Below the pieces are notes generated by a model. The model ran no database searches. It was not told where the DNA came from and saw only the letters and a list, made by a program, of their open reading frames with translations. This document shows positions 1 to 64,000 of a DNA stretch of 64,000 nt, piece after piece. The position numbers were made by a program, and so were the translations under genes. Each line of letters starts with the position of its first letter. The stretch's first letter is position 1. The stretch is from Catellatospora methionotrophica (GTDB taxonomy: Bacteria; Actinomycetota; Actinomycetes; Mycobacteriales; Micromonosporaceae), in assembly GCF_011297335.1 (NCBI RefSeq), contig NZ_JAAOTJ010000019.1, forward strand, positions 62,001 through 126,000, read 5' to 3'.

Positions 1-790
1 CGATCTCCACGCCCTTGATGGCCTGGATGGACATGAGCGCGGTCGCGATGCGGGCGTCGAGCTTGCGGTCCCACTGGGTGTGCGTGCCCAGGCCCGGCGG
101 CACGCCGTAGACCAGCACCTCGACGATGCCGCCGAGGGTGTCGGCGTCGCGTTTGGCCGCGTCGACCTCGGCGACCATGCGCTCGCTGGCCTGCGGGTCC
201 AGGCAGCGCAGCGGGTCGGCGTCGATGCGCTCGGTGTCGCCGGGCACCGGCACCAGGCCGGACTTGGCGACCACGGAGCCGAGTTCCACCACGTGGGACA
301 ACACGTCCATGCCGAGCGCCTGCTTGATCAGGGCCTTGGCGACGGTGCCGACGGCGACGCGGGCCGCGGTCTCGCGGGCGCTGGCGCGCTCCAGGATCGG
401 GCGGGCGTCGTCGTGGCCGTACTTCTGCATGCCTGCCAGGTCGGCGTGGCCGGGGCGGGGGCGGGTCAGCGGGGCGTTGCGGGCCTGGGCGGCCAGCAGG
501 TCGGGGTCGACCGGGTCGGCCGACATCACGGTCTGCCACTTGGGCCACTCGGAGTTGCCGACCTGGATCGCGACCGGGCTGCCCAGGGTGCGCCCGTGGC
601 GTACGCCGCCGAGGATCGTCACCACGTCGCGCTCGAAGGCCATCCGCGCGCCGCGGCCGTAGCCGAGCCGACGCCGGGCCAGCTCGTGGCCGATCTCGTC
701 ACTGGTGATCTCGATACCGGCGGGCACGCCGTCGAGCACGGCGACCAGCGCCTGCCCGTGCGACTCCCCTGCGGTCAGCCAACGCAACAC
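1..790 (-). CDS. aroC: Chorismate synthase, N-terminal 263 codons (3' end outside window)
   Basis: Chorismate synthase converts 5-enolpyruvylshikimate-3-phosphate to chorismate, the last common step of aromatic synthesis, using reduced FMN. The N-terminus reads [12 protein letters not shown], the family's first signature with the conserved His at residue 11. It is followed by [16 protein letters not shown] and, further on, [14 protein letters not shown], the other two family signatures. I start at GTG 790 because the family begins with [11 protein letters not shown]; an in-frame GTG two codons upstream (796) is possible, and no strong ribosome site separates them. The frame is open to base 1, so the stop lies outside the window. 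A perfect 30-base palindrome (853-882) separates it from the upstream minus-strand gene, so aroC probably has its own promoter. Confidence 0.96.
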
Positions 791-852
791 GATCACCAGT
801 CTGTCACGGCGCACCGGGCGGACGCCCGGCACGCCCCGCCGGTGTCACCAGA

Positions 853-882
853 CGGGACGCAGCTCACGTGAGCTGCGTCCCG
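853..882 (-). terminator. Perfect 30-nt palindrome after the sugar dehydrogenase gene
   Basis: A 15+15 base perfect inverted repeat with no loop bases (arm CGGGACGCAGCTCAC) starts 18 bases past the stop of the minus-strand gene ending at 900. It lacks a long T tract, as is usual for GC-rich actinobacterial terminators. Termination is inferred from structure and position. Confidence 0.7.
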
Positions 883-899
883 GCCGTCCCACGCTCCGG

Positions 900-2981
900 T
901 CACTTGAGTTTGATCGTGACCGGTTCGCTGCGGTCGCTGCCGACGCGGGCCACGATCTCGTACGGCCCGACCGCGGGCGAGGGCCCGGCGGGCACCCGGC
1001 GGCCCTTTTTCACACACGTGTTGCTGGTCTTGCCGTTCCAGGTCACCTGGTACGTGCGCGACTGCCCCGGCCCGAACTTGACCACCTGGTTGCCGTGCAG
1101 CGGGCCGCAGTCGTCCGACGACCACACCTTCTCGCCGTCGCGCAGCAGCTGAAGTTCCTGCAGGTCGGCCCCGACGTCACGGGTACACGAGCGCTTGGAG
1201 GTGTTCTGCACCTTCAGCGTGATGGTCAGCGGGCTCTTGCGGGCCACGGTCGTCTTGGCGGGCGCGGCGGTGACCTTCAGCTCGCCGTCGGTGCACAGCT
1301 TCTTGTCCACGCCGCTGGTCTTGGGCGCGGCCCCGGCCTGCTCGGCGTAGCGCACCCGGTAGATCTTCGACTTGGCCGCGTACGGGCCGTCCTTGACGTC
1401 GTCGGGGTACAGCGCGCTGAAGTAGAGCCCGTCCGCGCCCGCGGCCAGCCCGGCGACCGTGGACTTGCCGTTGCCGTTGTACTCGATCAGCGTCTTGGGC
1501 CCGGTGGCCTTGCCCTTGTCGTCGAAGGCGAACATGACGATGCGCTTGCCGCGCACCTGCGGGCCGGAGGCGTAGGTGGGGCCGCTCTCGGAGATGTAGG
1601 CGTTGCCGTACACCTCCTTCGGGAAGCCCGCGCCCTGCCCGCCCTCCTCCTGCACGAAGGTGATGCCGACCGGGGCGTGCGCGACGGTCCAGTTGTAGAG
1701 CGCCTTGTTCTTCATCGCGCTGTCGCCGACGTACCAGCCGAAGTCGGTGCCCCGGGTGACGCGGGCGAACCGGTCCATCGACGGGCCGTTCTCCACCGAG
1801 TAGTGCTGCCCGTCGGCGGCCCGCCACGCGCCGCCGAACGGGTTGCGGAAGCCCAGGGCGTAGATGTAGTCCTTGGCCTTGATCCCGTCCTTGGCGTCGT
1901 AGAACGGGTTGTCCTCCGGCGCGCTGCCGTCCAGGTTGACCCGCAGCACCTTGCCCCGGAAGGAGTTCTTGTCCTTGGCCGTCTTCGGCTCGAACGCGTC
2001 GGCGACGTGCACGTACAGCTTGCCGTCCGGGCCGATGGTGAGGTTGGAGATCTGGTGCGAGGCGACCATGTCCTCGCCCTTCATGTCCAGGACGGTCTTG
2101 ACCCCGGTGGCGGTCATGCCGTCGTCCGAGCTGGTCAGCCGGACCACCTTCGGGTAGAGCTTGCTGCCCGCCTTGTAGACCATCGAGGCGAACAGGTCGC
2201 CGGAGGACGGTTCCACCACGATGCCGCCCAGCCCCAGCTCCCCGTCGCCGGGGAACTTGTCGGTCGGGTCGAAGTTCAGTAGATCCTTGGCGTACGTCGC
2301 GACGCTGAAGTCACCGCGGACCACCTTGATCTGACCGTAGAGCTCGTTGACGTAGAAGCGCGGCGCGTCCGGGGCATTGGGGTGCGCGGCCGCCATCGCG
2401 ATGCCTACGGGCAGCGCGAACCCGGACGCGACCTCCTCCACCACGTACCCGTTCTGCAGGGCGCGCCACTGCGGCGCACCGGGCAGCGGCTCTAACTGCA
2501 CGTCGGTCTGGAAGGTACGCACGGAGTACGGACTCCACTGGGTGTCCGGGTCCGCCGACGACGAGCGGAAGCGGGACCGCACCTCGAAGGTGCGCCCGGG
2601 CGGCAGCTCCGCCTTGCCGTCCAGCGCGCCGGTGAACTTGCCGTTGCCGAGGTGGGTGTGCAGGCGGGCGGCCCCGTGTACGCACGGCGCGGTCCACACC
2701 CGCTCGACGGGCTCCGGGGCGGTCGACCAGATCTCCCAGTCGCTGCAGAAGTGCTCGTCGCGTACGTCCGGGTCGGCGAACGGCTGCGCCTCCATGTGCA
2801 CGTCGGCCCCGTTGAGCAGCTGTCCGTCGACCGAGGGCTCGCTGATCTGCGGGGGCAGCGGCGGGATCGACGCCATCGCGGCCGGACTGGCCGGGCTCAC
2901 GAACGACACCAGTCCCGCGACCACGGTCACCACGATGGCGAGCGCCACCTCGCCGACCATGGCGACCCTGCGCGCGCTCAT
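900..2981 (-). CDS. Secreted glucose/sorbosone-dehydrogenase-like beta-propeller protein
   Basis: 693 aa. Residues about 10-33 form a hydrophobic signal or anchor segment. Residues about 38-165 look like a fibronectin-III-type beta domain (YSVRTFQTD). Residues about 175-520 match the PQQ-dependent glucose/sorbosone dehydrogenase family: the segments IGPDGKLYVHVADAFEP, RGKVLRVNLDGSAPEDNP, YALGFRNPFGG, ENGP and TDFGWYVGD lie in the family order. A C-terminal region of about 130 aa with paired cysteines looks like an extra beta domain. It probably oxidises a sugar or polyol outside the membrane; the substrate and even PQQ use are unproven. ATG 2981 is taken as start because it immediately precedes the signal segment. 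It is the last gene before aroC and lies downstream of repeat A1. Confidence 0.82.
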   Translation of the reverse strand: MSARRVAMVGEVALAIVVTVVAGLVSFVSPASPAAMASIPPLPPQISEPSVDGQLLNGADVHMEAQPFADPDVRDEHFCSDWEIWSTAPEPVERVWTAPCVHGAARLHTHLGNGKFTGALDGKAELPPGRTFEVRSRFRSSSADPDTQWSPYSVRTFQTDVQLEPLPGAPQWRALQNGYVVEEVASGFALPVGIAMAAAHPNAPDAPRFYVNELYGQIKVVRGDFSVATYAKDLLNFDPTDKFPGDGELGLGGIVVEPSSGDLFASMVYKAGSKLYPKVVRLTSSDDGMTATGVKTVLDMKGEDMVASHQISNLTIGPDGKLYVHVADAFEPKTAKDKNSFRGKVLRVNLDGSAPEDNPFYDAKDGIKAKDYIYALGFRNPFGGAWRAADGQHYSVENGPSMDRFARVTRGTDFGWYVGDSAMKNKALYNWTVAHAPVGITFVQEEGGQGAGFPKEVYGNAYISESGPTYASGPQVRGKRIVMFAFDDKGKATGPKTLIEYNGNGKSTVAGLAAGADGLYFSALYPDDVKDGPYAAKSKIYRVRYAEQAGAAPKTSGVDKKLCTDGELKVTAAPAKTTVARKSPLTITLKVQNTSKRSCTRDVGADLQELQLLRDGEKVWSSDDCGPLHGNQVVKFGPGQSRTYQVTWNGKTSNTCVKKGRRVPAGPSPAVGPYEIVARVGSDRSEPVTIKLK

Positions 2982-3112
2982 CTCGTACTCCCGGCTGCTC
3001 GACTACGGAACCGCGCCAGAGTACCGAGCAGATTCGGATATTACGGACGAAACACGCTGATATCGCTAGAATGCGCACGGCGGTGGGGACGGTCTGTGGT
3101 CCGGTCGCGGCG

Positions 3113-3179
3113 GAAGATCGCCGTTTCGGGTCAGAACCTCGGGTGGGAGCCCCGTTCTTGACACGAAACGGCGATCTTC
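3113..3179. repeat. Interspersed inverted repeat family A, copy 1
   Basis: Left arm GAAGATCGCCGTTTCGGGTC and right arm GACACGAAACGGCGATCTTC form an almost perfect inverted repeat around a 27-base centre. The same core (GATCGCCGTTTCG) recurs at 24020-24088 and 51901-51961. It lies just past the stop of the glycerophosphodiesterase gene and could terminate it. Confidence 0.8.
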
Positions 3180-3194
3180 GCAGAGCCGCGCCGC

Positions 3195-4313
3195 TCAGGA
3201 CCGGTGCAGCGCGCGGGCGAGCACGCCCAGGTCGGGGTTGTCGGTGAAGAAGCCGTCGACGCCCGCGGACAGGTAGGCGGCGAGCTCGTCGAGGATGCGG
3301 CCGTACTCGGTGGGCACCGTGCCGTTGCGCAGGTCGGCGGGCAGGAACTGGTTCTCGGCGCGGAACGTGTACGGGTGCACCTTCAGGCCCTCGCGGTGCG
3401 CGTCGGCGATCAATGGCGTCGGCGAGCCCAGCGCGCCCTCGGCCGTACGCGCGATGACCAGGGTCTTCTCCGGACCGATGCCGTTGACCACGTCGGCCAG
3501 GCCGGACAGGCCCGCCGGGCTGAGGTAGTCGGCGTAGGAGCGCGGGTCACCGAACGGGTTGCCCGCCCCGGCCAGGAACACCAGCGGAGCCTTGACCCGG
3601 TGCGCCGTACGCAGCTCGCGCAGATTGGCCGCCTCGAAGGACTGCACGAACACCGGGGCGTCCCGGCGGTCCAGGCCGAACCGGCGCAGCGCCGCCACCA
3701 GCGGGCGCTCCAGCGGCAGGCCCGCGTTCTGGAAGTACGTCGGGTGCTTGGTCTCCGGGTAGACGCCGATCTCGCGGCGCAACTCCTTCGACAGCCGCTC
3801 GCGCAGTCGCAGCACCTCGGTGAAGGTCGGCACCTCGAACAGGCCGTTGTAGATCGTGCTGCGCTGGCGGACGGCGGGCAGCCGCTCCACCGCGCGCAGG
3901 GTCTTCAGCTCGGCCAGGGTGAAGTCCTCGGTGAACCAGCCGGTGACCGATACGCCGTCGATGGTCTTGGCGACCCGGCGGTCCGCGAACTCGGGCCGCA
4001 TCGCGACGTCGGTGGTGCCCGAGATCTCGTTCTCGTGCCGGGCCACCAGCACCCCGTCGCGGGTGCTCACCAGGTCGGGCTCGATGAAGTCGGCGCCCAT
4101 CCGGGCGGCCAGCTCGTACGACGCCAGGGTGTGCTCGGGCCGGTAGCCGCTGGCGCCCCGGTGCCCGACCACCAGCGGCCGGCCACGGTCATGATCACGC
4201 ACCGGTCCATTGTCACGGTCGTCACCGGACGCCCAGGCAGGCACGCCGATGAGGGCGGGCGTCGCCACGGCGGCGCTCAGCGCCCCCGCGATGAAAAGGT
4301 CACGTCGGTCCAT
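3195..4313 (-). CDS. Tat-exported glycerophosphodiester phosphodiesterase
   Basis: 372 aa. It hydrolyses glycerophosphodiesters to glycerol-3-phosphate and an alcohol, probably outside the membrane for phosphate or glycerol scavenging. The N-terminus MDRRDLFIAGALSAAVATPA is a twin-arginine-like signal with an Ala-rich core. The catalytic signature is complete: HRGASG at 51-56, the PEHT Glu at 60, EPDL at 78-81 and a second His at 93 (ARHENEISGTTDV). This is the GlpQ-type metal and phosphodiester centre. The C-terminus retains the TDNPDLG motif. GGAGGAGCA lies 5-13 bases before ATG 4313. It is followed on the same strand by the sugar dehydrogenase, with repeat A1 between them. Confidence 0.93.
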   Translation of the reverse strand: MDRRDLFIAGALSAAVATPALIGVPAWASGDDRDNGPVRDHDRGRPLVVGHRGASGYRPEHTLASYELAARMGADFIEPDLVSTRDGVLVARHENEISGTTDVAMRPEFADRRVAKTIDGVSVTGWFTEDFTLAELKTLRAVERLPAVRQRSTIYNGLFEVPTFTEVLRLRERLSKELRREIGVYPETKHPTYFQNAGLPLERPLVAALRRFGLDRRDAPVFVQSFEAANLRELRTAHRVKAPLVFLAGAGNPFGDPRSYADYLSPAGLSGLADVVNGIGPEKTLVIARTAEGALGSPTPLIADAHREGLKVHPYTFRAENQFLPADLRNGTVPTEYGRILDELAAYLSAGVDGFFTDNPDLGVLARALHRS

Positions 4314-4428
4314 CGTCTGCTCCTCCAGGCACGGATGCTTGCCCGAGGAGTCCAGCCGCCGCGAGCGGCCGGTGACCGACGCCGGGGTGGCCTGGCGATG
4401 AATTCACCGCGAGGCCACCGCGACGCGC

Positions 4429-5643
4429 CTAGCGGCAGGAGTTGACCGCCAGCATCTTGTTGCGCACGGCGATGTCGTTGTCCCTGCAGAACTGCGCGTA
4501 CGTCGCCGAGAAGGCCGAGTTGCCCGCCTTGTCGACCGCGACGAAGAAGTACCAGTTGCCCGCCGCGGGCTTGGCCGCACCCGCCAGCGCCGCGCGCCCC
4601 GGATTATTGATCGGCGTGGGCAGGAACAGCACGTTGTGGTTGTACGGATTGGTCTTGTCGTTCTGCTCGGCGCTGGTCATGTCCGGCGACGGTTTGCGAG
4701 GCAGCCCCTTGGACAGCCGCCAGTAGTTGATCGTCACGTCGAACTCCAGGCACGTGCAGACGCCCGCCTTCTGCTTGAAGATGCGGTTGTACGCGACCCG
4801 GGCCACCTTCGGCAGGTCGGCCGCGGTGCCCGACTCCGACTGCGCGAGCGACGCGATGACCAGCATCTCGTACGGCGCGACCTTCAACCCGCTGCGCACC
4901 GTCTGCTCGAACTTCAGCTCGGCGGCCACGGCCAGGAACCGCTTCACCATGACTTCCAGCGCGCCCTGCGCGGTGACGTCCGGCGCGAACTCGTAGGTGT
5001 CCGGGAACAGGAACCCCTCGATCGACTTCGTGACCTTCCGGCCGCCCCGGTCGAACCAGGACTCCGGCACGCCCAGCTTGACCGGGTCCTTGGCCGCGGC
5101 CTTGAAGTCGGCCTCCGGCAGGCCCAGCTTCCCGGACAGCAGCTTGTAGATCTCGAACGAGGTCAGACGCTCGGCGACGGTGACGCCCTTGACGACGCGC
5201 CGGGCCGGGTCGAGCAGCATCGTGATCGCGTCGGCGGCGCTGAGCCGCACCCGCAGCCGGTAGTGGCCCGGCTGGATCTTCGCGGCGTCCGGGTTCGCGC
5301 CCCAGGCGTCCAGGAACGCCTGCTCGCTGGCGATCACGTCCTTGGCCTTGAGCACCTTGGCCATCTGCACGCCGGTCGCCCCCACCGGGATCTCCAGCGT
5401 GATCTCGGCCGTGCCCGTCGCGGTGGTGTAGTCCGGCGTGGAGAAGAAGCCCTTGACCTTGTCGTAGCCCAGATACAGCCCGGCTCCCACCCCGACGAGC
5501 AGGAAGAGGGTCAGCATCACCGCCAGCACGGTCCGGTTGCGGCGGCGCCGGTGGCGCTGGCGCGGTCCGCGCCCCTGGGCCGGGCGGCCCGGCCTGCGCG
5601 GTTCGGGCTCGTCACCGAACGCGATGAAGAACTCTTCCGTCAC
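4429..5643 (-). CDS. mltG: Endolytic murein transglycosylase MltG, paralogue 1
   Basis: 404 aa from GTG 5643, chosen because GGGGAGG sits about 8 bases upstream; longer upstream reading is out of family. MltG cuts nascent glycan strands beside the elongation machinery. The layout is a basic cytoplasmic N-terminus, one membrane segment (about 38-60), a LysM-like region, then the YceG catalytic domain. IASLAQSESG near residue 265 holds the expected active-site Glu, and VARVAYNRI follows. A TCTCLEFDVTINY strand replaces the usual LQTDPTV strand. Two more cysteines lie in the C-terminal region (QFCRDN and the final NSCR). It is the most divergent of the three local copies and follows aroE by 37 bases. 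Confidence 0.93.
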   Translation of the reverse strand: MTEEFFIAFGDEPEPRRPGRPAQGRGPRQRHRRRRNRTVLAVMLTLFLLVGVGAGLYLGYDKVKGFFSTPDYTTATGTAEITLEIPVGATGVQMAKVLKAKDVIASEQAFLDAWGANPDAAKIQPGHYRLRVRLSAADAITMLLDPARRVVKGVTVAERLTSFEIYKLLSGKLGLPEADFKAAAKDPVKLGVPESWFDRGGRKVTKSIEGFLFPDTYEFAPDVTAQGALEVMVKRFLAVAAELKFEQTVRSGLKVAPYEMLVIASLAQSESGTAADLPKVARVAYNRIFKQKAGVCTCLEFDVTINYWRLSKGLPRKPSPDMTSAEQNDKTNPYNHNVLFLPTPINNPGRAALAGAAKPAAGNWYFFVAVDKAGNSAFSATYAQFCRDNDIAVRNKMLAVNSCR

Positions 5644-5680
5644 CGGTATGCCTCCCCAGGGTCGCACCGACCCGGACAGG

Positions 5681-6487
5681 CTAGCCGCGACGGGCGTCCC
5701 GTAGTGCCCCGCGCATCGCCACGACGGGCGCACCAACTCCTGTGAACTGCTCAAACTGACCGAGAGCCTGATGGAGCAGCAGGTCCAAACCGGACACGAT
5801 CGCGCAGCCCGCGCGCTGTGCCGACTCGGCCAGCGGCGTGGGCCACGGGTCGTAGAGGGCGTCGAACAGCACCGTCTTGGCCCGCCACGGCACCTGCAGG
5901 TGGTCGGCGACACCCTTGGGCACGGTCGAGATCACCACGTCGGCGTCAGCACACTGCTCCGCCTGTGACCAGCCCGCGCCGGTCAGCGGCACACCGAGCG
6001 CCGCGGCCACCGGCCGCAGTTCGTCGATCGCCTCGGCCCGGCGGGCGTACACGATGACCGACTCCGCCCCGAGCTGCGCGGCGGCCGCCACGGCGGCCCG
6101 TGCGGTGCCGCCCGCGCCGAGCACGGCGACCCCTGACGCCCCGGTGATGCCCGCCTCGCGCAGCGCGGCGACCATGCCCGGCACGTCGGTGTTGTCCGCC
6201 CGCCAGCTGCCGTCGCCCTGGTGGACGAGGGTGTTGGCGGCCCCGACGGCGGCGGCGACCGGGCTGACCGCCGTCGCGACGGTCAGCCCGACCTCCTTGA
6301 GCGGCATGGTCAGCGACAACCCCGCCCACTCGGGACCCAGGCCCGCCACGAAGGCGGGCAGGTCGGCCTCGGCGCACTCGATCGCGCTGTACGACCAGCC
6401 GGTCAGTCCCGCCGCCGCGTAGCCCGCGTTGTGCAGGACGGGCGACAGCGAGTGGCTGACCGGCTTGCCGAGGACCGCCGCGAGCAT
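5681..6487 (-). CDS. aroE: Shikimate 5-dehydrogenase
   Basis: 268 aa. It reduces 3-dehydroshikimate to shikimate with NADPH. The substrate site reads GKPVSHSLSPVLHN (residues about 8-21), followed by LSLTMPLKE with the catalytic Lys, ANTL, and DNTDVPG. The nucleotide-binding loop is VLGAGGTARAA. The ATG at 6487 shares one base with the TGA of mltG2 (TGATG), which fixes the start and suggests translational coupling. aroE is trapped between two mltG paralogues; in related genomes one mltG simply precedes aroE. mltG1 follows. Confidence 0.96.
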   Translation of the reverse strand: MLAAVLGKPVSHSLSPVLHNAGYAAAGLTGWSYSAIECAEADLPAFVAGLGPEWAGLSLTMPLKEVGLTVATAVSPVAAAVGAANTLVHQGDGSWRADNTDVPGMVAALREAGITGASGVAVLGAGGTARAAVAAAAQLGAESVIVYARRAEAIDELRPVAAALGVPLTGAGWSQAEQCADADVVISTVPKGVADHLQVPWRAKTVLFDALYDPWPTPLAESAQRAGCAIVSGLDLLLHQALGQFEQFTGVGAPVVAMRGALRDARRG

Positions 6488-7734
6488 CAGCAGGAGCTCC
6501 GCTCCAGTGCGCCGTTCTTCACGGCGGTCTGGTTGTCCTTGCAGAACTGGGTGTGGGTCGCCGAGAAGGCCGAGTGGCCCTCCTTGTCGATGGCCACGAA
6601 GTAGATCCAGTCCCCCTTCGGCGGGTTCGCCGCCCCCTCCAGGGCCTTCTTGCCCGGATTGTTGATCGGGGTGGGCGGCAGGCCCTTGGCGTTGCGGTTG
6701 TACGGGTTCTTGGAGTCGGTCAGCTCCGCCTGCGTCAGGTCGCTGGAGTGCACGGGCGGCTTGCCCGCCATCTCCCGGGAGTAGTTGACGGTCACGTCGA
6801 ACTGCAGGCAGTGGCAGGTGCCGATCTCGGCCACGGCCTTCTCGCTGAAGACGCGGTTGTAGGACACCCGGGCCACCTTGCCGAGGTCGTCGGCGTTGCC
6901 CGCCTCGGCCTGGGCCAGCGAGGCCACGATCAGCGCCTGGTAGGGCGAGATGTTCAGCGCGGCGGCCTTGTCGGCGTAGCCCATGTCCCCGGTGAGCTTC
7001 AGGAAACGCTCGACCATCATCGACAGCGCTTCCTTGGCCGTCACGTTCTTCGGGAACTCGTAGGTGTCCGGGAACAGGAAGCCCTCGATCGAGCGACTCT
7101 CCTTCTTGCCGTCCTCGCGCTTGAACCACCACGCGGGCACGCCCAGCGCGATCGGGTCCCTGGCGGCGGTCTTGAAGTCGGCCACGGAGATCCCGAGCTT
7201 CTCCGACAGCAGCTTGTAGATCTTGAAGGTGCTCAGGCCTTCGGCGATGAGGATGCCGTTGACCAGGCGATTCTTCGTGTCCAGCAGCATCGTGATCGCG
7301 TCGGCGGCGCTGATCTGCACGCGCAGCTTGTACAGGCCGGGCTGGATCTTCCTGGCGTCGGCGTTCTTCTCCGACGCCTCGATGAACGCCTGCTCACTCT
7401 TGATCACGTCGGCGGCCTTGAGCGCCTTGGCGATGTCCAGGCCCAGCGAGCCCTCCTTGATGGTCACCTCGACCTCGGCGGACTCGGCCGCGCTGGTGTA
7501 GTCGGGGGTCACCAGGAAACTCTTGATCTTGTCGTAGCCCAGGTAGGCGCCGCCGGCCAGACCACCCAGCAAGAACAGGGTGAGGAAGAGCGCGAGGAAG
7601 GAGCGGCCACGGCCGCGCTTCTTCTTTTTCTTCTTCTTGTTGTTCCGGCCACGGTTGTTGTCCACCCCGTGCCGACGCCGCTGTTGGCCGCGTTCGGGGT
7701 GCTCCTCGAACGACAGGAAAAGCTCGTCAGTCAT
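6487..7734 (-). CDS. mltG: Endolytic murein transglycosylase MltG, paralogue 2
   Basis: 415 aa from ATG 7734, with GAGAGGG just upstream. The cytoplasmic tail is strikingly basic: a run of seven lysines followed by RGRGR before the membrane segment (about residues 45-67). The catalytic region has VASLAQAEAGNADD (about 276), keeping the conserved Glu, then VARVSYNRV. GTCHCLQFDVTVNY is the variant strand with a CxC pair. NPYNRNAKGLPPTPINNPG matches the family's substrate-loop segment. The C-terminus has QFCKDN and ends RSSC. It is closest to paralogue 3, so the two look like a recent tandem duplication. Confidence 0.94.
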   Translation of the reverse strand: MTDELFLSFEEHPERGQQRRRHGVDNNRGRNNKKKKKKKRGRGRSFLALFLTLFLLGGLAGGAYLGYDKIKSFLVTPDYTSAAESAEVEVTIKEGSLGLDIAKALKAADVIKSEQAFIEASEKNADARKIQPGLYKLRVQISAADAITMLLDTKNRLVNGILIAEGLSTFKIYKLLSEKLGISVADFKTAARDPIALGVPAWWFKREDGKKESRSIEGFLFPDTYEFPKNVTAKEALSMMVERFLKLTGDMGYADKAAALNISPYQALIVASLAQAEAGNADDLGKVARVSYNRVFSEKAVAEIGTCHCLQFDVTVNYSREMAGKPPVHSSDLTQAELTDSKNPYNRNAKGLPPTPINNPGKKALEGAANPPKGDWIYFVAIDKEGHSAFSATHTQFCKDNQTAVKNGALERSSC

Positions 7735-7842
7735 CGGTGCCCTCTCGCGTACGGGTCGCCATCGGCGGCTACGTTACACGTGAAGGGTTTTGCACACCCC
7801 CGCCCGGACGGCGGGTTTTCAGTCGCCACCCAGGATCTAACG

Positions 7843-7871
7843 GATGTATCCGGACAAGACCGGCGGGTCAA
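7843..7871 (-). promoter_or_regulatory. Possible internal promoter for mltG2
   Basis: Read on the minus strand, TTGACC (7871-7866) overlaps the stop of mltG3. It is followed after 17 bases by TACATC (7848-7843), about 110 bases before the mltG2 start. The -35 is good and the -10 is poor. The 133-base gap between the paralogues is much larger than the other gaps of this cluster, which is the main reason to suspect a promoter here. Confidence 0.25.
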
Positions 7872-9091
7872 CAAGAGCTCTGCTGGAGCACCTTGTTCTT
7901 CACGGCAGTCTCGTTGTCCTGGCAGAACTCCTCGAACGTCTCCGAGAAGGCCGAGTGGCCCTGCCTGTCGGTCGCCACGAAGTAGTACCAGTCACCCTTC
8001 GGGGGCGACATCGCGCCCTCCAGCGCCGCCTTGCCGGGGTTGTTGATCGGCGTGGGGATCATCCCCTCGGCGTTGCGGTTGTACGGGTTCTTGGCGTCGG
8101 TCAGCTCGTCGTGGCTGAGCCCGCTCGACGGCTTGGGGTCCTTGCCCGCCAGCTCACGCGAGTAGTTCACGGTCACGTCGAACTGGAAGCAGGCACAGGT
8201 CAGGTCGGGGATGCGCTTGTAGACCCGGTTGTAGGCGACCCGGGCCACCTTGCCGAAGTCGTCGGCGTTGCCCGCCTCGGCCTGGGCCAGCGAGGCCACG
8301 ATCAGCGCCTCGTAGGGCGCGATGCCGCCGAGTTCGGCAGGCACGGTGTCGGCGAAGTTCATGCTGCCGGTGACCGTCAGGAACCGGTTGACCATGACCC
8401 GCAGCATGCTCTCCGCGGTGGCGTTGGGCGCGAACTCGTAGGTGTCGGGGAACAGGAAGCCCTCGACCGACGGGGTGACCTTCTTGTCGTCGGTACGGTT
8501 GAACCACCAGTCGGGCACCCCGAGCGCGAGCGGGTCCTCGGCGGCGGCCCTGAAGTCGGCCTCGGCGATGCCGGTCTTGGCCGCCAGCAGCTTGAACACC
8601 CGGAACGAGCTGAGCCCCTCCGGGATGGTGATCCCGTTGACGATCCGGTTCTTCAGGTCCAGCAGCCGCAGCACGGCGTCCTTGGCGCTCATGTGGGTGC
8701 GCATCTTGTAGAAGCCCGGCTGGATGCGCAGCGCGTCCGGGTTGCGCTCACCGGCCTCCACGAAGGCCTTCTCGCTGGCGATGACCCCGGCCGCCTTCAG
8801 CGTACGGGCGATGTCGGCCTGGGTGTCACCGCTCTTGATCTCGACCTGCACCTCGGTGCCGTCGGCCGAGGTCGCCCAGTCGGAGGCGCCCAGCGCCCCA
8901 CTGATCTTCTTGTAGACCACGACGGCGCCGACACCCAGCGCCCCGAGCAGCACCAGCGCCAGGCACATGGCCAGCACGGAGCGCATGCGACCGAACCGTC
9001 TGCGCTGACGACTCGCCTCGCCCGGCGGCAACTCCTGCCGGGGATCTCCGTCGTGGTCGTCGTCGAAAGCACGGTCCAGTTCGTCGATCAT
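7868..9091 (-). CDS. mltG: Endolytic murein transglycosylase MltG, paralogue 3
   Basis: 407 aa from ATG 9091, which overlaps the ruvX stop by four bases (ATGA); this coupling is why I prefer it to the in-frame ATG at 9121. It has an acidic start (MIDELDRAFDDDHDGD), a basic stretch, one membrane segment (about 40-62) and the YceG domain. VASLAQAEAGNADDFGKVAR (about 272) carries the conserved Glu. TCACFQFDVTVNY carries the CxC pair, and the C-terminus has EFCQDN and ends QSSC. By position directly after ruvX, this copy corresponds to the ancestral mltG of the alaS-ruvX-mltG-aroE order. Confidence 0.94.
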   Translation of the reverse strand: MIDELDRAFDDDHDGDPRQELPPGEASRQRRRFGRMRSVLAMCLALVLLGALGVGAVVVYKKISGALGASDWATSADGTEVQVEIKSGDTQADIARTLKAAGVIASEKAFVEAGERNPDALRIQPGFYKMRTHMSAKDAVLRLLDLKNRIVNGITIPEGLSSFRVFKLLAAKTGIAEADFRAAAEDPLALGVPDWWFNRTDDKKVTPSVEGFLFPDTYEFAPNATAESMLRVMVNRFLTVTGSMNFADTVPAELGGIAPYEALIVASLAQAEAGNADDFGKVARVAYNRVYKRIPDLTCACFQFDVTVNYSRELAGKDPKPSSGLSHDELTDAKNPYNRNAEGMIPTPINNPGKAALEGAMSPPKGDWYYFVATDRQGHSAFSETFEEFCQDNETAVKNKVLQQSSC

Positions 9092-9546
9092 CCTGCTCGC
9101 CTTCGCTGCGCGTCGAGCCAACCCTGCAGGATCTCCACCGCGGCCGCCTGGTCTACGACGGCACGCTGCCGCTTGCCCCGGACACCGCGGTCGGCGAGCC
9201 GCCGGGTGGCCGTGACGGTGGACATCCTCTCGTCAGCGAGCACCACCGGCACCGGCGCGATCAAACCGGCCAGGGCGTCGGCGTATGCCCTCACGTGCTT
9301 GGCCGCCGGACCCTCGACCCCGGCGAGGTTGATGGGCAGGCCCACCACCACCTCCACCGTGCCATGGTCGGCCACCAGGCGCGCTATCTCGACCATATCA
9401 GCTGAAATGTCTGAATCATCCGGTTTTGCTTGGCGAGCCACCGTGACCAGCGGCGTTGCCAAGATCCCGTCCGGATCGCACACCGCCACCCCGATCCGCA
9501 CCGTGCCCACGTCGACACCCAGCCGCACCCCACGGGTCCACGTCAT
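9088..9546 (-). CDS. ruvX: Holliday-junction resolvase-like / pre-16S rRNA nuclease RuvX (YqgF)
   Basis: 152 aa. This RNase-H-fold nuclease is thought to process the 5' end of 16S rRNA precursor. RGVRLGVDVGTVRIGVAVCD holds the first catalytic Asp, VVVGLPINLAG is the central strand, and LADERMST and the downstream DQAAAVEILQ supply the remaining acidic residues. ATG 9546 is chosen because GGAGG lies about 8 bases upstream and the family starts with this GVD strand. A strong hairpin (9569-9613) sits between alaS and ruvX only about 22 bases before the start. Confidence 0.93.
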   Translation of the reverse strand: MTWTRGVRLGVDVGTVRIGVAVCDPDGILATPLVTVARQAKPDDSDISADMVEIARLVADHGTVEVVVGLPINLAGVEGPAAKHVRAYADALAGLIAPVPVVLADERMSTVTATRRLADRGVRGKRQRAVVDQAAAVEILQGWLDAQRRRAG

Positions 9547-9568
9547 GACTTCGCCTCCACACGAAAGG

Positions 9569-9613
9569 CCGGAGCCCCGCCCCGTGCCGAACACGGCGGG
9601 GGCGGGGCTCCGG
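9569..9613 (-). terminator. Strong hairpin between alaS and ruvX
   Basis: CCGGAGCCCCGCCCC (9569-9583) pairs perfectly with 9599-9613; inside, CGTG/CACG can extend the stem. It begins 15 bases after the alaS stop. Because ruvX starts only 22 bases beyond, the hairpin must be a partial terminator, or ruvX must be transcribed from a promoter inside alaS. Confidence 0.8.
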
Positions 9614-9627
9614 ATGGATTACTCGGA

Positions 9628-12306
9628 TCAGCGGCTCTGGACCGCGTTCTGCACCGCGCCCAGCAGGTGCGGGGCCTGGTCGGCAGGCACGCCGCCACCC
9701 TGCGCCAGGTCGGCGTTGCCACCGCCCCGGCCCGACAGCGCACCCTTGACCAGGTCCTGCGCGGACAGGCCGCGCGACTTGGCCGCGTCGTTGATCGCCA
9801 CGATCAGCGACGCCTTGCCGTTGGCCCGCGAGGCCACCGCGACGACCGCGGGACGGTCCGCCGGGAAGCGGCCGCGCACCTCCTGCGCCAGCGTGCGCAC
9901 GTCGTTGACCGCCGCGCCCTCCGGCGCCTCGGTGCCCACGTACGCCACACCGCCCAGGTCCAGCGCGCCCTCGGCCAGCGCCGCGGCCCCGCCGAGCACC
10001 AGCTGCGCGCGCATCTTCTCCAGCTCGCGCTCCGCGTCGCGCAACTGCGCCACGGTCTGCTCGACCCGGTCGCCGACCTCCTCGCGCGGCACCCGGTACA
10101 TCTCCGCCAGGCGCGACACCAGCACGTGCTCCTTGGCCAGGTGCCGGAACGCGTCCATGCCGACCAGCGCGTCGACCCGGCGCACCCCGGAGCCGATGGA
10201 CGCCTCCGACAGGATCTTCACCAGGCCCAGCTGGCCCGAGCGGGCCGCGTGGGTGCCACCGCACAGCTCGCGGGCGTACTCGCCGACCTCGACGACGCGC
10301 ACGTACTCGCCGTACTTCTCGCCGAACAGCGCCATCGCGCCAAGCCGCTTGGCCTCGGCCTGCGAGGTGACGAACGCGCGCACCTCCAGGTCGCTCATCA
10401 GCACCTCGTTGACCTGCTGCTCGACGTCGTGCAGCACGCTGGCCGACACCGCGCCGGGGGTGTTGAAGTCGAACCGCAGGCGGCCCGGCGCGTTCAGCGA
10501 ACCCGCCTGGGTCGCCGACTCGCCGAGGAAGTTGCGCATGGTCTGGTGCACCAGGTGCGTCGCGGTGTGCGCCCGCGAGATCGCCCGGCGGCGCTCCACG
10601 TCGATCTGGGCGTACCCGGCCTCGCCGGAGCGGACCTCGCCCTCCACGACCCGCGCCTTGTGCACGATCAGGCCCGGCAGCGGCTGCTGCACGTCGAGCA
10701 CCTCGACCTTGCCGCCGCCGACCGTGATGACACCGAGGTCGGGCAGCTGGCCGCCGCCCTCGGCGTAGAACGGCGTGACGTCGAGCACGACCTCGACCAG
10801 CTCGCCCTCACCCGCCGACGTGATCAGGCCCGCGCCGCCGATCAGCGCGCGCACCTTCGACTCCCGCGACACCTCGGCGTAACCGGTGAACTCCACCGCC
10901 CCGCCCGCGTCGAGCGCGCCCCGGTACGCCGACAGGTCCGCGTGGCCCGTCTTGCGCGCCTGCGCGTCGGCCTTGGCCCGCTTGCGCTGCTCGGCCATCA
11001 GCCGCTTGAACCCGTCGGTGTCCACCGACAGGCCCTGCTCGGCCGCGATCTCCAGGGTCAGGTCGATCGGGAAGCCGTACGTGTCGTGCAGCTGGAACGC
11101 CTTGTCACCGGCGAGGGACTTGCCGCCCGCCTTCTTGGTGTCGGCGACCGCCACGTCCAGGATCGTGGTGCCCGCGCGCAGCGTCGTGCGGAACGCCTCC
11201 TCCTCGGCGTACGCGTACTGCGAGATGCGGCCGAAGTCCGTCGCGATCTCCGGGTACGACGGCGACATCGAGTCGCGCGCCACCGGCAGCAGCTCCGGCA
11301 GCGCCGGGTCCTCGTAGCCGAGCAGGCGCATCGCCCGGATCGCCCGGCGCATGATGCGGCGCAGCACGTAGCCGCGGCCCTCGTTCGACGGGGTCACGCC
11401 GTCGCCGATCAGCATCAGCGAGGTGCGCACGTGGTCGGCGATGACGCGCAGCCGCACGTCGTCGGGGTGCGACTCGGCCGCCGTGGTGGTGTGCCCGACG
11501 TTGTAGCGCTTGCCGGTCAGCTCACACGCCTTGTCGATCAGCGGGCGGACCTCGTCGATCTCGTAGAGGTTGTCGACGCCCTGCATGATCGAGGCCATCC
11601 GCTCCAGGCCCATGCCGGTGTCGATGTTCTTCGCCGGCAGCTCGCCCAGGATCGGGTAGTTCTCCTTGTCGGTGCCCGGACCCCGCTCGTACTGCATGAA
11701 GACGTTGTTCCAGACCTCCATGTAGCGGTCCTCGTCGACCTCCGGACCACCCTCGCGCCCGTACGCCGGACCGCGGTCGATGTAGATCTCCGAACACGGG
11801 CCGCACGGCCCCGGGATGCCCATGGACCAGAAGTTGTCCGCCTTGCCGCGGCGCACGATGCGCTCCGCGGGCAGGCCGACGGCACGCCAGTAGCCGATCG
11901 ACTCGTCGTCGTCGAGATACACCGTCGCCCAGATCTTGTCCTGGTCGATGCCGTAACCGCCCGCGTCCAGCGGCTTGGTCATCAGGTCCCAGGAGAGGCG
12001 GATCGCCTCCTCCTTGAAGTAGTCGCCGAAGGAGAAGTTGCCGTTCATCTGGAAGAACGTGCCGTGCCGCGAGGTCTTGCCGACCTCGTCGATGTCCGGG
12101 GTACGGATGCACTTCTGCACGCTGACCGCGCGCCGGAACGGCGGGGTCTGCTGGCCCAGGAAGTAGGGCACGAACTGCACCATGCCGGCGTTGACGAACA
12201 GCAGGTTCGGATCGTCGATGGCCGGCAGCGGAGCGCTCGGGACCACGGCGTGCCCGTTGGCCTCGAAATGCGCCAGGAAACGTCGTTTGACTTCCGCGGT
12301 CCTCAT
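9628..12306 (-). CDS. alaS: Alanyl-tRNA synthetase
   Basis: 892 aa from ATG 12306, whose ATGA overlaps the stop of the preceding small gene; a 22-codon longer reading is rejected because the family starts [14 protein letters not shown]. It charges tRNA-Ala. The class II catalytic core begins with [16 protein letters not shown]. The editing domain has HTATHLVHQ (HxxxH, near 577) and [10 protein letters not shown] (near 680), which together bind zinc and clear mischarged Ser/Gly. The C-terminal DHHA1-type region ends GKGGG-like ([16 protein letters not shown]). It is the last gene of a compact minus-strand run from rarA. Confidence 0.98.
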
Positions 12307-12620
12307 CGCTGCTGCTCGCCTTCCTGCTGCTGCTTGAACTGATAGAACTTGCTGCCGACGCCGTGTGCCCACGGCAGGTCGACGGGCTCGATGGAGACGC
12401 CGTCGGAGAAGGCTGCGAACAGTTGCTCCTCGCGATCGGCCATGCCGTCGCGGACGTCATCCATAAAGCTACGCACCGAGCCCGCGGCGTGACCAATGGA
12501 TTCCTGAGCGGTCCCGGCCAGCCCCGCCGGGGTGAACTTACGCGCCTGGCGGGTCACCAACCGCACCACCACGACGCCGACGCCGATGCCCACACCGAGC
12601 CAGAGCAGTCTGCGGATCAC
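12303..12620 (-). CDS. Small membrane-anchored protein (DUF6167-like)
   Basis: 105 aa. Residues 3-22 ([20 protein letters not shown]) form a hydrophobic anchor, followed by an amphipathic cytoplasmic region and a Gln/Glu-rich tail. It matches the short protein that in actinomycetes sits between the DUF948 gene and alaS. Its biochemical role is unknown to me. It starts 3 bases after the upstream gene and overlaps alaS by four bases, so it is co-translated with both. Confidence 0.8.
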
Positions 12621-12623
12621 GGC

Positions 12624-13076
12624 TCAGCCCCGCCGGGTGCGCTTGCGCGCCTTGAGCTCGTCACGCACCGACTTCGCCTCGTCGGCCTCCTTGCGGGCCG
12701 ACGTCGCGCGCCGTACGCCGTAGGTGAACGCGGCCGCCTTGACCAGCGGGCTGGCCGCGGTCGCCGAGACCACACTCACCAGGTTCGAGATGTTGGCCGT
12801 GGTCGACGCCAGGTGCTGGGTCATCACGTCGACCTTCGCCAGCTGCACGTTCACCCCGTCCAGCGTGACCTGGGTCTGCCCGAGCGCCGTGTTGACGTTG
12901 TCCACGGTCAGGTTCACGTTGTCCAGGATGGGCCCCGTACGCTGACTGACCTGCCGCAACGTCACCGTGGCGGCGTCGACGGTGTGCCGCAGCCGCAGGA
13001 TCGGCACGGCAAGCACCAGCACCAGCATCGCGAACGCACCCGCCGCGATCAGCGCCGCGATCTCGCCTCCAGACAT
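12624..13076 (-). CDS. DUF948 membrane protein
   Basis: 150 aa. It has an N-terminal membrane segment (about 6-27) and then a long helical region with heptad-like spacing (LDNVNLTVDNVNTALGQTQV). This is the pattern of DUF948 proteins, which resemble t-SNARE or methyl-accepting coiled coils. The C-terminal tail is basic (KARKRTRRG). GGAGG lies 8 bases before ATG 13076. It sits in the rarA to alaS run; a structural role at the membrane is likely but unproven. Confidence 0.82.
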   Translation of the reverse strand: MSGGEIAALIAAGAFAMLVLVLAVPILRLRHTVDAATVTLRQVSQRTGPILDNVNLTVDNVNTALGQTQVTLDGVNVQLAKVDVMTQHLASTTANISNLVSVVSATAASPLVKAAAFTYGVRRATSARKEADEAKSVRDELKARKRTRRG

Positions 13077-13156
13077 GCCACATCCTCCGCACGTCGCACT
13101 TTGTCCTGACGTGCAGACCCTACCGTCCGCCGCGACGGCGCTCGCAGCAGCCGGGC

Positions 13157-15340
13157 TCAGCTCGCCGAGGGTGTCGGGGCAGGACTCTCCTCACCGGTCT
13201 CCTCGTCCCCCTCGGTGCCGGGGCCGCCGTCAGGATCCCCGGTGTAGCGCAGGCGGTCGTCCGCGACCGTGTTCTGCACCTTGATCGTCACCGCGGAGCC
13301 CGTGCAGGCGTCGGCGTTGCCCGCGGGCGGGGCCGAGGCCGCGGCCGGCGGATCCGCGCTGGGCTCCGTCGACGGCGCCGCGCTCGGCCCGATGGTCGGC
13401 CGGTTACGCAGCAGGTCGGTGCACTCGGGCGTGGTGATCGGACGAACCCACAGGTCGAGGGTGAACTCGTCCCGGCGCCAGCAGGAGTACTTGCCCTCGC
13501 CGCCCTCGTCCAGCACGCAGCTCGGCACGTCCCAGCGGGCCCACCCGGCATCGGTGAGCGCCTTCTGGTACGCCGTCGTGGTGTCGTCGATGCCCCGCGC
13601 GGACTCCAGCGAGCGCTCGCGGTAGCGGCAGTCGATCAGGCACCAGCGGCTGCCGTAGATGTTGTCCACGGTCTTGCCCGAGGTGACCGCCCACGTCGGC
13701 ACGTCCAGCGCGTCCAGGGTGGTCAGCACCGGGTCACGGGTCGCCGCGCGCAGCACGAAGTAGAACGGCAGCGCGCCGACGACGACGGCCACCAGCGCGA
13801 TCAGCGTCCACATGCGCAGCCGCTGCTGCTCACGCAGCTGCTTGCGTACCTCCGACCGGGCCCCGCGGATGACCTCGACACCCGCGGCCAGCCCGGGGCG
13901 GCGATCCCCCGCGGGCGGCACCACGGCGTTGGGGTCCGGCGGGCGCACCGCGATCGGCTCGGGACGGCCCGGCGGGCGTCCACCGGCCGGACCGGGACCC
14001 GCCGGGGGACCACCGGCCATACCGGGACCCATCGGCGCGCCGCCCAGCACAGGGCCACCGGCCAGACCGGGACCACCCATCGGGCCGGGACCCGCGACGG
14101 GACCGCCCTGCTTCGGGCCGGGTCCGGCGTGCGGCGCGGCCATCGGGCCGGGTACGGCCTGCGGCGGCATACCGCCCATCGGGGCCGGTCCGCCGTGGGC
14201 CGGACCGGGCGGCGGGATCGGCACGCCACCCCGGTTCGGGCGGCCCTGGGCGGGCGGCGGGGAGACCGGGGCGACCGCCGGGAACCCGGCGCGCTGCGGC
14301 TCGGGGCGCACCGGCGGGCGGGCCACCGGTGATCCCGGCATACCGGCCGGGGCGGGCGGCATCGCCGGGCGGCCGCGCGTGGCGTCCGGAGCCGGAGTGC
14401 CGGTGATGCGCGAGATCTCGCCGGTACGGGTGGGGTCCATCTCACGGCGGCGGACCACCGGCGGCTCACCACCGGGTTTGCGCAGCGGCGGCTCCGGACG
14501 GGTCCGGCCCGGCGGCGGCTCCATCGGCGCGGGCTCGGGACGGCCCCGGCGCGGCTCCTCGGCCTCCGGACGGCCGGTCCGGCGTCCCGTGGGCTCGTCC
14601 ACGCCGTGGCGACGGCTGCCGGTGTCGTCAGCGGCGGCACGGCGGCCCGACGGCTCCTCGGCGGCCCGGCGGCCGGTGGGCTCATCGACCGCTCTGCGCC
14701 CCGACGGCTCCTCCGCGGCGCGGCGGCCGGTCGGCTCCTCGGCGGCGCGGCGGTGGCCGCCGGTCGGCTCCTCGTCGACCCGGCGGCGGCCGCCGGAGGT
14801 GTCCTCGGGGCGGCGGCGAGCGCCGGAGGTGTCGTCGTCGGCGCGGCGGCGGCCCGAGGGCTCCTCCTCCGCCCGTCGGCGGCCGGTCGGGATGTCCTCG
14901 CCGCGCTGCGCTACCCCGGTGTCCTCACCGGCACGACGGCGGCCGGACGGCTCCTCCTCGGACCTGCGGCGGCCCGCGGGCGGCTCGTCCGGGGTACGCC
15001 TGCGGCCACCCTGGGTGTCCTCCGGCGCACGGCGCTCGCCGGCGGAGGCGTCCTCGTCGCGGCGGCGGGCGGCCGGAGCGTCACCGCCGCGCGGGCGGCG
15101 GCCCGCGTCCGCCGGAGCACCCGGGGCACCGGCCGGGGCGGCGTCGTCGCTCAGCGCGCTCAACTTGTCCCAGCGGCTGCTGCCGCCGTCGGTGAAGTCG
15201 GTGTCGTCGAACTGGTCCTTGGCCTGCTTCGCACCGCGCAGGTCGTCGAGCCAGCCGGTCTCCTCCTGCGGGACGTCCTCGGCCTCACCGCCGCGGCCCT
15301 TCTTGCGGCCCCGTCCGTCGGTCGCGTCGGCCCTGCTCAT
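13157..15340 (-). CDS. Large disordered single-pass membrane protein with Arg/Glu-rich repeats
   Basis: 727 aa. ATG 15340 overlaps the rarA stop as ATGA, which fixes the start. An acidic N-terminus (about 1-60) is followed by some 20 imperfect short repeats around [21 protein letters not shown] (about 70-260). Next comes a Pro/Gly/Met-rich stretch of [12 protein letters not shown] runs (about 280-470), one membrane segment at 510-532, and an extracytoplasmic domain with six cysteines ([29 protein letters not shown]). The tail is acidic and Pro/Ser-rich. No enzyme motif is visible. The mixed-charge and Pro-rich cytoplasmic region suggests a binding scaffold; this is inference. Confidence 0.85.
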
Positions 15341-16767
15341 CGCTTCTCCTCGCTGCGCTCGCTCGCGGACTTGTCCTCGCCGCGGCCGGTGTTGCCGGTT
15401 CCCCGGACCACGGCGCGCAACTTCGGCAGGCGTTCGGCGATCTGCCGTTCGCCGCCGTGTCCGGTGGGACGGTAGTAGTCGACGTCGACGAGATCGTCGG
15501 GCGGGTACTGCTGACCCACCACACCTCGGGCGTCGTCGTGCGGGTAGCGGTAGCCGACACCGTGGCCCAGGCCCTTGGAGCCCGCGTAGTGGGCGTCGCG
15601 CAGGTGCGGGGGGACCGCACCGGCCTTGCCGGCGCGTACGTCGGCGATCGCCGCGAAGATGGCCGTGGTGACCGCGTTGGACTTGGGCGCGGTCGCCAGG
15701 TGCGCGACCGCCTGGGCCAGGTTCAGCTGCGCTTCGGGCAGCCCCACGTGCTGCACCGCGTACGAGGCGTTCACCGCGGCGGTCAGCGCCGTCGGGTCGG
15801 CCAGGCCGACGTCCTCGCTGGCGAAGATGATCAGGCGGCGGGCGATGAAGCGCGGGTCCTCCCCGGCGGTCAGCATCCGGGCCAGGTAGTGCAGTGCCGC
15901 GTCCACGTCCGAACCGCGCATGCTCTTGATGAACGCGCTGATCACGTCGTAGTGGGCGTCGCCCGCGCGGTCGTAGCGCAGCGCGGCCACGTCGACCGCG
16001 CGCTCGGCGGTGGCCACGTCGATCTCGGGCACGCCGTCGCCGTCGTGGATCGCGAGCGCCGAACCGGCCGCCGCCTCCAGCGCGGTGAGCGCCTTGCGTA
16101 CGTCGCCACCGGCCAGGCGTACCAGATGGTCCTCGGCCTCGGGGGCGATGGTGACCGTCCCGGCCAGCCCGCGCGGGTCGGTCAGCGCGCGGCGCACCAG
16201 GCCGCGCACCGCGTCGTCGTCCAGCGGCTTGAGGGTCAGCAGCACGCAGCGCGACAGCAGCGGCGAGATGATCGAGAAGTACGGGTTCTCCGTGGTCGCC
16301 GCGAGCAGCGTCACCGTACGGTCCTCGACCGCCGCCAGCAGCGAGTCCTGCTGGGTCTTGGTGAACCGGTGCACCTCGTCGATGAACAGCACGGTGGGCG
16401 CGCCACCAGCCCTGCGGCGCCGTCGCGCGGTGTCGATGACCTCGCGCACCTCCTTGACCCCGGCGGTCAGCGCCGACATCGCCACGAAGTGCCGGTCGTC
16501 GGCCTCGGCGACCAGGTGCGCGATCGTGGTCTTGCCGCAGCCGGGCGGCCCCCACAGGATCACCGACATCGGCGCACCGCCCGCGACCAGGCGGCGCAGC
16601 GGCGCACCCGGCGCGAGCAGGTGGTCCTGCCCGACGAGCTCGTCGATGCCGGACGGGCGCAACCGGACCGCCAGCGGGGCGTCCGCCGACGGCGCCTCGA
16701 ACCCCGGCGAGCCGACCCGGCGATCGGCTGCCGCAGGCTCCAGCGAGAAGAGGCCGTCGGTCTGCAT
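15337..16767 (-). CDS. rarA: Replication-associated recombination protein A (AAA+ ATPase)
   Basis: 476 aa from ATG 16767 ([10 protein letters not shown]); an in-frame GTG 7 codons upstream is less typical. RarA/MgsA acts at stalled replication forks with SSB. Walker A is GPPGCGKT at 73-80 and Walker B is [10 protein letters not shown] near 128. Sensor 1 is [12 protein letters not shown], and an arginine finger lies in [10 protein letters not shown]. The C-terminal half contains the MgsA tetramerisation motif region ([20 protein letters not shown]). Its final codons (SERSEEKR) are encoded by the recurrent sequence family F. Confidence 0.94.
15341..15366 (-). repeat. Short repeat F (GAGCGCAGCGAGGAG), copy 1
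   Basis: On the minus strand CGAGCGCAGCGAGGAG is followed by AAGCGATGA. The same 16 bases precede ruvB at 39087-39113. The GAGGAG inside the repeat serves as the ribosome site of the next gene, so the repeat donates both the rarA C-terminal tail and the downstream Shine-Dalgarno sequence. Confidence 0.6.
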
Positions 16768-16841
16768 CACGCAGACGATACCCGGCACCGCGACAGGCCG
16801 CTTCAGCCGATCTTCACCCTCGCGACCGGTAAGGTGGCCGC

Positions 16842-17576
16842 GTGGCTCTCACCCCTGACTTCTACGGACGTGACGACCTGCTCGCGAAGCTGGACGACCA
16901 CCCCTACGCGCGCCTCACGGCGGGCGGCGACGACGTACGCGGGTACGTCCTGCCCGGCGCGCTGGCCTGGACCTCGCTCGGCCCCTGGGGCCCGATCGCC
17001 GCCTCGCTCGGCGACGCGGCCGCGACCGCCGCGCTGTTCTCGCGGCTCGCCGCCGACCGCGCGCTGACCACGGGAACCTGGGTCCACCTCCCCCGGATCG
17101 GCCGTGCCGAGGCTGCCGCGGCGCTGACCGCCGACGCGCACGACGACTGGGAGTACCTGTGGACCGCCGACGCCCCCGCCCCGCATCCGGGTGAGGCGGC
17201 CGTGGTCGCCCTCGACCCCGGCGAGCACGACGCCGTCGCCGCCGTGCTCGATGACGCGCTGCCCGACAGCACCAGCCGACCCAGCGACCCCCGCATCCGG
17301 CAGTGGCACGGCATCCGCGAGCACGGCCGCCTGGTCGCCGTCGCGGGCGACCGCAGCCTGAACGGCGTCGGCTTCCTGGCCGGCATCGCCGTCGCGTCGA
17401 CCGCCCAGGGCCGCGGCCACGGCGCCGCGATCACCACCGCCCTGACCCGCCGCCTGATCGCCGAGTTCGGCGTCAGCTCCCTGGGCGTCATGTCCGACAA
17501 CACCCGCGCCCTGACCCTCTACCACCGCCTCGGCTACACCGCCGCGATCCCCCGCACCTCGCTCCGCCTGTCCTGA
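16842..17576 (+). CDS. GNAT-family N-acetyltransferase
   Basis: 244 aa from GTG 16842, with a short purine-rich site (AAGG) 10 bases upstream. The first half is divergent. The second half is a GNAT fold: [20 protein letters not shown] is the acetyl-CoA-binding signature (Q/RxxGxG/A) and [15 protein letters not shown] is the closing strand-helix. It probably acetylates a small amine; the substrate cannot be told. It is a single gene, divergent from rarA across about 75 bases and convergent with the M50 protease gene across hairpin B1. Confidence 0.85.
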
Positions 17577-17590
17577 CCCACCGCCTCCGC

Positions 17591-17655
17591 ATAGACGTTG
17601 GCCTATCTGGATGAGTATTTTTGGATCGAACCCATCCAGATAGGCCAACGTCTAT
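17591..17655. repeat. Inverted repeat family B, copy 1
   Basis: Perfect 23-base arms (17591-17613 and 17633-17655) flank a 19-base centre ending GATCGAACC. Arm core: TAGACGTTGGCCTATCTGG. It sits between two convergent genes. Copies 2 and 3 are at 24130-24194 and 58772-58838. Confidence 0.95.
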
Positions 17656-17710
17656 CACAGGGGAGGTGCGGCCGAGTGTCGCTGGCCCTGGGGGTGGTCG
17701 GGGGCGGGGG

Positions 17711-18430
17711 TCACCAGGGCAGGGCGGTGTCGGGCAGCAGGTCGAGCAGGTAGGCCCCGGCGAGTACGGAGCCGACGGTCCAGAGCAGGAAGACGAACAC
17801 CCAGAACCCGCCCGGCAGCCGCGTGATCCCCGCGAGCTGGTCTGGGTCGGAGCGCATGCCGCTGCCCCGCCGCCGGTGCAGCTGCACCTCCACCACCGGC
17901 CGCACCCCACCGACGAGCAGGAACCACACCCCGGTGTACGCGAACAGCGCCTGCCACGGCGCACTCGCGTACCAGGACACGGCGAACACCGCCGCACCCG
18001 TGGCCAGGATCAGCAGCAGCCCGTAGAAGTTGCGGATCATGACGAGGATCGGGACCAGCAGCAGGATCGTCAGCCACAGCAGCAGCCGGATGTGCCCCCG
18101 GTCGAGCAGCGCCGCACCGCCGATGCCGAGCAGCGACGGGGTCGCGTACCCGGCGAGCAGGGTGACGGCCATGCCGAGCCCGGTCGGCTTGCCCTTCATG
18201 ATGGTCAGCCCCGACGTGTCCGAGTGCAGCCGGATGCCGCGCAGCCGCCGCCCGGTCAGCACCGCCGCGGCCGCGTGCCCGCCCTCGTGCGCGATCGTGA
18301 TGGCGTTGCGCACCACCCGCCAGGACGTGTTCACGCCGACCAGCGCCAGCGCGATCAGCGCCGCCCCGGCCACGACCCCGAACGGGGGCTGCGCCTGCGC
18401 ACCGAGAATGTCACCGAGGGGGATCGACAT
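17711..18430 (-). CDS. M50-type membrane metallopeptidase
   Basis: 239 aa, mostly hydrophobic with about six membrane segments. HEGGH at residues 48-52 inside the second hydrophobic segment is the zinc-binding HExxH motif of site-2-protease-like enzymes. The downstream GLTIMKGKPTGLGMAVTLLAGYATP segment holds the conserved YATP-like turn of the M50B group. It probably cleaves a protein within the membrane; the target is unknown. Start ATG 18430. It stands alone between hairpin B1 and the reductase gene. A second HExxH-independent metal ligand was not identified with certainty. Confidence 0.85.
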   Translation of the reverse strand: MSIPLGDILGAQAQPPFGVVAGAALIALALVGVNTSWRVVRNAITIAHEGGHAAAAVLTGRRLRGIRLHSDTSGLTIMKGKPTGLGMAVTLLAGYATPSLLGIGGAALLDRGHIRLLLWLTILLLVPILVMIRNFYGLLLILATGAAVFAVSWYASAPWQALFAYTGVWFLLVGGVRPVVEVQLHRRRGSGMRSDPDQLAGITRLPGGFWVFVFLLWTVGSVLAGAYLLDLLPDTALPW

Positions 18431-18478
18431 CAGCGCACCCTACCCGCGCTCCCCCACCCATCCCACCCCACCCAGGCG

Positions 18479-19285
18479 TCAGGCCAGGATCTCGGTGGCG
18501 CCGCGGAGGCGGGTACGGAGGACGGACTCGGCGAGGGTGGTGTCGAGGCGTACCTCGGCCGGGGAGATGATGCCGCGGTCGATGGCGCTGCCGGACGCGA
18601 CCCGGTCGGCGGGGATGCCGTGGCGGGACGCGATCAGCACGCCGAGCGCGTGGCGGGTGATGGCCTCCGGGCCGGCGACGTGGATGACGCCACGATGGTC
18701 GCCCTCGGCTAGTTCGAGCAGGGCGGCGGCGAGGTCGTCGACGGCGACCGGGTGGCGGATGTGGTCGGTGAACAGCACGCCGTCCACGCGCCCGGCCGCC
18801 ATGTCGAGCGCGAGCTGGTGCTGCTTGGCGTTGTCGTCGCCGATGATCAGCGAGGTGCGCACGACGGCCGCGTCGGGGTGCACCGCGAGCACCGCCGTCT
18901 CCGCCGCCGCCTTGGCCGCACCGTACGGGTAGACAGGCTCGGGCAGGTCGGCCTCGGTGTAGGGCGCGGGGCGGCCGGTGAAGACCGCGTCGGAGGAGAC
19001 GTGGACCAGCCGCGCTCCGGTGCGCGCCGCGGCGGCGGCGACCCAGGCGGCCCCCAGCGCGGTGACCGCCCAATCCGACTGCGCGTAGCTGGTGTGCACC
19101 ACCGTGTCGGGTCGCAGCTCGTCGAGCAGCCGGTCGACGGCCGCCCGGTCCCGGACGTCGAGCGGCACCAGCCCCTCCACGCGGGTGGAGTGGCTGGTGC
19201 CGGTCACGTCGTGCCCCGCCGCACGGGCGAGGCCCACCAGACGGCCACCGGTGTATCCCGAACCGCCGGTGACCAGGAGACGCAC
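18479..19285 (-). CDS. RmlD-like NAD(P)-dependent sugar reductase/epimerase
   Basis: 268 aa. [16 protein letters not shown] is the dinucleotide-binding loop and VHVSSDAVFTG is the Ser strand. YPYGAAKAAAE is the Tyr-xxx-Lys catalytic pair of extended short-chain reductases, as in dTDP-4-dehydrorhamnose reductase. The GTG start at 19285 shares one base with the TAG of aspS (TAGTG), showing tight coupling downstream of aspS. The exact sugar substrate is uncertain, as no other rhamnose genes are nearby. Confidence 0.85.
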   Translation of the reverse strand: MRLLVTGGSGYTGGRLVGLARAAGHDVTGTSHSTRVEGLVPLDVRDRAAVDRLLDELRPDTVVHTSYAQSDWAVTALGAAWVAAAAARTGARLVHVSSDAVFTGRPAPYTEADLPEPVYPYGAAKAAAETAVLAVHPDAAVVRTSLIIGDDNAKQHQLALDMAAGRVDGVLFTDHIRHPVAVDDLAAALLELAEGDHRGVIHVAGPEAITRHALGVLIASRHGIPADRVASGSAIDRGIISPAEVRLDTTLAESVLRTRLRGATEILA

Positions 19286-21072
19286 TACTTCGCGGCGACC
19301 TTGGCCTTGGCCGCGTCCTCGCCCGGCGCCTTCGGCTTGCCGTCGACGCCCGCCTCCAGGCGCTGCTGCGCCGTGATCGGGGTCGGCGCGCCGGTCAGCG
19401 GGTCGAAGCCGCCGCCCGACTTCGGGAACGCGATGACGTCGCGGATCGAGTCCACCCCGGCCAGCAGCATGCAGACCCGGTCCCAGCCCAGCGCGATGCC
19501 GCCGTGCGGCGGCGGGCCGTACGCGAACGCGTCGAGCAGGAAGCCGAACTTGTCCTTGGCCTCCTCGTCGGTGATGCCGAGCAGAGTGAACACGCGCTTC
19601 TGCACGTCGCCGCGGTGGATACGGATCGAGCCGCCGCCGATCTCGTTGCCGTTGCAGACGATGTCGTACGCGTACGCCAGCGCCTTGTCCGGGGCGGTCT
19701 CGAAGTTGTCGATCCAGTCCTCGTTCGGCGAGGTGAACGGGTGGTGCACCGCGGTCCACGCGTTCTCGGCGACACCGTCGACCTCGACCGGCTCGAACAT
19801 CGGCGCGTCGACGACCCAGCAGAACGCCCAGGCCGACTCGTCGACCAGGCCCGCCCGCTTGGCGATCTCGATCCGGGCCGCGCCGAGCAGCTCCTGCGCG
19901 TGGCGGCGGGTCCCTGCGGCGAAGAACACGGCGTCGCCGGGCTTCGCGCCGACGGCGTCGGCGAGCCCGGCCAGGTGCGCCTCGGACAGGTTCTTGGCGA
20001 CGGGGCCGCGGGCCTCGCCGGTCTCCGCGTCGAGCACCACGTAGGCCAGGCCGCGGGCGCCGCGCGCCTTGGCCCAGTCCTGCCAGCCGTCGAGCTCCTT
20101 GCGGGTCTGCGACGCGCCGCCGGGCATGACCACCGCGCCGGTGTACTCGGCCTGGAACACCCGGAACTCGGTGCCCTCGAAGTAGCCGGTCAGCTCGGTC
20201 AGCTCGACCTGGTAGCGCAGGTCGGGCTTGTCGGAGCCGTAGCGGTTCATCGCGTCGTGGTAGGTGATGCGCGGGATCGGCGTCGGGATCTCGTAACCGG
20301 CCAGCTCGCGCCACAGCGAGCCGACGATCTCCTCGCCGAGCTCGATGACGTCGTCCTGGGTCACGAACGACATCTCGATGTCGAGCTGGGTGAACTCGGG
20401 CTGCCGGTCGGCCCGGAAGTCCTCGTCGCGGTAGCAGCGCGCGATCTGGTAGTAGCGCTCCATGCCGGCCACCATCAGCAGCTGCTTGAACAGCTGCGGG
20501 GACTGCGGCAGCGCGTACCACGCGCCGGGCTGCAGCCGGACCGGGACCAGGAAGTCACGCGCGCCCTCGGGCGTGGACCGGGTCAGCGTCGGGGTCTCGA
20601 TCTCCAGGAAGTCACGCGCGCCCAGCACCTCGCGGGCGATCGCGTTGGCCCGCGAGCGCAGCCGGATCGCCTTGGCCTGGTTGGCCCGGCGCAGGTCCAG
20701 GTAGCGGTGGCGCAGGCGCGCCTCCTCGCCGACGGTGACGTGCTCGTCGATCGGGAACGGCAGCGGCGCGGCCTCCGACAGCACGGTCAGGTCGGTGACG
20801 GTGACCTCGATCGCGCCGGTCGGCAGTTCGGGGTTCTCGTTGCCCTCGGGCCGCGTGCCCACGGTGCCGGTGACCTTGACGCAGTACTCGTTGCGCAGCG
20901 CGTGCGCCTGCGCCTCGTCGCGGAACACGATCTGCACGATGCCGGAGGCGTCGCGCAGGTCGATGAAGGTCACTCCGCCGTGATCACGTCGCCGGGCCAC
21001 CCAGCCGGCGAGGGTGACGCTCTGGCCGGCGTGCTCGGCACGCAGACTGCCAGCGGTGTGGGTACGGATCAC
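19285..21072 (-). CDS. aspS: Aspartyl-tRNA synthetase
   Basis: 595 aa from GTG 21072, with GAGGAGAG about 6 bases upstream; the family begins [16 protein letters not shown], so the longer ATG 21099 reading is rejected. The layout is an OB-fold anticodon domain ([18 protein letters not shown]), a class II core with motif 2 ([18 protein letters not shown]), the bacterial GAD insertion, and motif 3 ([15 protein letters not shown]). It charges tRNA-Asp. The tail after [14 protein letters not shown] is Ala/Lys-rich. It is co-transcribed with the downstream reductase. Confidence 0.97.
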
Positions 21073-21334
21073 GATGCTCTCCTCGGACTGCGGAAACACG
21101 CCGCGGAACGCGGTGCGGCGCCAGAGGTCATTCTCGCATGTGCCCCGGTGCGCCCCGCCGTGAGCGCGGCCTACCTGAAATCCGCCTCAAACTCCGCCCA
21201 AGAAGCCCTTAGCGAGCTTTGTCCGGGACCCGGGTGATCCGAGGCTCGTTCACATGACGTCCGCGCTGCGCGCCCCCTGCCCGCGTGCCGGCTCTCACCC
21301 GGCACGGCGCGGGGGCCGCGGTGTGGCGCCCGCC

Positions 21335-21925
21335 TCATTCGACGTTGGTCACCTGGGAGAACGGACGGCCCTCCCACCAGATCGCGTCCACGACGATCTG
21401 GTCGGAGGCGCGGTGGAACTGCACCACCACCCGCTCCGGGTCCGGCTGGGAGGTCGCGAGCTGGTAGTCGCCGCGCGGGGTGGCCGAGACCAGGTACACC
21501 CGCTCGTGGGCCATCCGGATGACCGCCGTCCCGCCCGCGGTCGGGAAGCTGCGCAGGTAGGACCGCGAACCGTCGGACTCGGTGAACACCTGCCAGCCGT
21601 CGACCGTCATGGCCGGTGACGGCTGCGGCCGGGCTGCCGGCGACGGCGACGTCCTCGGCCTGGTGGGCGAGGTGAGCGGGTCCGGAGCCACCGGTGACGC
21701 CGACGGCACGGGCGCGGGCCCCACCGTCGGCACCGGACGCGAGGGGGTCGCCACCGGCGCGGGCGGCGGCAGGGCCTCCACGCGCAGCGGCACCGGCTCG
21801 GGCACGGCGGTGGCCAGCACCGGGCCCAGGCCCACCCAGACCACGGCCGCCGCCGCGGCGGTGACCGCGGCCCAGCCGCCGACATACGCCGCAGTCCTTG
21901 CCGCAAACGGCCACCCCGAACCCAT
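21335..21925 (-). CDS. Single-pass membrane protein of unknown function
   Basis: 196 aa. One membrane segment spans about 12-38. A Pro/Ala/Ser-rich linker (about 48-105) follows, then a compact C-terminal region of about 90 aa starting MTVDGWQVFTESDGSRSYLR. I recognise no family. The start ATG 21925 lies 35 bases from the divergent response-regulator start, so the two may share regulation. The composition suggests an extracytoplasmic domain held off the membrane by a flexible linker. The region 21073-21334 holds only the aspS leader and nothing else I can identify. Confidence 0.75.
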   Translation of the reverse strand: MGSGWPFAARTAAYVGGWAAVTAAAAAVVWVGLGPVLATAVPEPVPLRVEALPPPAPVATPSRPVPTVGPAPVPSASPVAPDPLTSPTRPRTSPSPAARPQPSPAMTVDGWQVFTESDGSRSYLRSFPTAGGTAVIRMAHERVYLVSATPRGDYQLATSQPDPERVVVQFHRASDQIVVDAIWWEGRPFSQVTNVE

Positions 21926-21960
21926 CCCGCTATCTAACAGCTTCCGATACGGTGCCAGCC

Positions 21961-22656
21961 ATGCCCCTCGTACTCGTCGTGGAGGACGACCCCGCCATTC
22001 GCGACGCGCTCGGCAACGCCCTGACCGTCGCCGGATACGCCGTGCAGACGGTCGGCACCGCGTTGCAAGGACTGAAGTCCCTCACCAGCGAACGCAGCGA
22101 GCGGCCCGACCTGGTCATCCTCGACCTCGGACTGCCCGATCTGGACGGTGCCGACGCGCTGCGCATGATGCGCGCCGTCAGTGACGTGCCGGTGATCGTC
22201 GCGACCGCGCGCCGCGGCGAGCACGACGCGATCCGGCTGCTCAACTCCGGCGCCGACGACTACATGACCAAACCGTTCTCCGCCGCGCACGTGACCGCCC
22301 GGGTCGCCGCGGTGCTGCGCCGGGCCCAGCCACGCGGCGAGTCCGCCGACACGGTCGTCGAGATCGGGCCCCTGCGCATGGACGAGAGCACGCGCGCCGT
22401 CACCCTCGACGGCACCCCGCTGACCCTGACCCGCAAGGAGTACGACGTGCTGGCCTACCTCGCCGCCCGGGTCGGCCGCGTGGTGACCCGGCGTGAGCTG
22501 TTCACCGAGGTGTGGCAGCAGCCGTTCGTCGGCGCCGACCAGACACTCGACGTGCACCTGTCCTGGCTGCGGCGCAAGCTCGGCGAGACCGCGGCGCAGC
22601 CGCGCATGCTGCGTACCATCCGGGGGGTCGGTGTGATGCTGGTGCCGCCGTCATGA
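21961..22656 (+). CDS. OmpR-family response regulator
   Basis: 231 aa. The receiver domain (1-120) has the acidic pair E8/D9/D10, the phospho-acceptor D55 (VILDLGLPD), T82 and K104 (MTKPF). The winged-helix output domain (about 135-230) has the TLTRKEYDVLAYLA and TLDVHLSWLRRKLG signatures. ATG 21961 starts the receiver; upstream codons are out of family. SERSER near residue 43 has the same flavour as repeat F. Its TGA overlaps the kinase ATG (ATGA), so the pair forms an operon. The stimulus is unknown. Confidence 0.95.
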   Translation: MPLVLVVEDDPAIRDALGNALTVAGYAVQTVGTALQGLKSLTSERSERPDLVILDLGLPDLDGADALRMMRAVSDVPVIVATARRGEHDAIRLLNSGADDYMTKPFSAAHVTARVAAVLRRAQPRGESADTVVEIGPLRMDESTRAVTLDGTPLTLTRKEYDVLAYLAARVGRVVTRRELFTEVWQQPFVGADQTLDVHLSWLRRKLGETAAQPRMLRTIRGVGVMLVPPS

Positions 22657-23978
22657 GGGCGACCCTGGCCCGTGGCGCGCTCGCCGTGACCTCGATGGTG
22701 GCGCTGGCCTTCCTGGTGCCGCTCGCGCTGGTCACCAAGCAGATCGCCGAGGACCGGGCGCTGCTCGACGCGCGCCAGCAGGCCGCCGCGGTCGTCACCG
22801 CGCTGGCCGCGTCGACCGATCCGGCGGTGCTCAGCCGGGCCATGGCGACCACCGCCGACGGGCCGCGCCAGCGACTGGCCGTACACCTGCCGACCGGGGT
22901 GTCGCTGGGCGCGAGCCGGGCCGAGACGGCCGACATCACACTGGCCGCCGACCGGGGCGGCTCGCTGACCGCGCCGGTCGAGGACGGCCTGGTGTACCTG
23001 CAGCCCGCCGCGCTCGACGGCGGCCGCAACGCGGTCGTCGAGGTGTTCGTGCCCGAGGCCGACCTGTCCCGGGGCGTGGCCACCGCCTGGTGGTCCATGG
23101 GCGCGCTGGCGGCCCTGCTGGTCGCCGTGTCGGTGGCGCTGGCCGACCGGCTCGGCTGGCGGGTGGTCGGCGCGACCCGGCAACTGGCCCGCGCCTCCCG
23201 CGCCGTCGGCTCCGGCGACCTGACCGTACGCGTCGATCCCGCCGGACCGCCCGACCTCGTCGAGGTCGGCGAAGCCTTCAACGCGATGGCCGACCGGCTC
23301 AACGCGGTCATCGACGCCGAACGCGAGCGCGCCGCCGACCTGTCGCATCGCCTGCGTACCCCGCTGACCGCGCTGCGCCTGGACACCGACGCGCTGCCAC
23401 CCGGCCCCGAGAGCGACCGCATGCGCCAGGCCGTCGAAGCCCTCGACGCCGAGATCGACGCGATCATCGCGGGCGCGCGCCGCACCGCCGCCGAACGCGC
23501 CGCCGAGGAGACCGACCTGGTGGACGTGGTGGCAGACCGGCTGGCGTTCTGGGCGGTGCTCGCCGAGGACCACGGCCGCCCCTGGCAGGTCGACGGCACC
23601 GATACCCCCGTCTGGCTGCCGGTGCCCCGCTCCGACGCCATCGGCGCGATCGACGCGCTGATCGGCAACATCTTCCGGCACACCCCGCACGGCACCGCGT
23701 TCCGCGTCAGCGTCACCCCCGAAGCCCTCGTCGTCGAGGACGGCGGCCCCGGCATCGCCGACGCCGACGCGGCCCTGCAACGCGGCGTCAGCGGCGGCGG
23801 CTCCACCGGCCTGGGCCTGGACATCGTCTGCCAGCTGGCCCGCCAGGCGGGCGGCAGCATCGCCGTCGATCGCGGCGACCTCGGCGGCGCCCGCGTGACC
23901 GTCACCCTGACCCCGCTGGCCCCCGCCGCCCCCGCCCACGCCGCCGCCATCCGCTTCCGCCGAGGCCAACAAGCCTGA
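22653..23978 (+). CDS. Membrane sensor histidine kinase
   Basis: 441 aa. Membrane segments at about 8-28 and 145-165 bracket an extracytoplasmic sensor of about 115 aa. A HAMP linker follows (RQLARASRAVGSGDLTVRV). H232 in the SHRLRTPLT box is the phosphorylated His. The ATP lid contains IGNIFRHTP, EDGGPGIAD and STGLGLDIVCQLA. The start is fixed by the ATGA overlap with the response regulator. This resembles cell-envelope kinases of the CseC/CutS type, but the signal is not deducible. Confidence 0.95.
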   Translation: MRATLARGALAVTSMVALAFLVPLALVTKQIAEDRALLDARQQAAAVVTALAASTDPAVLSRAMATTADGPRQRLAVHLPTGVSLGASRAETADITLAADRGGSLTAPVEDGLVYLQPAALDGGRNAVVEVFVPEADLSRGVATAWWSMGALAALLVAVSVALADRLGWRVVGATRQLARASRAVGSGDLTVRVDPAGPPDLVEVGEAFNAMADRLNAVIDAERERAADLSHRLRTPLTALRLDTDALPPGPESDRMRQAVEALDAEIDAIIAGARRTAAERAAEETDLVDVVADRLAFWAVLAEDHGRPWQVDGTDTPVWLPVPRSDAIGAIDALIGNIFRHTPHGTAFRVSVTPEALVVEDGGPGIADADAALQRGVSGGGSTGLGLDIVCQLARQAGGSIAVDRGDLGGARVTVTLTPLAPAAPAHAAAIRFRRGQQA

Positions 23979-24019
23979 CCCGGCCCCGCCGCGCCACGCG
24001 CCCGTGCCCGTGCCCGTGC

Positions 24020-24088
24020 CAAGATCACTGTTTCCGGTCAAAAAGTGCGGTTGGACCCCACCTTTTGGACCCGAAACGGCGATCTTTC
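24020..24088. repeat. Inverted repeat family A, copy 2 (degenerate)
   Basis: AAGATCACTGTTTCCGGTC (left) faces GACCCGAAACGGCGATCTT (right); the right arm is intact and the left has several changes. It lies 40 bases after the kinase stop and 40 bases before repeat B2. Confidence 0.7.
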
Positions 24089-24129
24089 TTCGCACCGACC
24101 ACCGGAGTCCGACTCCGACCCCGCCAGCG

Positions 24130-24194
24130 ATAGACGCTGGCCTATCTCGTCGAAAAAAGAGAGATCGAACTCGACGAGATAGGCCAGCGTCTAT
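24130..24194. repeat. Inverted repeat family B, copy 2
   Basis: Perfect 24-base arms (24130-24153, 24171-24194) and a 17-base centre ending GATCGAAC. Compared with copies 1 and 3 the arms differ at several positions (for example GCTGG for GTTGG, CGTCGA for GGATGA), but each change is matched on the other arm. It lies between the convergent kinase and NagZ-like genes. Confidence 0.95.
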
Positions 24195-24243
24195 TCAAAT
24201 CGGCGTCCCCGCGCACGCGTCCCCCGCACGCGCCCCCGATGCC

Positions 24244-25806
24244 TCAGTGTGTCGCGCCCGCCAGGGCTTCCGCGGCGGCCTGGCCGCAGACGGCGGCGGC
24301 GCCGTACGTCGTCAGGTGCAGCGCCCCCACGGGCTCCCCCGCGGCCACGCCCATCTCGACTACAACCGTCTCCGGCCGCGCCGCGACGACGGCCGCGATC
24401 AGGTGCGCCAGCCACGGGTGCCGGTGCGGGTCGCGGCACACCAGCACCGGCACCCGCCCCTGCGCCCCGCCGAGCACGTCGGCGACTGTCGCCCGCTCGT
24501 CCAGCCGCACCACGGTCGTATCGGGCCGCAGCGCCTTCAACGGCGCACCCACACCCCACGGCGTACGCGCCTCGATGGCCAGGTTCATCGCGACCCCGAA
24601 CTCGACCACGTGCGCGGGTCCGGCCAGCGGCAGCGTCCCCGCGCCGGTGACGCGCAGCGCCCGGCGGGCCGCGGCCAGCCCGATCTCGGGCCGGTCGGCG
24701 GCGTGCCAGCGGGCGGCGGCCGCGGCGCGCGAGCCTCGCTCGGCGGCGCTCTCGGCGGCGAACGCGGCGACCCGCGAGGCCGCCTCGGCCAGGCGCTCCT
24801 CGGGCAGTTCGCCGCTGACGACGGCGTCGACGATGCTGGTGCGCAGCAGTTCGACGACGGCCTCGTCGGCGCTCTCGCCGCCGACGCAGATGGCGTCCGC
24901 GCCGCCCGCGATGGCCAGCGCGGCCGCGCCGCCGAGGCCGTAGCGCTGGGCGACCGAGGCCATCTCGATGCCGTCGGTGACCACGAGGCCCTTGAAGCCG
25001 AGCTGTTCGCGCAGCAGGTCGATGAGCACCGACCGGCTCATGGTGGCGGGGCGCTCCGGGTCCAGCGCGGGCACCAGCAGGTGCGCGGTCATGATGGAGC
25101 GGACCCCGGCGTCGATCGCGGCGGTGAACGGCGGCAGTTCGACCTGGCCGAGCCGGGCGGCGTCGACCTCGATGACGGGCAGGCCGTGGTGGGAGTCGAC
25201 GCCGGTGTCGCCGTGGCCGGGGAAGTGCTTGGCGCAGGCGGCCACGCCGGTGGACTGCAGGCCCCGGATCCAGGCGGCGGTGTGCCGGGCGACCAGGTCG
25301 GGGGTGCCGCCGAAGGAGCGTACGCCGATGACCGGGTTGGCGGGGTTGTTGTTGACGTCCGCGGCGGGCGCGTAGTCCAGGGTGATCCCGGCCGCGGCGA
25401 GCTGCGCGCCGATGTCGGCGGCGACGGCCTCGGTGAGCGCGGGGTCGTCGACCGCGCCGAGGGCGTGGTTGCCGGGGCGGCGGCTGCCGTGCTCCACGTC
25501 GAGGCGGGTGACGTCGCCGGACTCCTCGTCGACGGCGATGATCACGTCGGGGTTCTCCGCGACCAGGGCCGCGGACAGCGCCGCGACCTGGTCGAGGTCG
25601 ATGATGTTGCGGGCGAACAGGACTACGCCGCCGAGCCCGTCGTTGAGGCGGCGGCGTAGCCAGTCCGGCGGGGCCGTGCCGACGAAGCCGGGTTGCAGCA
25701 CCGTGTCGGCCAGCCGGAGCAGACCACGATCGTGCAGGTGGGGCCGCTGTCCCGGCGCTGTGGTGGTGCCCAGCGCCGGGGACGTGCGGTGGTCTGTCGT
25801 GGTCAT
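24244..25806 (-). CDS. Family 3 glycoside hydrolase, NagZ-like beta-N-acetylglucosaminidase
   Basis: 520 aa. It probably removes GlcNAc from muropeptides or chito-oligosaccharides during wall recycling. The GH3 barrel occupies about 30-350. KHFPGHGD at 193-200 and the Asp-Ser-His dyad at 204-206 (acid/base) match NagZ, and the nucleophile is D278 in VVTDGIEM. There is no signal peptide, so it appears cytoplasmic. The C-terminal 170 aa form a second, weaker domain. The start is ATG 25806. An AT-rich palindromic motif (25845-25864) precedes it. Substrate preference is inferred from the catalytic dyad. Confidence 0.9.
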   Translation of the reverse strand: MTTTDHRTSPALGTTTAPGQRPHLHDRGLLRLADTVLQPGFVGTAPPDWLRRRLNDGLGGVVLFARNIIDLDQVAALSAALVAENPDVIIAVDEESGDVTRLDVEHGSRRPGNHALGAVDDPALTEAVAADIGAQLAAAGITLDYAPAADVNNNPANPVIGVRSFGGTPDLVARHTAAWIRGLQSTGVAACAKHFPGHGDTGVDSHHGLPVIEVDAARLGQVELPPFTAAIDAGVRSIMTAHLLVPALDPERPATMSRSVLIDLLREQLGFKGLVVTDGIEMASVAQRYGLGGAAALAIAGGADAICVGGESADEAVVELLRTSIVDAVVSGELPEERLAEAASRVAAFAAESAAERGSRAAAAARWHAADRPEIGLAAARRALRVTGAGTLPLAGPAHVVEFGVAMNLAIEARTPWGVGAPLKALRPDTTVVRLDERATVADVLGGAQGRVPVLVCRDPHRHPWLAHLIAAVVAARPETVVVEMGVAAGEPVGALHLTTYGAAAVCGQAAAEALAGATH

Positions 25807-25844
25807 GCGCGTACGGCCCCCGTTTCAGAGTCGAGGACCACACA

Positions 25845-25864
25845 CTATTACTTAAGTTTCCTAA
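25845..25864 (-). promoter_or_regulatory. AT-rich candidate operator upstream of the NagZ-like gene
   Basis: Minus strand TTAGGAAACTTAAGTAATAG, about 40-58 bases before the start, stands out in a region that is otherwise about 70% GC. It contains the palindrome ACTTAAGT and a TTAGGAAAC half-site typical of sugar-responsive repressor operators. It overlaps the hisS stop. The regulator is unknown. Confidence 0.4.
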
Positions 25865-27195
25865 TTAAAAGTCCCCTCCACCACCGGGATGAGATCCACC
25901 GCCGGAGGTGTCCAGTTTCCGGCCGACGCCTCGACCTGTTCGCCCGAACGGATGTCCTTCACGGTGTCCGCCGCGCCCTCGGCGCCGGGGAACCAGACGT
26001 ACGGGATACCGCGCCGGTCGGCGAACTTGATCTGCTTGCCGAACTTGGCCGCGCTCGGCGACACCTCGGTCGCGATGCCGCGCGCCCGCAGCTGCGCCGC
26101 GATCCGGTCGCACGAGCGCCGGTCCTCCTCAGCCGACACCGCGACCAGCACCGCGGTCGGCACCGAGCGGCTGGCCGACAGCGCGTTCTCGCCGAACAGC
26201 ACGCCCAGCAGGCGGCTGACGCCGATGGACAGCCCGACGCCCGGGAAGCGGTCGTTGCCGGAGCTGGCCAGGTTGTCGTAGCGCCCGCCGGAGCAGACCG
26301 AGCCGTAGCGCTCCAGCCCGGCCAGCTGCGTCTCGTAGACGGTGCCGGTGTAGTAGTCCAGCCCCCGCGCGATCTTCAGCTCGGCCCGGCACAGGCCCGG
26401 CGAGTGCGCCCCGGCCGCCTCCACGACGGCGGCCAGCTCGGCCAGTCCCTCGTCGAGCAGCGGGTCGCTGACGCCGAGCTTGCGTACGTCGTCGACGAAC
26501 GAGCCGTCGTCGGCCGAGATCTCGGCCAGCCCCAGCACGAGCCGAGCCTGCGAGTCGGTCACGCCGAGCGGGCTCAGTTCGGCCGTCACTCCCGCGGGGC
26601 CGATCTTGTCGAGCTTGTCCACGACCCGCATGACAGCCTCCGGGTCCACCAGGTCCAGGCCCTGGTAGAAGCCCTGCAGCACCTTGCGGTTGTTGACCAG
26701 GACGGTCGGCTTCGGGATCGGCAGCCCGGCGAGCGCGTCGCCGATGACCAGCGGCAGCTCGGCCTCGTAGTGCGCCGGCAGCGTGTCGCGGTCCACGATG
26801 TCGATGTCGGCCTGCGTGAACTCGCGGTAGCGGCCGACCTGCGGCCGCTCGCCCCGCCACGCCTTCTGGATCTGGTAGCGCCGGAACGGGAAGTGCAGCT
26901 TGCCGGCGTTCTCCAGCACGAAGCGGGCGAACGGCACGGTCAGGTCGAAGTGCAGGCCGAGGCTCGCGTCGGAGGAGTCGGTGCTGTCGGCCTGCAACCG
27001 CCGCAGCACGTACACCTCCTTGGAGGTCTCGCCCTTGCGCAGCAGCTGGTCGAGCGGCTCGACGGCGCGCGTCTCCAGTGACGCGAAGCCGTACAGCTCG
27101 AAGGTGCGCCGGATGTGGTCGAGGAAGCGCTGCTCGATGATGCGCTGCGCGGGCAGCCATTCGGGGAAGCCGGACAGCGGCGTGGGCTTGCTCAT
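25861..27195 (-). CDS. hisS: Histidyl-tRNA synthetase
   Basis: 444 aa. It charges tRNA-His. The class II core starts GFPEWLPAQRIIEQRFLDH; motif 2 is FRRYQIQKAWRGERPQVGRYREF. ARGLDYYTGTVYE and CSGGRYDNL are the histidine-specific motifs, and motif 3 is GVGLSIGVSRL. A C-terminal anticodon-binding domain starts near VPTAVLVAVSAEED. This is the longer insertion-bearing type (DSSDASLGLHFDLTVP) often seen in actinobacteria. GGAG lies 8 bases before ATG 27195. It is downstream of the metallo-hydrolase gene. Confidence 0.97.
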   Translation of the reverse strand: MSKPTPLSGFPEWLPAQRIIEQRFLDHIRRTFELYGFASLETRAVEPLDQLLRKGETSKEVYVLRRLQADSTDSSDASLGLHFDLTVPFARFVLENAGKLHFPFRRYQIQKAWRGERPQVGRYREFTQADIDIVDRDTLPAHYEAELPLVIGDALAGLPIPKPTVLVNNRKVLQGFYQGLDLVDPEAVMRVVDKLDKIGPAGVTAELSPLGVTDSQARLVLGLAEISADDGSFVDDVRKLGVSDPLLDEGLAELAAVVEAAGAHSPGLCRAELKIARGLDYYTGTVYETQLAGLERYGSVCSGGRYDNLASSGNDRFPGVGLSIGVSRLLGVLFGENALSASRSVPTAVLVAVSAEEDRRSCDRIAAQLRARGIATEVSPSAAKFGKQIKFADRRGIPYVWFPGAEGAADTVKDIRSGEQVEASAGNWTPPAVDLIPVVEGTFN

Positions 27196-27225
27196 GGGGT
27201 CACTCCAGGAAGGAAGAAGTCTGAA

Positions 27226-27921
27226 TCAGAAGCCCCGGCGGGGCGCGTCGACGACGCCGGGCAGCTCGCGCAGGAACGGGTTGCGCGCGCGCTCGCGGCC
27301 GATGGTCGTCGACGGCCCGTGGCCGGGGAGCACCACGGTCTCGTCGGCCAGGGTCAGCACCTTGTCGCGCAGGCTCTCGGTCATGCGCGCCATGCTGCCG
27401 CCCGGCAGGTCGGTGCGGCCGATGCTGTCGCGGAAGAGCACGTCGCCGGTGAAGCAGAGCGGCTCGCCTTCCTGACCGGGCATCCGGAACATCACCGACC
27501 CGCCGGTATGGCCCGGCGCATGGTCGACGGTGATCTCCAGCCCGGCGAGGTCGAGCACGGCCCCGTCGGTCAGCTCGGCGACGTCGTCGGGTTCGGCGTA
27601 GGGCAGCCGCCCGCCGAACATGGCGCTCAGGTCGACCGACAGCGCCTTGGCGGGGTCGGCCAGCAGTTCCCGGTCGGCCGGGTGGATCCAGGCGGTGATG
27701 CCCCGCGCGCCGCAGACCGGCGTGACGGAGAAGGTGTGGTCCAGGTGCCCGTGGGTGAGCACGACGGCGGCCGGGCGCAGCCGGTGTTCGGCCAGCACCG
27801 CGTCGAGGTGGTCCATGACCCCGATGCCCGGGTCGATCACCACGCACTGCTCGCCGGGAGCGCTGGCGACCACATAACAGTTGGTCCCGAACGCCTGCGC
27901 CGGAAAGCCCACCACAAGCAC
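27226..27921 (-). CDS. Metallo-beta-lactamase-fold hydrolase (glyoxalase II-like)
   Basis: 231 aa from GTG 27921, preceded by GGAGAGGGG; an upstream ATG at 28020 lacks a ribosome site. VLTHGHLDHTFSV carries HxHxDH, GHTGGSVMF the third metal His and FTGDVLFRDSIGRTDLPGG the bridging Asp. The last His is in VLPGHGPST. Such enzymes hydrolyse thioesters such as lactoyl conjugates of low-molecular-weight thiols. The same gene neighbours hisS and the cyclophilin in mycobacteria. It diverges from the cyclophilin cluster across about 280 bases. Confidence 0.9.
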   Translation of the reverse strand: MLVVGFPAQAFGTNCYVVASAPGEQCVVIDPGIGVMDHLDAVLAEHRLRPAAVVLTHGHLDHTFSVTPVCGARGITAWIHPADRELLADPAKALSVDLSAMFGGRLPYAEPDDVAELTDGAVLDLAGLEITVDHAPGHTGGSVMFRMPGQEGEPLCFTGDVLFRDSIGRTDLPGGSMARMTESLRDKVLTLADETVVLPGHGPSTTIGRERARNPFLRELPGVVDAPRRGF

Positions 27922-28201
27922 GACAAAACCCCTCTCCGCAGACTTCAGCGCCCAGCCTAGTGCTTGTGCGGGCATCGACCGCCCACGGCACGGAGGCCAC
28001 GGAACGCGATCATCCATCACAGAACGAGGACAGGCATACGTGTTTCTCAGCGTTTACCCGTACACTCGCTCGGACGTGTGGCGCGGCCCACGCCCGGCGG
28101 AGGCCGGCGCGGCGCGTGATGCGACACCAACCCCCTAACGTGATAAAGGTGACACAGCGGACATGCTCCGCTGCGGTCAAATGGTGACAGGAGGAGCTCG
28201 G

Positions 28202-29146
28202 GTGGCTTCCAGCAATACCCGACAGCGCAAGCTGGCCCGCGCCAAGGTCGACCGGCAGATGGTGCGCCGGGCCGATCAGGAGCGCCGCTCGCGCCAGCTC
28301 AAGGCGGTGTTCGGCGGACTGTTCGCGCTCGTGCTCGTCGGCGTGCTCGGGGCCTGGGGCCTCGGCGCGTTCGACGCCAAGCCGGTGGACACGGTCGCCG
28401 AGACCTGCGCCTGGAACCCGCTGGACGTGGCGGGCAACGCGAACCTCAAGGACGCGGGCAAGCCGGCGACCAGCGGCATGCCGACCTCGGGCACGGCGGC
28501 GATGACGATCGCCCTCAACAGCGGCAACGTCGTCGCCGAACTCGACCGCACCGCCGCCCCGTGCGGTGCCGCCAGCCTGAAGTACCTGGCCGACAGCGGG
28601 TTCTACAACGACACCAAGTGCCACAAGCTGACCCACGCCGAGGGTGACTTCGCCCTGGCCTGCGGTGACCCGTCCGGCACCGGCAGCGGTGGCGCGGCGT
28701 ACTCGTGGTGGGTGGAGAACCCGCCCGCCGCCGAGGCGCCCAGCGCGGCCCCGTCGACCGACGCCAGCGCGTCCGCCGCGGCGACCCCGAGCCCGGCTGC
28801 CGCCACCGCCAAGTACCCGGCGGGCACCATCGCCATGACGCCGAACCTCAACGGCAGCCAGTTCGTGATCTTCTACAAGGCCTCGACCACCGACACCCCG
28901 TACTCGATCGTCGGCAAGGTCACCTCGGGACTCGACGTCGTAGAGAAGATCGCCCAGGCCGGCACCACCGCGAACGAGGCGGGCGAGGACACCAAGCCCA
29001 AGCAGGACGTCGTCGTCAAGACGCTGACGGTGGTCGACACCACCCCGGCTTCGCCGTCCGCGCCGGCCGCCCCGGCCAGCCCGTCCGCGCCGGCCGCGTC
29101 CGGTGCGGCCACCACCCCGAAGCCGTCGGCCTCGACCGCCAGTTGA
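28202..29146 (+). CDS. Membrane-anchored cyclophilin-like protein, degenerate copy (1 of 3)
   Basis: 314 aa from GTG 28202, with AGGAGG 8 bases upstream. It has a basic cytoplasmic N-terminus, a membrane segment at about 37-56, then a cyclophilin fold outside. Compared with the next two genes, the catalytic Arg position is Lys (CHKLTH instead of CHRLTE) and the Gln before CGD is Ala (LACGDPS against LQCGDPS). The SQFFIVYG strand reads SQFVIFYK. An Ala/Ser-rich insertion of about 30 aa lies in the middle and an Ala/Pro/Ser tail at the end. Prolyl isomerase activity is therefore doubtful; a chaperone or binding role is possible. Confidence 0.85.
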   Translation: MASSNTRQRKLARAKVDRQMVRRADQERRSRQLKAVFGGLFALVLVGVLGAWGLGAFDAKPVDTVAETCAWNPLDVAGNANLKDAGKPATSGMPTSGTAAMTIALNSGNVVAELDRTAAPCGAASLKYLADSGFYNDTKCHKLTHAEGDFALACGDPSGTGSGGAAYSWWVENPPAAEAPSAAPSTDASASAAATPSPAAATAKYPAGTIAMTPNLNGSQFVIFYKASTTDTPYSIVGKVTSGLDVVEKIAQAGTTANEAGEDTKPKQDVVVKTLTVVDTTPASPSAPAAPASPSAPAASGAATTPKPSASTAS

Positions 29147-29172
29147 TCAGTAGTTAGCAGGAGGACAGACCC

Positions 29173-29970
29173 GTGAGTTCCACGATCCAGCGCCAGCGCG
29201 CGGCGGCCCGCGCGCGGCTCGAGCGCCAGATGGGTGAGCGGCTCGAAGGTGCCCGCAAGCGCAAGCAGCGCAATGCCGTGATCGGCGCGGCGGTGGCCCT
29301 GCTGCTCGTCATCGGCGGTGCCGTCTGGCTGACCCAGTCCCTCGGCGGCGACGACGACACGCCCGCCACCGCCCCGCTGCCGGACGGCCAGGTCTGCACC
29401 TGGACGCCCGACGACGCGAAGGCGAACCCGAACCTCAAGGACGTCGGCACGCCGCCGACCGAGGTGACGAACAAGGGCACCCAGACCATGACGATCACCA
29501 CCAACCACGGTGTGATCGAGGCGAAGGTCAACACGGCCAAGGCGCCCTGCACCGCGGCCAGCATGACCTACCTGGCGAGCAAGAAGTTCTTCGACGGCAG
29601 CAAGTGCCACCGCCTGGTGACCGAGGGCATCAAGGTGCTGCAGTGCGGCGACCCCAGCGCCACCGGCAACGGCGGCCCGGCCTACAAGATGGCCGAGGAG
29701 AACCTGCCCAACGTCACCGACCCGACCAAGGCCTACCCGGCCGGCACCCTCGCCATGGCGAAGACCCAGCAGCCCAACAGCACGGGCAGCCAGTTCTTCA
29801 TCGTGTACGGCGAGAGCCAGCTCGGCCCCGACTACACCATCCTGGGCACCATCACCAAGGGCCTGGACCTCGTGGAGAAGGTGGCCAAGGACGGCATCGC
29901 CGCCGACGGCACCGCGCCGAAGACGCCGGTCAACATCACGTCGCTGACGATGACCCCGGCCGCGAGCTGA
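29173..29970 (+). CDS. Membrane-anchored peptidyl-prolyl cis-trans isomerase (cyclophilin, 2 of 3)
   Basis: 265 aa from GTG 29173, with AGGAGGA upstream. It has a basic N-terminus (ARARLERQMGERLEGARKRK), a membrane segment at about 36-56, a short acidic linker, then the cyclophilin domain. KCHRLVTEGIKVLQCGDPS has the catalytic Arg and Gln, and GSQFFIVYGES and LGTITKGLDLVEKVAKDG follow the family order. The four cysteines are shared with the third copy. It probably assists folding of exported proteins. It lies 26 bases after copy 1 and ends at a strong terminator (29992-30023). Confidence 0.95.
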   Translation: MSSTIQRQRAAARARLERQMGERLEGARKRKQRNAVIGAAVALLLVIGGAVWLTQSLGGDDDTPATAPLPDGQVCTWTPDDAKANPNLKDVGTPPTEVTNKGTQTMTITTNHGVIEAKVNTAKAPCTAASMTYLASKKFFDGSKCHRLVTEGIKVLQCGDPSATGNGGPAYKMAEENLPNVTDPTKAYPAGTLAMAKTQQPNSTGSQFFIVYGESQLGPDYTILGTITKGLDLVEKVAKDGIAADGTAPKTPVNITSLTMTPAAS

Positions 29971-29991
29971 CCGCCGGTACGACAGCAGTGA

Positions 29992-30023
29992 ACGAGGGCG
30001 GGGCCGTGACGGCCCCGCCCTCG
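29992..30023 (+). terminator. Hairpin after cyclophilin 2
   Basis: ACGAGGGCGGGGCCGT pairs perfectly with ACGGCCCCGCCCTCGT through a GAC-centred turn, 22 bases past the stop. It separates copies 1-2 from copy 3, which therefore likely has its own promoter in 30024-30110. Confidence 0.85.
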
Positions 30024-30124
30024 TCGTATCCGGCGTCCGTCGGTTGTGGACGTTTCGCCACCACGGCCGATGCACCGGCCACCGGAAGGCGCTACGCTGC
30101 GGTTCCACCTGTGACAGGAGACCC

Positions 30125-30949
30125 GTGGCCACTCCCCCTTGGACGCCCGACGCCAGCTCGCACCAGGCTCCGACCGCGCAGCGCCGCGGCACCAGCGGCT
30201 GGTTGATCGCGGGTGTCGTCACCGCCATCGTGGTCGTGCTGATCTGCGCGGTCGTCGCCGCCGTCGTGCTGGTGCTGCGGCTGCGCGACGGGGCCGACCC
30301 GGGCACCGGCCTCACCCCCGACACCGGTGGCCGCCCCGCCGCCACCAGCGCCCCCGCGGCCGGCGGGTGCCAGTGGCTGCCGACCGACGAGGCGTCGAAC
30401 CCGAACATCAAGAACGTCGGCACCCCGCCGCGGACCGTGCCGACGAGCGGCGTCCAGCAGCTCACCATGACCACCGCCCAGGGCGTCATCACGGTGCAGG
30501 TCGACACGGCCAAGGCCCCCTGCGCGGCGGCCAGCATCACCTACCTGGCGAGCAGGAAGTTCTTCGACAACACCCGATGCCACCGCCTGACCACCGAGGG
30601 CATCAGCGTGCTGCAGTGCGGCGACCCGTCGAGCACCGGCACCGGCGGCCCGGCCTACCGGTTCGCCGAGGAGAACCTGCCCACGGGCAGCACTCCCTAC
30701 CCGGTGGGCACCCTGGCGATGGCAAAGACGCAGGAGCCCGCCAGCACCGGCAGCCAGTTCTTCATCGTGTACGGCCCGACCCCGATCGATCCGCTCTACA
30801 CCGTGCTCGGCAAGGTCACCGCGGGCATGGACGTCGTCCAGGCGATCGGCAAAGCCGGCGCGGTCGACGAGGCGGGCAATCCGGCTACCGACGGCGCCCC
30901 CAAATCACCGGTCACCATCACCACCCTCACCGTCACCCCCGCCTCCTGA
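30125..30949 (+). CDS. Membrane-anchored peptidyl-prolyl cis-trans isomerase (cyclophilin, 3 of 3)
   Basis: 274 aa from GTG 30125, with AGGAGA upstream; earlier codons are out of family. The N-terminus is Pro/Gln/Ala-rich. A membrane segment spans about 26-50. The domain keeps CHRLTTEGISVLQCGDPS (catalytic Arg and Gln), GSQFFIVYG and LGKVTAGMDVVQAIGKAG. Spacing and cysteines match copy 2, so both look active. It may fold exported proteins alongside the Sec components encoded nearby. It is followed by a bidirectional hairpin and convergent relA. Confidence 0.95.
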   Translation: MATPPWTPDASSHQAPTAQRRGTSGWLIAGVVTAIVVVLICAVVAAVVLVLRLRDGADPGTGLTPDTGGRPAATSAPAAGGCQWLPTDEASNPNIKNVGTPPRTVPTSGVQQLTMTTAQGVITVQVDTAKAPCAAASITYLASRKFFDNTRCHRLTTEGISVLQCGDPSSTGTGGPAYRFAEENLPTGSTPYPVGTLAMAKTQEPASTGSQFFIVYGPTPIDPLYTVLGKVTAGMDVVQAIGKAGAVDEAGNPATDGAPKSPVTITTLTVTPAS

Positions 30950-30963
30950 CCCCGTGTTCATTT

Positions 30964-31012
30964 CTTGACGAGTCGCGCCCTCGTCATGCCGACGAGGGCG
31001 CGAGTCTTCAAG
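30964..31012. terminator. Two-way terminator between cyclophilin 3 and relA
   Basis: CGCGCCCTCGTC (30974-30985) pairs with 30991-31002 around ATGCC; outer bases CTTGA (30964-30968) and TCAAG (31008-31012) can extend the stem. It is placed between convergent stops at 30949 and 31023. Confidence 0.85.
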
Positions 31013-31022
31013 AGTGGGGCGG

Positions 31023-33533
<2,511 letters not shown>

Positions 33534-33726
33534 CGGCCGCTCCTTCGAGTGAGGTTCGGATAGCCCATGCTACCTGTGTTCGGGCTCGCCGGCCGATTTG
33601 CCGACAGGTGGGCACCGCCCCCGCCGCAGCCGGGGAGGGCAGTCGTGGCCTCCGTCACCCGGGTGGGTGGCGGACGCGGTGCGGCCGGACGCCCCGTACG
33701 CGCCCCGGACGGTGGTGTGTGGGGCG

Positions 33727-34287
33727 CTAGATGCGCAGGAGGGCGTGCACCGGGCGCTCGCCCAGGCGCTCGCGGCCACCGAGGAAACCCAGCTCGATCA
33801 GCACCACGAAGCCGGCCAGCTCGCCCCCGGCGCGCTTGACCAGGTCCAGCGTGGCATCGGCGGTGCCGCCGGTGGCCAGCACGTCGTCGACGACCAGCAC
33901 CCGCTGGCCGGGCGTGAACGCGGCCTCGCTGATCTCCAGGGTCGCCGTGCCGTACTCCAGGGAGTAGGTCGCCGAGTGGGCCACCCGGGGCAGCTTGCCG
34001 GCCTTGCGCACGGCCACCACGCCGGTGCCCGCGGCGTACGCGACGGCGGCGGCGAGCACGAAGCCGCGCGCCTCCACGCCGACGACCACGTCGAACTGAC
34101 CGGCGTAGCGCGCCACGATCGCGTCGATGACGCCCCGGAACGCCTTACCGTCGGCGAACAGCGGGGTCAGGTCCTTGAACAGGACGCCCGTCTTGGGGAA
34201 GTCGGCCACGTCGACGACCATGTCGGCGACGAGCGCCGCGGTGGCGGGCCCGCTGTCACCCTGGATCAGATCGTTGGTCACGGCCAC
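33727..34287 (-). CDS. apt: Adenine phosphoribosyltransferase
   Basis: 186 aa. It salvages adenine to AMP with PRPP. The PRPP-binding loop is VLVVDDVLATGGTA (about 129-142); GVEARGF and the FPKTGVLFKDLTPLF N-terminal segment are typical. GTG 34287 is used; an in-frame GTG two codons in (34281) has better spacing from AGGG and may be the real start. It lies upstream of relA on the same strand, as in mycobacteria. Confidence 0.95.
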   Translation of the reverse strand: MAVTNDLIQGDSGPATAALVADMVVDVADFPKTGVLFKDLTPLFADGKAFRGVIDAIVARYAGQFDVVVGVEARGFVLAAAVAYAAGTGVVAVRKAGKLPRVAHSATYSLEYGTATLEISEAAFTPGQRVLVVDDVLATGGTADATLDLVKRAGGELAGFVVLIELGFLGGRERLGERPVHALLRI

Positions 34288-34429
34288 ACCCTAGTACGCC
34301 AGACCCTGCCGCCACACGGTCACCGCCGGTCACACCGCCGAACTGTGTCCACGCGCACGTCACCAGCCAGAGCTGATCATGATGTGGCGCGCCCGGCCGT
34401 GCCGCAGGTTCAGGTTCGGCAGAAACGAG

Positions 34430-34465
34430 CCGAGGCCCGCTCCCCTCGCGGGGACCGGGCCTCGG
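34430..34465 (-). terminator. Terminator hairpin after secF
   Basis: CCGAGGCCCG (34430-34439) pairs with CGGGCCTCGG (34456-34465); the centre CCCC-TCGC-GGGG adds a second stem. It is 17 bases past the secF stop and ends the yajC-secD-secF run. Confidence 0.85.
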
Positions 34466-34481
34466 AACGTGTATCAGGCGG

Positions 34482-35600
34482 TCAGCGACGCTTGCCCGCG
34501 GGACGGCCAGCCGGGCGCCCGGCCTTGGCGCCGACGGTGGGCTTGGCGCCCGCCTTCGGAGCCGCGCTGCCCGCACCCGCACCCGCGCCGACCTGAGCCG
34601 GCAGCTCGCCCGAGGACGACTTGGCCGGAGCGGCGCGGCGTGCCAGCACCCGCGCGGTGTGGTTGGCGATCTTCGGGTCCTTCTCCTTCAGCCACACCAG
34701 GACCGGCGTGGCGAAGAACAGCGACGAGTAGACCGCGGTGCCCATACCGATGAACAGCACCAGACCGAGGTCCTTCAGCGTGCCCGCGCCGAGCAGGCCC
34801 GCGCCGATGAACAGCAGGCCGCCGACCGGCAGCAGCGCCACCAGCGCGGTGTTGATGGACCGCATGAAGGTCTGGTTCAGCGCCAGGTTGGCCGCCTCGG
34901 CGTACGTCTGGGTGCTGCTGCCCGTGATGCCACGGGTGTTCTCCTGCACCTTGTCGAACACCACGACGACGTCGTAGAGCGCGAAGCCGAGGATCGTCAG
35001 GAAGCCGATCACCGTCGACGGGGTGACCTCGAAGCCGACCAGGGAGTACACGGCCGCCGTGGCGACCAGGTCGAACACGAGCGAGGCGACCGCGGCCGCG
35101 GCCATCTGCCACTCGAAGCGGATGATCAGGTAGATGGTGACGACCAGGACGAACAGCGCCAGGCCGATCAGCGCCTGCTCGGTCACCTGCGCACCCCAGG
35201 CCTGGCTGACCCGGTTCTCGCTGACCGTCCCGGCGTCGATCTTGAGCGCCGTGACGATCTTCTGCTTGACCTCCTGGGTCTGGTCAGCGGTCAGCGACGA
35301 GCTGCGCACGACGTACGCCGCATTGCCGACCTGCTGCGCGGGCACCAGCGAGGCGTCGGGGTCCACCGACAGGATCGCGTCGTCGATCGCCTTCTCGACG
35401 TCGGCCAGCGAACCGGCCGCGACCGGCACGGTGAACTCGTTGCCGCCCTTGAACTCGATGCCCGGCTTGAAGCCGATGATGGACATCGCCAGGATCGCGA
35501 TCAGCAGCATGCCGCCGGCGACGCCGAACCACAGCTTGCGCTTGCCGACGATCTGGAAACCGGCGTCACCGCTGTAGAGCCGGGATGCGAGACCACTCAT
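34482..35600 (-). CDS. secF: Protein-export membrane protein SecF
   Basis: 372 aa. SecDF uses the proton gradient to pull proteins out of SecYEG. The family layout is visible: first membrane segment (about 25-45), FKGGNEF motif, a periplasmic domain (about 50-150), then five membrane segments with GFALYDVVVVFDKVQENTRG and NQTFMRSINTAL. The ATG at 35600 shares a base with the secD stop (TGATG), with AGGAGG 7 bases upstream. The C-terminal tail is basic and Ala/Gly/Lys-rich (GAKPTVGAKAGRPAGRPAGKRR-like) and probably cytoplasmic. Confidence 0.97.
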   Translation of the reverse strand: MSGLASRLYSGDAGFQIVGKRKLWFGVAGGMLLIAILAMSIIGFKPGIEFKGGNEFTVPVAAGSLADVEKAIDDAILSVDPDASLVPAQQVGNAAYVVRSSSLTADQTQEVKQKIVTALKIDAGTVSENRVSQAWGAQVTEQALIGLALFVLVVTIYLIIRFEWQMAAAAVASLVFDLVATAAVYSLVGFEVTPSTVIGFLTILGFALYDVVVVFDKVQENTRGITGSSTQTYAEAANLALNQTFMRSINTALVALLPVGGLLFIGAGLLGAGTLKDLGLVLFIGMGTAVYSSLFFATPVLVWLKEKDPKIANHTARVLARRAAPAKSSSGELPAQVGAGAGAGSAAPKAGAKPTVGAKAGRPAGRPAGKRR

Positions 35601-37462
35601 CACTTAGCCTCCTTGGCTTCGTGCAGCACGCGGCCCAGGCCGCTGACGCGCGGGGAGAGGAACGCGTCGGTACGCGCGAACATCGTCATGATCGGGTGAC
35701 GGAACAGGAACACCACGATCAGGTCGATCAGGGTCGCCAGACCCAGCGCGAAGGCGAAGCCCGCCACCGCGCCGGAGGAGACGATGTAGAGCACCAGCGC
35801 GGCCATCAGCGAGATCGCGTTGGCGGTCAGGATCGTCTTGCGGGCGCGCACCCAGGCGCGGGGCACCGCGCTGCGCGGGCTGCGGCCCTCGCGGATCTCG
35901 TCCTTCAGACGTTCGAAGTAGATGACGAAGGAGTCCGCGGCGACACCGAGCGAGACGATGAATCCGGCGATACCGGCCAGCGTCAGGGTGAAGCCCATCT
36001 CCCGGCCCAGGAACACCAGGGCCAGGAAGGTCAGCGCCGCCGACAGGATCAGCGACAGCACGATGACCGTGCCCAGCAGGCGGTAGTAGAAGAACGAGTA
36101 GATGACCACGAGCAGCATGCCGATGCCGGCCGCGAGCAGACCGGCCTGCAGGTGCTCACCACCCAGGGTCGGCGTGATCGTCGTCTGCTCCTGCTGCATG
36201 AACGTCATCGACAGCGAGCCGTAGTTCAGGTTGTTGGCGAGGTCGGCCGCCGACTTGGCGTCGAAGTCGCCGCTGATGACGGAGTCGTCACCGAGCACGC
36301 CCTGGATCTCCGGGGAGGAGATGACCGTGTTGTCGAGCACCACGGCGACGCGGCAGTGGCTCTGCGGGCCCACTGCGGTCTGGTCGCACTTCTGTCCCTC
36401 GTTGTTGAAGGACTCCTTGGTCAGCGCGGTCCACTTGTCCAGGCCGTCGCTGGAGAAGTCCAGCGAGACCACGCGGCGGTTGGTGTTCTGCTCGATCTGC
36501 GGCGACGCCTTGTCGACATCGGTGCCCGCGACCTTCGAGACGTCGAGCAGGTACTTCATGCCGTTCTCGCAGGCGACCGCTTCCTGGTCGGCCTTGTTGA
36601 TCGAGCCAGGGGGGCGCTTGTCGAGCTGCTCGCAGGTCACCTGCGGCACATAGAACTGCACCTTCGCGGGCAGCAGCGCGGCACCGAACCCGTCGAGCTC
36701 GGAGAACGGCTTGAGCACCTCGATCTGGGCCGGGTCGGCCGCGACCGCGGTGAGCTTGGTGGCGGCGTCCCAGGCGGGCTTGCCCACCTTGGCCTGCACC
36801 TGCTCCAGGGTGATCTTCGGGTTGGCCGGGGTCGACGGCTTCGGCGCGGCGGCGGCCGGGCTCGCCGAGGCGACCGGGCTCTTGCTGGCGGCCGGGGTCG
36901 GCGTCGGGGTCGGGGCCATCGCGACGCCGCCGCCGGTGCCGCCGGAGGAGCTGGCCGACGGCTTCGGCGTCGCCGCCGGGCTGGCCGCGGTGCTCGGCTT
37001 CGGGGAGGGGGCGGTGCTCGGGCTCGCGCTCGGCTGAGGCTGCGGCGCGGCGGCCAGGCCGCTGCCGTCGGTCTGGCTCAGCACCTTGCGGAAGAACAGC
37101 TGCGAGGCCTGGCCGACGTCGGCGATCGCGTCGTCGCCCTTCTTGGCCACCGAGATCACGATGTTCTGGGTGCCCTCGATGACGACCTGCGCCTCGGACA
37201 CGCCGCGGGCGTCGACCCGGTCGGCGATGATGCGGCGGGCCTGCTCGAGATCCTGCGCGGACGGCGGCTGGCCGTCGGCGCCGGTCTGCGCCTGGAGGGT
37301 GACCCGCGAGCCGCCGACGAGGTCAAGGCCGAGGTTGGGGGCGAGGCGATTTTCCCAGCCGCCCTTGCCGCCGAACCAGACCGCGCTGGCGAGGATGACG
37401 AAGATGGCGCCGAGAAGGGCAAGTTGCCTCCCGGGGCGCATCTGTCCCTGAGGTGGTGCCAC
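35600..37462 (-). CDS. secD: Protein-export membrane protein SecD
   Basis: 620 aa from GTG 37462; the longer reading from 37507 would run through a strong hairpin. It has a first membrane segment (about 15-33), LGLDLVGGSRVTLQ, the periplasmic P1 domain, then five C-terminal membrane segments with GDFDAKSAADLANNLNYGSLS at their entry. A low-complexity insertion of about 80 residues rich in Pro, Ala, Ser and Lys (coding bases about 36810-37050) splits the P1 region. Such an insertion is known from actinobacterial SecD; here it is long. It works with SecF and YajC encoded on either side. Confidence 0.96.
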   Translation of the reverse strand: MAPPQGQMRPGRQLALLGAIFVILASAVWFGGKGGWENRLAPNLGLDLVGGSRVTLQAQTGADGQPPSAQDLEQARRIIADRVDARGVSEAQVVIEGTQNIVISVAKKGDDAIADVGQASQLFFRKVLSQTDGSGLAAAPQPQPSASPSTAPSPKPSTAASPAATPKPSASSSGGTGGGVAMAPTPTPTPAASKSPVASASPAAAAPKPSTPANPKITLEQVQAKVGKPAWDAATKLTAVAADPAQIEVLKPFSELDGFGAALLPAKVQFYVPQVTCEQLDKRPPGSINKADQEAVACENGMKYLLDVSKVAGTDVDKASPQIEQNTNRRVVSLDFSSDGLDKWTALTKESFNNEGQKCDQTAVGPQSHCRVAVVLDNTVISSPEIQGVLGDDSVISGDFDAKSAADLANNLNYGSLSMTFMQQEQTTITPTLGGEHLQAGLLAAGIGMLLVVIYSFFYYRLLGTVIVLSLILSAALTFLALVFLGREMGFTLTLAGIAGFIVSLGVAADSFVIYFERLKDEIREGRSPRSAVPRAWVRARKTILTANAISLMAALVLYIVSSGAVAGFAFALGLATLIDLIVVFLFRHPIMTMFARTDAFLSPRVSGLGRVLHEAKEAK

Positions 37463-37500
37463 GGCTGTCGAGTCTCCCTGGGTGAATGACGGATGGGGAT

Positions 37501-37540
37501 ACGCCACGGCCTGACGCAGGGGAGCGGTCAGCCGTGGCGT
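37501..37540 (-). terminator. Hairpin between yajC and secD
   Basis: ACGCCACGGCCTGAC (37501-37515) pairs with GTCAGCCGTGGCGT (37527-37540) with one bulged base. Position 14 bases after the yajC stop and 39 before secD suggests partial termination, lowering SecDF relative to YajC. Confidence 0.65.
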
Positions 37541-37553
37541 GGGGTCAGCGGAT

Positions 37554-37874
37554 TTACTTGTCTTCCTTCACGGGGCTGTCCACCACGTGCTCGGTCGGCA
37601 CGGTGACCTGCTCGGTCACCCGGCCCACGGCCTGACGCGCGTAGCGGGCGGTCACACCGGGCGAGATCTCGAGGGTGATGCTCTCGTCGTCGGTCGAGAC
37701 CACCGTGCCGTACAGGCCGCCGATGGTGATCACCTTGTCGCCGGCACCGAGCGACTTCTGCATCGACTCGGCTTCCTTGCGGCGCTTGGCCTGCGGCCGG
37801 ATGAACATGAAGTACATCAGGCCGAAGAGCAGAGCGAACATGATGATCGTCGGCAAGCTGCCGGAATTACCCAC
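37554..37874 (-). CDS. yajC: Sec translocase accessory protein YajC
   Basis: 106 aa from GTG 37874, with an AAAGG site upstream; the 6-codon longer start 37892 is less likely. One membrane segment (TIIMFALLFGLMYFMFIRPQ) is followed by KRRKEAESMQKSLGAGDKV and ITIGGLYGTV, the family signature. YajC associates with SecDF. It is the first gene of the yajC-secD-secF run, downstream of ruvB across about 150 bases. Confidence 0.95.
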   Translation of the reverse strand: MGNSGSLPTIIMFALLFGLMYFMFIRPQAKRRKEAESMQKSLGAGDKVITIGGLYGTVVSTDDESITLEISPGVTARYARQAVGRVTEQVTVPTEHVVDSPVKEDK

Positions 37875-38024
37875 TTTGTGACCTTTCCACACGGCCTCGC
37901 CGCGCTAAGGTGCGCGCTGGCGTGGCATCTGTCGTCCGTTCGGACCGCGCGAAGTCTAGTCGGTACGCGAGCGATCGCACACTTGCGGTGTAGGTCACGT
38001 TAAGGTCTCGAACGCGAGGTCCGC

Positions 38025-39086
<1,062 letters not shown>

Positions 39087-39089
<3 letters not shown>

Positions 39090-39113
39090 CGCCACTCCTC
39101 GCTGCGCTCGTCG
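39087..39113 (-). repeat. Short repeat F, copy 2, carrying the ruvB ribosome site
   Basis: Minus strand CGAGCGCAGCGAGGAG then TGGCGATGA: the same 16 bases as at 15341-15366, again ending at a start codon. A related GAGCGAGCACCGCGAGCG sits at the other end of this spacer (about 39166-39183), just after the ruvA stop, so the whole ruvA-ruvB gap seems to be built of repeat sequence. Confidence 0.6.
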
Positions 39114-39183
39114 TCACGATGAGTGGAACGTGCCGGTCTCGGGGATGCCGGGCAGCATTGCCGGATTCGCTCGCGGTGCTCGC

Positions 39184-39780
39184 TCATCGGGTCTTGCCCA
39201 GCATTCGGATCGCCTGCTTGAGCAGCGCGGGCACCGGCGGGGTCGGGCCGTCGATGGTCTCGGCGACCGCGGTGACCGCCTGGTCGGCCTGGGCCTGGCT
39301 CCAGCCGAGCCCGACCAGGCCCTGGCGCACCTGTTCGGTCCACGCCTGCACGCGGCCGCCCTGGGCGGGCACCGCCGACACCGGGCCGACCTTGTCGCGC
39401 AGCTCCAGGACCATCCGCTCGGCGCCCTTCTTGCCGATGCCCGGCACCTGGGTCAGCGTCGAGACGTCCCCGTGCGACAGCGCGGCGCGCAACGCGTCGG
39501 GGGTGTGCACCGACAGCGCGGCCTGGGCCAGCTTCGGGCCCACTCCACTGGCCGTGAGCAGCAGTTCGAACAGTTGCTTCTCGTCGTCGTCGACGAAGCC
39601 GAACAGGGTCAGCGAGTCCTCGCGCACGATCAGGGTGGCCGACAGCCGGGCCTGCTGGCCGACCCGCAGCGACGCCAGCGTGCCGGGCGCGCAGAGCAGG
39701 CGCAGGCCCACCCCGCCGACCTCGACCACGGTCGCGTCCGCGCCGATGGAGGCGACGATCCCCGCCACACTCGCGATCAT
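39184..39780 (-). CDS. ruvA: Holliday-junction DNA helicase subunit RuvA
   Basis: 198 aa. It binds the four-way junction and loads RuvB. An N-terminal OB fold (VEVGGVGLRL) is followed by the helix-hairpin-helix pair (TASGVGPKLAQAAL and VPGIGKKGAERMVLELRDK). The C-terminal domain III (VRQGLVGLGWSQAQADQAV) contacts RuvB. The ATG at 39780 overlaps the ruvC stop (TGATG). Confidence 0.97.
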   Translation of the reverse strand: MIASVAGIVASIGADATVVEVGGVGLRLLCAPGTLASLRVGQQARLSATLIVREDSLTLFGFVDDDEKQLFELLLTASGVGPKLAQAALSVHTPDALRAALSHGDVSTLTQVPGIGKKGAERMVLELRDKVGPVSAVPAQGGRVQAWTEQVRQGLVGLGWSQAQADQAVTAVAETIDGPTPPVPALLKQAIRMLGKTR

Positions 39781-40316
39781 CACTGCCTGCCCTTCGCGGT
39801 ACGGATGGCCTCGCTCAGCCGGTCGCGTGTGCCACCGCGCCAGATGTGGCAGATGGCCAGCGCCAGCGCGTCGGCGGCGTCCGCCGGGCGGGGCGGGGCG
39901 TCCAGCCGCAGCAGCCGGGTGACCATCGTGGTGACCTGCTTCTTGTCCGCCTGACCGGAGCCGGTCACGGCGGCCTTGACCTCGCTGGGAGTGTAGGTGC
40001 GCACCGGCAGCCCGGCGCGCGCGGCCGCCAGCACGGCGACGGCGGCCGCCTGTGCGGTGCCCATCACGGTGCGCACGTTGTGCTGGCTGAACACCCGCTC
40101 CACGGCGACGCTCTCGGGCTGGTGCTTCGCGATCAGCTCGGCCAGGTTGCGGTCGAGGTGCAGCAGCCGGTCCGCCAGGTCGGCGTCGGGATCGGAGCCG
40201 ATCACGGTGTAGTCGACCATGGTGCAGGGCCGGCCCGGCACGCCCTCCACCACGCCGACGCCGCACCGGGTCAGCCCCGGATCGACGCCCAGCACCCGCC
40301 GCTGCCGCAACTGCAC
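39780..40316 (-). CDS. ruvC: Holliday-junction resolvase RuvC
   Basis: 178 aa from GTG 40316, with GGAG about 9 bases upstream; a much longer upstream reading has no homology. The catalytic acids are visible: D12 in VLGVDPGLT, the Glu of VAVERVF, and the Asp pair of [14 protein letters not shown]. It cuts the junction processed by RuvAB, encoded immediately downstream with overlapping codons. Confidence 0.96.
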
Positions 40317-40490
40317 CCGCTGCTCCGTCCACTTCGCCGTACGTGTGTACGACACCCTAGCGGACCCCACCGTCACCGGGCCGACGCCAGGCCCGCGCCA
40401 GGGCGCGGGCGGTCGCCACATCCGATCCCGGCACACTGTGTGGGCGCGACCCATGTGCGCGCTCCCGCCCGGCTCGTAGGTTCACGCACC

Positions 40491-41264
40491 ATGACGACCG
40501 CGACGCCGCCACTCGTTCGACTCGACCTCACCGGCCGCACCGCACTGGTGACCGGCGCAGGCAGCGGCATCGGGCGGGCCTGCGCGGCCCGGCTGGCGCA
40601 GGCCGGGGCCAAGGTGCTCGTGGTCGACCGGGACGCGGCGTCGGCCCACCTGGTGGCCGGCGAGATCGGCGGGACCGCGGTGGTCGCCGACCTGGCCGAG
40701 CCCGCAGCCCTCGACGACCTCGACCTGGCCGTCGACGTGATCGTCAACAACGCGGGCCTGCAGCACGTCGCGCCCCTGCAGGACTTCGACCCCGACCGCT
40801 TCACCTACCTGCACCAGGTCATGCTCGTCGCCCCGTTCCGGCTGGTGCGCCGGTCCCTGCCGCACATGTACGCGCAGGGCTGGGGCCGGATCGTGAACAT
40901 CTCCTCGGTGCACGGGCTGCGCGCGTCGGCGTTCAAGTCCGCGTACGTGTCGGCCAAGCACGGGCTGGAAGGCCTGTCGAAGGTCATCGCCGTCGAGGCC
41001 GCCCCGTACGGCGTCACCGCCAACTGCATCAACCCCGCCTACGTGCGCACCCCGCTGGTCGAGGGGCAGATCGCCGACCAGGCGCGCTCGCACGGCATCG
41101 ACGAGGCCGAGGTCATCGAGCGGATCATGCTGGCCAAGGCGGCGATCAAGCGCCTGATCGAGCCCGCGGAGGTCGCCGAGCTGGCCGCGTACCTGTGCAC
41201 CGACGCCGCCTCGTTCATCACCGGCACGTCCATCGCCATGGACGGCGGCTGGACAGCCCAGTGA
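40491..41264 (+). CDS. Short-chain dehydrogenase, probable 3-hydroxybutyrate dehydrogenase
   Basis: 257 aa. The NAD-binding loop is TGAGSGIG (21-28), the NNAG strand is at 86-89, and S138/S139, Y152 and K156 form the catalytic set (SAYVSAKHGLEGLSK). The C-terminal INPAYVRTPLVEGQI and ITGTSIAMDGGWTAQ match the D-beta-hydroxybutyrate dehydrogenase group, which interconverts 3-hydroxybutyrate and acetoacetate. The substrate is inferred. The start ATG 40491 has only a weak site upstream. It lies 14 bases before the regulator gene, forming an apparent operon divergent from ruvC. Confidence 0.87.
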   Translation: MTTATPPLVRLDLTGRTALVTGAGSGIGRACAARLAQAGAKVLVVDRDAASAHLVAGEIGGTAVVADLAEPAALDDLDLAVDVIVNNAGLQHVAPLQDFDPDRFTYLHQVMLVAPFRLVRRSLPHMYAQGWGRIVNISSVHGLRASAFKSAYVSAKHGLEGLSKVIAVEAAPYGVTANCINPAYVRTPLVEGQIADQARSHGIDEAEVIERIMLAKAAIKRLIEPAEVAELAAYLCTDAASFITGTSIAMDGGWTAQ

Positions 41265-41278
41265 TCGGCGAGGTAGGA

Positions 41279-43258
41279 ATGCGAGCCATGCCCTCCGCGA
41301 CCATCCGGTTCCTTGAACTGCTCGAACGTGAGGCGGCCCCGGTCGAGTTCGAGGGGCCGCTGGTGCAGGCGCGCTCGCGGGGCGCGAGCCCGGACGAGAT
41401 CGCCGAGCTGGAGGAGGCGAAGCTCGCCGCGCTGCGGGTGCGGGCGCTGCTGGAGCGCCGCCGCCGCCGCGAGGCGGAGCTGTCCGGCCTGTACGACACC
41501 GCCGGTGACCTGGCCGGCCTGCGCGACCTCGACGCGGTGCTGCACGCGATCGTGCACCGGGCCCGCAACCTGCTCGGCACCGACATCGCCTACCTGACCA
41601 TGAGCGACGACGCCGCGGGCGACGTGTACATGCGCGTCACCGACGGCTCGGTCTCGGCGAAGTTCCAGCGCCTGCGGCTGCCCCTGGGCGCGGGCCTGGG
41701 CGGCCTGGTCGCGCAGACCGGCACGCCGTACGCCACCGCCAACTACCCCGCGGACCGCCGCTTCCACCACACCGGCGAGATCGACGCGGGTGTCGGCGAG
41801 GAGGGCCTGGTCGCCATCCTGGGCGTGCCGCTGCGGCTGGGCTCGCGCGTCATCGGCGTGCTGTACGCGGCGAACCGCTCCGAGCGCCCGTTCGCCCGCG
41901 AGGAGGTGTCGCTGCTGGTGTCGCTGGCCGCGCACGCCGCGGTCGCCATCGACACCGCCCGGCTGCTCGGCGAGACCCAGGCGGCGCTGACCGAGCTGTC
42001 CTCGGCGCATACCAAGATCTCTGCGCACAGCGCGTCGGTGGAGCGCGCCGCGGCCGCCCACGACCGGATGACGGCGCTGGTGCTGCGCGGTGGCGGCGTC
42101 GAGGAGGTGGCCGCCGCGGTCACCGAGGTGCTCGGCGGGCGGCTGATGGTGCTCGACGCCGAAGGGCGCACCCTGGCCGCCGTCGGCGCGGACGCGCCCT
42201 CCGGCGGACCGGCGCGCGACGTCGGCCCCGGCGGCACGGTGCCGCTGCCCGACCCCGCGATCGTGGCCGAGGCGCTGGCCGCCTCCCGGGCCGACGGCCG
42301 GGCCGTACGCCGGGGCGGCCTGTGGTTCGCCGCCGTGGTCGCCGGGGCGGAGAACCTCGGCGCGCTGGTCTGGCGGCCGCAGCACGACACCGGCCACGCC
42401 GACCAGCAGATCCTGGAGCGCGCCGCGCTGGTCACCGCGCTGCTGCTGCTGTTTCGGCGCACCGTCGCCGACGCCGAGGGCCGGGTGCGTGGCGAGCTGC
42501 TCGACGACCTCATCTCCCGGCCGGTGCGCGACCCCGAGTCACTGCGGGCACGGGCCCGCCGGCTGCAGGTGGACCTGTCCCGCCCGCACGTGCTGATCTG
42601 CGTCGACGACGCCGCGGCGACCTCCGGGCCGGCCCGCGAGCGGGCGGTGTCGTGGGCGCACACCTTCGCCGGTACGCATGCCGGGCTGGCCGCCACCCGT
42701 GACGGCCGGGTGGTGCTGATGGTGCCCGGCACCGACGCGGGCGCGCTGGCCCGCTCGGTCGCCCGGGAACTGGGCCGGGTGCTGGGCCGCCCGGTCACCG
42801 CGGGCGCGGCCGGACCCGCCGCCGAACCGGCCGGGCTGGCCGCGGCGTTCAAGGAGGCCGACCACTGCGCCACCGCCCTGGCCGCGCTGGGCCGCGTCGG
42901 CGACGGCGCGTCAACGGCCGAGCTGGGCTTCGTCGGGCTGCTGCTGGGCGCGGTACGCGAGGGCGGCGACCCGGACGTGACCCGCTTCCTGCGCGAGACC
43001 ATCGGCTCGGTCGTCGACTACGACACCCGCCGCGGCACGAACCTGGTCAAGACGCTGGAATGCTACTTCGGCACCGGCGGCAGCCTGGCCCGCGCCGCCG
43101 AGCAGCTGCACGTACACGTCAACACGGTCACCCAGCGGCTGGACCGGGTCGCCCAGCTGCTCGGCGCGGACTGGCAGCGCCCCGACCGGGCCCTGGAGGT
43201 GCAGCTGGCGCTGCGCCTGCACCGGCTGGGCAGCGGCGGCGAACAACTTTCCGGCTGA
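41279..43258 (+). CDS. GAF-domain PucR/CdaR-type transcriptional regulator
   Basis: 659 aa from ATG 41279 (GAGGTAGGA upstream); ATG 41288 is an alternative. A helical N-terminus with many Glu/Arg is followed by a GAF domain (about 70-230, from DLDAVLHAIVHRARNLLGTD to AAHAAVAIDTARLLGE). A coiled linker, a CdaR-like GGDEF-related domain, and a C-terminal PucR helix-turn-helix (TLECYFGTGGSLARAAEQLH, VNTVTQRLDRVAQLLG) complete it. It probably senses a small ligand through GAF and controls the adjacent dehydrogenase; this partner assignment rests on position only. Confidence 0.9.
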   Translation: MRAMPSATIRFLELLEREAAPVEFEGPLVQARSRGASPDEIAELEEAKLAALRVRALLERRRRREAELSGLYDTAGDLAGLRDLDAVLHAIVHRARNLLGTDIAYLTMSDDAAGDVYMRVTDGSVSAKFQRLRLPLGAGLGGLVAQTGTPYATANYPADRRFHHTGEIDAGVGEEGLVAILGVPLRLGSRVIGVLYAANRSERPFAREEVSLLVSLAAHAAVAIDTARLLGETQAALTELSSAHTKISAHSASVERAAAAHDRMTALVLRGGGVEEVAAAVTEVLGGRLMVLDAEGRTLAAVGADAPSGGPARDVGPGGTVPLPDPAIVAEALAASRADGRAVRRGGLWFAAVVAGAENLGALVWRPQHDTGHADQQILERAALVTALLLLFRRTVADAEGRVRGELLDDLISRPVRDPESLRARARRLQVDLSRPHVLICVDDAAATSGPARERAVSWAHTFAGTHAGLAATRDGRVVLMVPGTDAGALARSVARELGRVLGRPVTAGAAGPAAEPAGLAAAFKEADHCATALAALGRVGDGASTAELGFVGLLLGAVREGGDPDVTRFLRETIGSVVDYDTRRGTNLVKTLECYFGTGGSLARAAEQLHVHVNTVTQRLDRVAQLLGADWQRPDRALEVQLALRLHRLGSGGEQLSG

Positions 43259-43325
43259 GACCCCACCCCCGGCCGCTCCTCGGCGGTACTGACAGGCGAA
43301 GGCGTCCGTCCACTGAGGAGTACAC

Positions 43326-44084
43326 ATGCGAAGACTGGCCCTGCTCGCCGCCGCGGCCGTCGCCCTGGCCGGGTGCTCGGGCGGCGGCGACCCGGTGGCG
43401 GCCCCGAGCCCGAGCCCGACCGGCCTCAACGCCGGGGCGACCTGCGACCTGCCGAAGGGCACGCGGCAGATCCGGTTCGGCGACCACGGCGCGGACCTGG
43501 GCGGGGTGATCCTCGGCAGCGGCAAGACCGGCGTCGTGCTGGCTCACCAGAACGGCGGCGACGTCTGCCAGTGGATCTCGTACGCGTTCGAGCTGGCCGG
43601 CAAGGGCTACCGGGTGCTCGCGTTCGACTTCGGCGGGTTCGGCGTCTCCACGCGGGGCGAGCTGGACAACCCGCAGCAGGTCGCCGCGGCGGCGGCGGCG
43701 CTGCGCGCGGACGGCGCGACCGGCATCGTGCTGATCGGCGCGTCGATGGGCGGCACCGCCGTGCTGGTCGCCGCGCCGACGGTGACTCCCCCGCCGGTCG
43801 CCGTCGTGTCGCTGTCGGCCCCGGTGCTGTTCGGCGCGGACGCGTCGCAGGCCGTACCGAAGCTGACCATGCCGGTGTTCTACGCCGCGGGCGAGTTCGA
43901 GAGCAGCTTCGCCGACGCCGCGCGCGAGCTGCACGGGCTGACCCCGAAGACGACCGCCAAGGAGCTGCTGATCGTGCCGACCGACTGGCACGGGGTGTTG
44001 CTGCTGAGCCTGGGCGGCCCGCCCGCCACGGACACCGTGCGCACGAAGCTGGCCGCGTTCCTCGCGGCGCACGCGCCGGCCTGA
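43326..44084 (+). CDS. Lipoprotein with alpha/beta-hydrolase fold
   Basis: 252 aa. A lipoprotein signal ends in LAGC (Cys17), followed by a Pro/Ser linker. The body is an alpha/beta hydrolase: VVLAHQNGGD near the oxyanion loop, LIGASMGG with the nucleophile Ser (about 141), an acid candidate in FYAAGEFES and the His in PTDWHGV. It resembles dienelactone-hydrolase-like esterases held at the outer face of the membrane. The substrate is unknown. GAGGAG precedes ATG 43326. It is a single gene, convergent with the TetR gene. Confidence 0.87.
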   Translation: MRRLALLAAAAVALAGCSGGGDPVAAPSPSPTGLNAGATCDLPKGTRQIRFGDHGADLGGVILGSGKTGVVLAHQNGGDVCQWISYAFELAGKGYRVLAFDFGGFGVSTRGELDNPQQVAAAAAALRADGATGIVLIGASMGGTAVLVAAPTVTPPPVAVVSLSAPVLFGADASQAVPKLTMPVFYAAGEFESSFADAARELHGLTPKTTAKELLIVPTDWHGVLLLSLGGPPATDTVRTKLAAFLAAHAPA

Positions 44085-44187
44085 CGGCGGCGCGGCCAGG
44101 GCGCGAACGGGGGTTCGGCGTCGTTGCGGATCAGGGCGCCGCAACGCCGCAGAGGGGGATGCCCGTGCCGCGCCGCAACCACCCGAG

Positions 44188-44241
44188 GCAAGGAAGGGCA
44201 CCTTGCACACTGCACGACGATGTGAAGGTGCCCTTCCTTGC
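44188..44241. repeat. Inverted repeat family C, copy 1
   Basis: Perfect 17-base arms (GCAAGGAAGGGCACCTT and its complement) at 44188-44204 and 44225-44241 flank a 20-base centre. The GGAAGGGCACCTT core also forms the arms of the copy at 47874-47928. It lies between the convergent lipoprotein and TetR genes. Confidence 0.9.
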
Positions 44242-44287
44242 TTCAGGGTCTGCTTGCCGCGCGGCTTCAGGGTCTGCTTGCCGCGCG
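44240..44287. repeat. Perfect 24-bp tandem duplication
   Basis: A 24-base unit beginning GCTTCAGGGTCTGC and ending CCGCGCG occurs twice head to tail (44240-44263, 44264-44287). It abuts and overlaps the right arm of repeat C1. It contains no gene. Confidence 0.9.
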
Positions 44288-44375
44288 CCTTACTGCGGGT
44301 GTGTTTGTCAGGCGCGGGAAACTGTCACCTCGGATCTGTCGCCGGGCACGGAACCCGTCTGCTCCCGGCGGGCCC

Positions 44376-44993
44376 TCAGGCGGCGACGCCTCGCAGCACC
44401 ACGTCCACGACCTGCGCGACCAGGTCGTCGACCTCGTCGAGGCGCGGGTTCCAGCGCACCATGCGGTGCAGCAGCAGCGGGCTGATCAGCATCGACACCG
44501 TGACCTCCAGGTCGAGGTCGGCGCGCAGCTCGCCGGAGGCGACACCGCGGCGCAGCACCTCGCGCATCACCTCGCGGCGCGGCTCGGTGATCGCCTCCTG
44601 CCAGATCCGGTACGCCTCCGGGCTGCGGGACACCTCCGGCATCAGGCAGGGCATCACCCGCACGGCCCGCTGGTCCTTCTTGCCGACCACCGACAGCAAC
44701 TCGATCAGGTCGGCGCGCAGCGACTCACCCGACGGCTGCGGAGCCGGTCCCTTGAGCTTGACCAGCGTCTCCAGCAGCAGCTCGTCCTTGCCCGCCCAGC
44801 GCCGGTAGATGGTCGCCTTGCCCACACCCGCACGGGCCGCGATGGCCTCCATGCTCAGCGCCTCGACGGTGGTGCCCTCCTCGATGAGGTCGAGGACCGC
44901 CTCCAGGATCGCCTCATGCGCGCGGGAGCTGCGCGGACGCCCCTGCGTCCGCGCAGCTCCGGGCACCGCCGGCAGTTCAGCGAGCTCAGTCAT
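44376..44993 (-). CDS. TetR-family repressor of the adjacent MFS pump
   Basis: 205 aa from ATG 44993. The DNA-binding helices read SMEAIAARAGVGKATIYRRW (about 48-67), followed by GKDELLLETLV. The C-terminal ligand domain is of the TetR_C_11-like type common in actinomycetes. It lies 13 bases downstream of the MFS gene on the same strand, and a perfect 8-7-8 palindrome precedes that gene. It probably represses both until a substrate of the pump binds. Confidence 0.9.
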   Translation of the reverse strand: MTELAELPAVPGAARTQGRPRSSRAHEAILEAVLDLIEEGTTVEALSMEAIAARAGVGKATIYRRWAGKDELLLETLVKLKGPAPQPSGESLRADLIELLSVVGKKDQRAVRVMPCLMPEVSRSPEAYRIWQEAITEPRREVMREVLRRGVASGELRADLDLEVTVSMLISPLLLHRMVRWNPRLDEVDDLVAQVVDVVLRGVAA

Positions 44994-45006
44994 GGTGAAC
45001 GGAACC

Positions 45007-46653
45007 TTACCCGACCGTGGACAACCGGGACGGCCGCTGCCGGTCGCTGTCGTCACCCTCACCGGCCGGAACCGAGCGGTTCACCGGTGCCCCGGCCGGA
45101 GCCGAGGGGCCACCCGCGCCCAGTGCCCCGCCCGCGCCCTGCGCCAGCTTCTTGGGCATCCAGCGCAGCACCACCGCGACCGCGATCAGCGCCACCAGCG
45201 TGGAGCCGAGCGCCGCCCAGTGCATGGCGTGCACGAAGGCGTCGTTGGCGGCGGTCACCAGCGGTGCGCCCTGCGGGCCGAGGTTGGCGGCCACGCCGTA
45301 CGCCCCGGCGACCGACTCGTTGGCGACGTCGCGCAGCGGACCGGGCAGCGCGGCCGTCGCGGGCTCGATCTCGCCCCGGTAGACCCCGGCCACGACCGAG
45401 CCGAGCACGGCCACACCCATCGCCACGGCGACCTGCCGGATCGTGTTCGACACCGCCGAGCCGACGCCGGCCTTCTCCCGCGGCAGCACCGACATGATGG
45501 TGTTCGTCGCGGGCGGCATCACGTTGGCCATACCGGCGCCCATGAAGAAGAAGTTCACCACCACGATCCAGATCGGGGTGTCCACCTGCAGCGTGGCCAG
45601 CACCGCGAAGGTGATCCCGGCGACCAGGATGCCCGTCGCCGCCACGGTGCGCACGCCGAAGCGCTTGACCAGGTTCGTGCTCAGCGGCGCGAACACCATC
45701 TGGCCGACCGCGAACGGCACCAGCAGCGCCCCGCTCTGCATCGGTGAGTAGTCCCGCACCAGCTGCAGGTAGAAGCCGACGAAGAAGAACGAGCCCATGG
45801 ACGCGAAGAACAGCAGGCCGATGCTGGCCACCGAGGCCGAGAAGCGGGCGTCGCGGAACAGCTTCACGTCCAGCGAGGGGTGCGTGGTGCGCGACTCCCA
45901 CCAGACGAACGCCGCCAGCACCAGTGCGCCGCCGATGAGCGAGGCCCACACCTCGGGCCGGCCGAAGCCGTGCTCGCCGCCGTCGACGATGCCGTAGACC
46001 AGCGCCACCAGGCCGACCACGGACAGCAGCACGCCGACCAGGTCGATGCGGCCCGGCTGCGGGTCACGCGACTCGGGCACCAGGAACGCCACGGCGACCA
46101 GGCCGAACAGGATGATCGGCACGTTGATGATGAAGACCGAGCCCCACCAGAAGTGCTCCAGCAGGAAGCCGCCGAGCAGCGGGCCGATGGCGACGGCGAG
46201 GCCGACCGAACCGGCCCAGATGCCGATCGCCTTGCCGCGCTCGCGCGGGTCGAAGACGTTCGAGATGATCGACAGCGTCACCGGCATGATCGCCGCGCCG
46301 CCGACGCCCATGAAGGCCCGCGCCGCGATGAGCTGACCGGGGTCCTTCGCGTACGCCGAGAGCACCGACGCGATGCCGAACAGCACCAGGCCGATGAGCA
46401 GGAACCGCTTGCGCCCCCAGCGGTCGCCGAGCACGCCGAAGCTGAACAGCAGGCCCGCGAAGACCAGGGTGTACGAGTTGATCGCCCATTCCAGCTCGCT
46501 CTGGGTCGCACCCAGGCCGTGGACAGGGTCGGCGAGCGTACGCATCGCCACGTTGAGCACGGTGTTGTCGAGCACGACCACGAGCAGGCTGATCACCAGC
46601 ACGCCGAGAATCGCCCAGCGCCTCGGGTGCCCGGTGTTCACAGCAGAGTCCAC
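45007..46653 (-). CDS. DHA2-family (EmrB/QacA-like) drug:H+ antiporter
   Basis: 548 aa from GTG 46653, with GGGGGATGG upstream; the longer reading would cross the operator. About 14 membrane segments are seen. LDNTVLNVAMRTL in the first is the DHA2 motif D1, GDRWGRKRFLL is motif A, and the central WAINSYTLVFAGLLF fits motif B. The C-terminal tail is Gly/Ala/Pro-rich then charged. It likely expels hydrophobic or cationic toxic compounds. It is co-transcribed with the TetR repressor gene. Confidence 0.92.
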   Translation of the reverse strand: MDSAVNTGHPRRWAILGVLVISLLVVVLDNTVLNVAMRTLADPVHGLGATQSELEWAINSYTLVFAGLLFSFGVLGDRWGRKRFLLIGLVLFGIASVLSAYAKDPGQLIAARAFMGVGGAAIMPVTLSIISNVFDPRERGKAIGIWAGSVGLAVAIGPLLGGFLLEHFWWGSVFIINVPIILFGLVAVAFLVPESRDPQPGRIDLVGVLLSVVGLVALVYGIVDGGEHGFGRPEVWASLIGGALVLAAFVWWESRTTHPSLDVKLFRDARFSASVASIGLLFFASMGSFFFVGFYLQLVRDYSPMQSGALLVPFAVGQMVFAPLSTNLVKRFGVRTVAATGILVAGITFAVLATLQVDTPIWIVVVNFFFMGAGMANVMPPATNTIMSVLPREKAGVGSAVSNTIRQVAVAMGVAVLGSVVAGVYRGEIEPATAALPGPLRDVANESVAGAYGVAANLGPQGAPLVTAANDAFVHAMHWAALGSTLVALIAVAVVLRWMPKKLAQGAGGALGAGGPSAPAGAPVNRSVPAGEGDDSDRQRPSRLSTVG

Positions 46654-46675
46654 GTGTTTCCATCCCCCAGGATTC

Positions 46676-46698
46676 CGATACGGTTCCGTTCCGTATCG
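46676..46698 (-). promoter_or_regulatory. TetR operator upstream of the MFS gene
   Basis: CGATACGG (46676-46683), a 7-base centre TTCCGTT, then CCGTATCG (46691-46698): a perfect 8-7-8 inverted repeat 22 bases before the MFS start. Its size and position are those of TetR-family operators. Confidence 0.75.
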
Positions 46699-46808
46699 CA
46701 AGCCGACGCTACGCCCGTCTCCCCAAATACGAAACCACCCCGTCTCGAAAGTGACCCTCCCCACTCCCCGGAATAACACCCTCCACCCCCACCCCCATCC
46801 CCCACCTC

Positions 46809-46871
46809 GGCCGCAACTCTTAAAGACTTGCGGCCTCCGGGCAGGTCGGAGGCCGCAACTCTTTAAGAGTT
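46809..46871. repeat. Composite hairpin D (GGCCGCAACTCTT)
   Basis: Three stems run head to tail: GGCCGCAA/TTGCGGCC (46809-46835), GGCCTCCG/CGGAGGCC (46832-46854) and AACTCT-TTA-AGAGTT (46857-46871). GCCGCAACTCTT occurs twice as a direct repeat (46810, 46852). This is the only long repeat here lying between divergent genes. Confidence 0.75.
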
Positions 46872-47091
46872 GTCGATGGGTCAGGGGGTGGCGGGGGTCG
46901 GCGGCGGAGGCGGGAGTGGGGGTGATCTAGAGCGTGGAAAGCCTGTGTCATCAGGCGGCTAGAGCCATGTCACGCGTCGGCACAATCGACACGTCGGCGA
47001 TGTGCGATTCGCGCGGTTCCGCCCCCCTCGTCTGCCACCATCGGATGAAGCGGACAAACCCGTCCGTGTCACGAAACAGAGGGGTATCGGC

Positions 47092-47865
47092 ATGGCCAAC
47101 GCACCCGGCGTTCCCACCTGGGTCGATCTGAGCACCACCGATCTGAAGAGCGCCACGGAGTTCTACACGCAGCTGTTCGGCTGGGACACCGAGGTCACCC
47201 CTGAACCCGAGGCAGGCGGCTACACGACATACCTGATCGACGGCAAGCAGGTCGCCGGCGCGGGCCCCATCCAGGGCGAGAGCCAGCCACCGATGTGGAC
47301 GACGTACGTCGAGACCTCCGACGCGGCGGCCACCGCCGCCAAGGTCGTCGATTTCGGCGGCAGCGTCCTGCTGGAACCGTTCGACGTGCTGGGATACGGC
47401 CAGATGGCGGTGTTCCTGGACCAGGCCGGGGCGATGTTCGCGGTGTGGCAGCCCGGCACCCACGGCGGCGGGGAGATCTTCCGCAGGCCCGGCACGCTGG
47501 CCTGGAACGAGCTGACCACCCGCGACCCGGAGGGCTCGAAGATCTTCTACGGCGGCGTGTTCGGCTGGAAGGCCCAGGACATGCCGCTCGGGCCGGTCAT
47601 CTACAGCGAGTTCCAGCTCGACGGGGCCCGCATCGGCGGCATGATGCCGATGGAGGGCGACACCTGGCCCGAGGACCTGCCACCGCACTGGATGGTGTAC
47701 TTCCACGTCGACGACTGCGACGCCGCCGCCGGCCGCGCCCAGGAGCTCGGCGGCACCGTCTCCGTCCCGCCCACCGACATCCCGCCCGGCCGCTTCGCCG
47801 TCCTGTCCGACCCCCAGGGCGCCTTCTTCTCCATCATCAAAGTCACCCCCGACCGCCTCATGTGA
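47092..47865 (+). CDS. Two-domain VOC-family protein (CFP-30B-like)
   Basis: 257 aa. It contains two vicinal-oxygen-chelate modules: about 10-118 (PTWVDLSTTDLKSATEFYTQ, VFLDQAGAMFAVW) and about 130-255 (LAWNELTTRDPEGSKIFYGG, VLSDPQGAFFSIIK). This doubled arrangement is that of the actinobacterial CFP-30B/antigen hydroxylase-like group. Metal ligands typical of glyoxalase I are not clearly all present, so the reaction is unknown. ATG 47092 has GAGGGG upstream. It converges with the pterin dehydratase gene across repeats C2 and E. Confidence 0.88.
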   Translation: MANAPGVPTWVDLSTTDLKSATEFYTQLFGWDTEVTPEPEAGGYTTYLIDGKQVAGAGPIQGESQPPMWTTYVETSDAAATAAKVVDFGGSVLLEPFDVLGYGQMAVFLDQAGAMFAVWQPGTHGGGEIFRRPGTLAWNELTTRDPEGSKIFYGGVFGWKAQDMPLGPVIYSEFQLDGARIGGMMPMEGDTWPEDLPPHWMVYFHVDDCDAAAGRAQELGGTVSVPPTDIPPGRFAVLSDPQGAFFSIIKVTPDRLM

Positions 47866-47873
47866 CCAGCGGT

Positions 47874-47928
47874 CGATAGGAAGGGCACCTTCTTAACGCT
47901 CGGCGTTAAGAAGGTGCCCTTCCTATCG
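47874..47928. repeat. Inverted repeat family C, copy 2 (26-bp perfect arms)
   Basis: Arms at 47874-47899 and 47903-47928 are perfectly complementary around the 3-base loop TCG. The outer half (GGAAGGGCACCTT) is shared with copy C1; the inner part (TTAACGC) is specific. It begins 9 bases past the VOC stop and lies between convergent genes. Confidence 0.95.
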
Positions 47929-47965
47929 CCCCACCCGCCCAAGCGAGCGCGAGGCGCGAGTCGCG

Positions 47966-48057
47966 ACTGCAGTTTCGGGGAAAGTGCAGCTTCAGCCTCT
48001 CGGTGATTCGTGCAGTTTCCCCGAAAGCGCACGACGGCTTCCCCGAAAGTGCACGGC
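47966..48057. repeat. Repeat cluster E (TTTCGGGGAAAGTGCA)
   Basis: TTTCGGGGAAAGTGCA (47973-47988) faces TGCAGTTTCCCCGAAA (48011-48026) with one mismatch, and TTCCCCGAAAGTGCAC follows near 48039-48054. It has three related blocks within 90 bases, both orientations, no gene. It lies immediately before the end of the pterin dehydratase gene. Confidence 0.8.
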
Positions 48058-48069
48058 GAGGAGGGGCGG

Positions 48070-48384
48070 TCAGTGGTTGGCGGGGTGGTCGGCGGTGGCG
48101 TCGGCGACGATGTCGTCGATGAGGCGGGCCAGGCGCAGGTCCAGGTCGGTGAGGCCGCCGGCGGCGTGGGTGCAGCAGGTGAAGGTCAGGTGGCGGTAGC
48201 GGATGTCCATGTCGGGATGGTGATCCATGCTCTCCGCCGCCTCCCCTACCCGGGCCACCACGGCCAGTGCGTCGGGGAAGCTGGGCAGCTTCACGGTGCG
48301 GGTGATGCCGTGCACGTCGCCGGTCCAGCCGCGCAGGGCGGACAGGCCCTGCTCCAGCTCCCCGGGGTTGAGGACTTCGACCAT
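48070..48384 (-). CDS. Pterin-4a-carbinolamine dehydratase-like protein
   Basis: 104 aa from ATG 48384 (MVEVLNPGELEQ); ATG 48393 is an alternative, and neither has a strong site. The family motif is HHPDMDIRYRHLTFTCCTHAAGGLT, with the His pair and the later His of the active site; WTGDVHGITRTVKLPSFPDALAVV is the N-terminal strand-helix. It recycles carbinolamine pterins in aromatic hydroxylation, but in actinobacteria without such hydroxylases its role is uncertain. It follows yebC's terminator on the minus strand. Confidence 0.9.
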   Translation of the reverse strand: MVEVLNPGELEQGLSALRGWTGDVHGITRTVKLPSFPDALAVVARVGEAAESMDHHPDMDIRYRHLTFTCCTHAAGGLTDLDLRLARLIDDIVADATADHPANH

Positions 48385-48481
48385 AGAGACCATGATGCCC
48401 AGAATTCGCCCTCCGTCACCCGAATAGCGGAAACAAGACCCGACCTGAGCAATCTCGGCGGCACCGCGTGGGCGGGAACGG

Positions 48482-48520
48482 CGCAGGGCCCCGGTCGCCG
48501 GTGGCGGTCGGGGCCCTGCG
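48482..48520 (-). terminator. Terminator hairpin after yebC
   Basis: CGCAGGGCCCCG (48482-48493) pairs with CGGGGCCCTGCG (48509-48520), 12 bases past the yebC stop. Confidence 0.88.
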
Positions 48521-48532
48521 TGCCGTACGGGA

Positions 48533-49285
48533 TCAGGCTTCGATCTTCTCGAGGATCTCGTCGGAGATGTCGAAGTTCGCGAAGACGTCCTGGACATCGT
48601 CGCAGTCGTCGAGCACGTCGATCAGCTTGAGCACCTTGCGGGCCCCGTCCTCGTCCAGCGCCACCTGCACGCTGGGCACGAACGTCGACTCGGCCGACTC
48701 GTACTCGATGCCCGCGGCCTGCAGCGCGTTGCGGACCCCGATCAGGTCGCCCGCCTCGCTGATGACCTCGAACGCCTCACCGAGGTCATTGCACTCCTCG
48801 GCACCGGCGTCGAGCACCGCGCCGAGCACGTCGTCCTCGCTCAGGCCGTTCTTGGGCACGATGACCTGGCCCTTGCGGGAGAACATGTACGACACCGAGC
48901 CGGCGTCGGCCAGGTTGCCGCCGTTGCGGGTCAGCGCGGTGCGCACCTCGGTCGCGGCGCGGTTGCGGTTGTCGGTGAGGCACTCGATCAGGATCGCCAC
49001 GCCGTTGGGGCCGTAGCCCTCGTACATGATGGTCTGCCAGTCGGCGCCGCCGGCCTCCAGGCCGGAGCCCCGCTTGAGGGCCCGGTCGATGTTGTCATTG
49101 GGGACCGAGTTCTTCTTGGCCTTCTGGACCGCGTCGTACAGGGTCGGGTTACCAGCCGGATCGGCCCCACCGGTGCGCGCCGCCACCTCGATGTTCTTGA
49201 TGAGGCGGGCGAACAGCTTGCCCCGCTTGGCGTCGATCGCCGCCTTCTTGTGCTTGGTCGTCGCCCACTTTGAGTGGCCGGACAT
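48533..49285 (-). CDS. yebC: YebC/TACO1-family protein
   Basis: 250 aa. It begins [23 protein letters not shown], the invariant family N-terminus, and continues [28 protein letters not shown] and [19 protein letters not shown]. YebC proteins act as transcription factors for ruv genes in some bacteria and, more recently, as factors that help ribosomes at proline stretches. Either is possible here; ruvC-ruvA-ruvB lie about 8 kb away. GGAGG precedes ATG 49285. It lies downstream of pdxT by about 40 bases. Confidence 0.96.
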
Positions 49286-49324
49286 CAGATCCTCCGTCAG
49301 CGCGCTGGTGAAGACTCCCCCGGG

Positions 49325-49933
49325 TCAGGAGGCCTGGTCACGCACCATGTCGACGAAGAGACGGTGCACCCGCAGATCCCCGGTGAGCTCCGGGTGGAAC
49401 GAGGTGGCCAGCAGGTTGCCCTGCCGGACCGCGACCATCCTACCGGTGGCGGGGCCTGCGGTGACCCGGCCCAGCACCTCGACGTCACCGGTCACCGACT
49501 CGACCCACGGCGCGCGGATGAAGATCGCGTGTACGGGCTCGCCCTCGACGCCCGCGATGTCGACCGGGGCCTCGAAGGAGTCGACCTGCCGGCCGAAGGC
49601 GTTGCGGCGCACCGTCATGCCGATGCCGCCGAACGTCTTCTGGTCGGGCCTCCCGTCGAGCACCTCGTCGGCGAGCATGATCATGCCGGCGCACGAGCCG
49701 TACGCCGGCATGCCTTCGGCGAGTCGCCGGCGTACGGGCTCGTACACCTCGAACGCGAGCGCCAGCTTGCTCATGGTGGTGGATTCGCCACCCGGGATGA
49801 CCAGGGCGTCGATCTCGGCGATCTCCTCGGGGCGGCGCACCGGCCGGCCGATCACGTCGCACTCGGCCAGCGCGGCCAGGTGCTCGCGCACGTCACCCTG
49901 CAGCGCCAGAACGCCGACGACGAGGTCTCGCAC
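49325..49933 (-). CDS. pdxT: Pyridoxal 5'-phosphate synthase glutaminase subunit PdxT
   Basis: 202 aa from GTG 49933, with GGAGG upstream. PdxT releases ammonia from glutamine for Pdx[14 protein letters not shown] begins the class I glutaminase fold; PGGEST (47-52) forms the oxyanion site, and C81 in YGSCAGMIM is the nucleophile. SFHPELT carries the His/Glu pair. It is separated from pdxS by a PLP-dependent lyase and an Lrp regulator gene. Confidence 0.96.
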
Positions 49934-49969
49934 AGGTCCTCCAAGAAGATCATCCACTGTAGGTCGAGT

Positions 49970-51361
49970 CTATGCCGGTACTGGCGCGCTCCCGTTGACG
50001 GCCTGCGCCGATGTGGCGGACGCCGCGCCGCTGCCCGTCAGCGCCGCGAACTCGTCGTCGAACGCGGCGGGAACTGCCGAAGCCGCGTCCGGCGCGGCCG
50101 GGACCGCCGAGGGCAGAACCGGCGCGGGCAGAACCGGCGCGGGCGGAACCTGCTCGGGCGAGGCGACCGTAGCGGCGACGGCGAGCGTGGCGCGGGTCGC
50201 GGCGGTCAGGGCCTGGTCGAGGTCGGCCCACAGGTCGTCGACGTCTTCGAGGCCGACGGACATGCGCAGCAGGTTCGGGGTGATGCCGCCGGTCTGCTTG
50301 CCCTCGGCGTCGACGAGCCGGTGGGTGAGCAGGGCCGGGTGCTCGATCAGCGTGTCGACCGAGCCGAGGCTGACAGCCGGGGTGATCAGGCGCAGCGCGG
50401 CGACCACGGCCGCAGCGTCGCCGGTGGTCTCGAACGCGATCATCGCGCCGGGGCCACGCATCTGGCGGCCGACCAGCCCGCGCGGGTCGTTGCCGGGCAG
50501 GCCCGGGTAGTGGACCTTGCCGATGCCGCGGTGCACGGCCAGGCGTACGGCCAGCGTGGCGGCGGTGGCCTGCGCGGCGCGTACCCGCAGCGGCAGCGTG
50601 GCCAGGCCGCGGTGCAGCAGGTACCCGGCCAGCGGGTGCAGCACCGCGCCGGTGAGGATACGCACCTGGCGCAGCGCCCCGGCCCGCTGCTCGGCGCAGG
50701 CGACGACGCCGCCGAGCACGTCGCCGTGCCCGCCGAGGTACTTGGTGCCCGAGTGGACCACGTACGCCGCGCCCAGCCGGGCCGGGTTCTGCAGCACCGG
50801 GGTCGCGAACGTGTTGTCGACCAGCACCGGCACGTCTCCGGCCTGGATGCACACGGTGGCGATGTCGACCAGGCCCAGGGTCGGGTTGCCCGGGGTCTCC
50901 ACGACGACCAGGCCGGTGTCCGGGCGGATCGCACGCGCGACCTCGTCCTGGTCGACCCAGGTGACGGTCAGGCCGAGCAGGCCGATCGACAGCAGGTGGT
51001 CGGTGCCGCCGTAGAGCGGGCGTACGGCCACCACGTGCCGCCGGTCGCTCATCAGGCAGGCGGCCTGGAGCACCGCGGTGATCGCGGCCATGCCGGAGGC
51101 GAACGAGACGGCGGCCTCGGTGCCCTCGAGCTCGGCGAGCGCCTGCTCGAAGCGGGCCGTGGTCGGGTTGTACAGCCGCTGGTAGACCGGGGTCGCGGCG
51201 GTGGCCGCGCCGTCGGCGAACGCGCCCAGCGCCGCACCGGCGGCGACCTGGTCGTGCATCGGGTACGTGGTGGAGAAGTCCAGCGGGAGCGCGTGCACAC
51301 CGAGCTCGGCCAGGTCAGCGCGGCCCGCGTGCACCGCGCGGGTGTCGACGGCGTAGGTCAT
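49970..51361 (-). CDS. PLP-dependent Cys/Met-metabolism enzyme (gamma-lyase or gamma-synthase)
   Basis: 463 aa from ATG 51361. It has a cystathionine gamma-synthase/methionine gamma-lyase fold: YNPTTARFEQALAELEG, SFASGMAAI, PLYGGT, VVVETPGNPT, and K207 in VHSGTKYLGG as the PLP-binding Lys. The core ends near residue 390. The last about 70 residues are an unusual Ala/Pro/Val-rich tail coded partly by 15-bp tandem repeats (50111-50155). A gamma-lyase role is favoured because an Lrp gene is divergent 60 bases away, as for methionine gamma-lyase/mdeR pairs; sequence alone does not decide. It is upstream of pdxT, whose product makes its cofactor. Confidence 0.88.
   Translation of the reverse strand: MTYAVDTRAVHAGRADLAELGVHALPLDFSTTYPMHDQVAAGAALGAFADGAATAATPVYQRLYNPTTARFEQALAELEGTEAAVSFASGMAAITAVLQAACLMSDRRHVVAVRPLYGGTDHLLSIGLLGLTVTWVDQDEVARAIRPDTGLVVVETPGNPTLGLVDIATVCIQAGDVPVLVDNTFATPVLQNPARLGAAYVVHSGTKYLGGHGDVLGGVVACAEQRAGALRQVRILTGAVLHPLAGYLLHRGLATLPLRVRAAQATAATLAVRLAVHRGIGKVHYPGLPGNDPRGLVGRQMRGPGAMIAFETTGDAAAVVAALRLITPAVSLGSVDTLIEHPALLTHRLVDAEGKQTGGITPNLLRMSVGLEDVDDLWADLDQALTAATRATLAVAATVASPEQVPPAPVLPAPVLPSAVPAAPDAASAVPAAFDDEFAALTGSGAASATSAQAVNGSAPVPA
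50111..50155. repeat. 15-bp tandem repeat inside the lyase gene
   Basis: GGGCAGAACCGGCGC occurs twice perfectly (50111-50125, 50126-50140) and a third time with changes (50141-50155). On the minus strand it codes for PAPVL-type repeats in the C-terminal tail. It is in frame, so copy number could vary without breaking the protein. Confidence 0.9.
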
Positions 51362-51421
51362 GGGCGTGATCTTCGGGCGTTCTTCGGTGCGGGTAAACAG
51401 GGTCCGCATAGTCTTCGGGAC

Positions 51422-51892
51422 ATGACCGGAAACACCGTGCTTGATGCGACCGACGCGGCGATCCTGCGCGAGTTGCAGAACGATGCGCGGATCTCGAACA
51501 AGGATCTGGCGGCCCGCGTCAACGTCGCGGCCTCGACGTGCCTGGAGCGGGTGCGCGCCCTGCAGCGCCGGGGGATCCTGGCGGGTTTCCACGCCGACGC
51601 CGACCCGGCCGCGCTGGGCCGCCCGCTGCAGGCCTACATCGCGGTACGGGTCCGCCCGCACAACCGCGACGTGGTCGAGCCCTTCATCCGCTTCGTGCTG
51701 GACCTGCCCGAGACCCTGGCCCTGAGTCACATCGCCGGAGCCGACGACTTCCTGGTCCACGTCGCCGTCCGCGACGCAGCCCACCTGCAGCGCCTGCTCC
51801 TGGACGGCTTCACCTCCCGCCGCGAGGTGGCCCACCTGGAAACCCAGCTGATCTTCTCCCACATCCGCAAGTGGGACGTCGGGCCCATCTGA
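51422..51892 (+). CDS. Lrp/AsnC-family transcriptional regulator
   Basis: 156 aa from ATG 51422. An N-terminal helix-turn-helix (LDATDAAILRELQNDARISN, VAASTCLERVRALQRRG) is followed by a RAM ligand-binding domain (YIAVRVRPHNRDVVEPFI, SHIAGADDFLVHVAV). It is divergent from the Cys/Met lyase gene with 60 bases between starts; that gap contains TCTTCGGG twice, possible half-sites. It likely controls the lyase in response to an amino acid. Confidence 0.93.
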   Translation: MTGNTVLDATDAAILRELQNDARISNKDLAARVNVAASTCLERVRALQRRGILAGFHADADPAALGRPLQAYIAVRVRPHNRDVVEPFIRFVLDLPETLALSHIAGADDFLVHVAVRDAAHLQRLLLDGFTSRREVAHLETQLIFSHIRKWDVGPI

Positions 51893-51900
51893 ACGCAGAA

Positions 51901-51961
51901 GATCGCCGTCCCGTGTCGAAACCCCAGGCCTGACCCGAGGTGGTGACACGAAACGGCGATC
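51901..51961. repeat. Inverted repeat family A, copy 3
   Basis: GATCGCCGTCCCGTGTC faces GACACGAAACGGCGATC with two mismatches. It lies between the convergent Lrp and pdxS genes, 8 bases after the Lrp stop. Confidence 0.85.
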
Positions 51962-51992
51962 CTGAATTACGCAGCGACCACGGCCGCGGTGA

Positions 51993-52901
51993 TCACCAGC
52001 CGCGCTCGGCCAGGCGGTGCGGCTGCGGGATCTCGTCGACGTTGATGCCGACCATGGCCTCGCCCAGGCCGCGGGAGACCTTGGCGAGCACGTCCGGGTC
52101 GTCGTAGAAGGTGGTGGCCTTCACGATCGCCTCGGCGCGCTGGGCCGGGTTGCCCGACTTGAAGATGCCCGAGCCGACGAAGACGCCCTCGGCGCCGAGC
52201 TGCATCATCATCGCGGCGTCGGCCGGGGTGGCGATGCCGCCCGCGGTGAACAGCACGACGGGCAGCTTGCCGGTCTCGGCGATCTCCTTGACCAGCTCGT
52301 ACGGGGCCTGCAGCTCCTTGGCCGCGACGTAGAGCTCGTCGGAGGGCAGGGTGGTGAGCTTCATGATCTCGCCACGGATCTTGCGCATGTGGGTGGTGGC
52401 GTTGGACACGTCACCGGTGCCCGCCTCGCCCTTGGAGCGGATCATGGCCGCGCCCTCGGTGATCCGGCGCAGCGCCTCGCCCAGGTTGGTCGCGCCGCAC
52501 ACGAACGGCACGGTGAACTGCCACTTGTCGATGTGGTTGGCATAGTCGGCCGGGGTCAGCACCTCGGACTCGTCCACGTAGTCGACGCCGAGCGCCTGCA
52601 GCACCTGGGCCTCGACGAAGTGGCCGATGCGGGCCTTGGCCATGACCGGGATGGAGACGGCGTTGATGATGCCGTCGATCATGTCGGGGTCGCTCATGCG
52701 GGACACGCCGCCCTGGGCCCGGATGTCGGCGGGCACGCGCTCCAGCGCCATGACGGCCACGGCGCCCGCGTCCTCGGCGATCTTCGCCTGCTCCGCGTTG
52801 ACGACGTCCATGATCACGCCGCCCTTGAGCATCTCGGCCATGCCGCGCTTGACGCGGGCGGTGCCGGTCACCGGTACGTTCACAGACTCGGTTGCAGACA
52901 T
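51993..52901 (-). CDS. pdxS: Pyridoxal 5'-phosphate synthase subunit PdxS
   Basis: 302 aa from ATG 52901. It condenses ribose 5-phosphate, glyceraldehyde 3-phosphate and ammonia to [24 protein letters not shown] is the N-terminal signature. K89 in [11 protein letters not shown] is the ribose-phosphate Schiff-base Lys, and [11 protein letters not shown] holds the second Lys. The C-terminal [14 protein letters not shown] is typical. It works with pdxT (49325-49933). Its 3' end is 32 bases from repeat A3. Confidence 0.97.
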
Positions 52902-53109
52902 GATGTCGCGCTTCTCCTGACACACGGAATCGAGGACCGCGGAGGAGGGCCGCCTTCGATCAGGCGGCGGCAGGCTCCGCTGGGGTCGATTCTACGCGGG
53001 GGCGGGCAGGCCACCCGACGGCCAATCAGCACCCTGTGGCCCGACCTGTGACGCCAGTCACAGGTGTGACCTGCGACTATTCAGCGGGAGCCGCAAATGT
53101 ACCCGGAAC

Positions 53110-53610
53110 TCAGACCGCGCTCAAGGTCGGGTCGTCGATGTCGAAGTACGACGGGCGGGTGTGCTTGCGGTTGAGTCGCAGCACCCGCACCAGCGGCCGC
53201 TCGCGCGCGGCCAGCGCGGCGCGGACCAGGTCGGTGTGCATCTGGCGGGCCAGCGCCACCCGGCGGCTCGCCGCCACCACCGCCGCCCCGTTCGGCTCCT
53301 GCGGGTCGAGGGCCTGCTTGCGCAGCATCCGGGTGAGGTCGTTCTCCGACGCCTCCCGGTCGTCCTCGCGGGCGTCCAGCGCGGCGCGGGCGGCGGCGTA
53401 CAGGTCAGCGCCCGCGGGATCGCCGCCCAGCTCGGTCTCGGCGAGCACCGCGGCGGCCGCCGCCCGGCGCACCAGCTGCGAATCCAGCGCCCGGCCCGCC
53501 GAGGCGGCGCGCAGGTGCAGGCGGTCCACCCGCCCGGCGGTCCAGGTGACGTACGACGCGATCACGACCACCAAGGCCACCACGCCGATCACCCAACCCA
53601 TGCCGGGCAT
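53110..53610 (-). CDS. Membrane-anchored protein downstream of pimA
   Basis: 166 aa from ATG 53610 (ATG 53601 also possible). One membrane segment (MGWVIGVVALVVVIASYVTW) is followed by a helical Ala/Arg/Leu-rich cytoplasmic region with GRVDRLHLRAASAGRALDSQLVRRAAAA and a tail ending YFDIDDPTLSAV. It resembles the membrane part of the conserved gene that follows pimA in actinobacteria, which in mycobacteria is fused to a NUDIX domain; no NUDIX motif is present here. Its function is unknown. It starts 24 bases beyond the pimA stop. Confidence 0.8.
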   Translation of the reverse strand: MPGMGWVIGVVALVVVIASYVTWTAGRVDRLHLRAASAGRALDSQLVRRAAAAAVLAETELGGDPAGADLYAAARAALDAREDDREASENDLTRMLRKQALDPQEPNGAAVVAASRRVALARQMHTDLVRAALAARERPLVRVLRLNRKHTRPSYFDIDDPTLSAV

Positions 53611-53633
53611 CGTAGTGGTGCCGGGTAACCCCC

Positions 53634-54788
53634 TCACCACTCGGCAGGGGCCTCGGCGCCGCTCACCGTCTCACCCAGCGCCTCGATCGCGCTGTTGTAC
53701 ACCTCCAGCACCCGCGCGGCGACGACCGGCCAGTCGTACGCCGCGACCACCCGCTCGGCGTGCGCGGCCAGCTCACGGCGGCGCTCGCCGTCGTCGAGCA
53801 GGGTGCTGACGGCCTCGCCCAGCGCCGTGGCGTCGCCGTTGGGGAACAGCGCCCCGGCCCGGCCGCCGTCGAGCACCCGGCGGAACGCGTCGAGGTCGGT
53901 GGCGACCACGGGCGCGCCCGCCGCCATCGCCTCGGTCAGGATCATGCCGAACGACTCGCCGCCGGTGTTCGGCGCGATGTACAGGTCGACGCTGCGCAGC
54001 ATGCGGGCCTTGTCCTGCTCGGACACCTTGCCCAGGAACGTGGTGCGCTCGGCCACCACCGGCGGCAGCTCCACCTCGTCGAGGTCGCCGGGTCCGGCCA
54101 GCAGCAGCCGCAGGCCGGGACGCTGCGGCATCACCTCGGCCAGCGCGCGGGCCAGGATGTCGAAGCCCTTGCGGGGTTCGGTGAAGCGGCCCAGGAAACC
54201 GACCGTGCCGCCGTATCCCGGACGGCACTCCCCCGGCCAGCCGGGCAGCGGTTCCGCGTCGGCGAAGTGGGCCACCGAGACGCCGTTGGGGATCTCCACC
54301 GCGCCGCCGTCCAGGTGCTCGACCTGCACCCGGCGGGCCAGCTCGCTGACCGCGATGCGGCCGGTGATGCGCTCCAGCACCACCCGGGCCACCGGGGCGC
54401 CGGCGGCCAGCGCGCGCGAGCGGGTCATCGCCGTGTGGAAGGTCGCCACCACCGGGCCGCGCGCCGACATCACCGCCAGCAGTGACAGGCTCGGCGTCAG
54501 CGGCTCGTGCACGTGCAGCACGTCGAAGTCGCCCTGGTGCAGCCAGCGGCGGGTGCGGGCGGCCGAGATCGGGCCGAAGTTGAGCCGGGCCACCGACCCG
54601 TTGTACGGCACCGGCACGGCCCGCCCGGCAGCCACCACGTACGGCGGCAGGGGCTGGTCGTCGTCGGCGGGCGCGAGCACGCTGACCTCGTGCCCCATCG
54701 CGATCAGGGTCTCGGCGAGGTCGCGTACGTGGAACTGCACGCCGCCCGGCACGTCCAGCGAGTACGGGCAGACGATTCCGATCCGCAC
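53634..54788 (-). CDS. pimA: Phosphatidylinositol mannosyltransferase PimA
   Basis: 384 aa from GTG 54788, one base after the acyltransferase stop. PimA transfers the first mannose from GDP-mannose to phosphatidylinositol at the membrane. It has the GT-B fold: MRIGIVCPYSLDVPGGVQFHV, VLHVHEPLTPS, then GFLGRFTEPRKGFDIL and the donor site GESFGMILTEAMAAGAPVVA. It is the third gene of the pgsA-acyltransferase-pimA run. Confidence 0.95.
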   Translation of the reverse strand: MRIGIVCPYSLDVPGGVQFHVRDLAETLIAMGHEVSVLAPADDDQPLPPYVVAAGRAVPVPYNGSVARLNFGPISAARTRRWLHQGDFDVLHVHEPLTPSLSLLAVMSARGPVVATFHTAMTRSRALAAGAPVARVVLERITGRIAVSELARRVQVEHLDGGAVEIPNGVSVAHFADAEPLPGWPGECRPGYGGTVGFLGRFTEPRKGFDILARALAEVMPQRPGLRLLLAGPGDLDEVELPPVVAERTTFLGKVSEQDKARMLRSVDLYIAPNTGGESFGMILTEAMAAGAPVVATDLDAFRRVLDGGRAGALFPNGDATALGEAVSTLLDDGERRRELAAHAERVVAAYDWPVVAARVLEVYNSAIEALGETVSGAEAPAEW

Positions 54789-54789
54789 G

Positions 54790-55737
54790 TCACTCCTCGT
54801 GGTCGGGGACGCCCGCCGCCGCGGTGGCGCGGGCGGTCGCCGGGTCGCCCGCGGGCGGCTCGGTCAGCCACAGCTTCTGCAGCATGTGCCAGTCGGCCGG
54901 GTGCGCGGCGATACCGCGGGCCAGACCGTCGGCGACCTGCTGGGTGAGCAGCTTGACCCGGACGTCCAGCGGCCCGGCGGACGCGTCGGGCACCGCCAGC
55001 GGGCCGATCACCCGCCCGCAACCGGAGTCCGGCTCGTACCACATGTCCACCACGAACAGCGGCGCGCCGGTGCGCAGGGCCAGCATCGCCGGACCGGCCG
55101 GCATGCGGGTGCGCCCGCCGAAGAACGCGACCTCGACACCGCGCGCGGACAGGTCGCGGTCGGCCAGCAGCGGCACGATGTGCGCCTGCCCGAGCGCCTC
55201 GACCAGCGCGTCGATCGGCGAACCCTTGCCACCGGCGGTCGGGATGATGGTCATGCCCAGCTTCTCGCGGTACGCCAGGAACCGCCGGTACACGCCCTCC
55301 GGCTTGAGCCGCTCGGCGACCGTGGTCAGCGGCACCCCGTGCGCGGTGACCACGGCTCCGGCGGCGTCCCAGTTGCCCGCGTGCGGCAGCGCGACGATCG
55401 CGCCGGTGCCCGCCGCGTGCGCGTCGAGCAGCTTCTCGACGCCGTGCAGCCGGAACCCGTCGCGCAGCTGCTCCTTGGACTTCGAGGGCAGCCGGAACGC
55501 CTCCAGCCAGTACCGGGCGTACGAGCGCACCGCGTCGCGGACCAGCTCGTCGGACGGTTCGCGGCCGAGCACGTTGCGCAGGTTGCGAGCCAGCCGCTGC
55601 ACGCCCGGCCCGCGCCTGGCGGCGGCCCGGTCCGCGCCGGTCCGGAACAGCGCCCTGGCGGTGGACTCGGGCAGGGCGCGGACCAGCCGCCACCCGGCCG
55701 CGTAGCCGAACTCGACCAGCCGCTCGCGCCCGCTCAC
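54790..55737 (-). CDS. Phosphatidylinositol mannoside acyltransferase
   Basis: 315 aa from GTG 55737, with GGGGAGA 5-6 bases upstream. It belongs to the LpxL/HtrB acyltransferase family; by context it acylates mannosylated phosphatidylinositol, like PatA of mycobacteria. The H-x4-D motif is H119-AGNW-D124. RFLAYREKLGMTIIPTAGGKG and LLADRDLSARGVEVAFFGG follow the family. No membrane segment is strong, so it is probably peripheral. It lies between pgsA and pimA. Confidence 0.92.
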   Translation of the reverse strand: MSGRERLVEFGYAAGWRLVRALPESTARALFRTGADRAAARRGPGVQRLARNLRNVLGREPSDELVRDAVRSYARYWLEAFRLPSKSKEQLRDGFRLHGVEKLLDAHAAGTGAIVALPHAGNWDAAGAVVTAHGVPLTTVAERLKPEGVYRRFLAYREKLGMTIIPTAGGKGSPIDALVEALGQAHIVPLLADRDLSARGVEVAFFGGRTRMPAGPAMLALRTGAPLFVVDMWYEPDSGCGRVIGPLAVPDASAGPLDVRVKLLTQQVADGLARGIAAHPADWHMLQKLWLTEPPAGDPATARATAAAGVPDHEE

Positions 55738-55780
55738 GCCATCTCCCCGCTGTGTCCGCTGGTCAGCTCGCCACGCTCGC

Positions 55781-56401
55781 TCACACCGGCTCCTGGGCCG
55801 ACTCGTTCTTGTGTACGTGCCACATGCGCTGCCAGATGGTGAACACCGAACCGGCCGCCAGCAGCCACAGCGAGGCGGGCAGGCCCCAGGACAGGCCGAA
55901 GCCGGCCAGCAGCGCGCCGACGCCGACGATGATCAGGCGCTCGGCGCGCTCGACCAGGCCGACGTGGCAGGACATGCCCAGGCCCTCGGCCCGCGCCTTG
56001 ACGTAGGACACGACCTGTCCGGTGACCAGGCAGATCAGCGCTGCGGCTAGCGAGGCCCGGTCGCCGGTGCCCGCGTACCACCAGGCGATGGCGGCGAAGA
56101 TCGCGCCGTCGGCGATCCGGTCCATGGTCGAGTCCAGCAGCGCGCCGTACCGGCTGGCCGTGCCGCGGGCGCGGGCCATGGAGCCGTCCATGATGTCCGT
56201 GAGGCCGCACACCAAGATGATCACCACGGCGGCGATCCAGTGCCCGCGTGCCGCGAAACCGAAGGCGCCGACGAGCACGCCCAGGGTGCCGACTATGGTC
56301 ACCGCGTTCGGGCTGACGCCCGCGCGCAACAGGGCCCGGCTGAGGGGATCGAGCAGGCGGGCCGTGCCGGCCTTGCCCACCACGCTGAGGATCTTCGCCA
56401 T
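55781..56401 (-). CDS. pgsA: CDP-alcohol phosphatidyltransferase (phosphatidylinositol-phosphate synthase)
   Basis: 206 aa from ATG 56401 (MAKILSVVGKAGTARLLDP). The CDP-alcohol signature is complete: D69, D72, G73, A76, R77, G86, D90 and D94. About six membrane segments follow. In actinobacteria this enzyme joins CDP-diacylglycerol and inositol-phosphate, supplying the substrate for PimA, which is encoded two genes downstream. A longer upstream reading (56569) has no support. It diverges from the EF-G-like gene. Confidence 0.93.
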   Translation of the reverse strand: MAKILSVVGKAGTARLLDPLSRALLRAGVSPNAVTIVGTLGVLVGAFGFAARGHWIAAVVIILVCGLTDIMDGSMARARGTASRYGALLDSTMDRIADGAIFAAIAWWYAGTGDRASLAAALICLVTGQVVSYVKARAEGLGMSCHVGLVERAERLIIVGVGALLAGFGLSWGLPASLWLLAAGSVFTIWQRMWHVHKNESAQEPV

Positions 56402-56538
56402 GATGGCGCTAACGATAGCGGTGTGGATTGGCACGCCCGACGGCGGCGACACGCTGACGCCTGGGTGGTATCCGTACGCCCGATGGGTGTGGGATCGGAA
56501 ACAATGCAGTAACCGACACGGCAACAGGAGGCGGACAG

Positions 56539-58701
56539 ATGGCGCGCGGCGACAGGGAGAAGGTCTCACAGGCTCCGGCGCAGGTCGCCGAGCAGCCGTC
56601 GGACGTGCGCAACGTGGTGGTGGTCGGGCACGCCGGCAGCGGTAAGACGACGCTGGTCGAGGCGCTGCTCGCCGCGACCTCGACGATCAGCCGCGCGGGT
56701 ACGGTCGCCGAGGGCACCACGGTCACCGACCACGACCCGGCCGCCGTCAAGCAGCAGCGCTCCGTCGCGCTGGCCTGCGCGCCGCTCACCCACCAGGGCG
56801 TCAAGGTCAACCTGCTGGACACCCCCGGCTACGCCGACTTCGTGGGCGAGCTGCGCGCGGGCCTGCGCGCCGCCGACGCGGCCCTGTTCGTGGTCAGCGC
56901 CTGGGACGGCATGGACGCCGCGACGGCCACCCTCTGGGACGAGTGCGCCGCGGTCGGCATGCCGCGCGCCGTGGCGATCACCCGGCTGGACCACCCGCGG
57001 GCCGACTTCGACGAGGCCGTCGCGCTGTGCCAGCGGGTCTTCGGCGAGGAGGTGCAGCCGCTGTACCTGCCCATGCACGGCGACGACGGCCAGTCCGTGG
57101 AGGGCCTGATCGGCCTGATCTCGCAGCAGGTGTACGACTACTCGAACGGCTACCCGCCCCAGGTGCGCCAGCCCGACGCCGAGCACCTGCCCGCGATCGA
57201 GGAGTCCCGCGGCGAGCTGATCGAGGGCATCATCGCCGAGAGCGAGGACGAGACCCTGATGGACCGGTACCTCGCCGGTGAGGTCATCGACCCCCAGGTG
57301 CTCATCGACGACCTGGAGAAGGCCGTCGCCCGCGGCCACTTCCACCCGGTGGTGCCGGTGTGCGCCGAGACCGGCGTCGGCCTGGACGCGCTGCTGGAGC
57401 TGCTGACCCGGGCCTTCCCGACCCCGCTGGAGCACCCGCTGCCCGCCGTCACCAGCGTCGACGGCTCGCCCCGCGACGCCCTCGACTGCGACCCGGACGG
57501 CCCGCTGGTGGCCGAGGTGGTCAAGACGACCATCGACCCGTACGTGGGCCGGGTCAGCCTGGTCCGCGTCTTCTCCGGCACGCTGCGCCCGGACACCCCC
57601 GTACACGTCAGCGGCCACGGCCTGGCCGAGCGCGGCCACCCCGACCACGACGCCGACGAGCGCGTGCTGCACGTCTACTCCCCGCTGGGCGCGAACCTGC
57701 GCGAGGTCGGCAAGTGCGTGGCCGGTGACATCTGCGCGGTCACCAAGTCCACCGCCGCCGAGACCGGCGACACCATCTCCGGCAAGGACAAGCCGCTGCT
57801 GGTGGCCCCGTGGTCGATGCCCGAGCCGCTGCTGCCGGTCGCCGTGGTGCCCAAGACCCGCTCCGACGAGGACGCGCTCGCCAAGAACCTGGCCAAGCTG
57901 GTCGCGGGCGACCCGACGCTGCGCCTGGAGCGCAACCCGGAGACCCACCAGCTCGTGCTGTGGTGCATGGGCGAGGCACACGCCGACGTGGTCCTGGACC
58001 GGCTGCGCGCGGGCGGCGTCGACCTGTCCACCGAGCCCGCGAAGGTCGCGCTGCGCGAGGCGTTCGCCGCCCCGGCCGCCGGGCAGGGCCGCCACGTCAA
58101 GCAGTCCGGCGGGCACGGCCAGTACGCCGTCTGCGCGATCCAGCTCGAACCGCTGCCGCGCGGCACCGGCATCGAGTTCGTCGACAAGATCGTGGGCGGG
58201 GCCATCCCGCACAACTACATCCCCAGCGTCGAGAAGGGGGTACGCGCGCAGGCCGAGAAGGGCATCGTCGCCGGTTATCCCGTGGTCGACTTCCGGGTGA
58301 CCCTGGTCGACGGCAAGGCGCACAGCGTCGACTCCTCCGACGCGGCGTTCCAGACCGCCGGCAGCATGGCTCTGAAGGACGCCGCCGAGAAGGCGCAGAT
58401 CACGCTGCTGGAGCCGGTCGACGAGGTGGTCGTCACGGTGCCGGACACGGCCGTCGGCGCGGTGATGAGCGACCTGTCCGGCCGCCGGGGCCGGGTGCTC
58501 GGCTCCGCATCCGACCCGGGCGGCGCCGACCGTACCCAGGTCCGCGCCGAGGTGCCCGCCGTCGAACTGCTGCGCTACCTGGTCGACCTGCGCTCGATGA
58601 CCGCCGGCGCGGGCACCTTCACCCGCGAGTTCGCCCGCTACGAGCCCATGCCCAGCCACCTCGCCGACCAGGCCCGCAAAGACCACACCCCAACCCGCTG
58701 A
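56539..58701 (+). CDS. EF-G-like protein (FusA2/EF-G2 type)
   Basis: 720 aa, with AGGAGG before ATG 56539. It has the five-domain build of elongation factor G. The P loop is GHAGSGKT (30-37) and G3 is DTPG (94-97). Two guanine-nucleotide motifs differ from canonical EF-G: G4 reads TRLD (148-151) rather than NKMD, and the switch I RGIT is RSVA (74-77). Domain IV carries GQGRHVKQSGGHGQY. This is the paralogue group known from actinobacteria, whose role in translation is unclear. It is a single gene within the PIM region. Confidence 0.92.
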   Translation: MARGDREKVSQAPAQVAEQPSDVRNVVVVGHAGSGKTTLVEALLAATSTISRAGTVAEGTTVTDHDPAAVKQQRSVALACAPLTHQGVKVNLLDTPGYADFVGELRAGLRAADAALFVVSAWDGMDAATATLWDECAAVGMPRAVAITRLDHPRADFDEAVALCQRVFGEEVQPLYLPMHGDDGQSVEGLIGLISQQVYDYSNGYPPQVRQPDAEHLPAIEESRGELIEGIIAESEDETLMDRYLAGEVIDPQVLIDDLEKAVARGHFHPVVPVCAETGVGLDALLELLTRAFPTPLEHPLPAVTSVDGSPRDALDCDPDGPLVAEVVKTTIDPYVGRVSLVRVFSGTLRPDTPVHVSGHGLAERGHPDHDADERVLHVYSPLGANLREVGKCVAGDICAVTKSTAAETGDTISGKDKPLLVAPWSMPEPLLPVAVVPKTRSDEDALAKNLAKLVAGDPTLRLERNPETHQLVLWCMGEAHADVVLDRLRAGGVDLSTEPAKVALREAFAAPAAGQGRHVKQSGGHGQYAVCAIQLEPLPRGTGIEFVDKIVGGAIPHNYIPSVEKGVRAQAEKGIVAGYPVVDFRVTLVDGKAHSVDSSDAAFQTAGSMALKDAAEKAQITLLEPVDEVVVTVPDTAVGAVMSDLSGRRGRVLGSASDPGGADRTQVRAEVPAVELLRYLVDLRSMTAGAGTFTREFARYEPMPSHLADQARKDHTPTR

Positions 58702-58771
58702 CCGGGCCTACGCCGGCACCCCACCACGGCACCGCATTTCGCGCCAGCCCGCGCCGCCGCCCACCCAACCG

Positions 58772-58838
58772 CATAGACGTTGGCCTATCTGGATGACTTT
58801 TCGATGATCGAACTCATCCAGATAGGCCAACGTCTATG
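58772..58838. repeat. Inverted repeat family B, copy 3
   Basis: Perfect 25-base arms (58772-58796, 58814-58838) around a 17-base centre ending GATCGAAC. Arm core matches copy 1 exactly (TAGACGTTGGCCTATCTGG). It lies between the convergent EF-G-like and deacetylase genes. Confidence 0.96.
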
Positions 58839-58847
58839 GCAAGCGGG

Positions 58848-59636
58848 TCAGGTGGCGGCGGGGTGGCCGGCGGCGAGGAGTTCGGAGACGGTCACGAGTT
58901 CGTAGCCGCGGGTGCGGAGCTCGGTGACGATGCCCTTGAGGTTGGCGATGCAGACCAGGCGGTCGTCGGGGCCGGTGTCGTGGGCCAGCACGATCGCGCC
59001 GGGGCGGGCCTGCTCGGCGGTGTCGGCCACGATGCCCTCGGGGTGGTCCACGAACAGGTTCTCGCGCATCCGCTGCGACCACATGACCACGTCGTAGCCG
59101 AACTCCTCGGCGACGGTCAGCGTGGTGCCCGCGAGGTGGCCCCACGGCGGGCGCAGCAGCGTCGGCGCGCGGCCGACGTGTTCGCCGATCGCGTCGTGGC
59201 AGCGGCGCAGCTGGTCGCGTACGGCCTTCTCGTCGCGCTGGGCCAGGTCCTTGTGCGCCCACGTGTGGTTGCCGACCTCGTGGCGGGCGTAGCGGCCCTT
59301 GACCAGGGTGGCGTTGCGCACCAGCCGCTCGCCGACGACGAAGAACGTGGCCTTGGCGCCGAGTTCGTCCAGGGCGTCGAGCACGCGCGGCGTCCACTCC
59401 GGCTCGGGCCCGTCGTCGAAGGTCAGCGCGATCTGCCGCCGGTCGGTGGTGACATGCCACAGCACGCGTACCGCGCCTTTGTGCCAGCCCAGCTCGTTGC
59501 CCGCGGGGGCGTATCCGCCGTCGATCGGCAGCCGGTCCGGGCCGAACAGTGCGCGCACCTTCGGCACGGCTACGGCGGCGGCCGCACCGACCCCGCCCGC
59601 GGCCAGCATGCGCACCATGTCGCGCCGAGAAACCAT
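58848..59636 (-). CDS. Tat-exported polysaccharide deacetylase (NodB-type)
   Basis: 262 aa. The N-terminus VSRRDMVRMLAAGGVGAAAA is a twin-arginine signal. The NodB domain has TFDDGP with D74/D75 (72-77), H124 and H128 in HTWAH as zinc ligands, LRPPWGH, and VLAHDTG near the end. It probably removes acetyl groups from a wall glycan or exported sugar. It is a single gene starting at ATG 59636, followed by hairpin B3. Confidence 0.92.
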   Translation of the reverse strand: MVSRRDMVRMLAAGGVGAAAAVAVPKVRALFGPDRLPIDGGYAPAGNELGWHKGAVRVLWHVTTDRRQIALTFDDGPEPEWTPRVLDALDELGAKATFFVVGERLVRNATLVKGRYARHEVGNHTWAHKDLAQRDEKAVRDQLRRCHDAIGEHVGRAPTLLRPPWGHLAGTTLTVAEEFGYDVVMWSQRMRENLFVDHPEGIVADTAEQARPGAIVLAHDTGPDDRLVCIANLKGIVTELRTRGYELVTVSELLAAGHPAAT

Positions 59637-59772
59637 GATGGACCCCCGTCCCCCGCCTCCACCGCGCCGAGGGGCCGGGCGGTGGCAGACGGGCCGTCTA
59701 CGCCGATGGTGACGTGCGAGGGCCCCTTCCTGGTTCCCTTTGCGCGATCACGTCACAATGCGTGACGGTGGA

Positions 59773-59803
59773 CGGGCCCGCGCGCTTCGTGCGCACGGGC
59801 CCG
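59773..59803 (-). terminator. Hairpin after the second VOC gene
   Basis: CGGGCCCG (59773-59780) pairs with 59796-59803 around a GC-rich centre with a TTCG tetraloop-like turn, 7 bases past the VOC stop. A small repeat CGTCAC-AATGC-GTGACG lies just before it (59752-59768). Confidence 0.8.
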
Positions 59804-59809
59804 CACGGG

Positions 59810-60517
59810 TCACCAGACCAGGCAGAACGGGTGGCCGACCGGGTCGGCGTACACCCGCCAGTTGTCGCCGCCACCGGCCAGCCGGGTCCCGCCGAGGGCG
59901 AGCACCTGCGCCTCGGCCGCGTCGACGTCGGCGACCTCGACGTCGAGGTGGTACTGCTGCGGGTGGGCCGGGTCAGGCCACTGCGGGGCCCGGTAGTCGG
60001 CGATCTCCTGGAAGATCACCGGCAGGCGGCCCTCGGTGGAGATCATCGCGCCGCCCTCCCCCTCCCAGGTGACCGGCAGCCCGAGCAGTTCGCTGTAGAA
60101 GCGGGCGAGCGGCCCGGCCGACGCGCAGTCGATCGCGACGTCGGCGAAGGTGGTGCTGTCGACCTCACCCAGGCAGAGGCAGAACGGGTGACCGGCCGGG
60201 TCGGCCAGCACGGCGTAGTTCTCGTCGCCACGCGGCAGGCGGGTCGCGCCGAGCTTGACGGCGTGCTCGATCGCCGCGGCCAGGTCGGGCACGCGCAGGT
60301 CCAGATGCATCTGCTGCGGGTATGCCGGGTCGGGCCAGCGCGGCGGCACGAGGTCGGGCGCGGACTGGAAGCCGAGACGGGTGCCGTCGGCGGCCTTGAG
60401 CGTGATCCATTCGTCGTCGGCGTAGTGCTCGTGCAGCCCGGCCAGCTCGGTGTAGAAGGCGGCCAGGCTCTTGATGTCGGGTGCGTCGAGCACGACGGTA
60501 CGCAGGGTGCCAATCAT
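59810..60517 (-). CDS. Two-domain VOC/glyoxalase-like protein
   Basis: 235 aa from ATG 60517, with GGAAGGATGG upstream; ATG 60526 is too close to that site. Two repeated modules each end HPFCLCLGE or HPFCLVW (about 105 and 230). Each has an AFYTELAGL/ARFYSELLGL helix, PQQMHLDLRV/PQQYHLDVEV strands and a GATRL/GGTRL turn. The protein is an internal duplication. The role is unknown, probably small-molecule resistance or degradation. It is unrelated in detail to the VOC gene at 47092. Confidence 0.88.
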   Translation of the reverse strand: MIGTLRTVVLDAPDIKSLAAFYTELAGLHEHYADDEWITLKAADGTRLGFQSAPDLVPPRWPDPAYPQQMHLDLRVPDLAAAIEHAVKLGATRLPRGDENYAVLADPAGHPFCLCLGEVDSTTFADVAIDCASAGPLARFYSELLGLPVTWEGEGGAMISTEGRLPVIFQEIADYRAPQWPDPAHPQQYHLDVEVADVDAAEAQVLALGGTRLAGGGDNWRVYADPVGHPFCLVW

Positions 60518-60584
60518 GGCAACCATCCTTCCGCAGGGGTCTGACAGCACCGGGATACCCGCGCCGGCGCGCCGCCACGCGGCA

Positions 60585-61082
60585 TCAGGACGGCCAGGCC
60601 TCGCGGAGCAGGTCGCGGGTGTCGGTGAGCAGCTGCGGGAGGGCCTTGGTACGGGCGACCACGGGCAGGAAGTTGTTGTCTCCGCCCCACCGGGGCACGA
60701 CGTGCTGGTGCAGGTGCGCGGCGATGCCCGCGCCCGCCGCGTGGCCCTGGTTGAGGCCGATGTTGAACCCGTGCGCGTTGGAGACCTGGCGGACCACCCG
60801 CATCGCCGTCTTGGTGAACGCGGCCAGCTCGGCGGTCTCGGCGGCGTCGAGCTCCGGGTAGTCGTCGATGTGCCGGTAGGGGCAGATCAGCAGGTGCCCC
60901 GGGTTGTACGGGAACCGGTTGAGCACCGCGTACACGGACTCACCGCGCGCGACGACGAGCCCGTCGGGGTCGGTGACCGGCGCGACACAGAACGGGCACT
61001 CGGTGGACTGGGGACCGCTGACGTACGCCATGCGCCAGGGTGTCCAGAGCCGTTCGAGGCCGTCCGGGTCGGGCGTGCTCAT
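60585..61082 (-). CDS. HIT-family Ap4A phosphorylase-like protein
   Basis: 165 aa from ATG 61082. It matches the HIT protein that neighbours thrS and pgsA1 in mycobacteria, described there as an Ap4A phosphorylase. CPFC (residues 28-31) is a possible metal pair, YNPGHLLICPYRH the N-terminal strand, and HLHQHVVPRW the histidine triad with the nucleophile His. It likely clears Ap4A made as a synthetase by-product. It lies downstream of thrS beyond a hairpin. Confidence 0.93.
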   Translation of the reverse strand: MSTPDPDGLERLWTPWRMAYVSGPQSTECPFCVAPVTDPDGLVVARGESVYAVLNRFPYNPGHLLICPYRHIDDYPELDAAETAELAAFTKTAMRVVRQVSNAHGFNIGLNQGHAAGAGIAAHLHQHVVPRWGGDNNFLPVVARTKALPQLLTDTRDLLREAWPS

Positions 61083-61104
61083 GCCCGCGCCCCCACGGTC
61101 CGGG

Positions 61105-61131
61105 CCGGGTCCGTGGCGAGCACGGACCCGG
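61105..61131 (-). terminator. Hairpin between thrS and the HIT gene
   Basis: CCGGGTCCGTG (61105-61115) pairs perfectly with CACGGACCCGG (61121-61131) around 5 bases, 18 bases past the thrS stop. Confidence 0.85.
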
Positions 61132-61149
61132 TTCCGTTCGTACGCACGC

Positions 61150-63174
61150 TCACGCCGCCTCGGCGGCGGACGGGCCGGTGTTGACGCGCGAGCGCACGAT
61201 CTCGGTCACGTGGGCGACGGCCTCGTCGAGGCTGACGCCGTTGCGCTGCGAGCCGTCGCGGTAGCGGAAGGACACCGTGCCGTCGGCCAGGTCCTGGTCA
61301 CCGACGATCGCCATGAACGGGATCTTCTGCTGCTGCGCGGTACGGATCTTCTTCTGCATGCGCTCGTCGGAGCTGTCGACCTCGGCCCGGATGCCCGCCT
61401 TGCGCAGCTTGGCCACGAAGTCGTACAGGTAGGCCGTGTGGCCCGCCTCGTCGTCGGAGCGGATCGGGATGCCGACCACCTGGATCGGGGCCAGCCACGC
61501 CGGGAACGCGCCCGCGTAGTGCTCGGTGAGCACGCCGATGAACCGCTCGATCGAGCCGAACTTGGCGCAGTGGATCATGACGGGCTGCTGCCGGGTGCCG
61601 TCGGCCGCCTGGTACTCCAGCTCGAAGCCCTTGGGCTGGTTGAAGTCGTACTGGATGGTCGACATCTGCCAGGTGCGGCCGATGGCGTCCTTGGCCTGCA
61701 CGGAGATCTTCGGGCCGTAGAAGGCCGCGCCGCCCGGGTCCGGCACCAGGGTCAGCCCGGTCTCCAGGGCGCACTGCTCCAGCACCGCGGTCGCGGTCAC
61801 CCAGTCCTGCTCCGAGCCGACGAACTTCTCCGGCTTGCTGTCGTCGCGCGTCGACAGCTCCAGGTAGAAGTCGGTGATGCCGAAGTCGGAGAGCAGGCCG
61901 AGCACGAAGTCGAGCAGGTGCTTGATCTCCGACGCCGCCTGCTCCTTGGTGACGTAGGAGTGCGAGTCGTCCTGGGTGAAGCCGCGCACCCGGGTCAGGC
62001 CGTGGATCACGCCCGACTTCTCGAACCGGTACACCGAGCCGAACTCGAACAACCGGATCGGCAGCTCGCGGTACGAACGCCCGCGCGCCTTGTAGATCAG
62101 GTTGTGCATCGGGCAGTTCATGGCCTTGAGGTAGTAGTCGCTGCCCTCCATGTCCATCGGCGGGAACATGGTGTCCTTGTAGTAGGGCAGGTGGCCCGAG
62201 GTGTGGAAGAGGCCTTCCTTGGTGATGTGCGGCGTGCCGACGTACTGGAAGCCCTCCTCGATGTGGCGGGCGCGGACGTAGTCCTCCATCTCGCGCTTGA
62301 TCACACCGCCCTTGGGGTGGAAGACCGCCAGGCCCGAGCCGATCTCGTCGGGGAAGCTGAACAGGTCGAGGTCGCTGCCCAGCTTGCGGTGGTCGCGGCG
62401 GGCCGCCTCCTCCAGCAGCTTCAGGTAGTCCTTGAGCTGGTCGCGGGTCGGCCACGCGGTGCCGTACACCCGCTGGAGCTGGGGGTTCTTCTCCGAGCCG
62501 CGCCAGTATGCCGCCGCGGAGCGCATCAGCTTGAACGCGCCGATCAGGCGGGTCGACGGCAGGTGCGGGCCGCGGCACAGGTCGCCCCAGCAGCGCTCGC
62601 CCGTCTTGGCGTCGAGGTTGTCGTAGATCGTCAGCTCGCCGCCGCCGACCTCCATGACGTCGTCGCCCGCGTCGCCCTTGATGTCGACCAGTTCGAGCTT
62701 GAACGGCTCATCCTTCAGCTCGGCCTTGGCCTCGTCCAGGGTCTCGAAGCGGCGGCGCTGGAAGCGCTGACCCGACTTGACGATCTCCTGCATCCGCTTC
62801 TCGATCTTGTCCAGGTCGTCCGGGTGGAACGGCTTGGGCACCGAGAAGTCGTAGTAGAAGCCGTTGTCGATCGGCGGGCCGATGCCGAGCTTGGCCTCGG
62901 GGAAGATGTCCTGGACCGCCTGGGCGAGCACGTGCGCCGTGGAGTGGCGCAGCACGTCGAGGCCGTCCTTGCTGTCGATGCTGACCGGCTCGACCGCGGT
63001 GTCGACGGCGGGCGACCAGTCCAGGTCGCGCAGGCGGCCCTCGGGGTCGCGGACCACCACGATCGCCTTGGGGCCGTGCACCGGCAGGCCTGCCTCGGCG
63101 ATCGCCTCCGCGCCCGTCGTCCCGGCCCGGACGACGACGGGGTCGGCCTGCGGCGGGCTGATCGAAACGCTCAC
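61150..63174 (-). CDS. thrS: Threonyl-tRNA synthetase
   Basis: 674 aa from GTG 63174, with GGAGATCACC upstream. A short N-terminal domain is followed by the editing domain ([12 protein letters not shown], with the [11 protein letters not shown] zinc and editing segment). The class II core has [21 protein letters not shown] and motif 2 [16 protein letters not shown]. The anticodon domain runs to the Ala-rich end. It charges tRNA-Thr. No T-box leader is apparent in the 150 bases upstream, which is expected in actinobacteria outside the ileS system. Confidence 0.98.
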
Positions 63175-63321
63175 GGTGATCTCCTCAAGGCTCCTGCAGC
63201 GGTTTGTCCGGCTCCGGCCATGCTATCGGGCGTGCCGATCATGCCGGTTACCGGTTCCGTCCGCCTGCGGTTCATCCGCAAGCTCCTTTCACGGAGGCTT
63301 CGACGGCGTTAGATTGACGCC

Positions 63322-64000
63322 ATGGCGAGCGTTGACCTGGCTAGAACCCTCGATCGTCGGTATCAGACCTACTTCGCGCAACGCGCGGCGGTGCCGTTCG
63401 CGGTCCGCAACGGCGACGGCGCGCCGCCCCGCGTCCTGGGCGTCGGCGACCCGGCCTTCACCATCGTGATCAGCGACCCGCGCGGCGCGAAGGCCCTGGC
63501 CGGGCTCGACCAGTTCCAGATCGGCGTGTCCTATCTGCGGGGCTGGCTCGACATCGAGGGCGACCTGATGGCCGCGCTGAAGGTGCGCGGCATGTTCCAC
63601 GACCGGCATCCGATCGCGTGGCTGGCCCGGTTCGCCCCGGCGCTGCGGATGGGCGGGGCCGAGCACGACCGCCGGGCGATCTCGTCGCACTACGACAACG
63701 AGTCCGAGTTCTTCCTGACCTTCATGGACTCCCGGCACCGCTGCTACACCCAGGGCGTGTTCGCCCGCGACGACGAGCCGCTGGAAGACGCGATGACCCG
63801 CAAGATGGAGCTGGCGCTCGACGCGCTCAAGGTCTCCCCCGGCGACCACATCCTGGAGGTCGGCGGCGGCTGGGGCGCGTTCGCCGAGTTCGCCGCGCGG
63901 CGCGGGGTGCACGTGACCACGCTGACGCTGGCGGAGGAGTCCGAGCGCTACCTGTCCGACCTGTTCGCCCGCGAGCAGCTGCCCGCCACCGTGGTGCGTC
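63322..64000 (+). CDS. Cyclopropane-fatty-acyl-phospholipid synthase-like methyltransferase, 5' part
   Basis: 226 codons from ATG 63322 to the window end. The SAM site ILEVGGGWGAFAEFAARRG is CFA-synthase-like, preceded by an SHYDNESEFFLTFMD segment where canonical enzymes have HYD-xGNxFY. The next segment CYTQGVF differs from the usual YSCAYF, so this may be a divergent branch with a different lipid or sterol-like substrate. It divides from thrS across 147 bases. The C-terminus is outside the window. Confidence 0.85.
   Translation, partial: MASVDLARTLDRRYQTYFAQRAAVPFAVRNGDGAPPRVLGVGDPAFTIVISDPRGAKALAGLDQFQIGVSYLRGWLDIEGDLMAALKVRGMFHDRHPIAWLARFAPALRMGGAEHDRRAISSHYDNESEFFLTFMDSRHRCYTQGVFARDDEPLEDAMTRKMELALDALKVSPGDHILEVGGGWGAFAEFAARRGVHVTTLTLAEESERYLSDLFAREQLPATVVR

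Follow-up and report, generated by a model that had tools for sequence, protein, structure and literature searches.

The window analysed here, a 64,000-nt stretch of a genome of the genus Catellatospora (G000), contains three copies of a long hairpin, each with neighbouring genes on either side (Table 1). Their genes were called with a custom codon-score finder rather than an annotation pipeline, and the calls agree (3/3) with a preliminary description of the sequence, which had placed all three copies between convergent genes and had given them perfect arms of 23–25 bp around centres of 17–19 nt, as is borne out in the table. It had further stated that every arm change in copy 2 is matched on the opposite arm. 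This is so in comparison with copy 3 (pairs 8, 19, 21 and 22, 4/4 matched), but comparison with copy 1 adds a fifth difference at pair 24, which is an A-C mismatch in copy 1, so that the statement is true within copy 1's 23 perfect pairs. Folded as RNA, the three copies reached -41.8 to -47.1 kcal/mol (z of -10.1 to -13.8), and no Rfam family matched the window above its gathering cut-off.

Table 1. Hairpin copies, their neighbouring genes and selected hairpin parts in the window
Feature	Position	Strand	Description
GNAT acetyltransferase gene	16842-17576	+	Neighbour of copy 1
Hairpin copy 1	17591..17655	+	65 bp; 23 perfect pairs, then A-C mismatch; 19-nt centre
Most conserved arm block, example	17599..17606	+	TGGCCTAT; pairs with ATAGGCCA at 17640-17647
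Copy 1 17-nt centre	17615..17631	+	Ends GATCGAAC; motif variable genome-wide
M50B peptidase gene	17711-18430	-	Neighbour of copy 1
Histidine kinase gene	22653-23978	+	Neighbour of copy 2
Hairpin copy 2	24130..24194	+	65 bp; 24 perfect pairs; 17-nt centre
GH3 gene	24244-25806	-	Neighbour of copy 2
EF-G-like gene	56539-58701	+	Neighbour of copy 3
Hairpin copy 3	58772..58838	+	65-bp unit 58773-58837 plus 1 extra outer pair; 25 pairs; 17-nt centre
Polysaccharide deacetylase gene	58848-59618	-	Neighbour of copy 3

The genome-wide search for the hairpin that had been suggested as a check was run with a model and found at least 103 copies in G000 (108 with a pattern search), i.e., about 100 rather than only the three of the window, and the core pattern read backwards found none, in keeping with the earlier view that the repeats are more than chance. 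The unit was exactly 65 bp long in 101 of the at least 103 copies, and its arms were near-perfect, with a mean of 23.0 of 24 positions paired and mismatches of both the A-C and the G-T type. The loop motif GATCGAAC, common to the three window copies and previously called invariant, was found in just 27 of 101 genome copies; GATC[GA]AA[CT] was present in 62 of these and GATC at the same place in 82. Outside the 65 bp, an outward consensus resembling G-N-A-A-A-R-C-G-G-G-G was seen on both sides, and a lower stem beyond the unit was rejected, as the flanks paired no better than shuffled flanks. In the G000 stretches examined, each of the 205 half-sites (at most 2 mismatches) had its partner within 80 nt, and solitary half-copies were absent.

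Within the arms, pairs 10–13, 15 and 16 were identical in 99/99 distinct G000 copies, an invariance that is partly ascertainment because the copies were found by this core pattern or by a model trained on exact-core copies. The exact core pairs TGGCCTAT/ATAGGCCA were present in all 11 genomes of the genus, and a damaged core was seen in one orthologous copy, in G002. Pairs 17–22 covaried strongly among the G000 copies. Over the whole structure, 96.8% of the alignment cells were paired, the covariation score was 0.249 versus 0.102 after shuffling (0/500 as high), and two-sided changes occupied 233 cells, a number that none of 500 shuffles reached. The excess of compensatory changes thus supports the proposal of a structured element whose sequence changes while its arms go on pairing. 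A polarity of the RNA strand was considered and rejected: an asymmetry between A-C and G-U in G000 (46 vs 23, p 0.008) was not repeated in 32 copies of a relative, G010 (13 A-C, 16 G-U), nor was there a G-U preference in the transcript sense among tandem copies (11 G-U, 9 A-C).

Placement of the 103 G000 copies was far from random, with 60 in convergent and 35 in tandem gaps, 5 in divergent gaps, 2 overlapping a gene and 1 at a contig edge. The predicted preference for convergent gaps was strong (odds ratio 10.9), but it is not a rule (60/103). All but one of the tandem copies (34/35) were closer to the stop of the upstream gene, at a median of 45 nt, than to the next start, at 118 nt, and in 25/35 the loop was opposite to transcription (p 0.017). 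The syntenic region of 55–80 kb in 11 genomes had copies of the family in 18/68 convergent, 0/289 tandem and 0/85 divergent gaps, and strong hairpins of any family (score of at least 14) in 53/68, 57/289 and 2/85, respectively, against 0 in a control that consisted of single-base shuffles only. Half of the convergent gaps lacking the 65-bp family in the G000 stretches (35/70) had no strong hairpin. Stable hairpins are thus found at gene 3′ ends, and are enriched between convergent genes. The bidirectional terminator envisaged earlier fits this placement, but the hairpin is not followed by a T-run, TTTT occurring within 20 nt beyond it in 0/103 copies on the right and 1/103 on the left; in this respect it differs from a canonical intrinsic terminator, with a GC-rich stem and a T-run.

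The family was detected in 11/11 genomes of the genus and in 0/239 other genomes of the family Micromonosporaceae; G015, an incomplete genome from outside the genus, matched the model weakly in 2 places (best E 1.8e-5) and the pattern in none. Exact-pattern copy numbers ranged from 1 to 134 per species, G010 having 62 pattern matches and G001 and G007 retaining the hairpin at only 7 and 6 places, and the prevailing inner arms differed from species to species. Some gaps that hold this hairpin in one species are occupied by another long-hairpin family elsewhere in the genus, and the family at a given gap varies by species. The tree and identities were taken from 25 of the 33 genes that the genomes have in common in the syntenic region. 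Among 45 G010 copies drawn from the model-ranked and pattern lists, 33 lay in a gene gap that also holds a G000 copy, and the 32 comparable pairs (one pair of unequal length being left aside) kept the same orientation in 25 cases by the loop motif and 26 by identity. The orthologous G000 copy was never the closest sequence to its G010 counterpart (0/32), a rank among 101 G000 copies that is independent of how the G010 copies were chosen, whereas similarity within G010 is inflated by a search model built mostly on CTGGATGA-type copies. At these 32 sites, 116 of the 177 changed pairs were altered on both sides with Watson–Crick pairing kept, versus a mean of 74 and a maximum of 92 when G000 right arms were dealt at random (500 trials); in another 52, one side only was altered and one member was left unpaired. 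By eye, the element was seen to persist where short flanks no longer align.

On balance, we favour the reading in which this genus-specific repeat, which folds to give a hairpin with about 24 pairs, is a boundary of transcript 3′ ends in both directions, as a terminator or a decay barrier. The hairpins probably mark message ends, and may terminate transcription there. They would act in RNA, either by terminating transcripts or by blocking the 3′–5′ decay of ends made otherwise, for example by Rho, and something would read the conserved core TGGCCTAT/ATAGGCCA. The copies appear to be inherited in place and to evolve as a within-genome set, their likeness perhaps being due to gene conversion, or to joint drift with a trans-acting reader. 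Against this boundary stand the missing U-tract, the conservation of the core, which a plain terminator would not need, the 52/177 one-sided changes and the lack of a G-U preference in tandem transcripts; moreover, the family is dispensable, given the few places kept in G001 and G007 and the G000 convergent gaps free of any strong hairpin. A more speculative extension is that the roughly 100 gene-end hairpins per genome co-evolve as one set with a trans-acting reader of the core in its hairpin form, be it a sequence-specific termination or 3′-end system or a REPIN-like population under a non-RAYT enzyme, and that the shifting specificity of this reader would drive changes that run in parallel, and keep the arms paired, across dozens of orthologous sites.

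The copies could instead be mobile palindromes of a non-autonomous kind, comparable to REPINs or MITEs, which would be spread by an enzyme that recognises the hairpin, with gene ends as no more than tolerated insertion places; we consider this less likely. Dispersal of some 100 copies of nearly fixed length, a core conserved while the rest of the arms changes, the species-dependent copy numbers and inner arms, and the absence of half-copies from the G000 stretches examined would all suit it, and many dispersed extragenic palindromes do form an inherited population here, as in REP/REPIN. Movement by a RAYT-like enzyme, one of the initial proposals, was not supported: the REP-transposase (RAYT, TnpA-REP) model NF047646 found no gene above its cut-off of 80 in 11 genus genomes (weak matches below it in 3/11, best 28.1 bits). 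The suggested search for Y1-type genes (PF01797) yielded three in G000, each adjoined by an IS605 OrfB/TnpB gene (3/3); they are IS605 TnpA beside TnpB, and the element core was absent from the 3.4 kb examined near them, leaving a RAYT origin with no candidate enzyme in these searches. The tetranucleotide GT[AG]G was not found within 6 nt of either hairpin foot (0/103; a control position also gave 0), and direct repeats of 2–4 bp at the ends of the 103 copies were within the shuffled range, with one 5-bp repeat (shuffled mean 0.05, max 1) and none of 6–9 bp, so that the target-site duplication typical of a MITE was not seen. The shared gaps and kept orientation likewise argue for inheritance in place. 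Carriage by phages or plasmids was rejected, one 65-bp query giving no match and the 6 pattern matches in viral contigs pairing at just 11–14/24 positions, i.e., by chance.

Such hairpins could also be sites at the DNA level, bound by gyrase or a nucleoid protein where convergent transcription piles up positive supercoils, as has been proposed for E. coli REP/BIME. We consider this improbable: the convergent enrichment, the conserved core and the lack of a G-U preference agree with it, but the matched inner-arm changes indicate hairpin pairing rather than duplex reading, and the tandem copies keep to the end of the upstream gene. Template switching that perfects an imperfect palindrome, producing matched changes without selection, would account for near-perfect arms with both A-C and G-T mismatches, but is very improbable as it leaves unexplained the conserved core, the near-fixed 65-bp length, the 3′-end placement and the persistence of the element where flanks had stopped aligning by eye.

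The family bears on the question of how transcripts end without a U-tract in high-GC actinomycetes. Its copies, which keep to their gene gaps even as the sequences change, are natural compensatory mutants at many sites, and could serve to tell termination from protection against decay and from mobility. Gene-end hairpin families also replace one another within this one genus, and the whole resembles a REPIN population that lacks a RAYT.

In Neisseria, DNA uptake sequences have a conserved core, form inverted pairs that serve as gene-end terminators and occur in species dialects; the Catellatospora hairpins resemble them in the core conserved in inverted pairs at gene ends and in their variation by species, but all 205 half-sites in the examined G000 stretches are partnered and none is solitary. 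The TRIT motif of Mycobacterium tuberculosis, reportedly a repeated, U-tailed intrinsic terminator according to the RNIE paper, is likewise an actinobacterial, repeated hairpin at 3′ ends; it would be set apart by its tail, as the present hairpin has no T-run. Transcript 3′ ends of Streptomyces avermitilis have a stem, with a U-rich motif in only ~25%, and the U-lacking ends of this high-GC actinomycete are thus similar, although the portions of the report considered here do not describe them as a repeated sequence family (PMC8780764). There is also a likeness to REPIN and REP-BIME, which, in the excerpts considered, are short extragenic palindromes in the order of 100 per genome, often between convergent genes, that persist as within-genome sequence populations (PMC8049555, PMC1525189), all of which is true of the Catellatospora hairpins. 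GT[AG]G at the hairpin foot is a REP feature, though some classes are described without it (PMC6006769, in part). Unlike REPINs with their RAYT, the Catellatospora family comes without a RAYT above the cut-off, without this foot and without half-copies in the examined stretches, and its unit is a single hairpin with 24 pairs and an almost constant length of 65 bp. Between orthologous copies, most of the differences in the arms are changes on both sides.

The 65-bp hairpin belongs to a family dispersed over the 8.39-Mb draft genome of Catellatospora methionotrophica. An 18-base pattern of its core gave 105 forward and 104 reverse matches with up to two mismatches, and none when reversed as a backward control. 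A covariance model trained on 23 copies and run on 87 fetched stretches of this genome (947 kb) returned 206 matches, on both strands at each of at least 103 places; the three copies first noticed in the window, confirmed in position and all between convergent genes, are thus not the only ones. The unit measured 65 bp in 101 of the 103 copies found and 64 bp in two, and no solitary half-copies were seen in the fetched stretches, where 205/205 half-sites had an inverted partner within 80 nt.

Hairpins and inverted repeats in the window
Feature	Position	Setting	Remarks
65-bp family, copy 1	17591-17655	GNAT acetyltransferase / M50B peptidase, convergent	23-bp perfect arms
65-bp family, copy 2	24130-24194	histidine kinase / glycosyl hydrolase 3, convergent	24-bp perfect arms
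65-bp family, copy 3	58772-58838	EF-G / polysaccharide deacetylase, convergent	25-bp perfect arms
Second family	44182-44247	convergent gap	GGAAGGGCACCTTC...GAAGGTGCCCTTCC
Second family	47871-47931	convergent gap	GGAAGGGCACCTTC...GAAGGTGCCCTTCC
Hairpin of another type	30963-31013	convergent gap	CGCGCCCTC core
Inverted repeat	3113-3179	near gene end	GATCGCCGT type
Inverted repeat	51901-51961	near gene end	GATCGCCGT type
Imperfect inverted repeat, 109 bp	46789-46897	divergent gap	76% complementary, CAACTCTTAAAGA in arms

A length-tolerant pattern (TGGCCTAT, 22-50 bases, ATAGGCCA) was searched in 250 genomes of the bacterial family and occurred in all 11 of the genus and in 0/239 others, with 1 to 134 copies per genus genome (108 in C. 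methionotrophica, 134 in its congener G009). A more stringent pattern that included the GATCGAAC loop matched 25 stretches of the named genome collection, exclusively from three Catellatospora species. No Rfam family matched in the window, plasmid and phage searches for the hairpin gave no match, and six pattern matches on viral contigs were dismissed as chance. The hairpin model also matched weakly at two sites in a 69% complete genome of another genus (best E 1.8e-5), and the congeners G001 and G007 have model matches at 7 and 6 places, respectively, with low scores in most.

The window copies fold on either strand with energies of -41.8 to -47.1 kcal/mol (z-scores -10.1 to -13.8). The preliminary description held that every arm change was matched on the opposite arm, which is true of copies 2 and 3 (four differing pairs, all compensated), but copy 1 has an additional A-C mismatch at pair 24. 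Across 99 distinct copies of the genome, standard pairs make up 96.8% of pair cells, and the expected excess of compensatory changes is evident, with two-sided changes at 10 of 24 pairs, in 233 cells (shuffled mean 91, 0/500 as high). When the partner column was shifted by 1-3 positions, the paired cells dropped to 27-38% and the two-sided cells to at most 8. Seven pairs (6, 10-13, 15 and 16) are invariant in these copies, which had been found with this core, and pairs 17-22 switch freely. The loop motif, thought to be invariant, proved to be a variable theme of the asymmetric centre, exact GATCGAAC occurring in just 27/101 copies and GATC[GA]AA[CT] in 62/101. The flanks of 103 copies have the outward consensus G-N-A-A-A-R-C-G-G-G-G on either side, and base pairing across the element within this consensus is no more than chance.

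With genes called by a codon-score gene finder, 60 of the 103 copies lie in convergent, 35 in tandem and 5 in divergent gaps, while two overlap a called gene and one is at a contig edge. Among gaps of at least 65 bp, copies occupy 58/106 convergent, 35/258 tandem and 5/144 divergent ones, of which only the between-class comparison counts, because the stretches were picked around copies; the suspected preference for convergent gaps is strong (odds ratio 10.9 against remaining gaps, p 1.5e-21). In tandem gaps the upstream stop is nearer than the downstream start for 34/35 copies (medians 45 vs 118 nt). Within the region syntenic among 11 genomes, the exact core pair was found in 18/68 convergent gaps (three being the window's own copies), 0/289 tandem and 0/85 divergent gaps of 30-1000 bp. 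The gene-overlapping copies are at L148:11754-11818 and L157:11978-12042, within fetched stretches.

Strong inverted repeats occur in 53/68 convergent, 57/289 tandem and 2/85 divergent gaps of the same syntenic region, and single-base shuffles of those gaps gave none. C. methionotrophica gaps lacking the 65-bp family, taken from stretches around copies, hold a strong repeat in 35/70 convergent (the other half therefore being without any), 42/291 tandem and 4/143 divergent cases. From species to species an orthologous gap may contain the 65-bp family, another family or none, and where it holds no hairpin it has contracted to -6 to 24 bp. The second family was found in 5/101 genomes, all of the window's genus (six members sampled), with 68 exact-pattern copies in C. 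methionotrophica, 39 in G001 and 76 in G007; the 65-bp family is nearly absent from the latter two, and the second has no exact match in G009, so rich in the 65-bp family. Such exchange suggests that hairpin families may be interchangeable in use. Orthologues of the CGCGCCCTC-core hairpin in four relatives retain a long hairpin, with differing arms.

The congener G010 (92.7% identity over 25 aligned genes) has 62 pattern matches; 45 copies were examined, 33 of them in a gene gap shared with a C. methionotrophica copy. Centre orientation agrees in 25/32 equal-length orthologous pairs (26/32 by identity). Similarity between orthologous copies slightly exceeds that between non-orthologous ones (0.770 vs 0.746, permutation 0/5000; p 0.0016 for the centre alone, 0.0004 for the outer arms), so that the positions were probably inherited. 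The best match among 101 C. methionotrophica copies is never the orthologous one, which ranks 2-90 (median 40), and for 30/32 G010 copies a closer relative exists within G010 itself, a figure inflated by copy choice. At the 32 orthologous sites, 591 of 768 pair cells are the same and 177 differ: 116 are two-sided and still Watson-Crick (random dealing of C. methionotrophica right arms: mean 74, max 92), 52 are one-sided and leave a member unpaired, and the remaining 9 are of other kinds. Among the copies listed, the inner arm CY[AG]G[ATG][AG]GA prevails in G004 (12/12) and G009 (11/16), both of the genus; in C. methionotrophica it is found in 1/101. The dispersed family changes largely in concert, with pairing mostly retained.

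The 65-bp hairpin most likely marks transcript boundaries in both directions, a prediction made because its structure is conserved, its placement is convergent and at 3' ends, and other hairpins stand at the same gaps elsewhere. It would act in RNA, terminating transcripts or protecting their ends, and its conserved core may be recognised by a reader; the copies could be homogenised by gene conversion or through co-evolution with that reader. The hairpins do not conform to a canonical intrinsic terminator, since no T-run lies beside them.

No published description of the family was found in the literature searched on Catellatospora, Micromonospora or Micromonosporaceae repeats and terminators. 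TRIT and Neisseria uptake sequences are further systems for comparison. Three Y1 transposases were found in the C. methionotrophica genome, all with the Y1_Tnp domain (one re-scanned) and each adjoined by an IS605 OrfB/TnpB gene, and the fetched stretch contained no element core near them. One of these three units (L288) is ~80% identical to each of the other two (L289 and L290). The RAYT-like mover once suggested finds no support, as two defining features of REPIN/RAYT systems were looked for and not detected, a RAYT gene above cut-off in the 11 genomes of the genus and the GT[AG]G foot in the 65-bp family; even with these differences, the nearest kind of element is that of REPIN populations with their RAYT enzymes (PMC8049555, PMC6006769 and PMC1525189).
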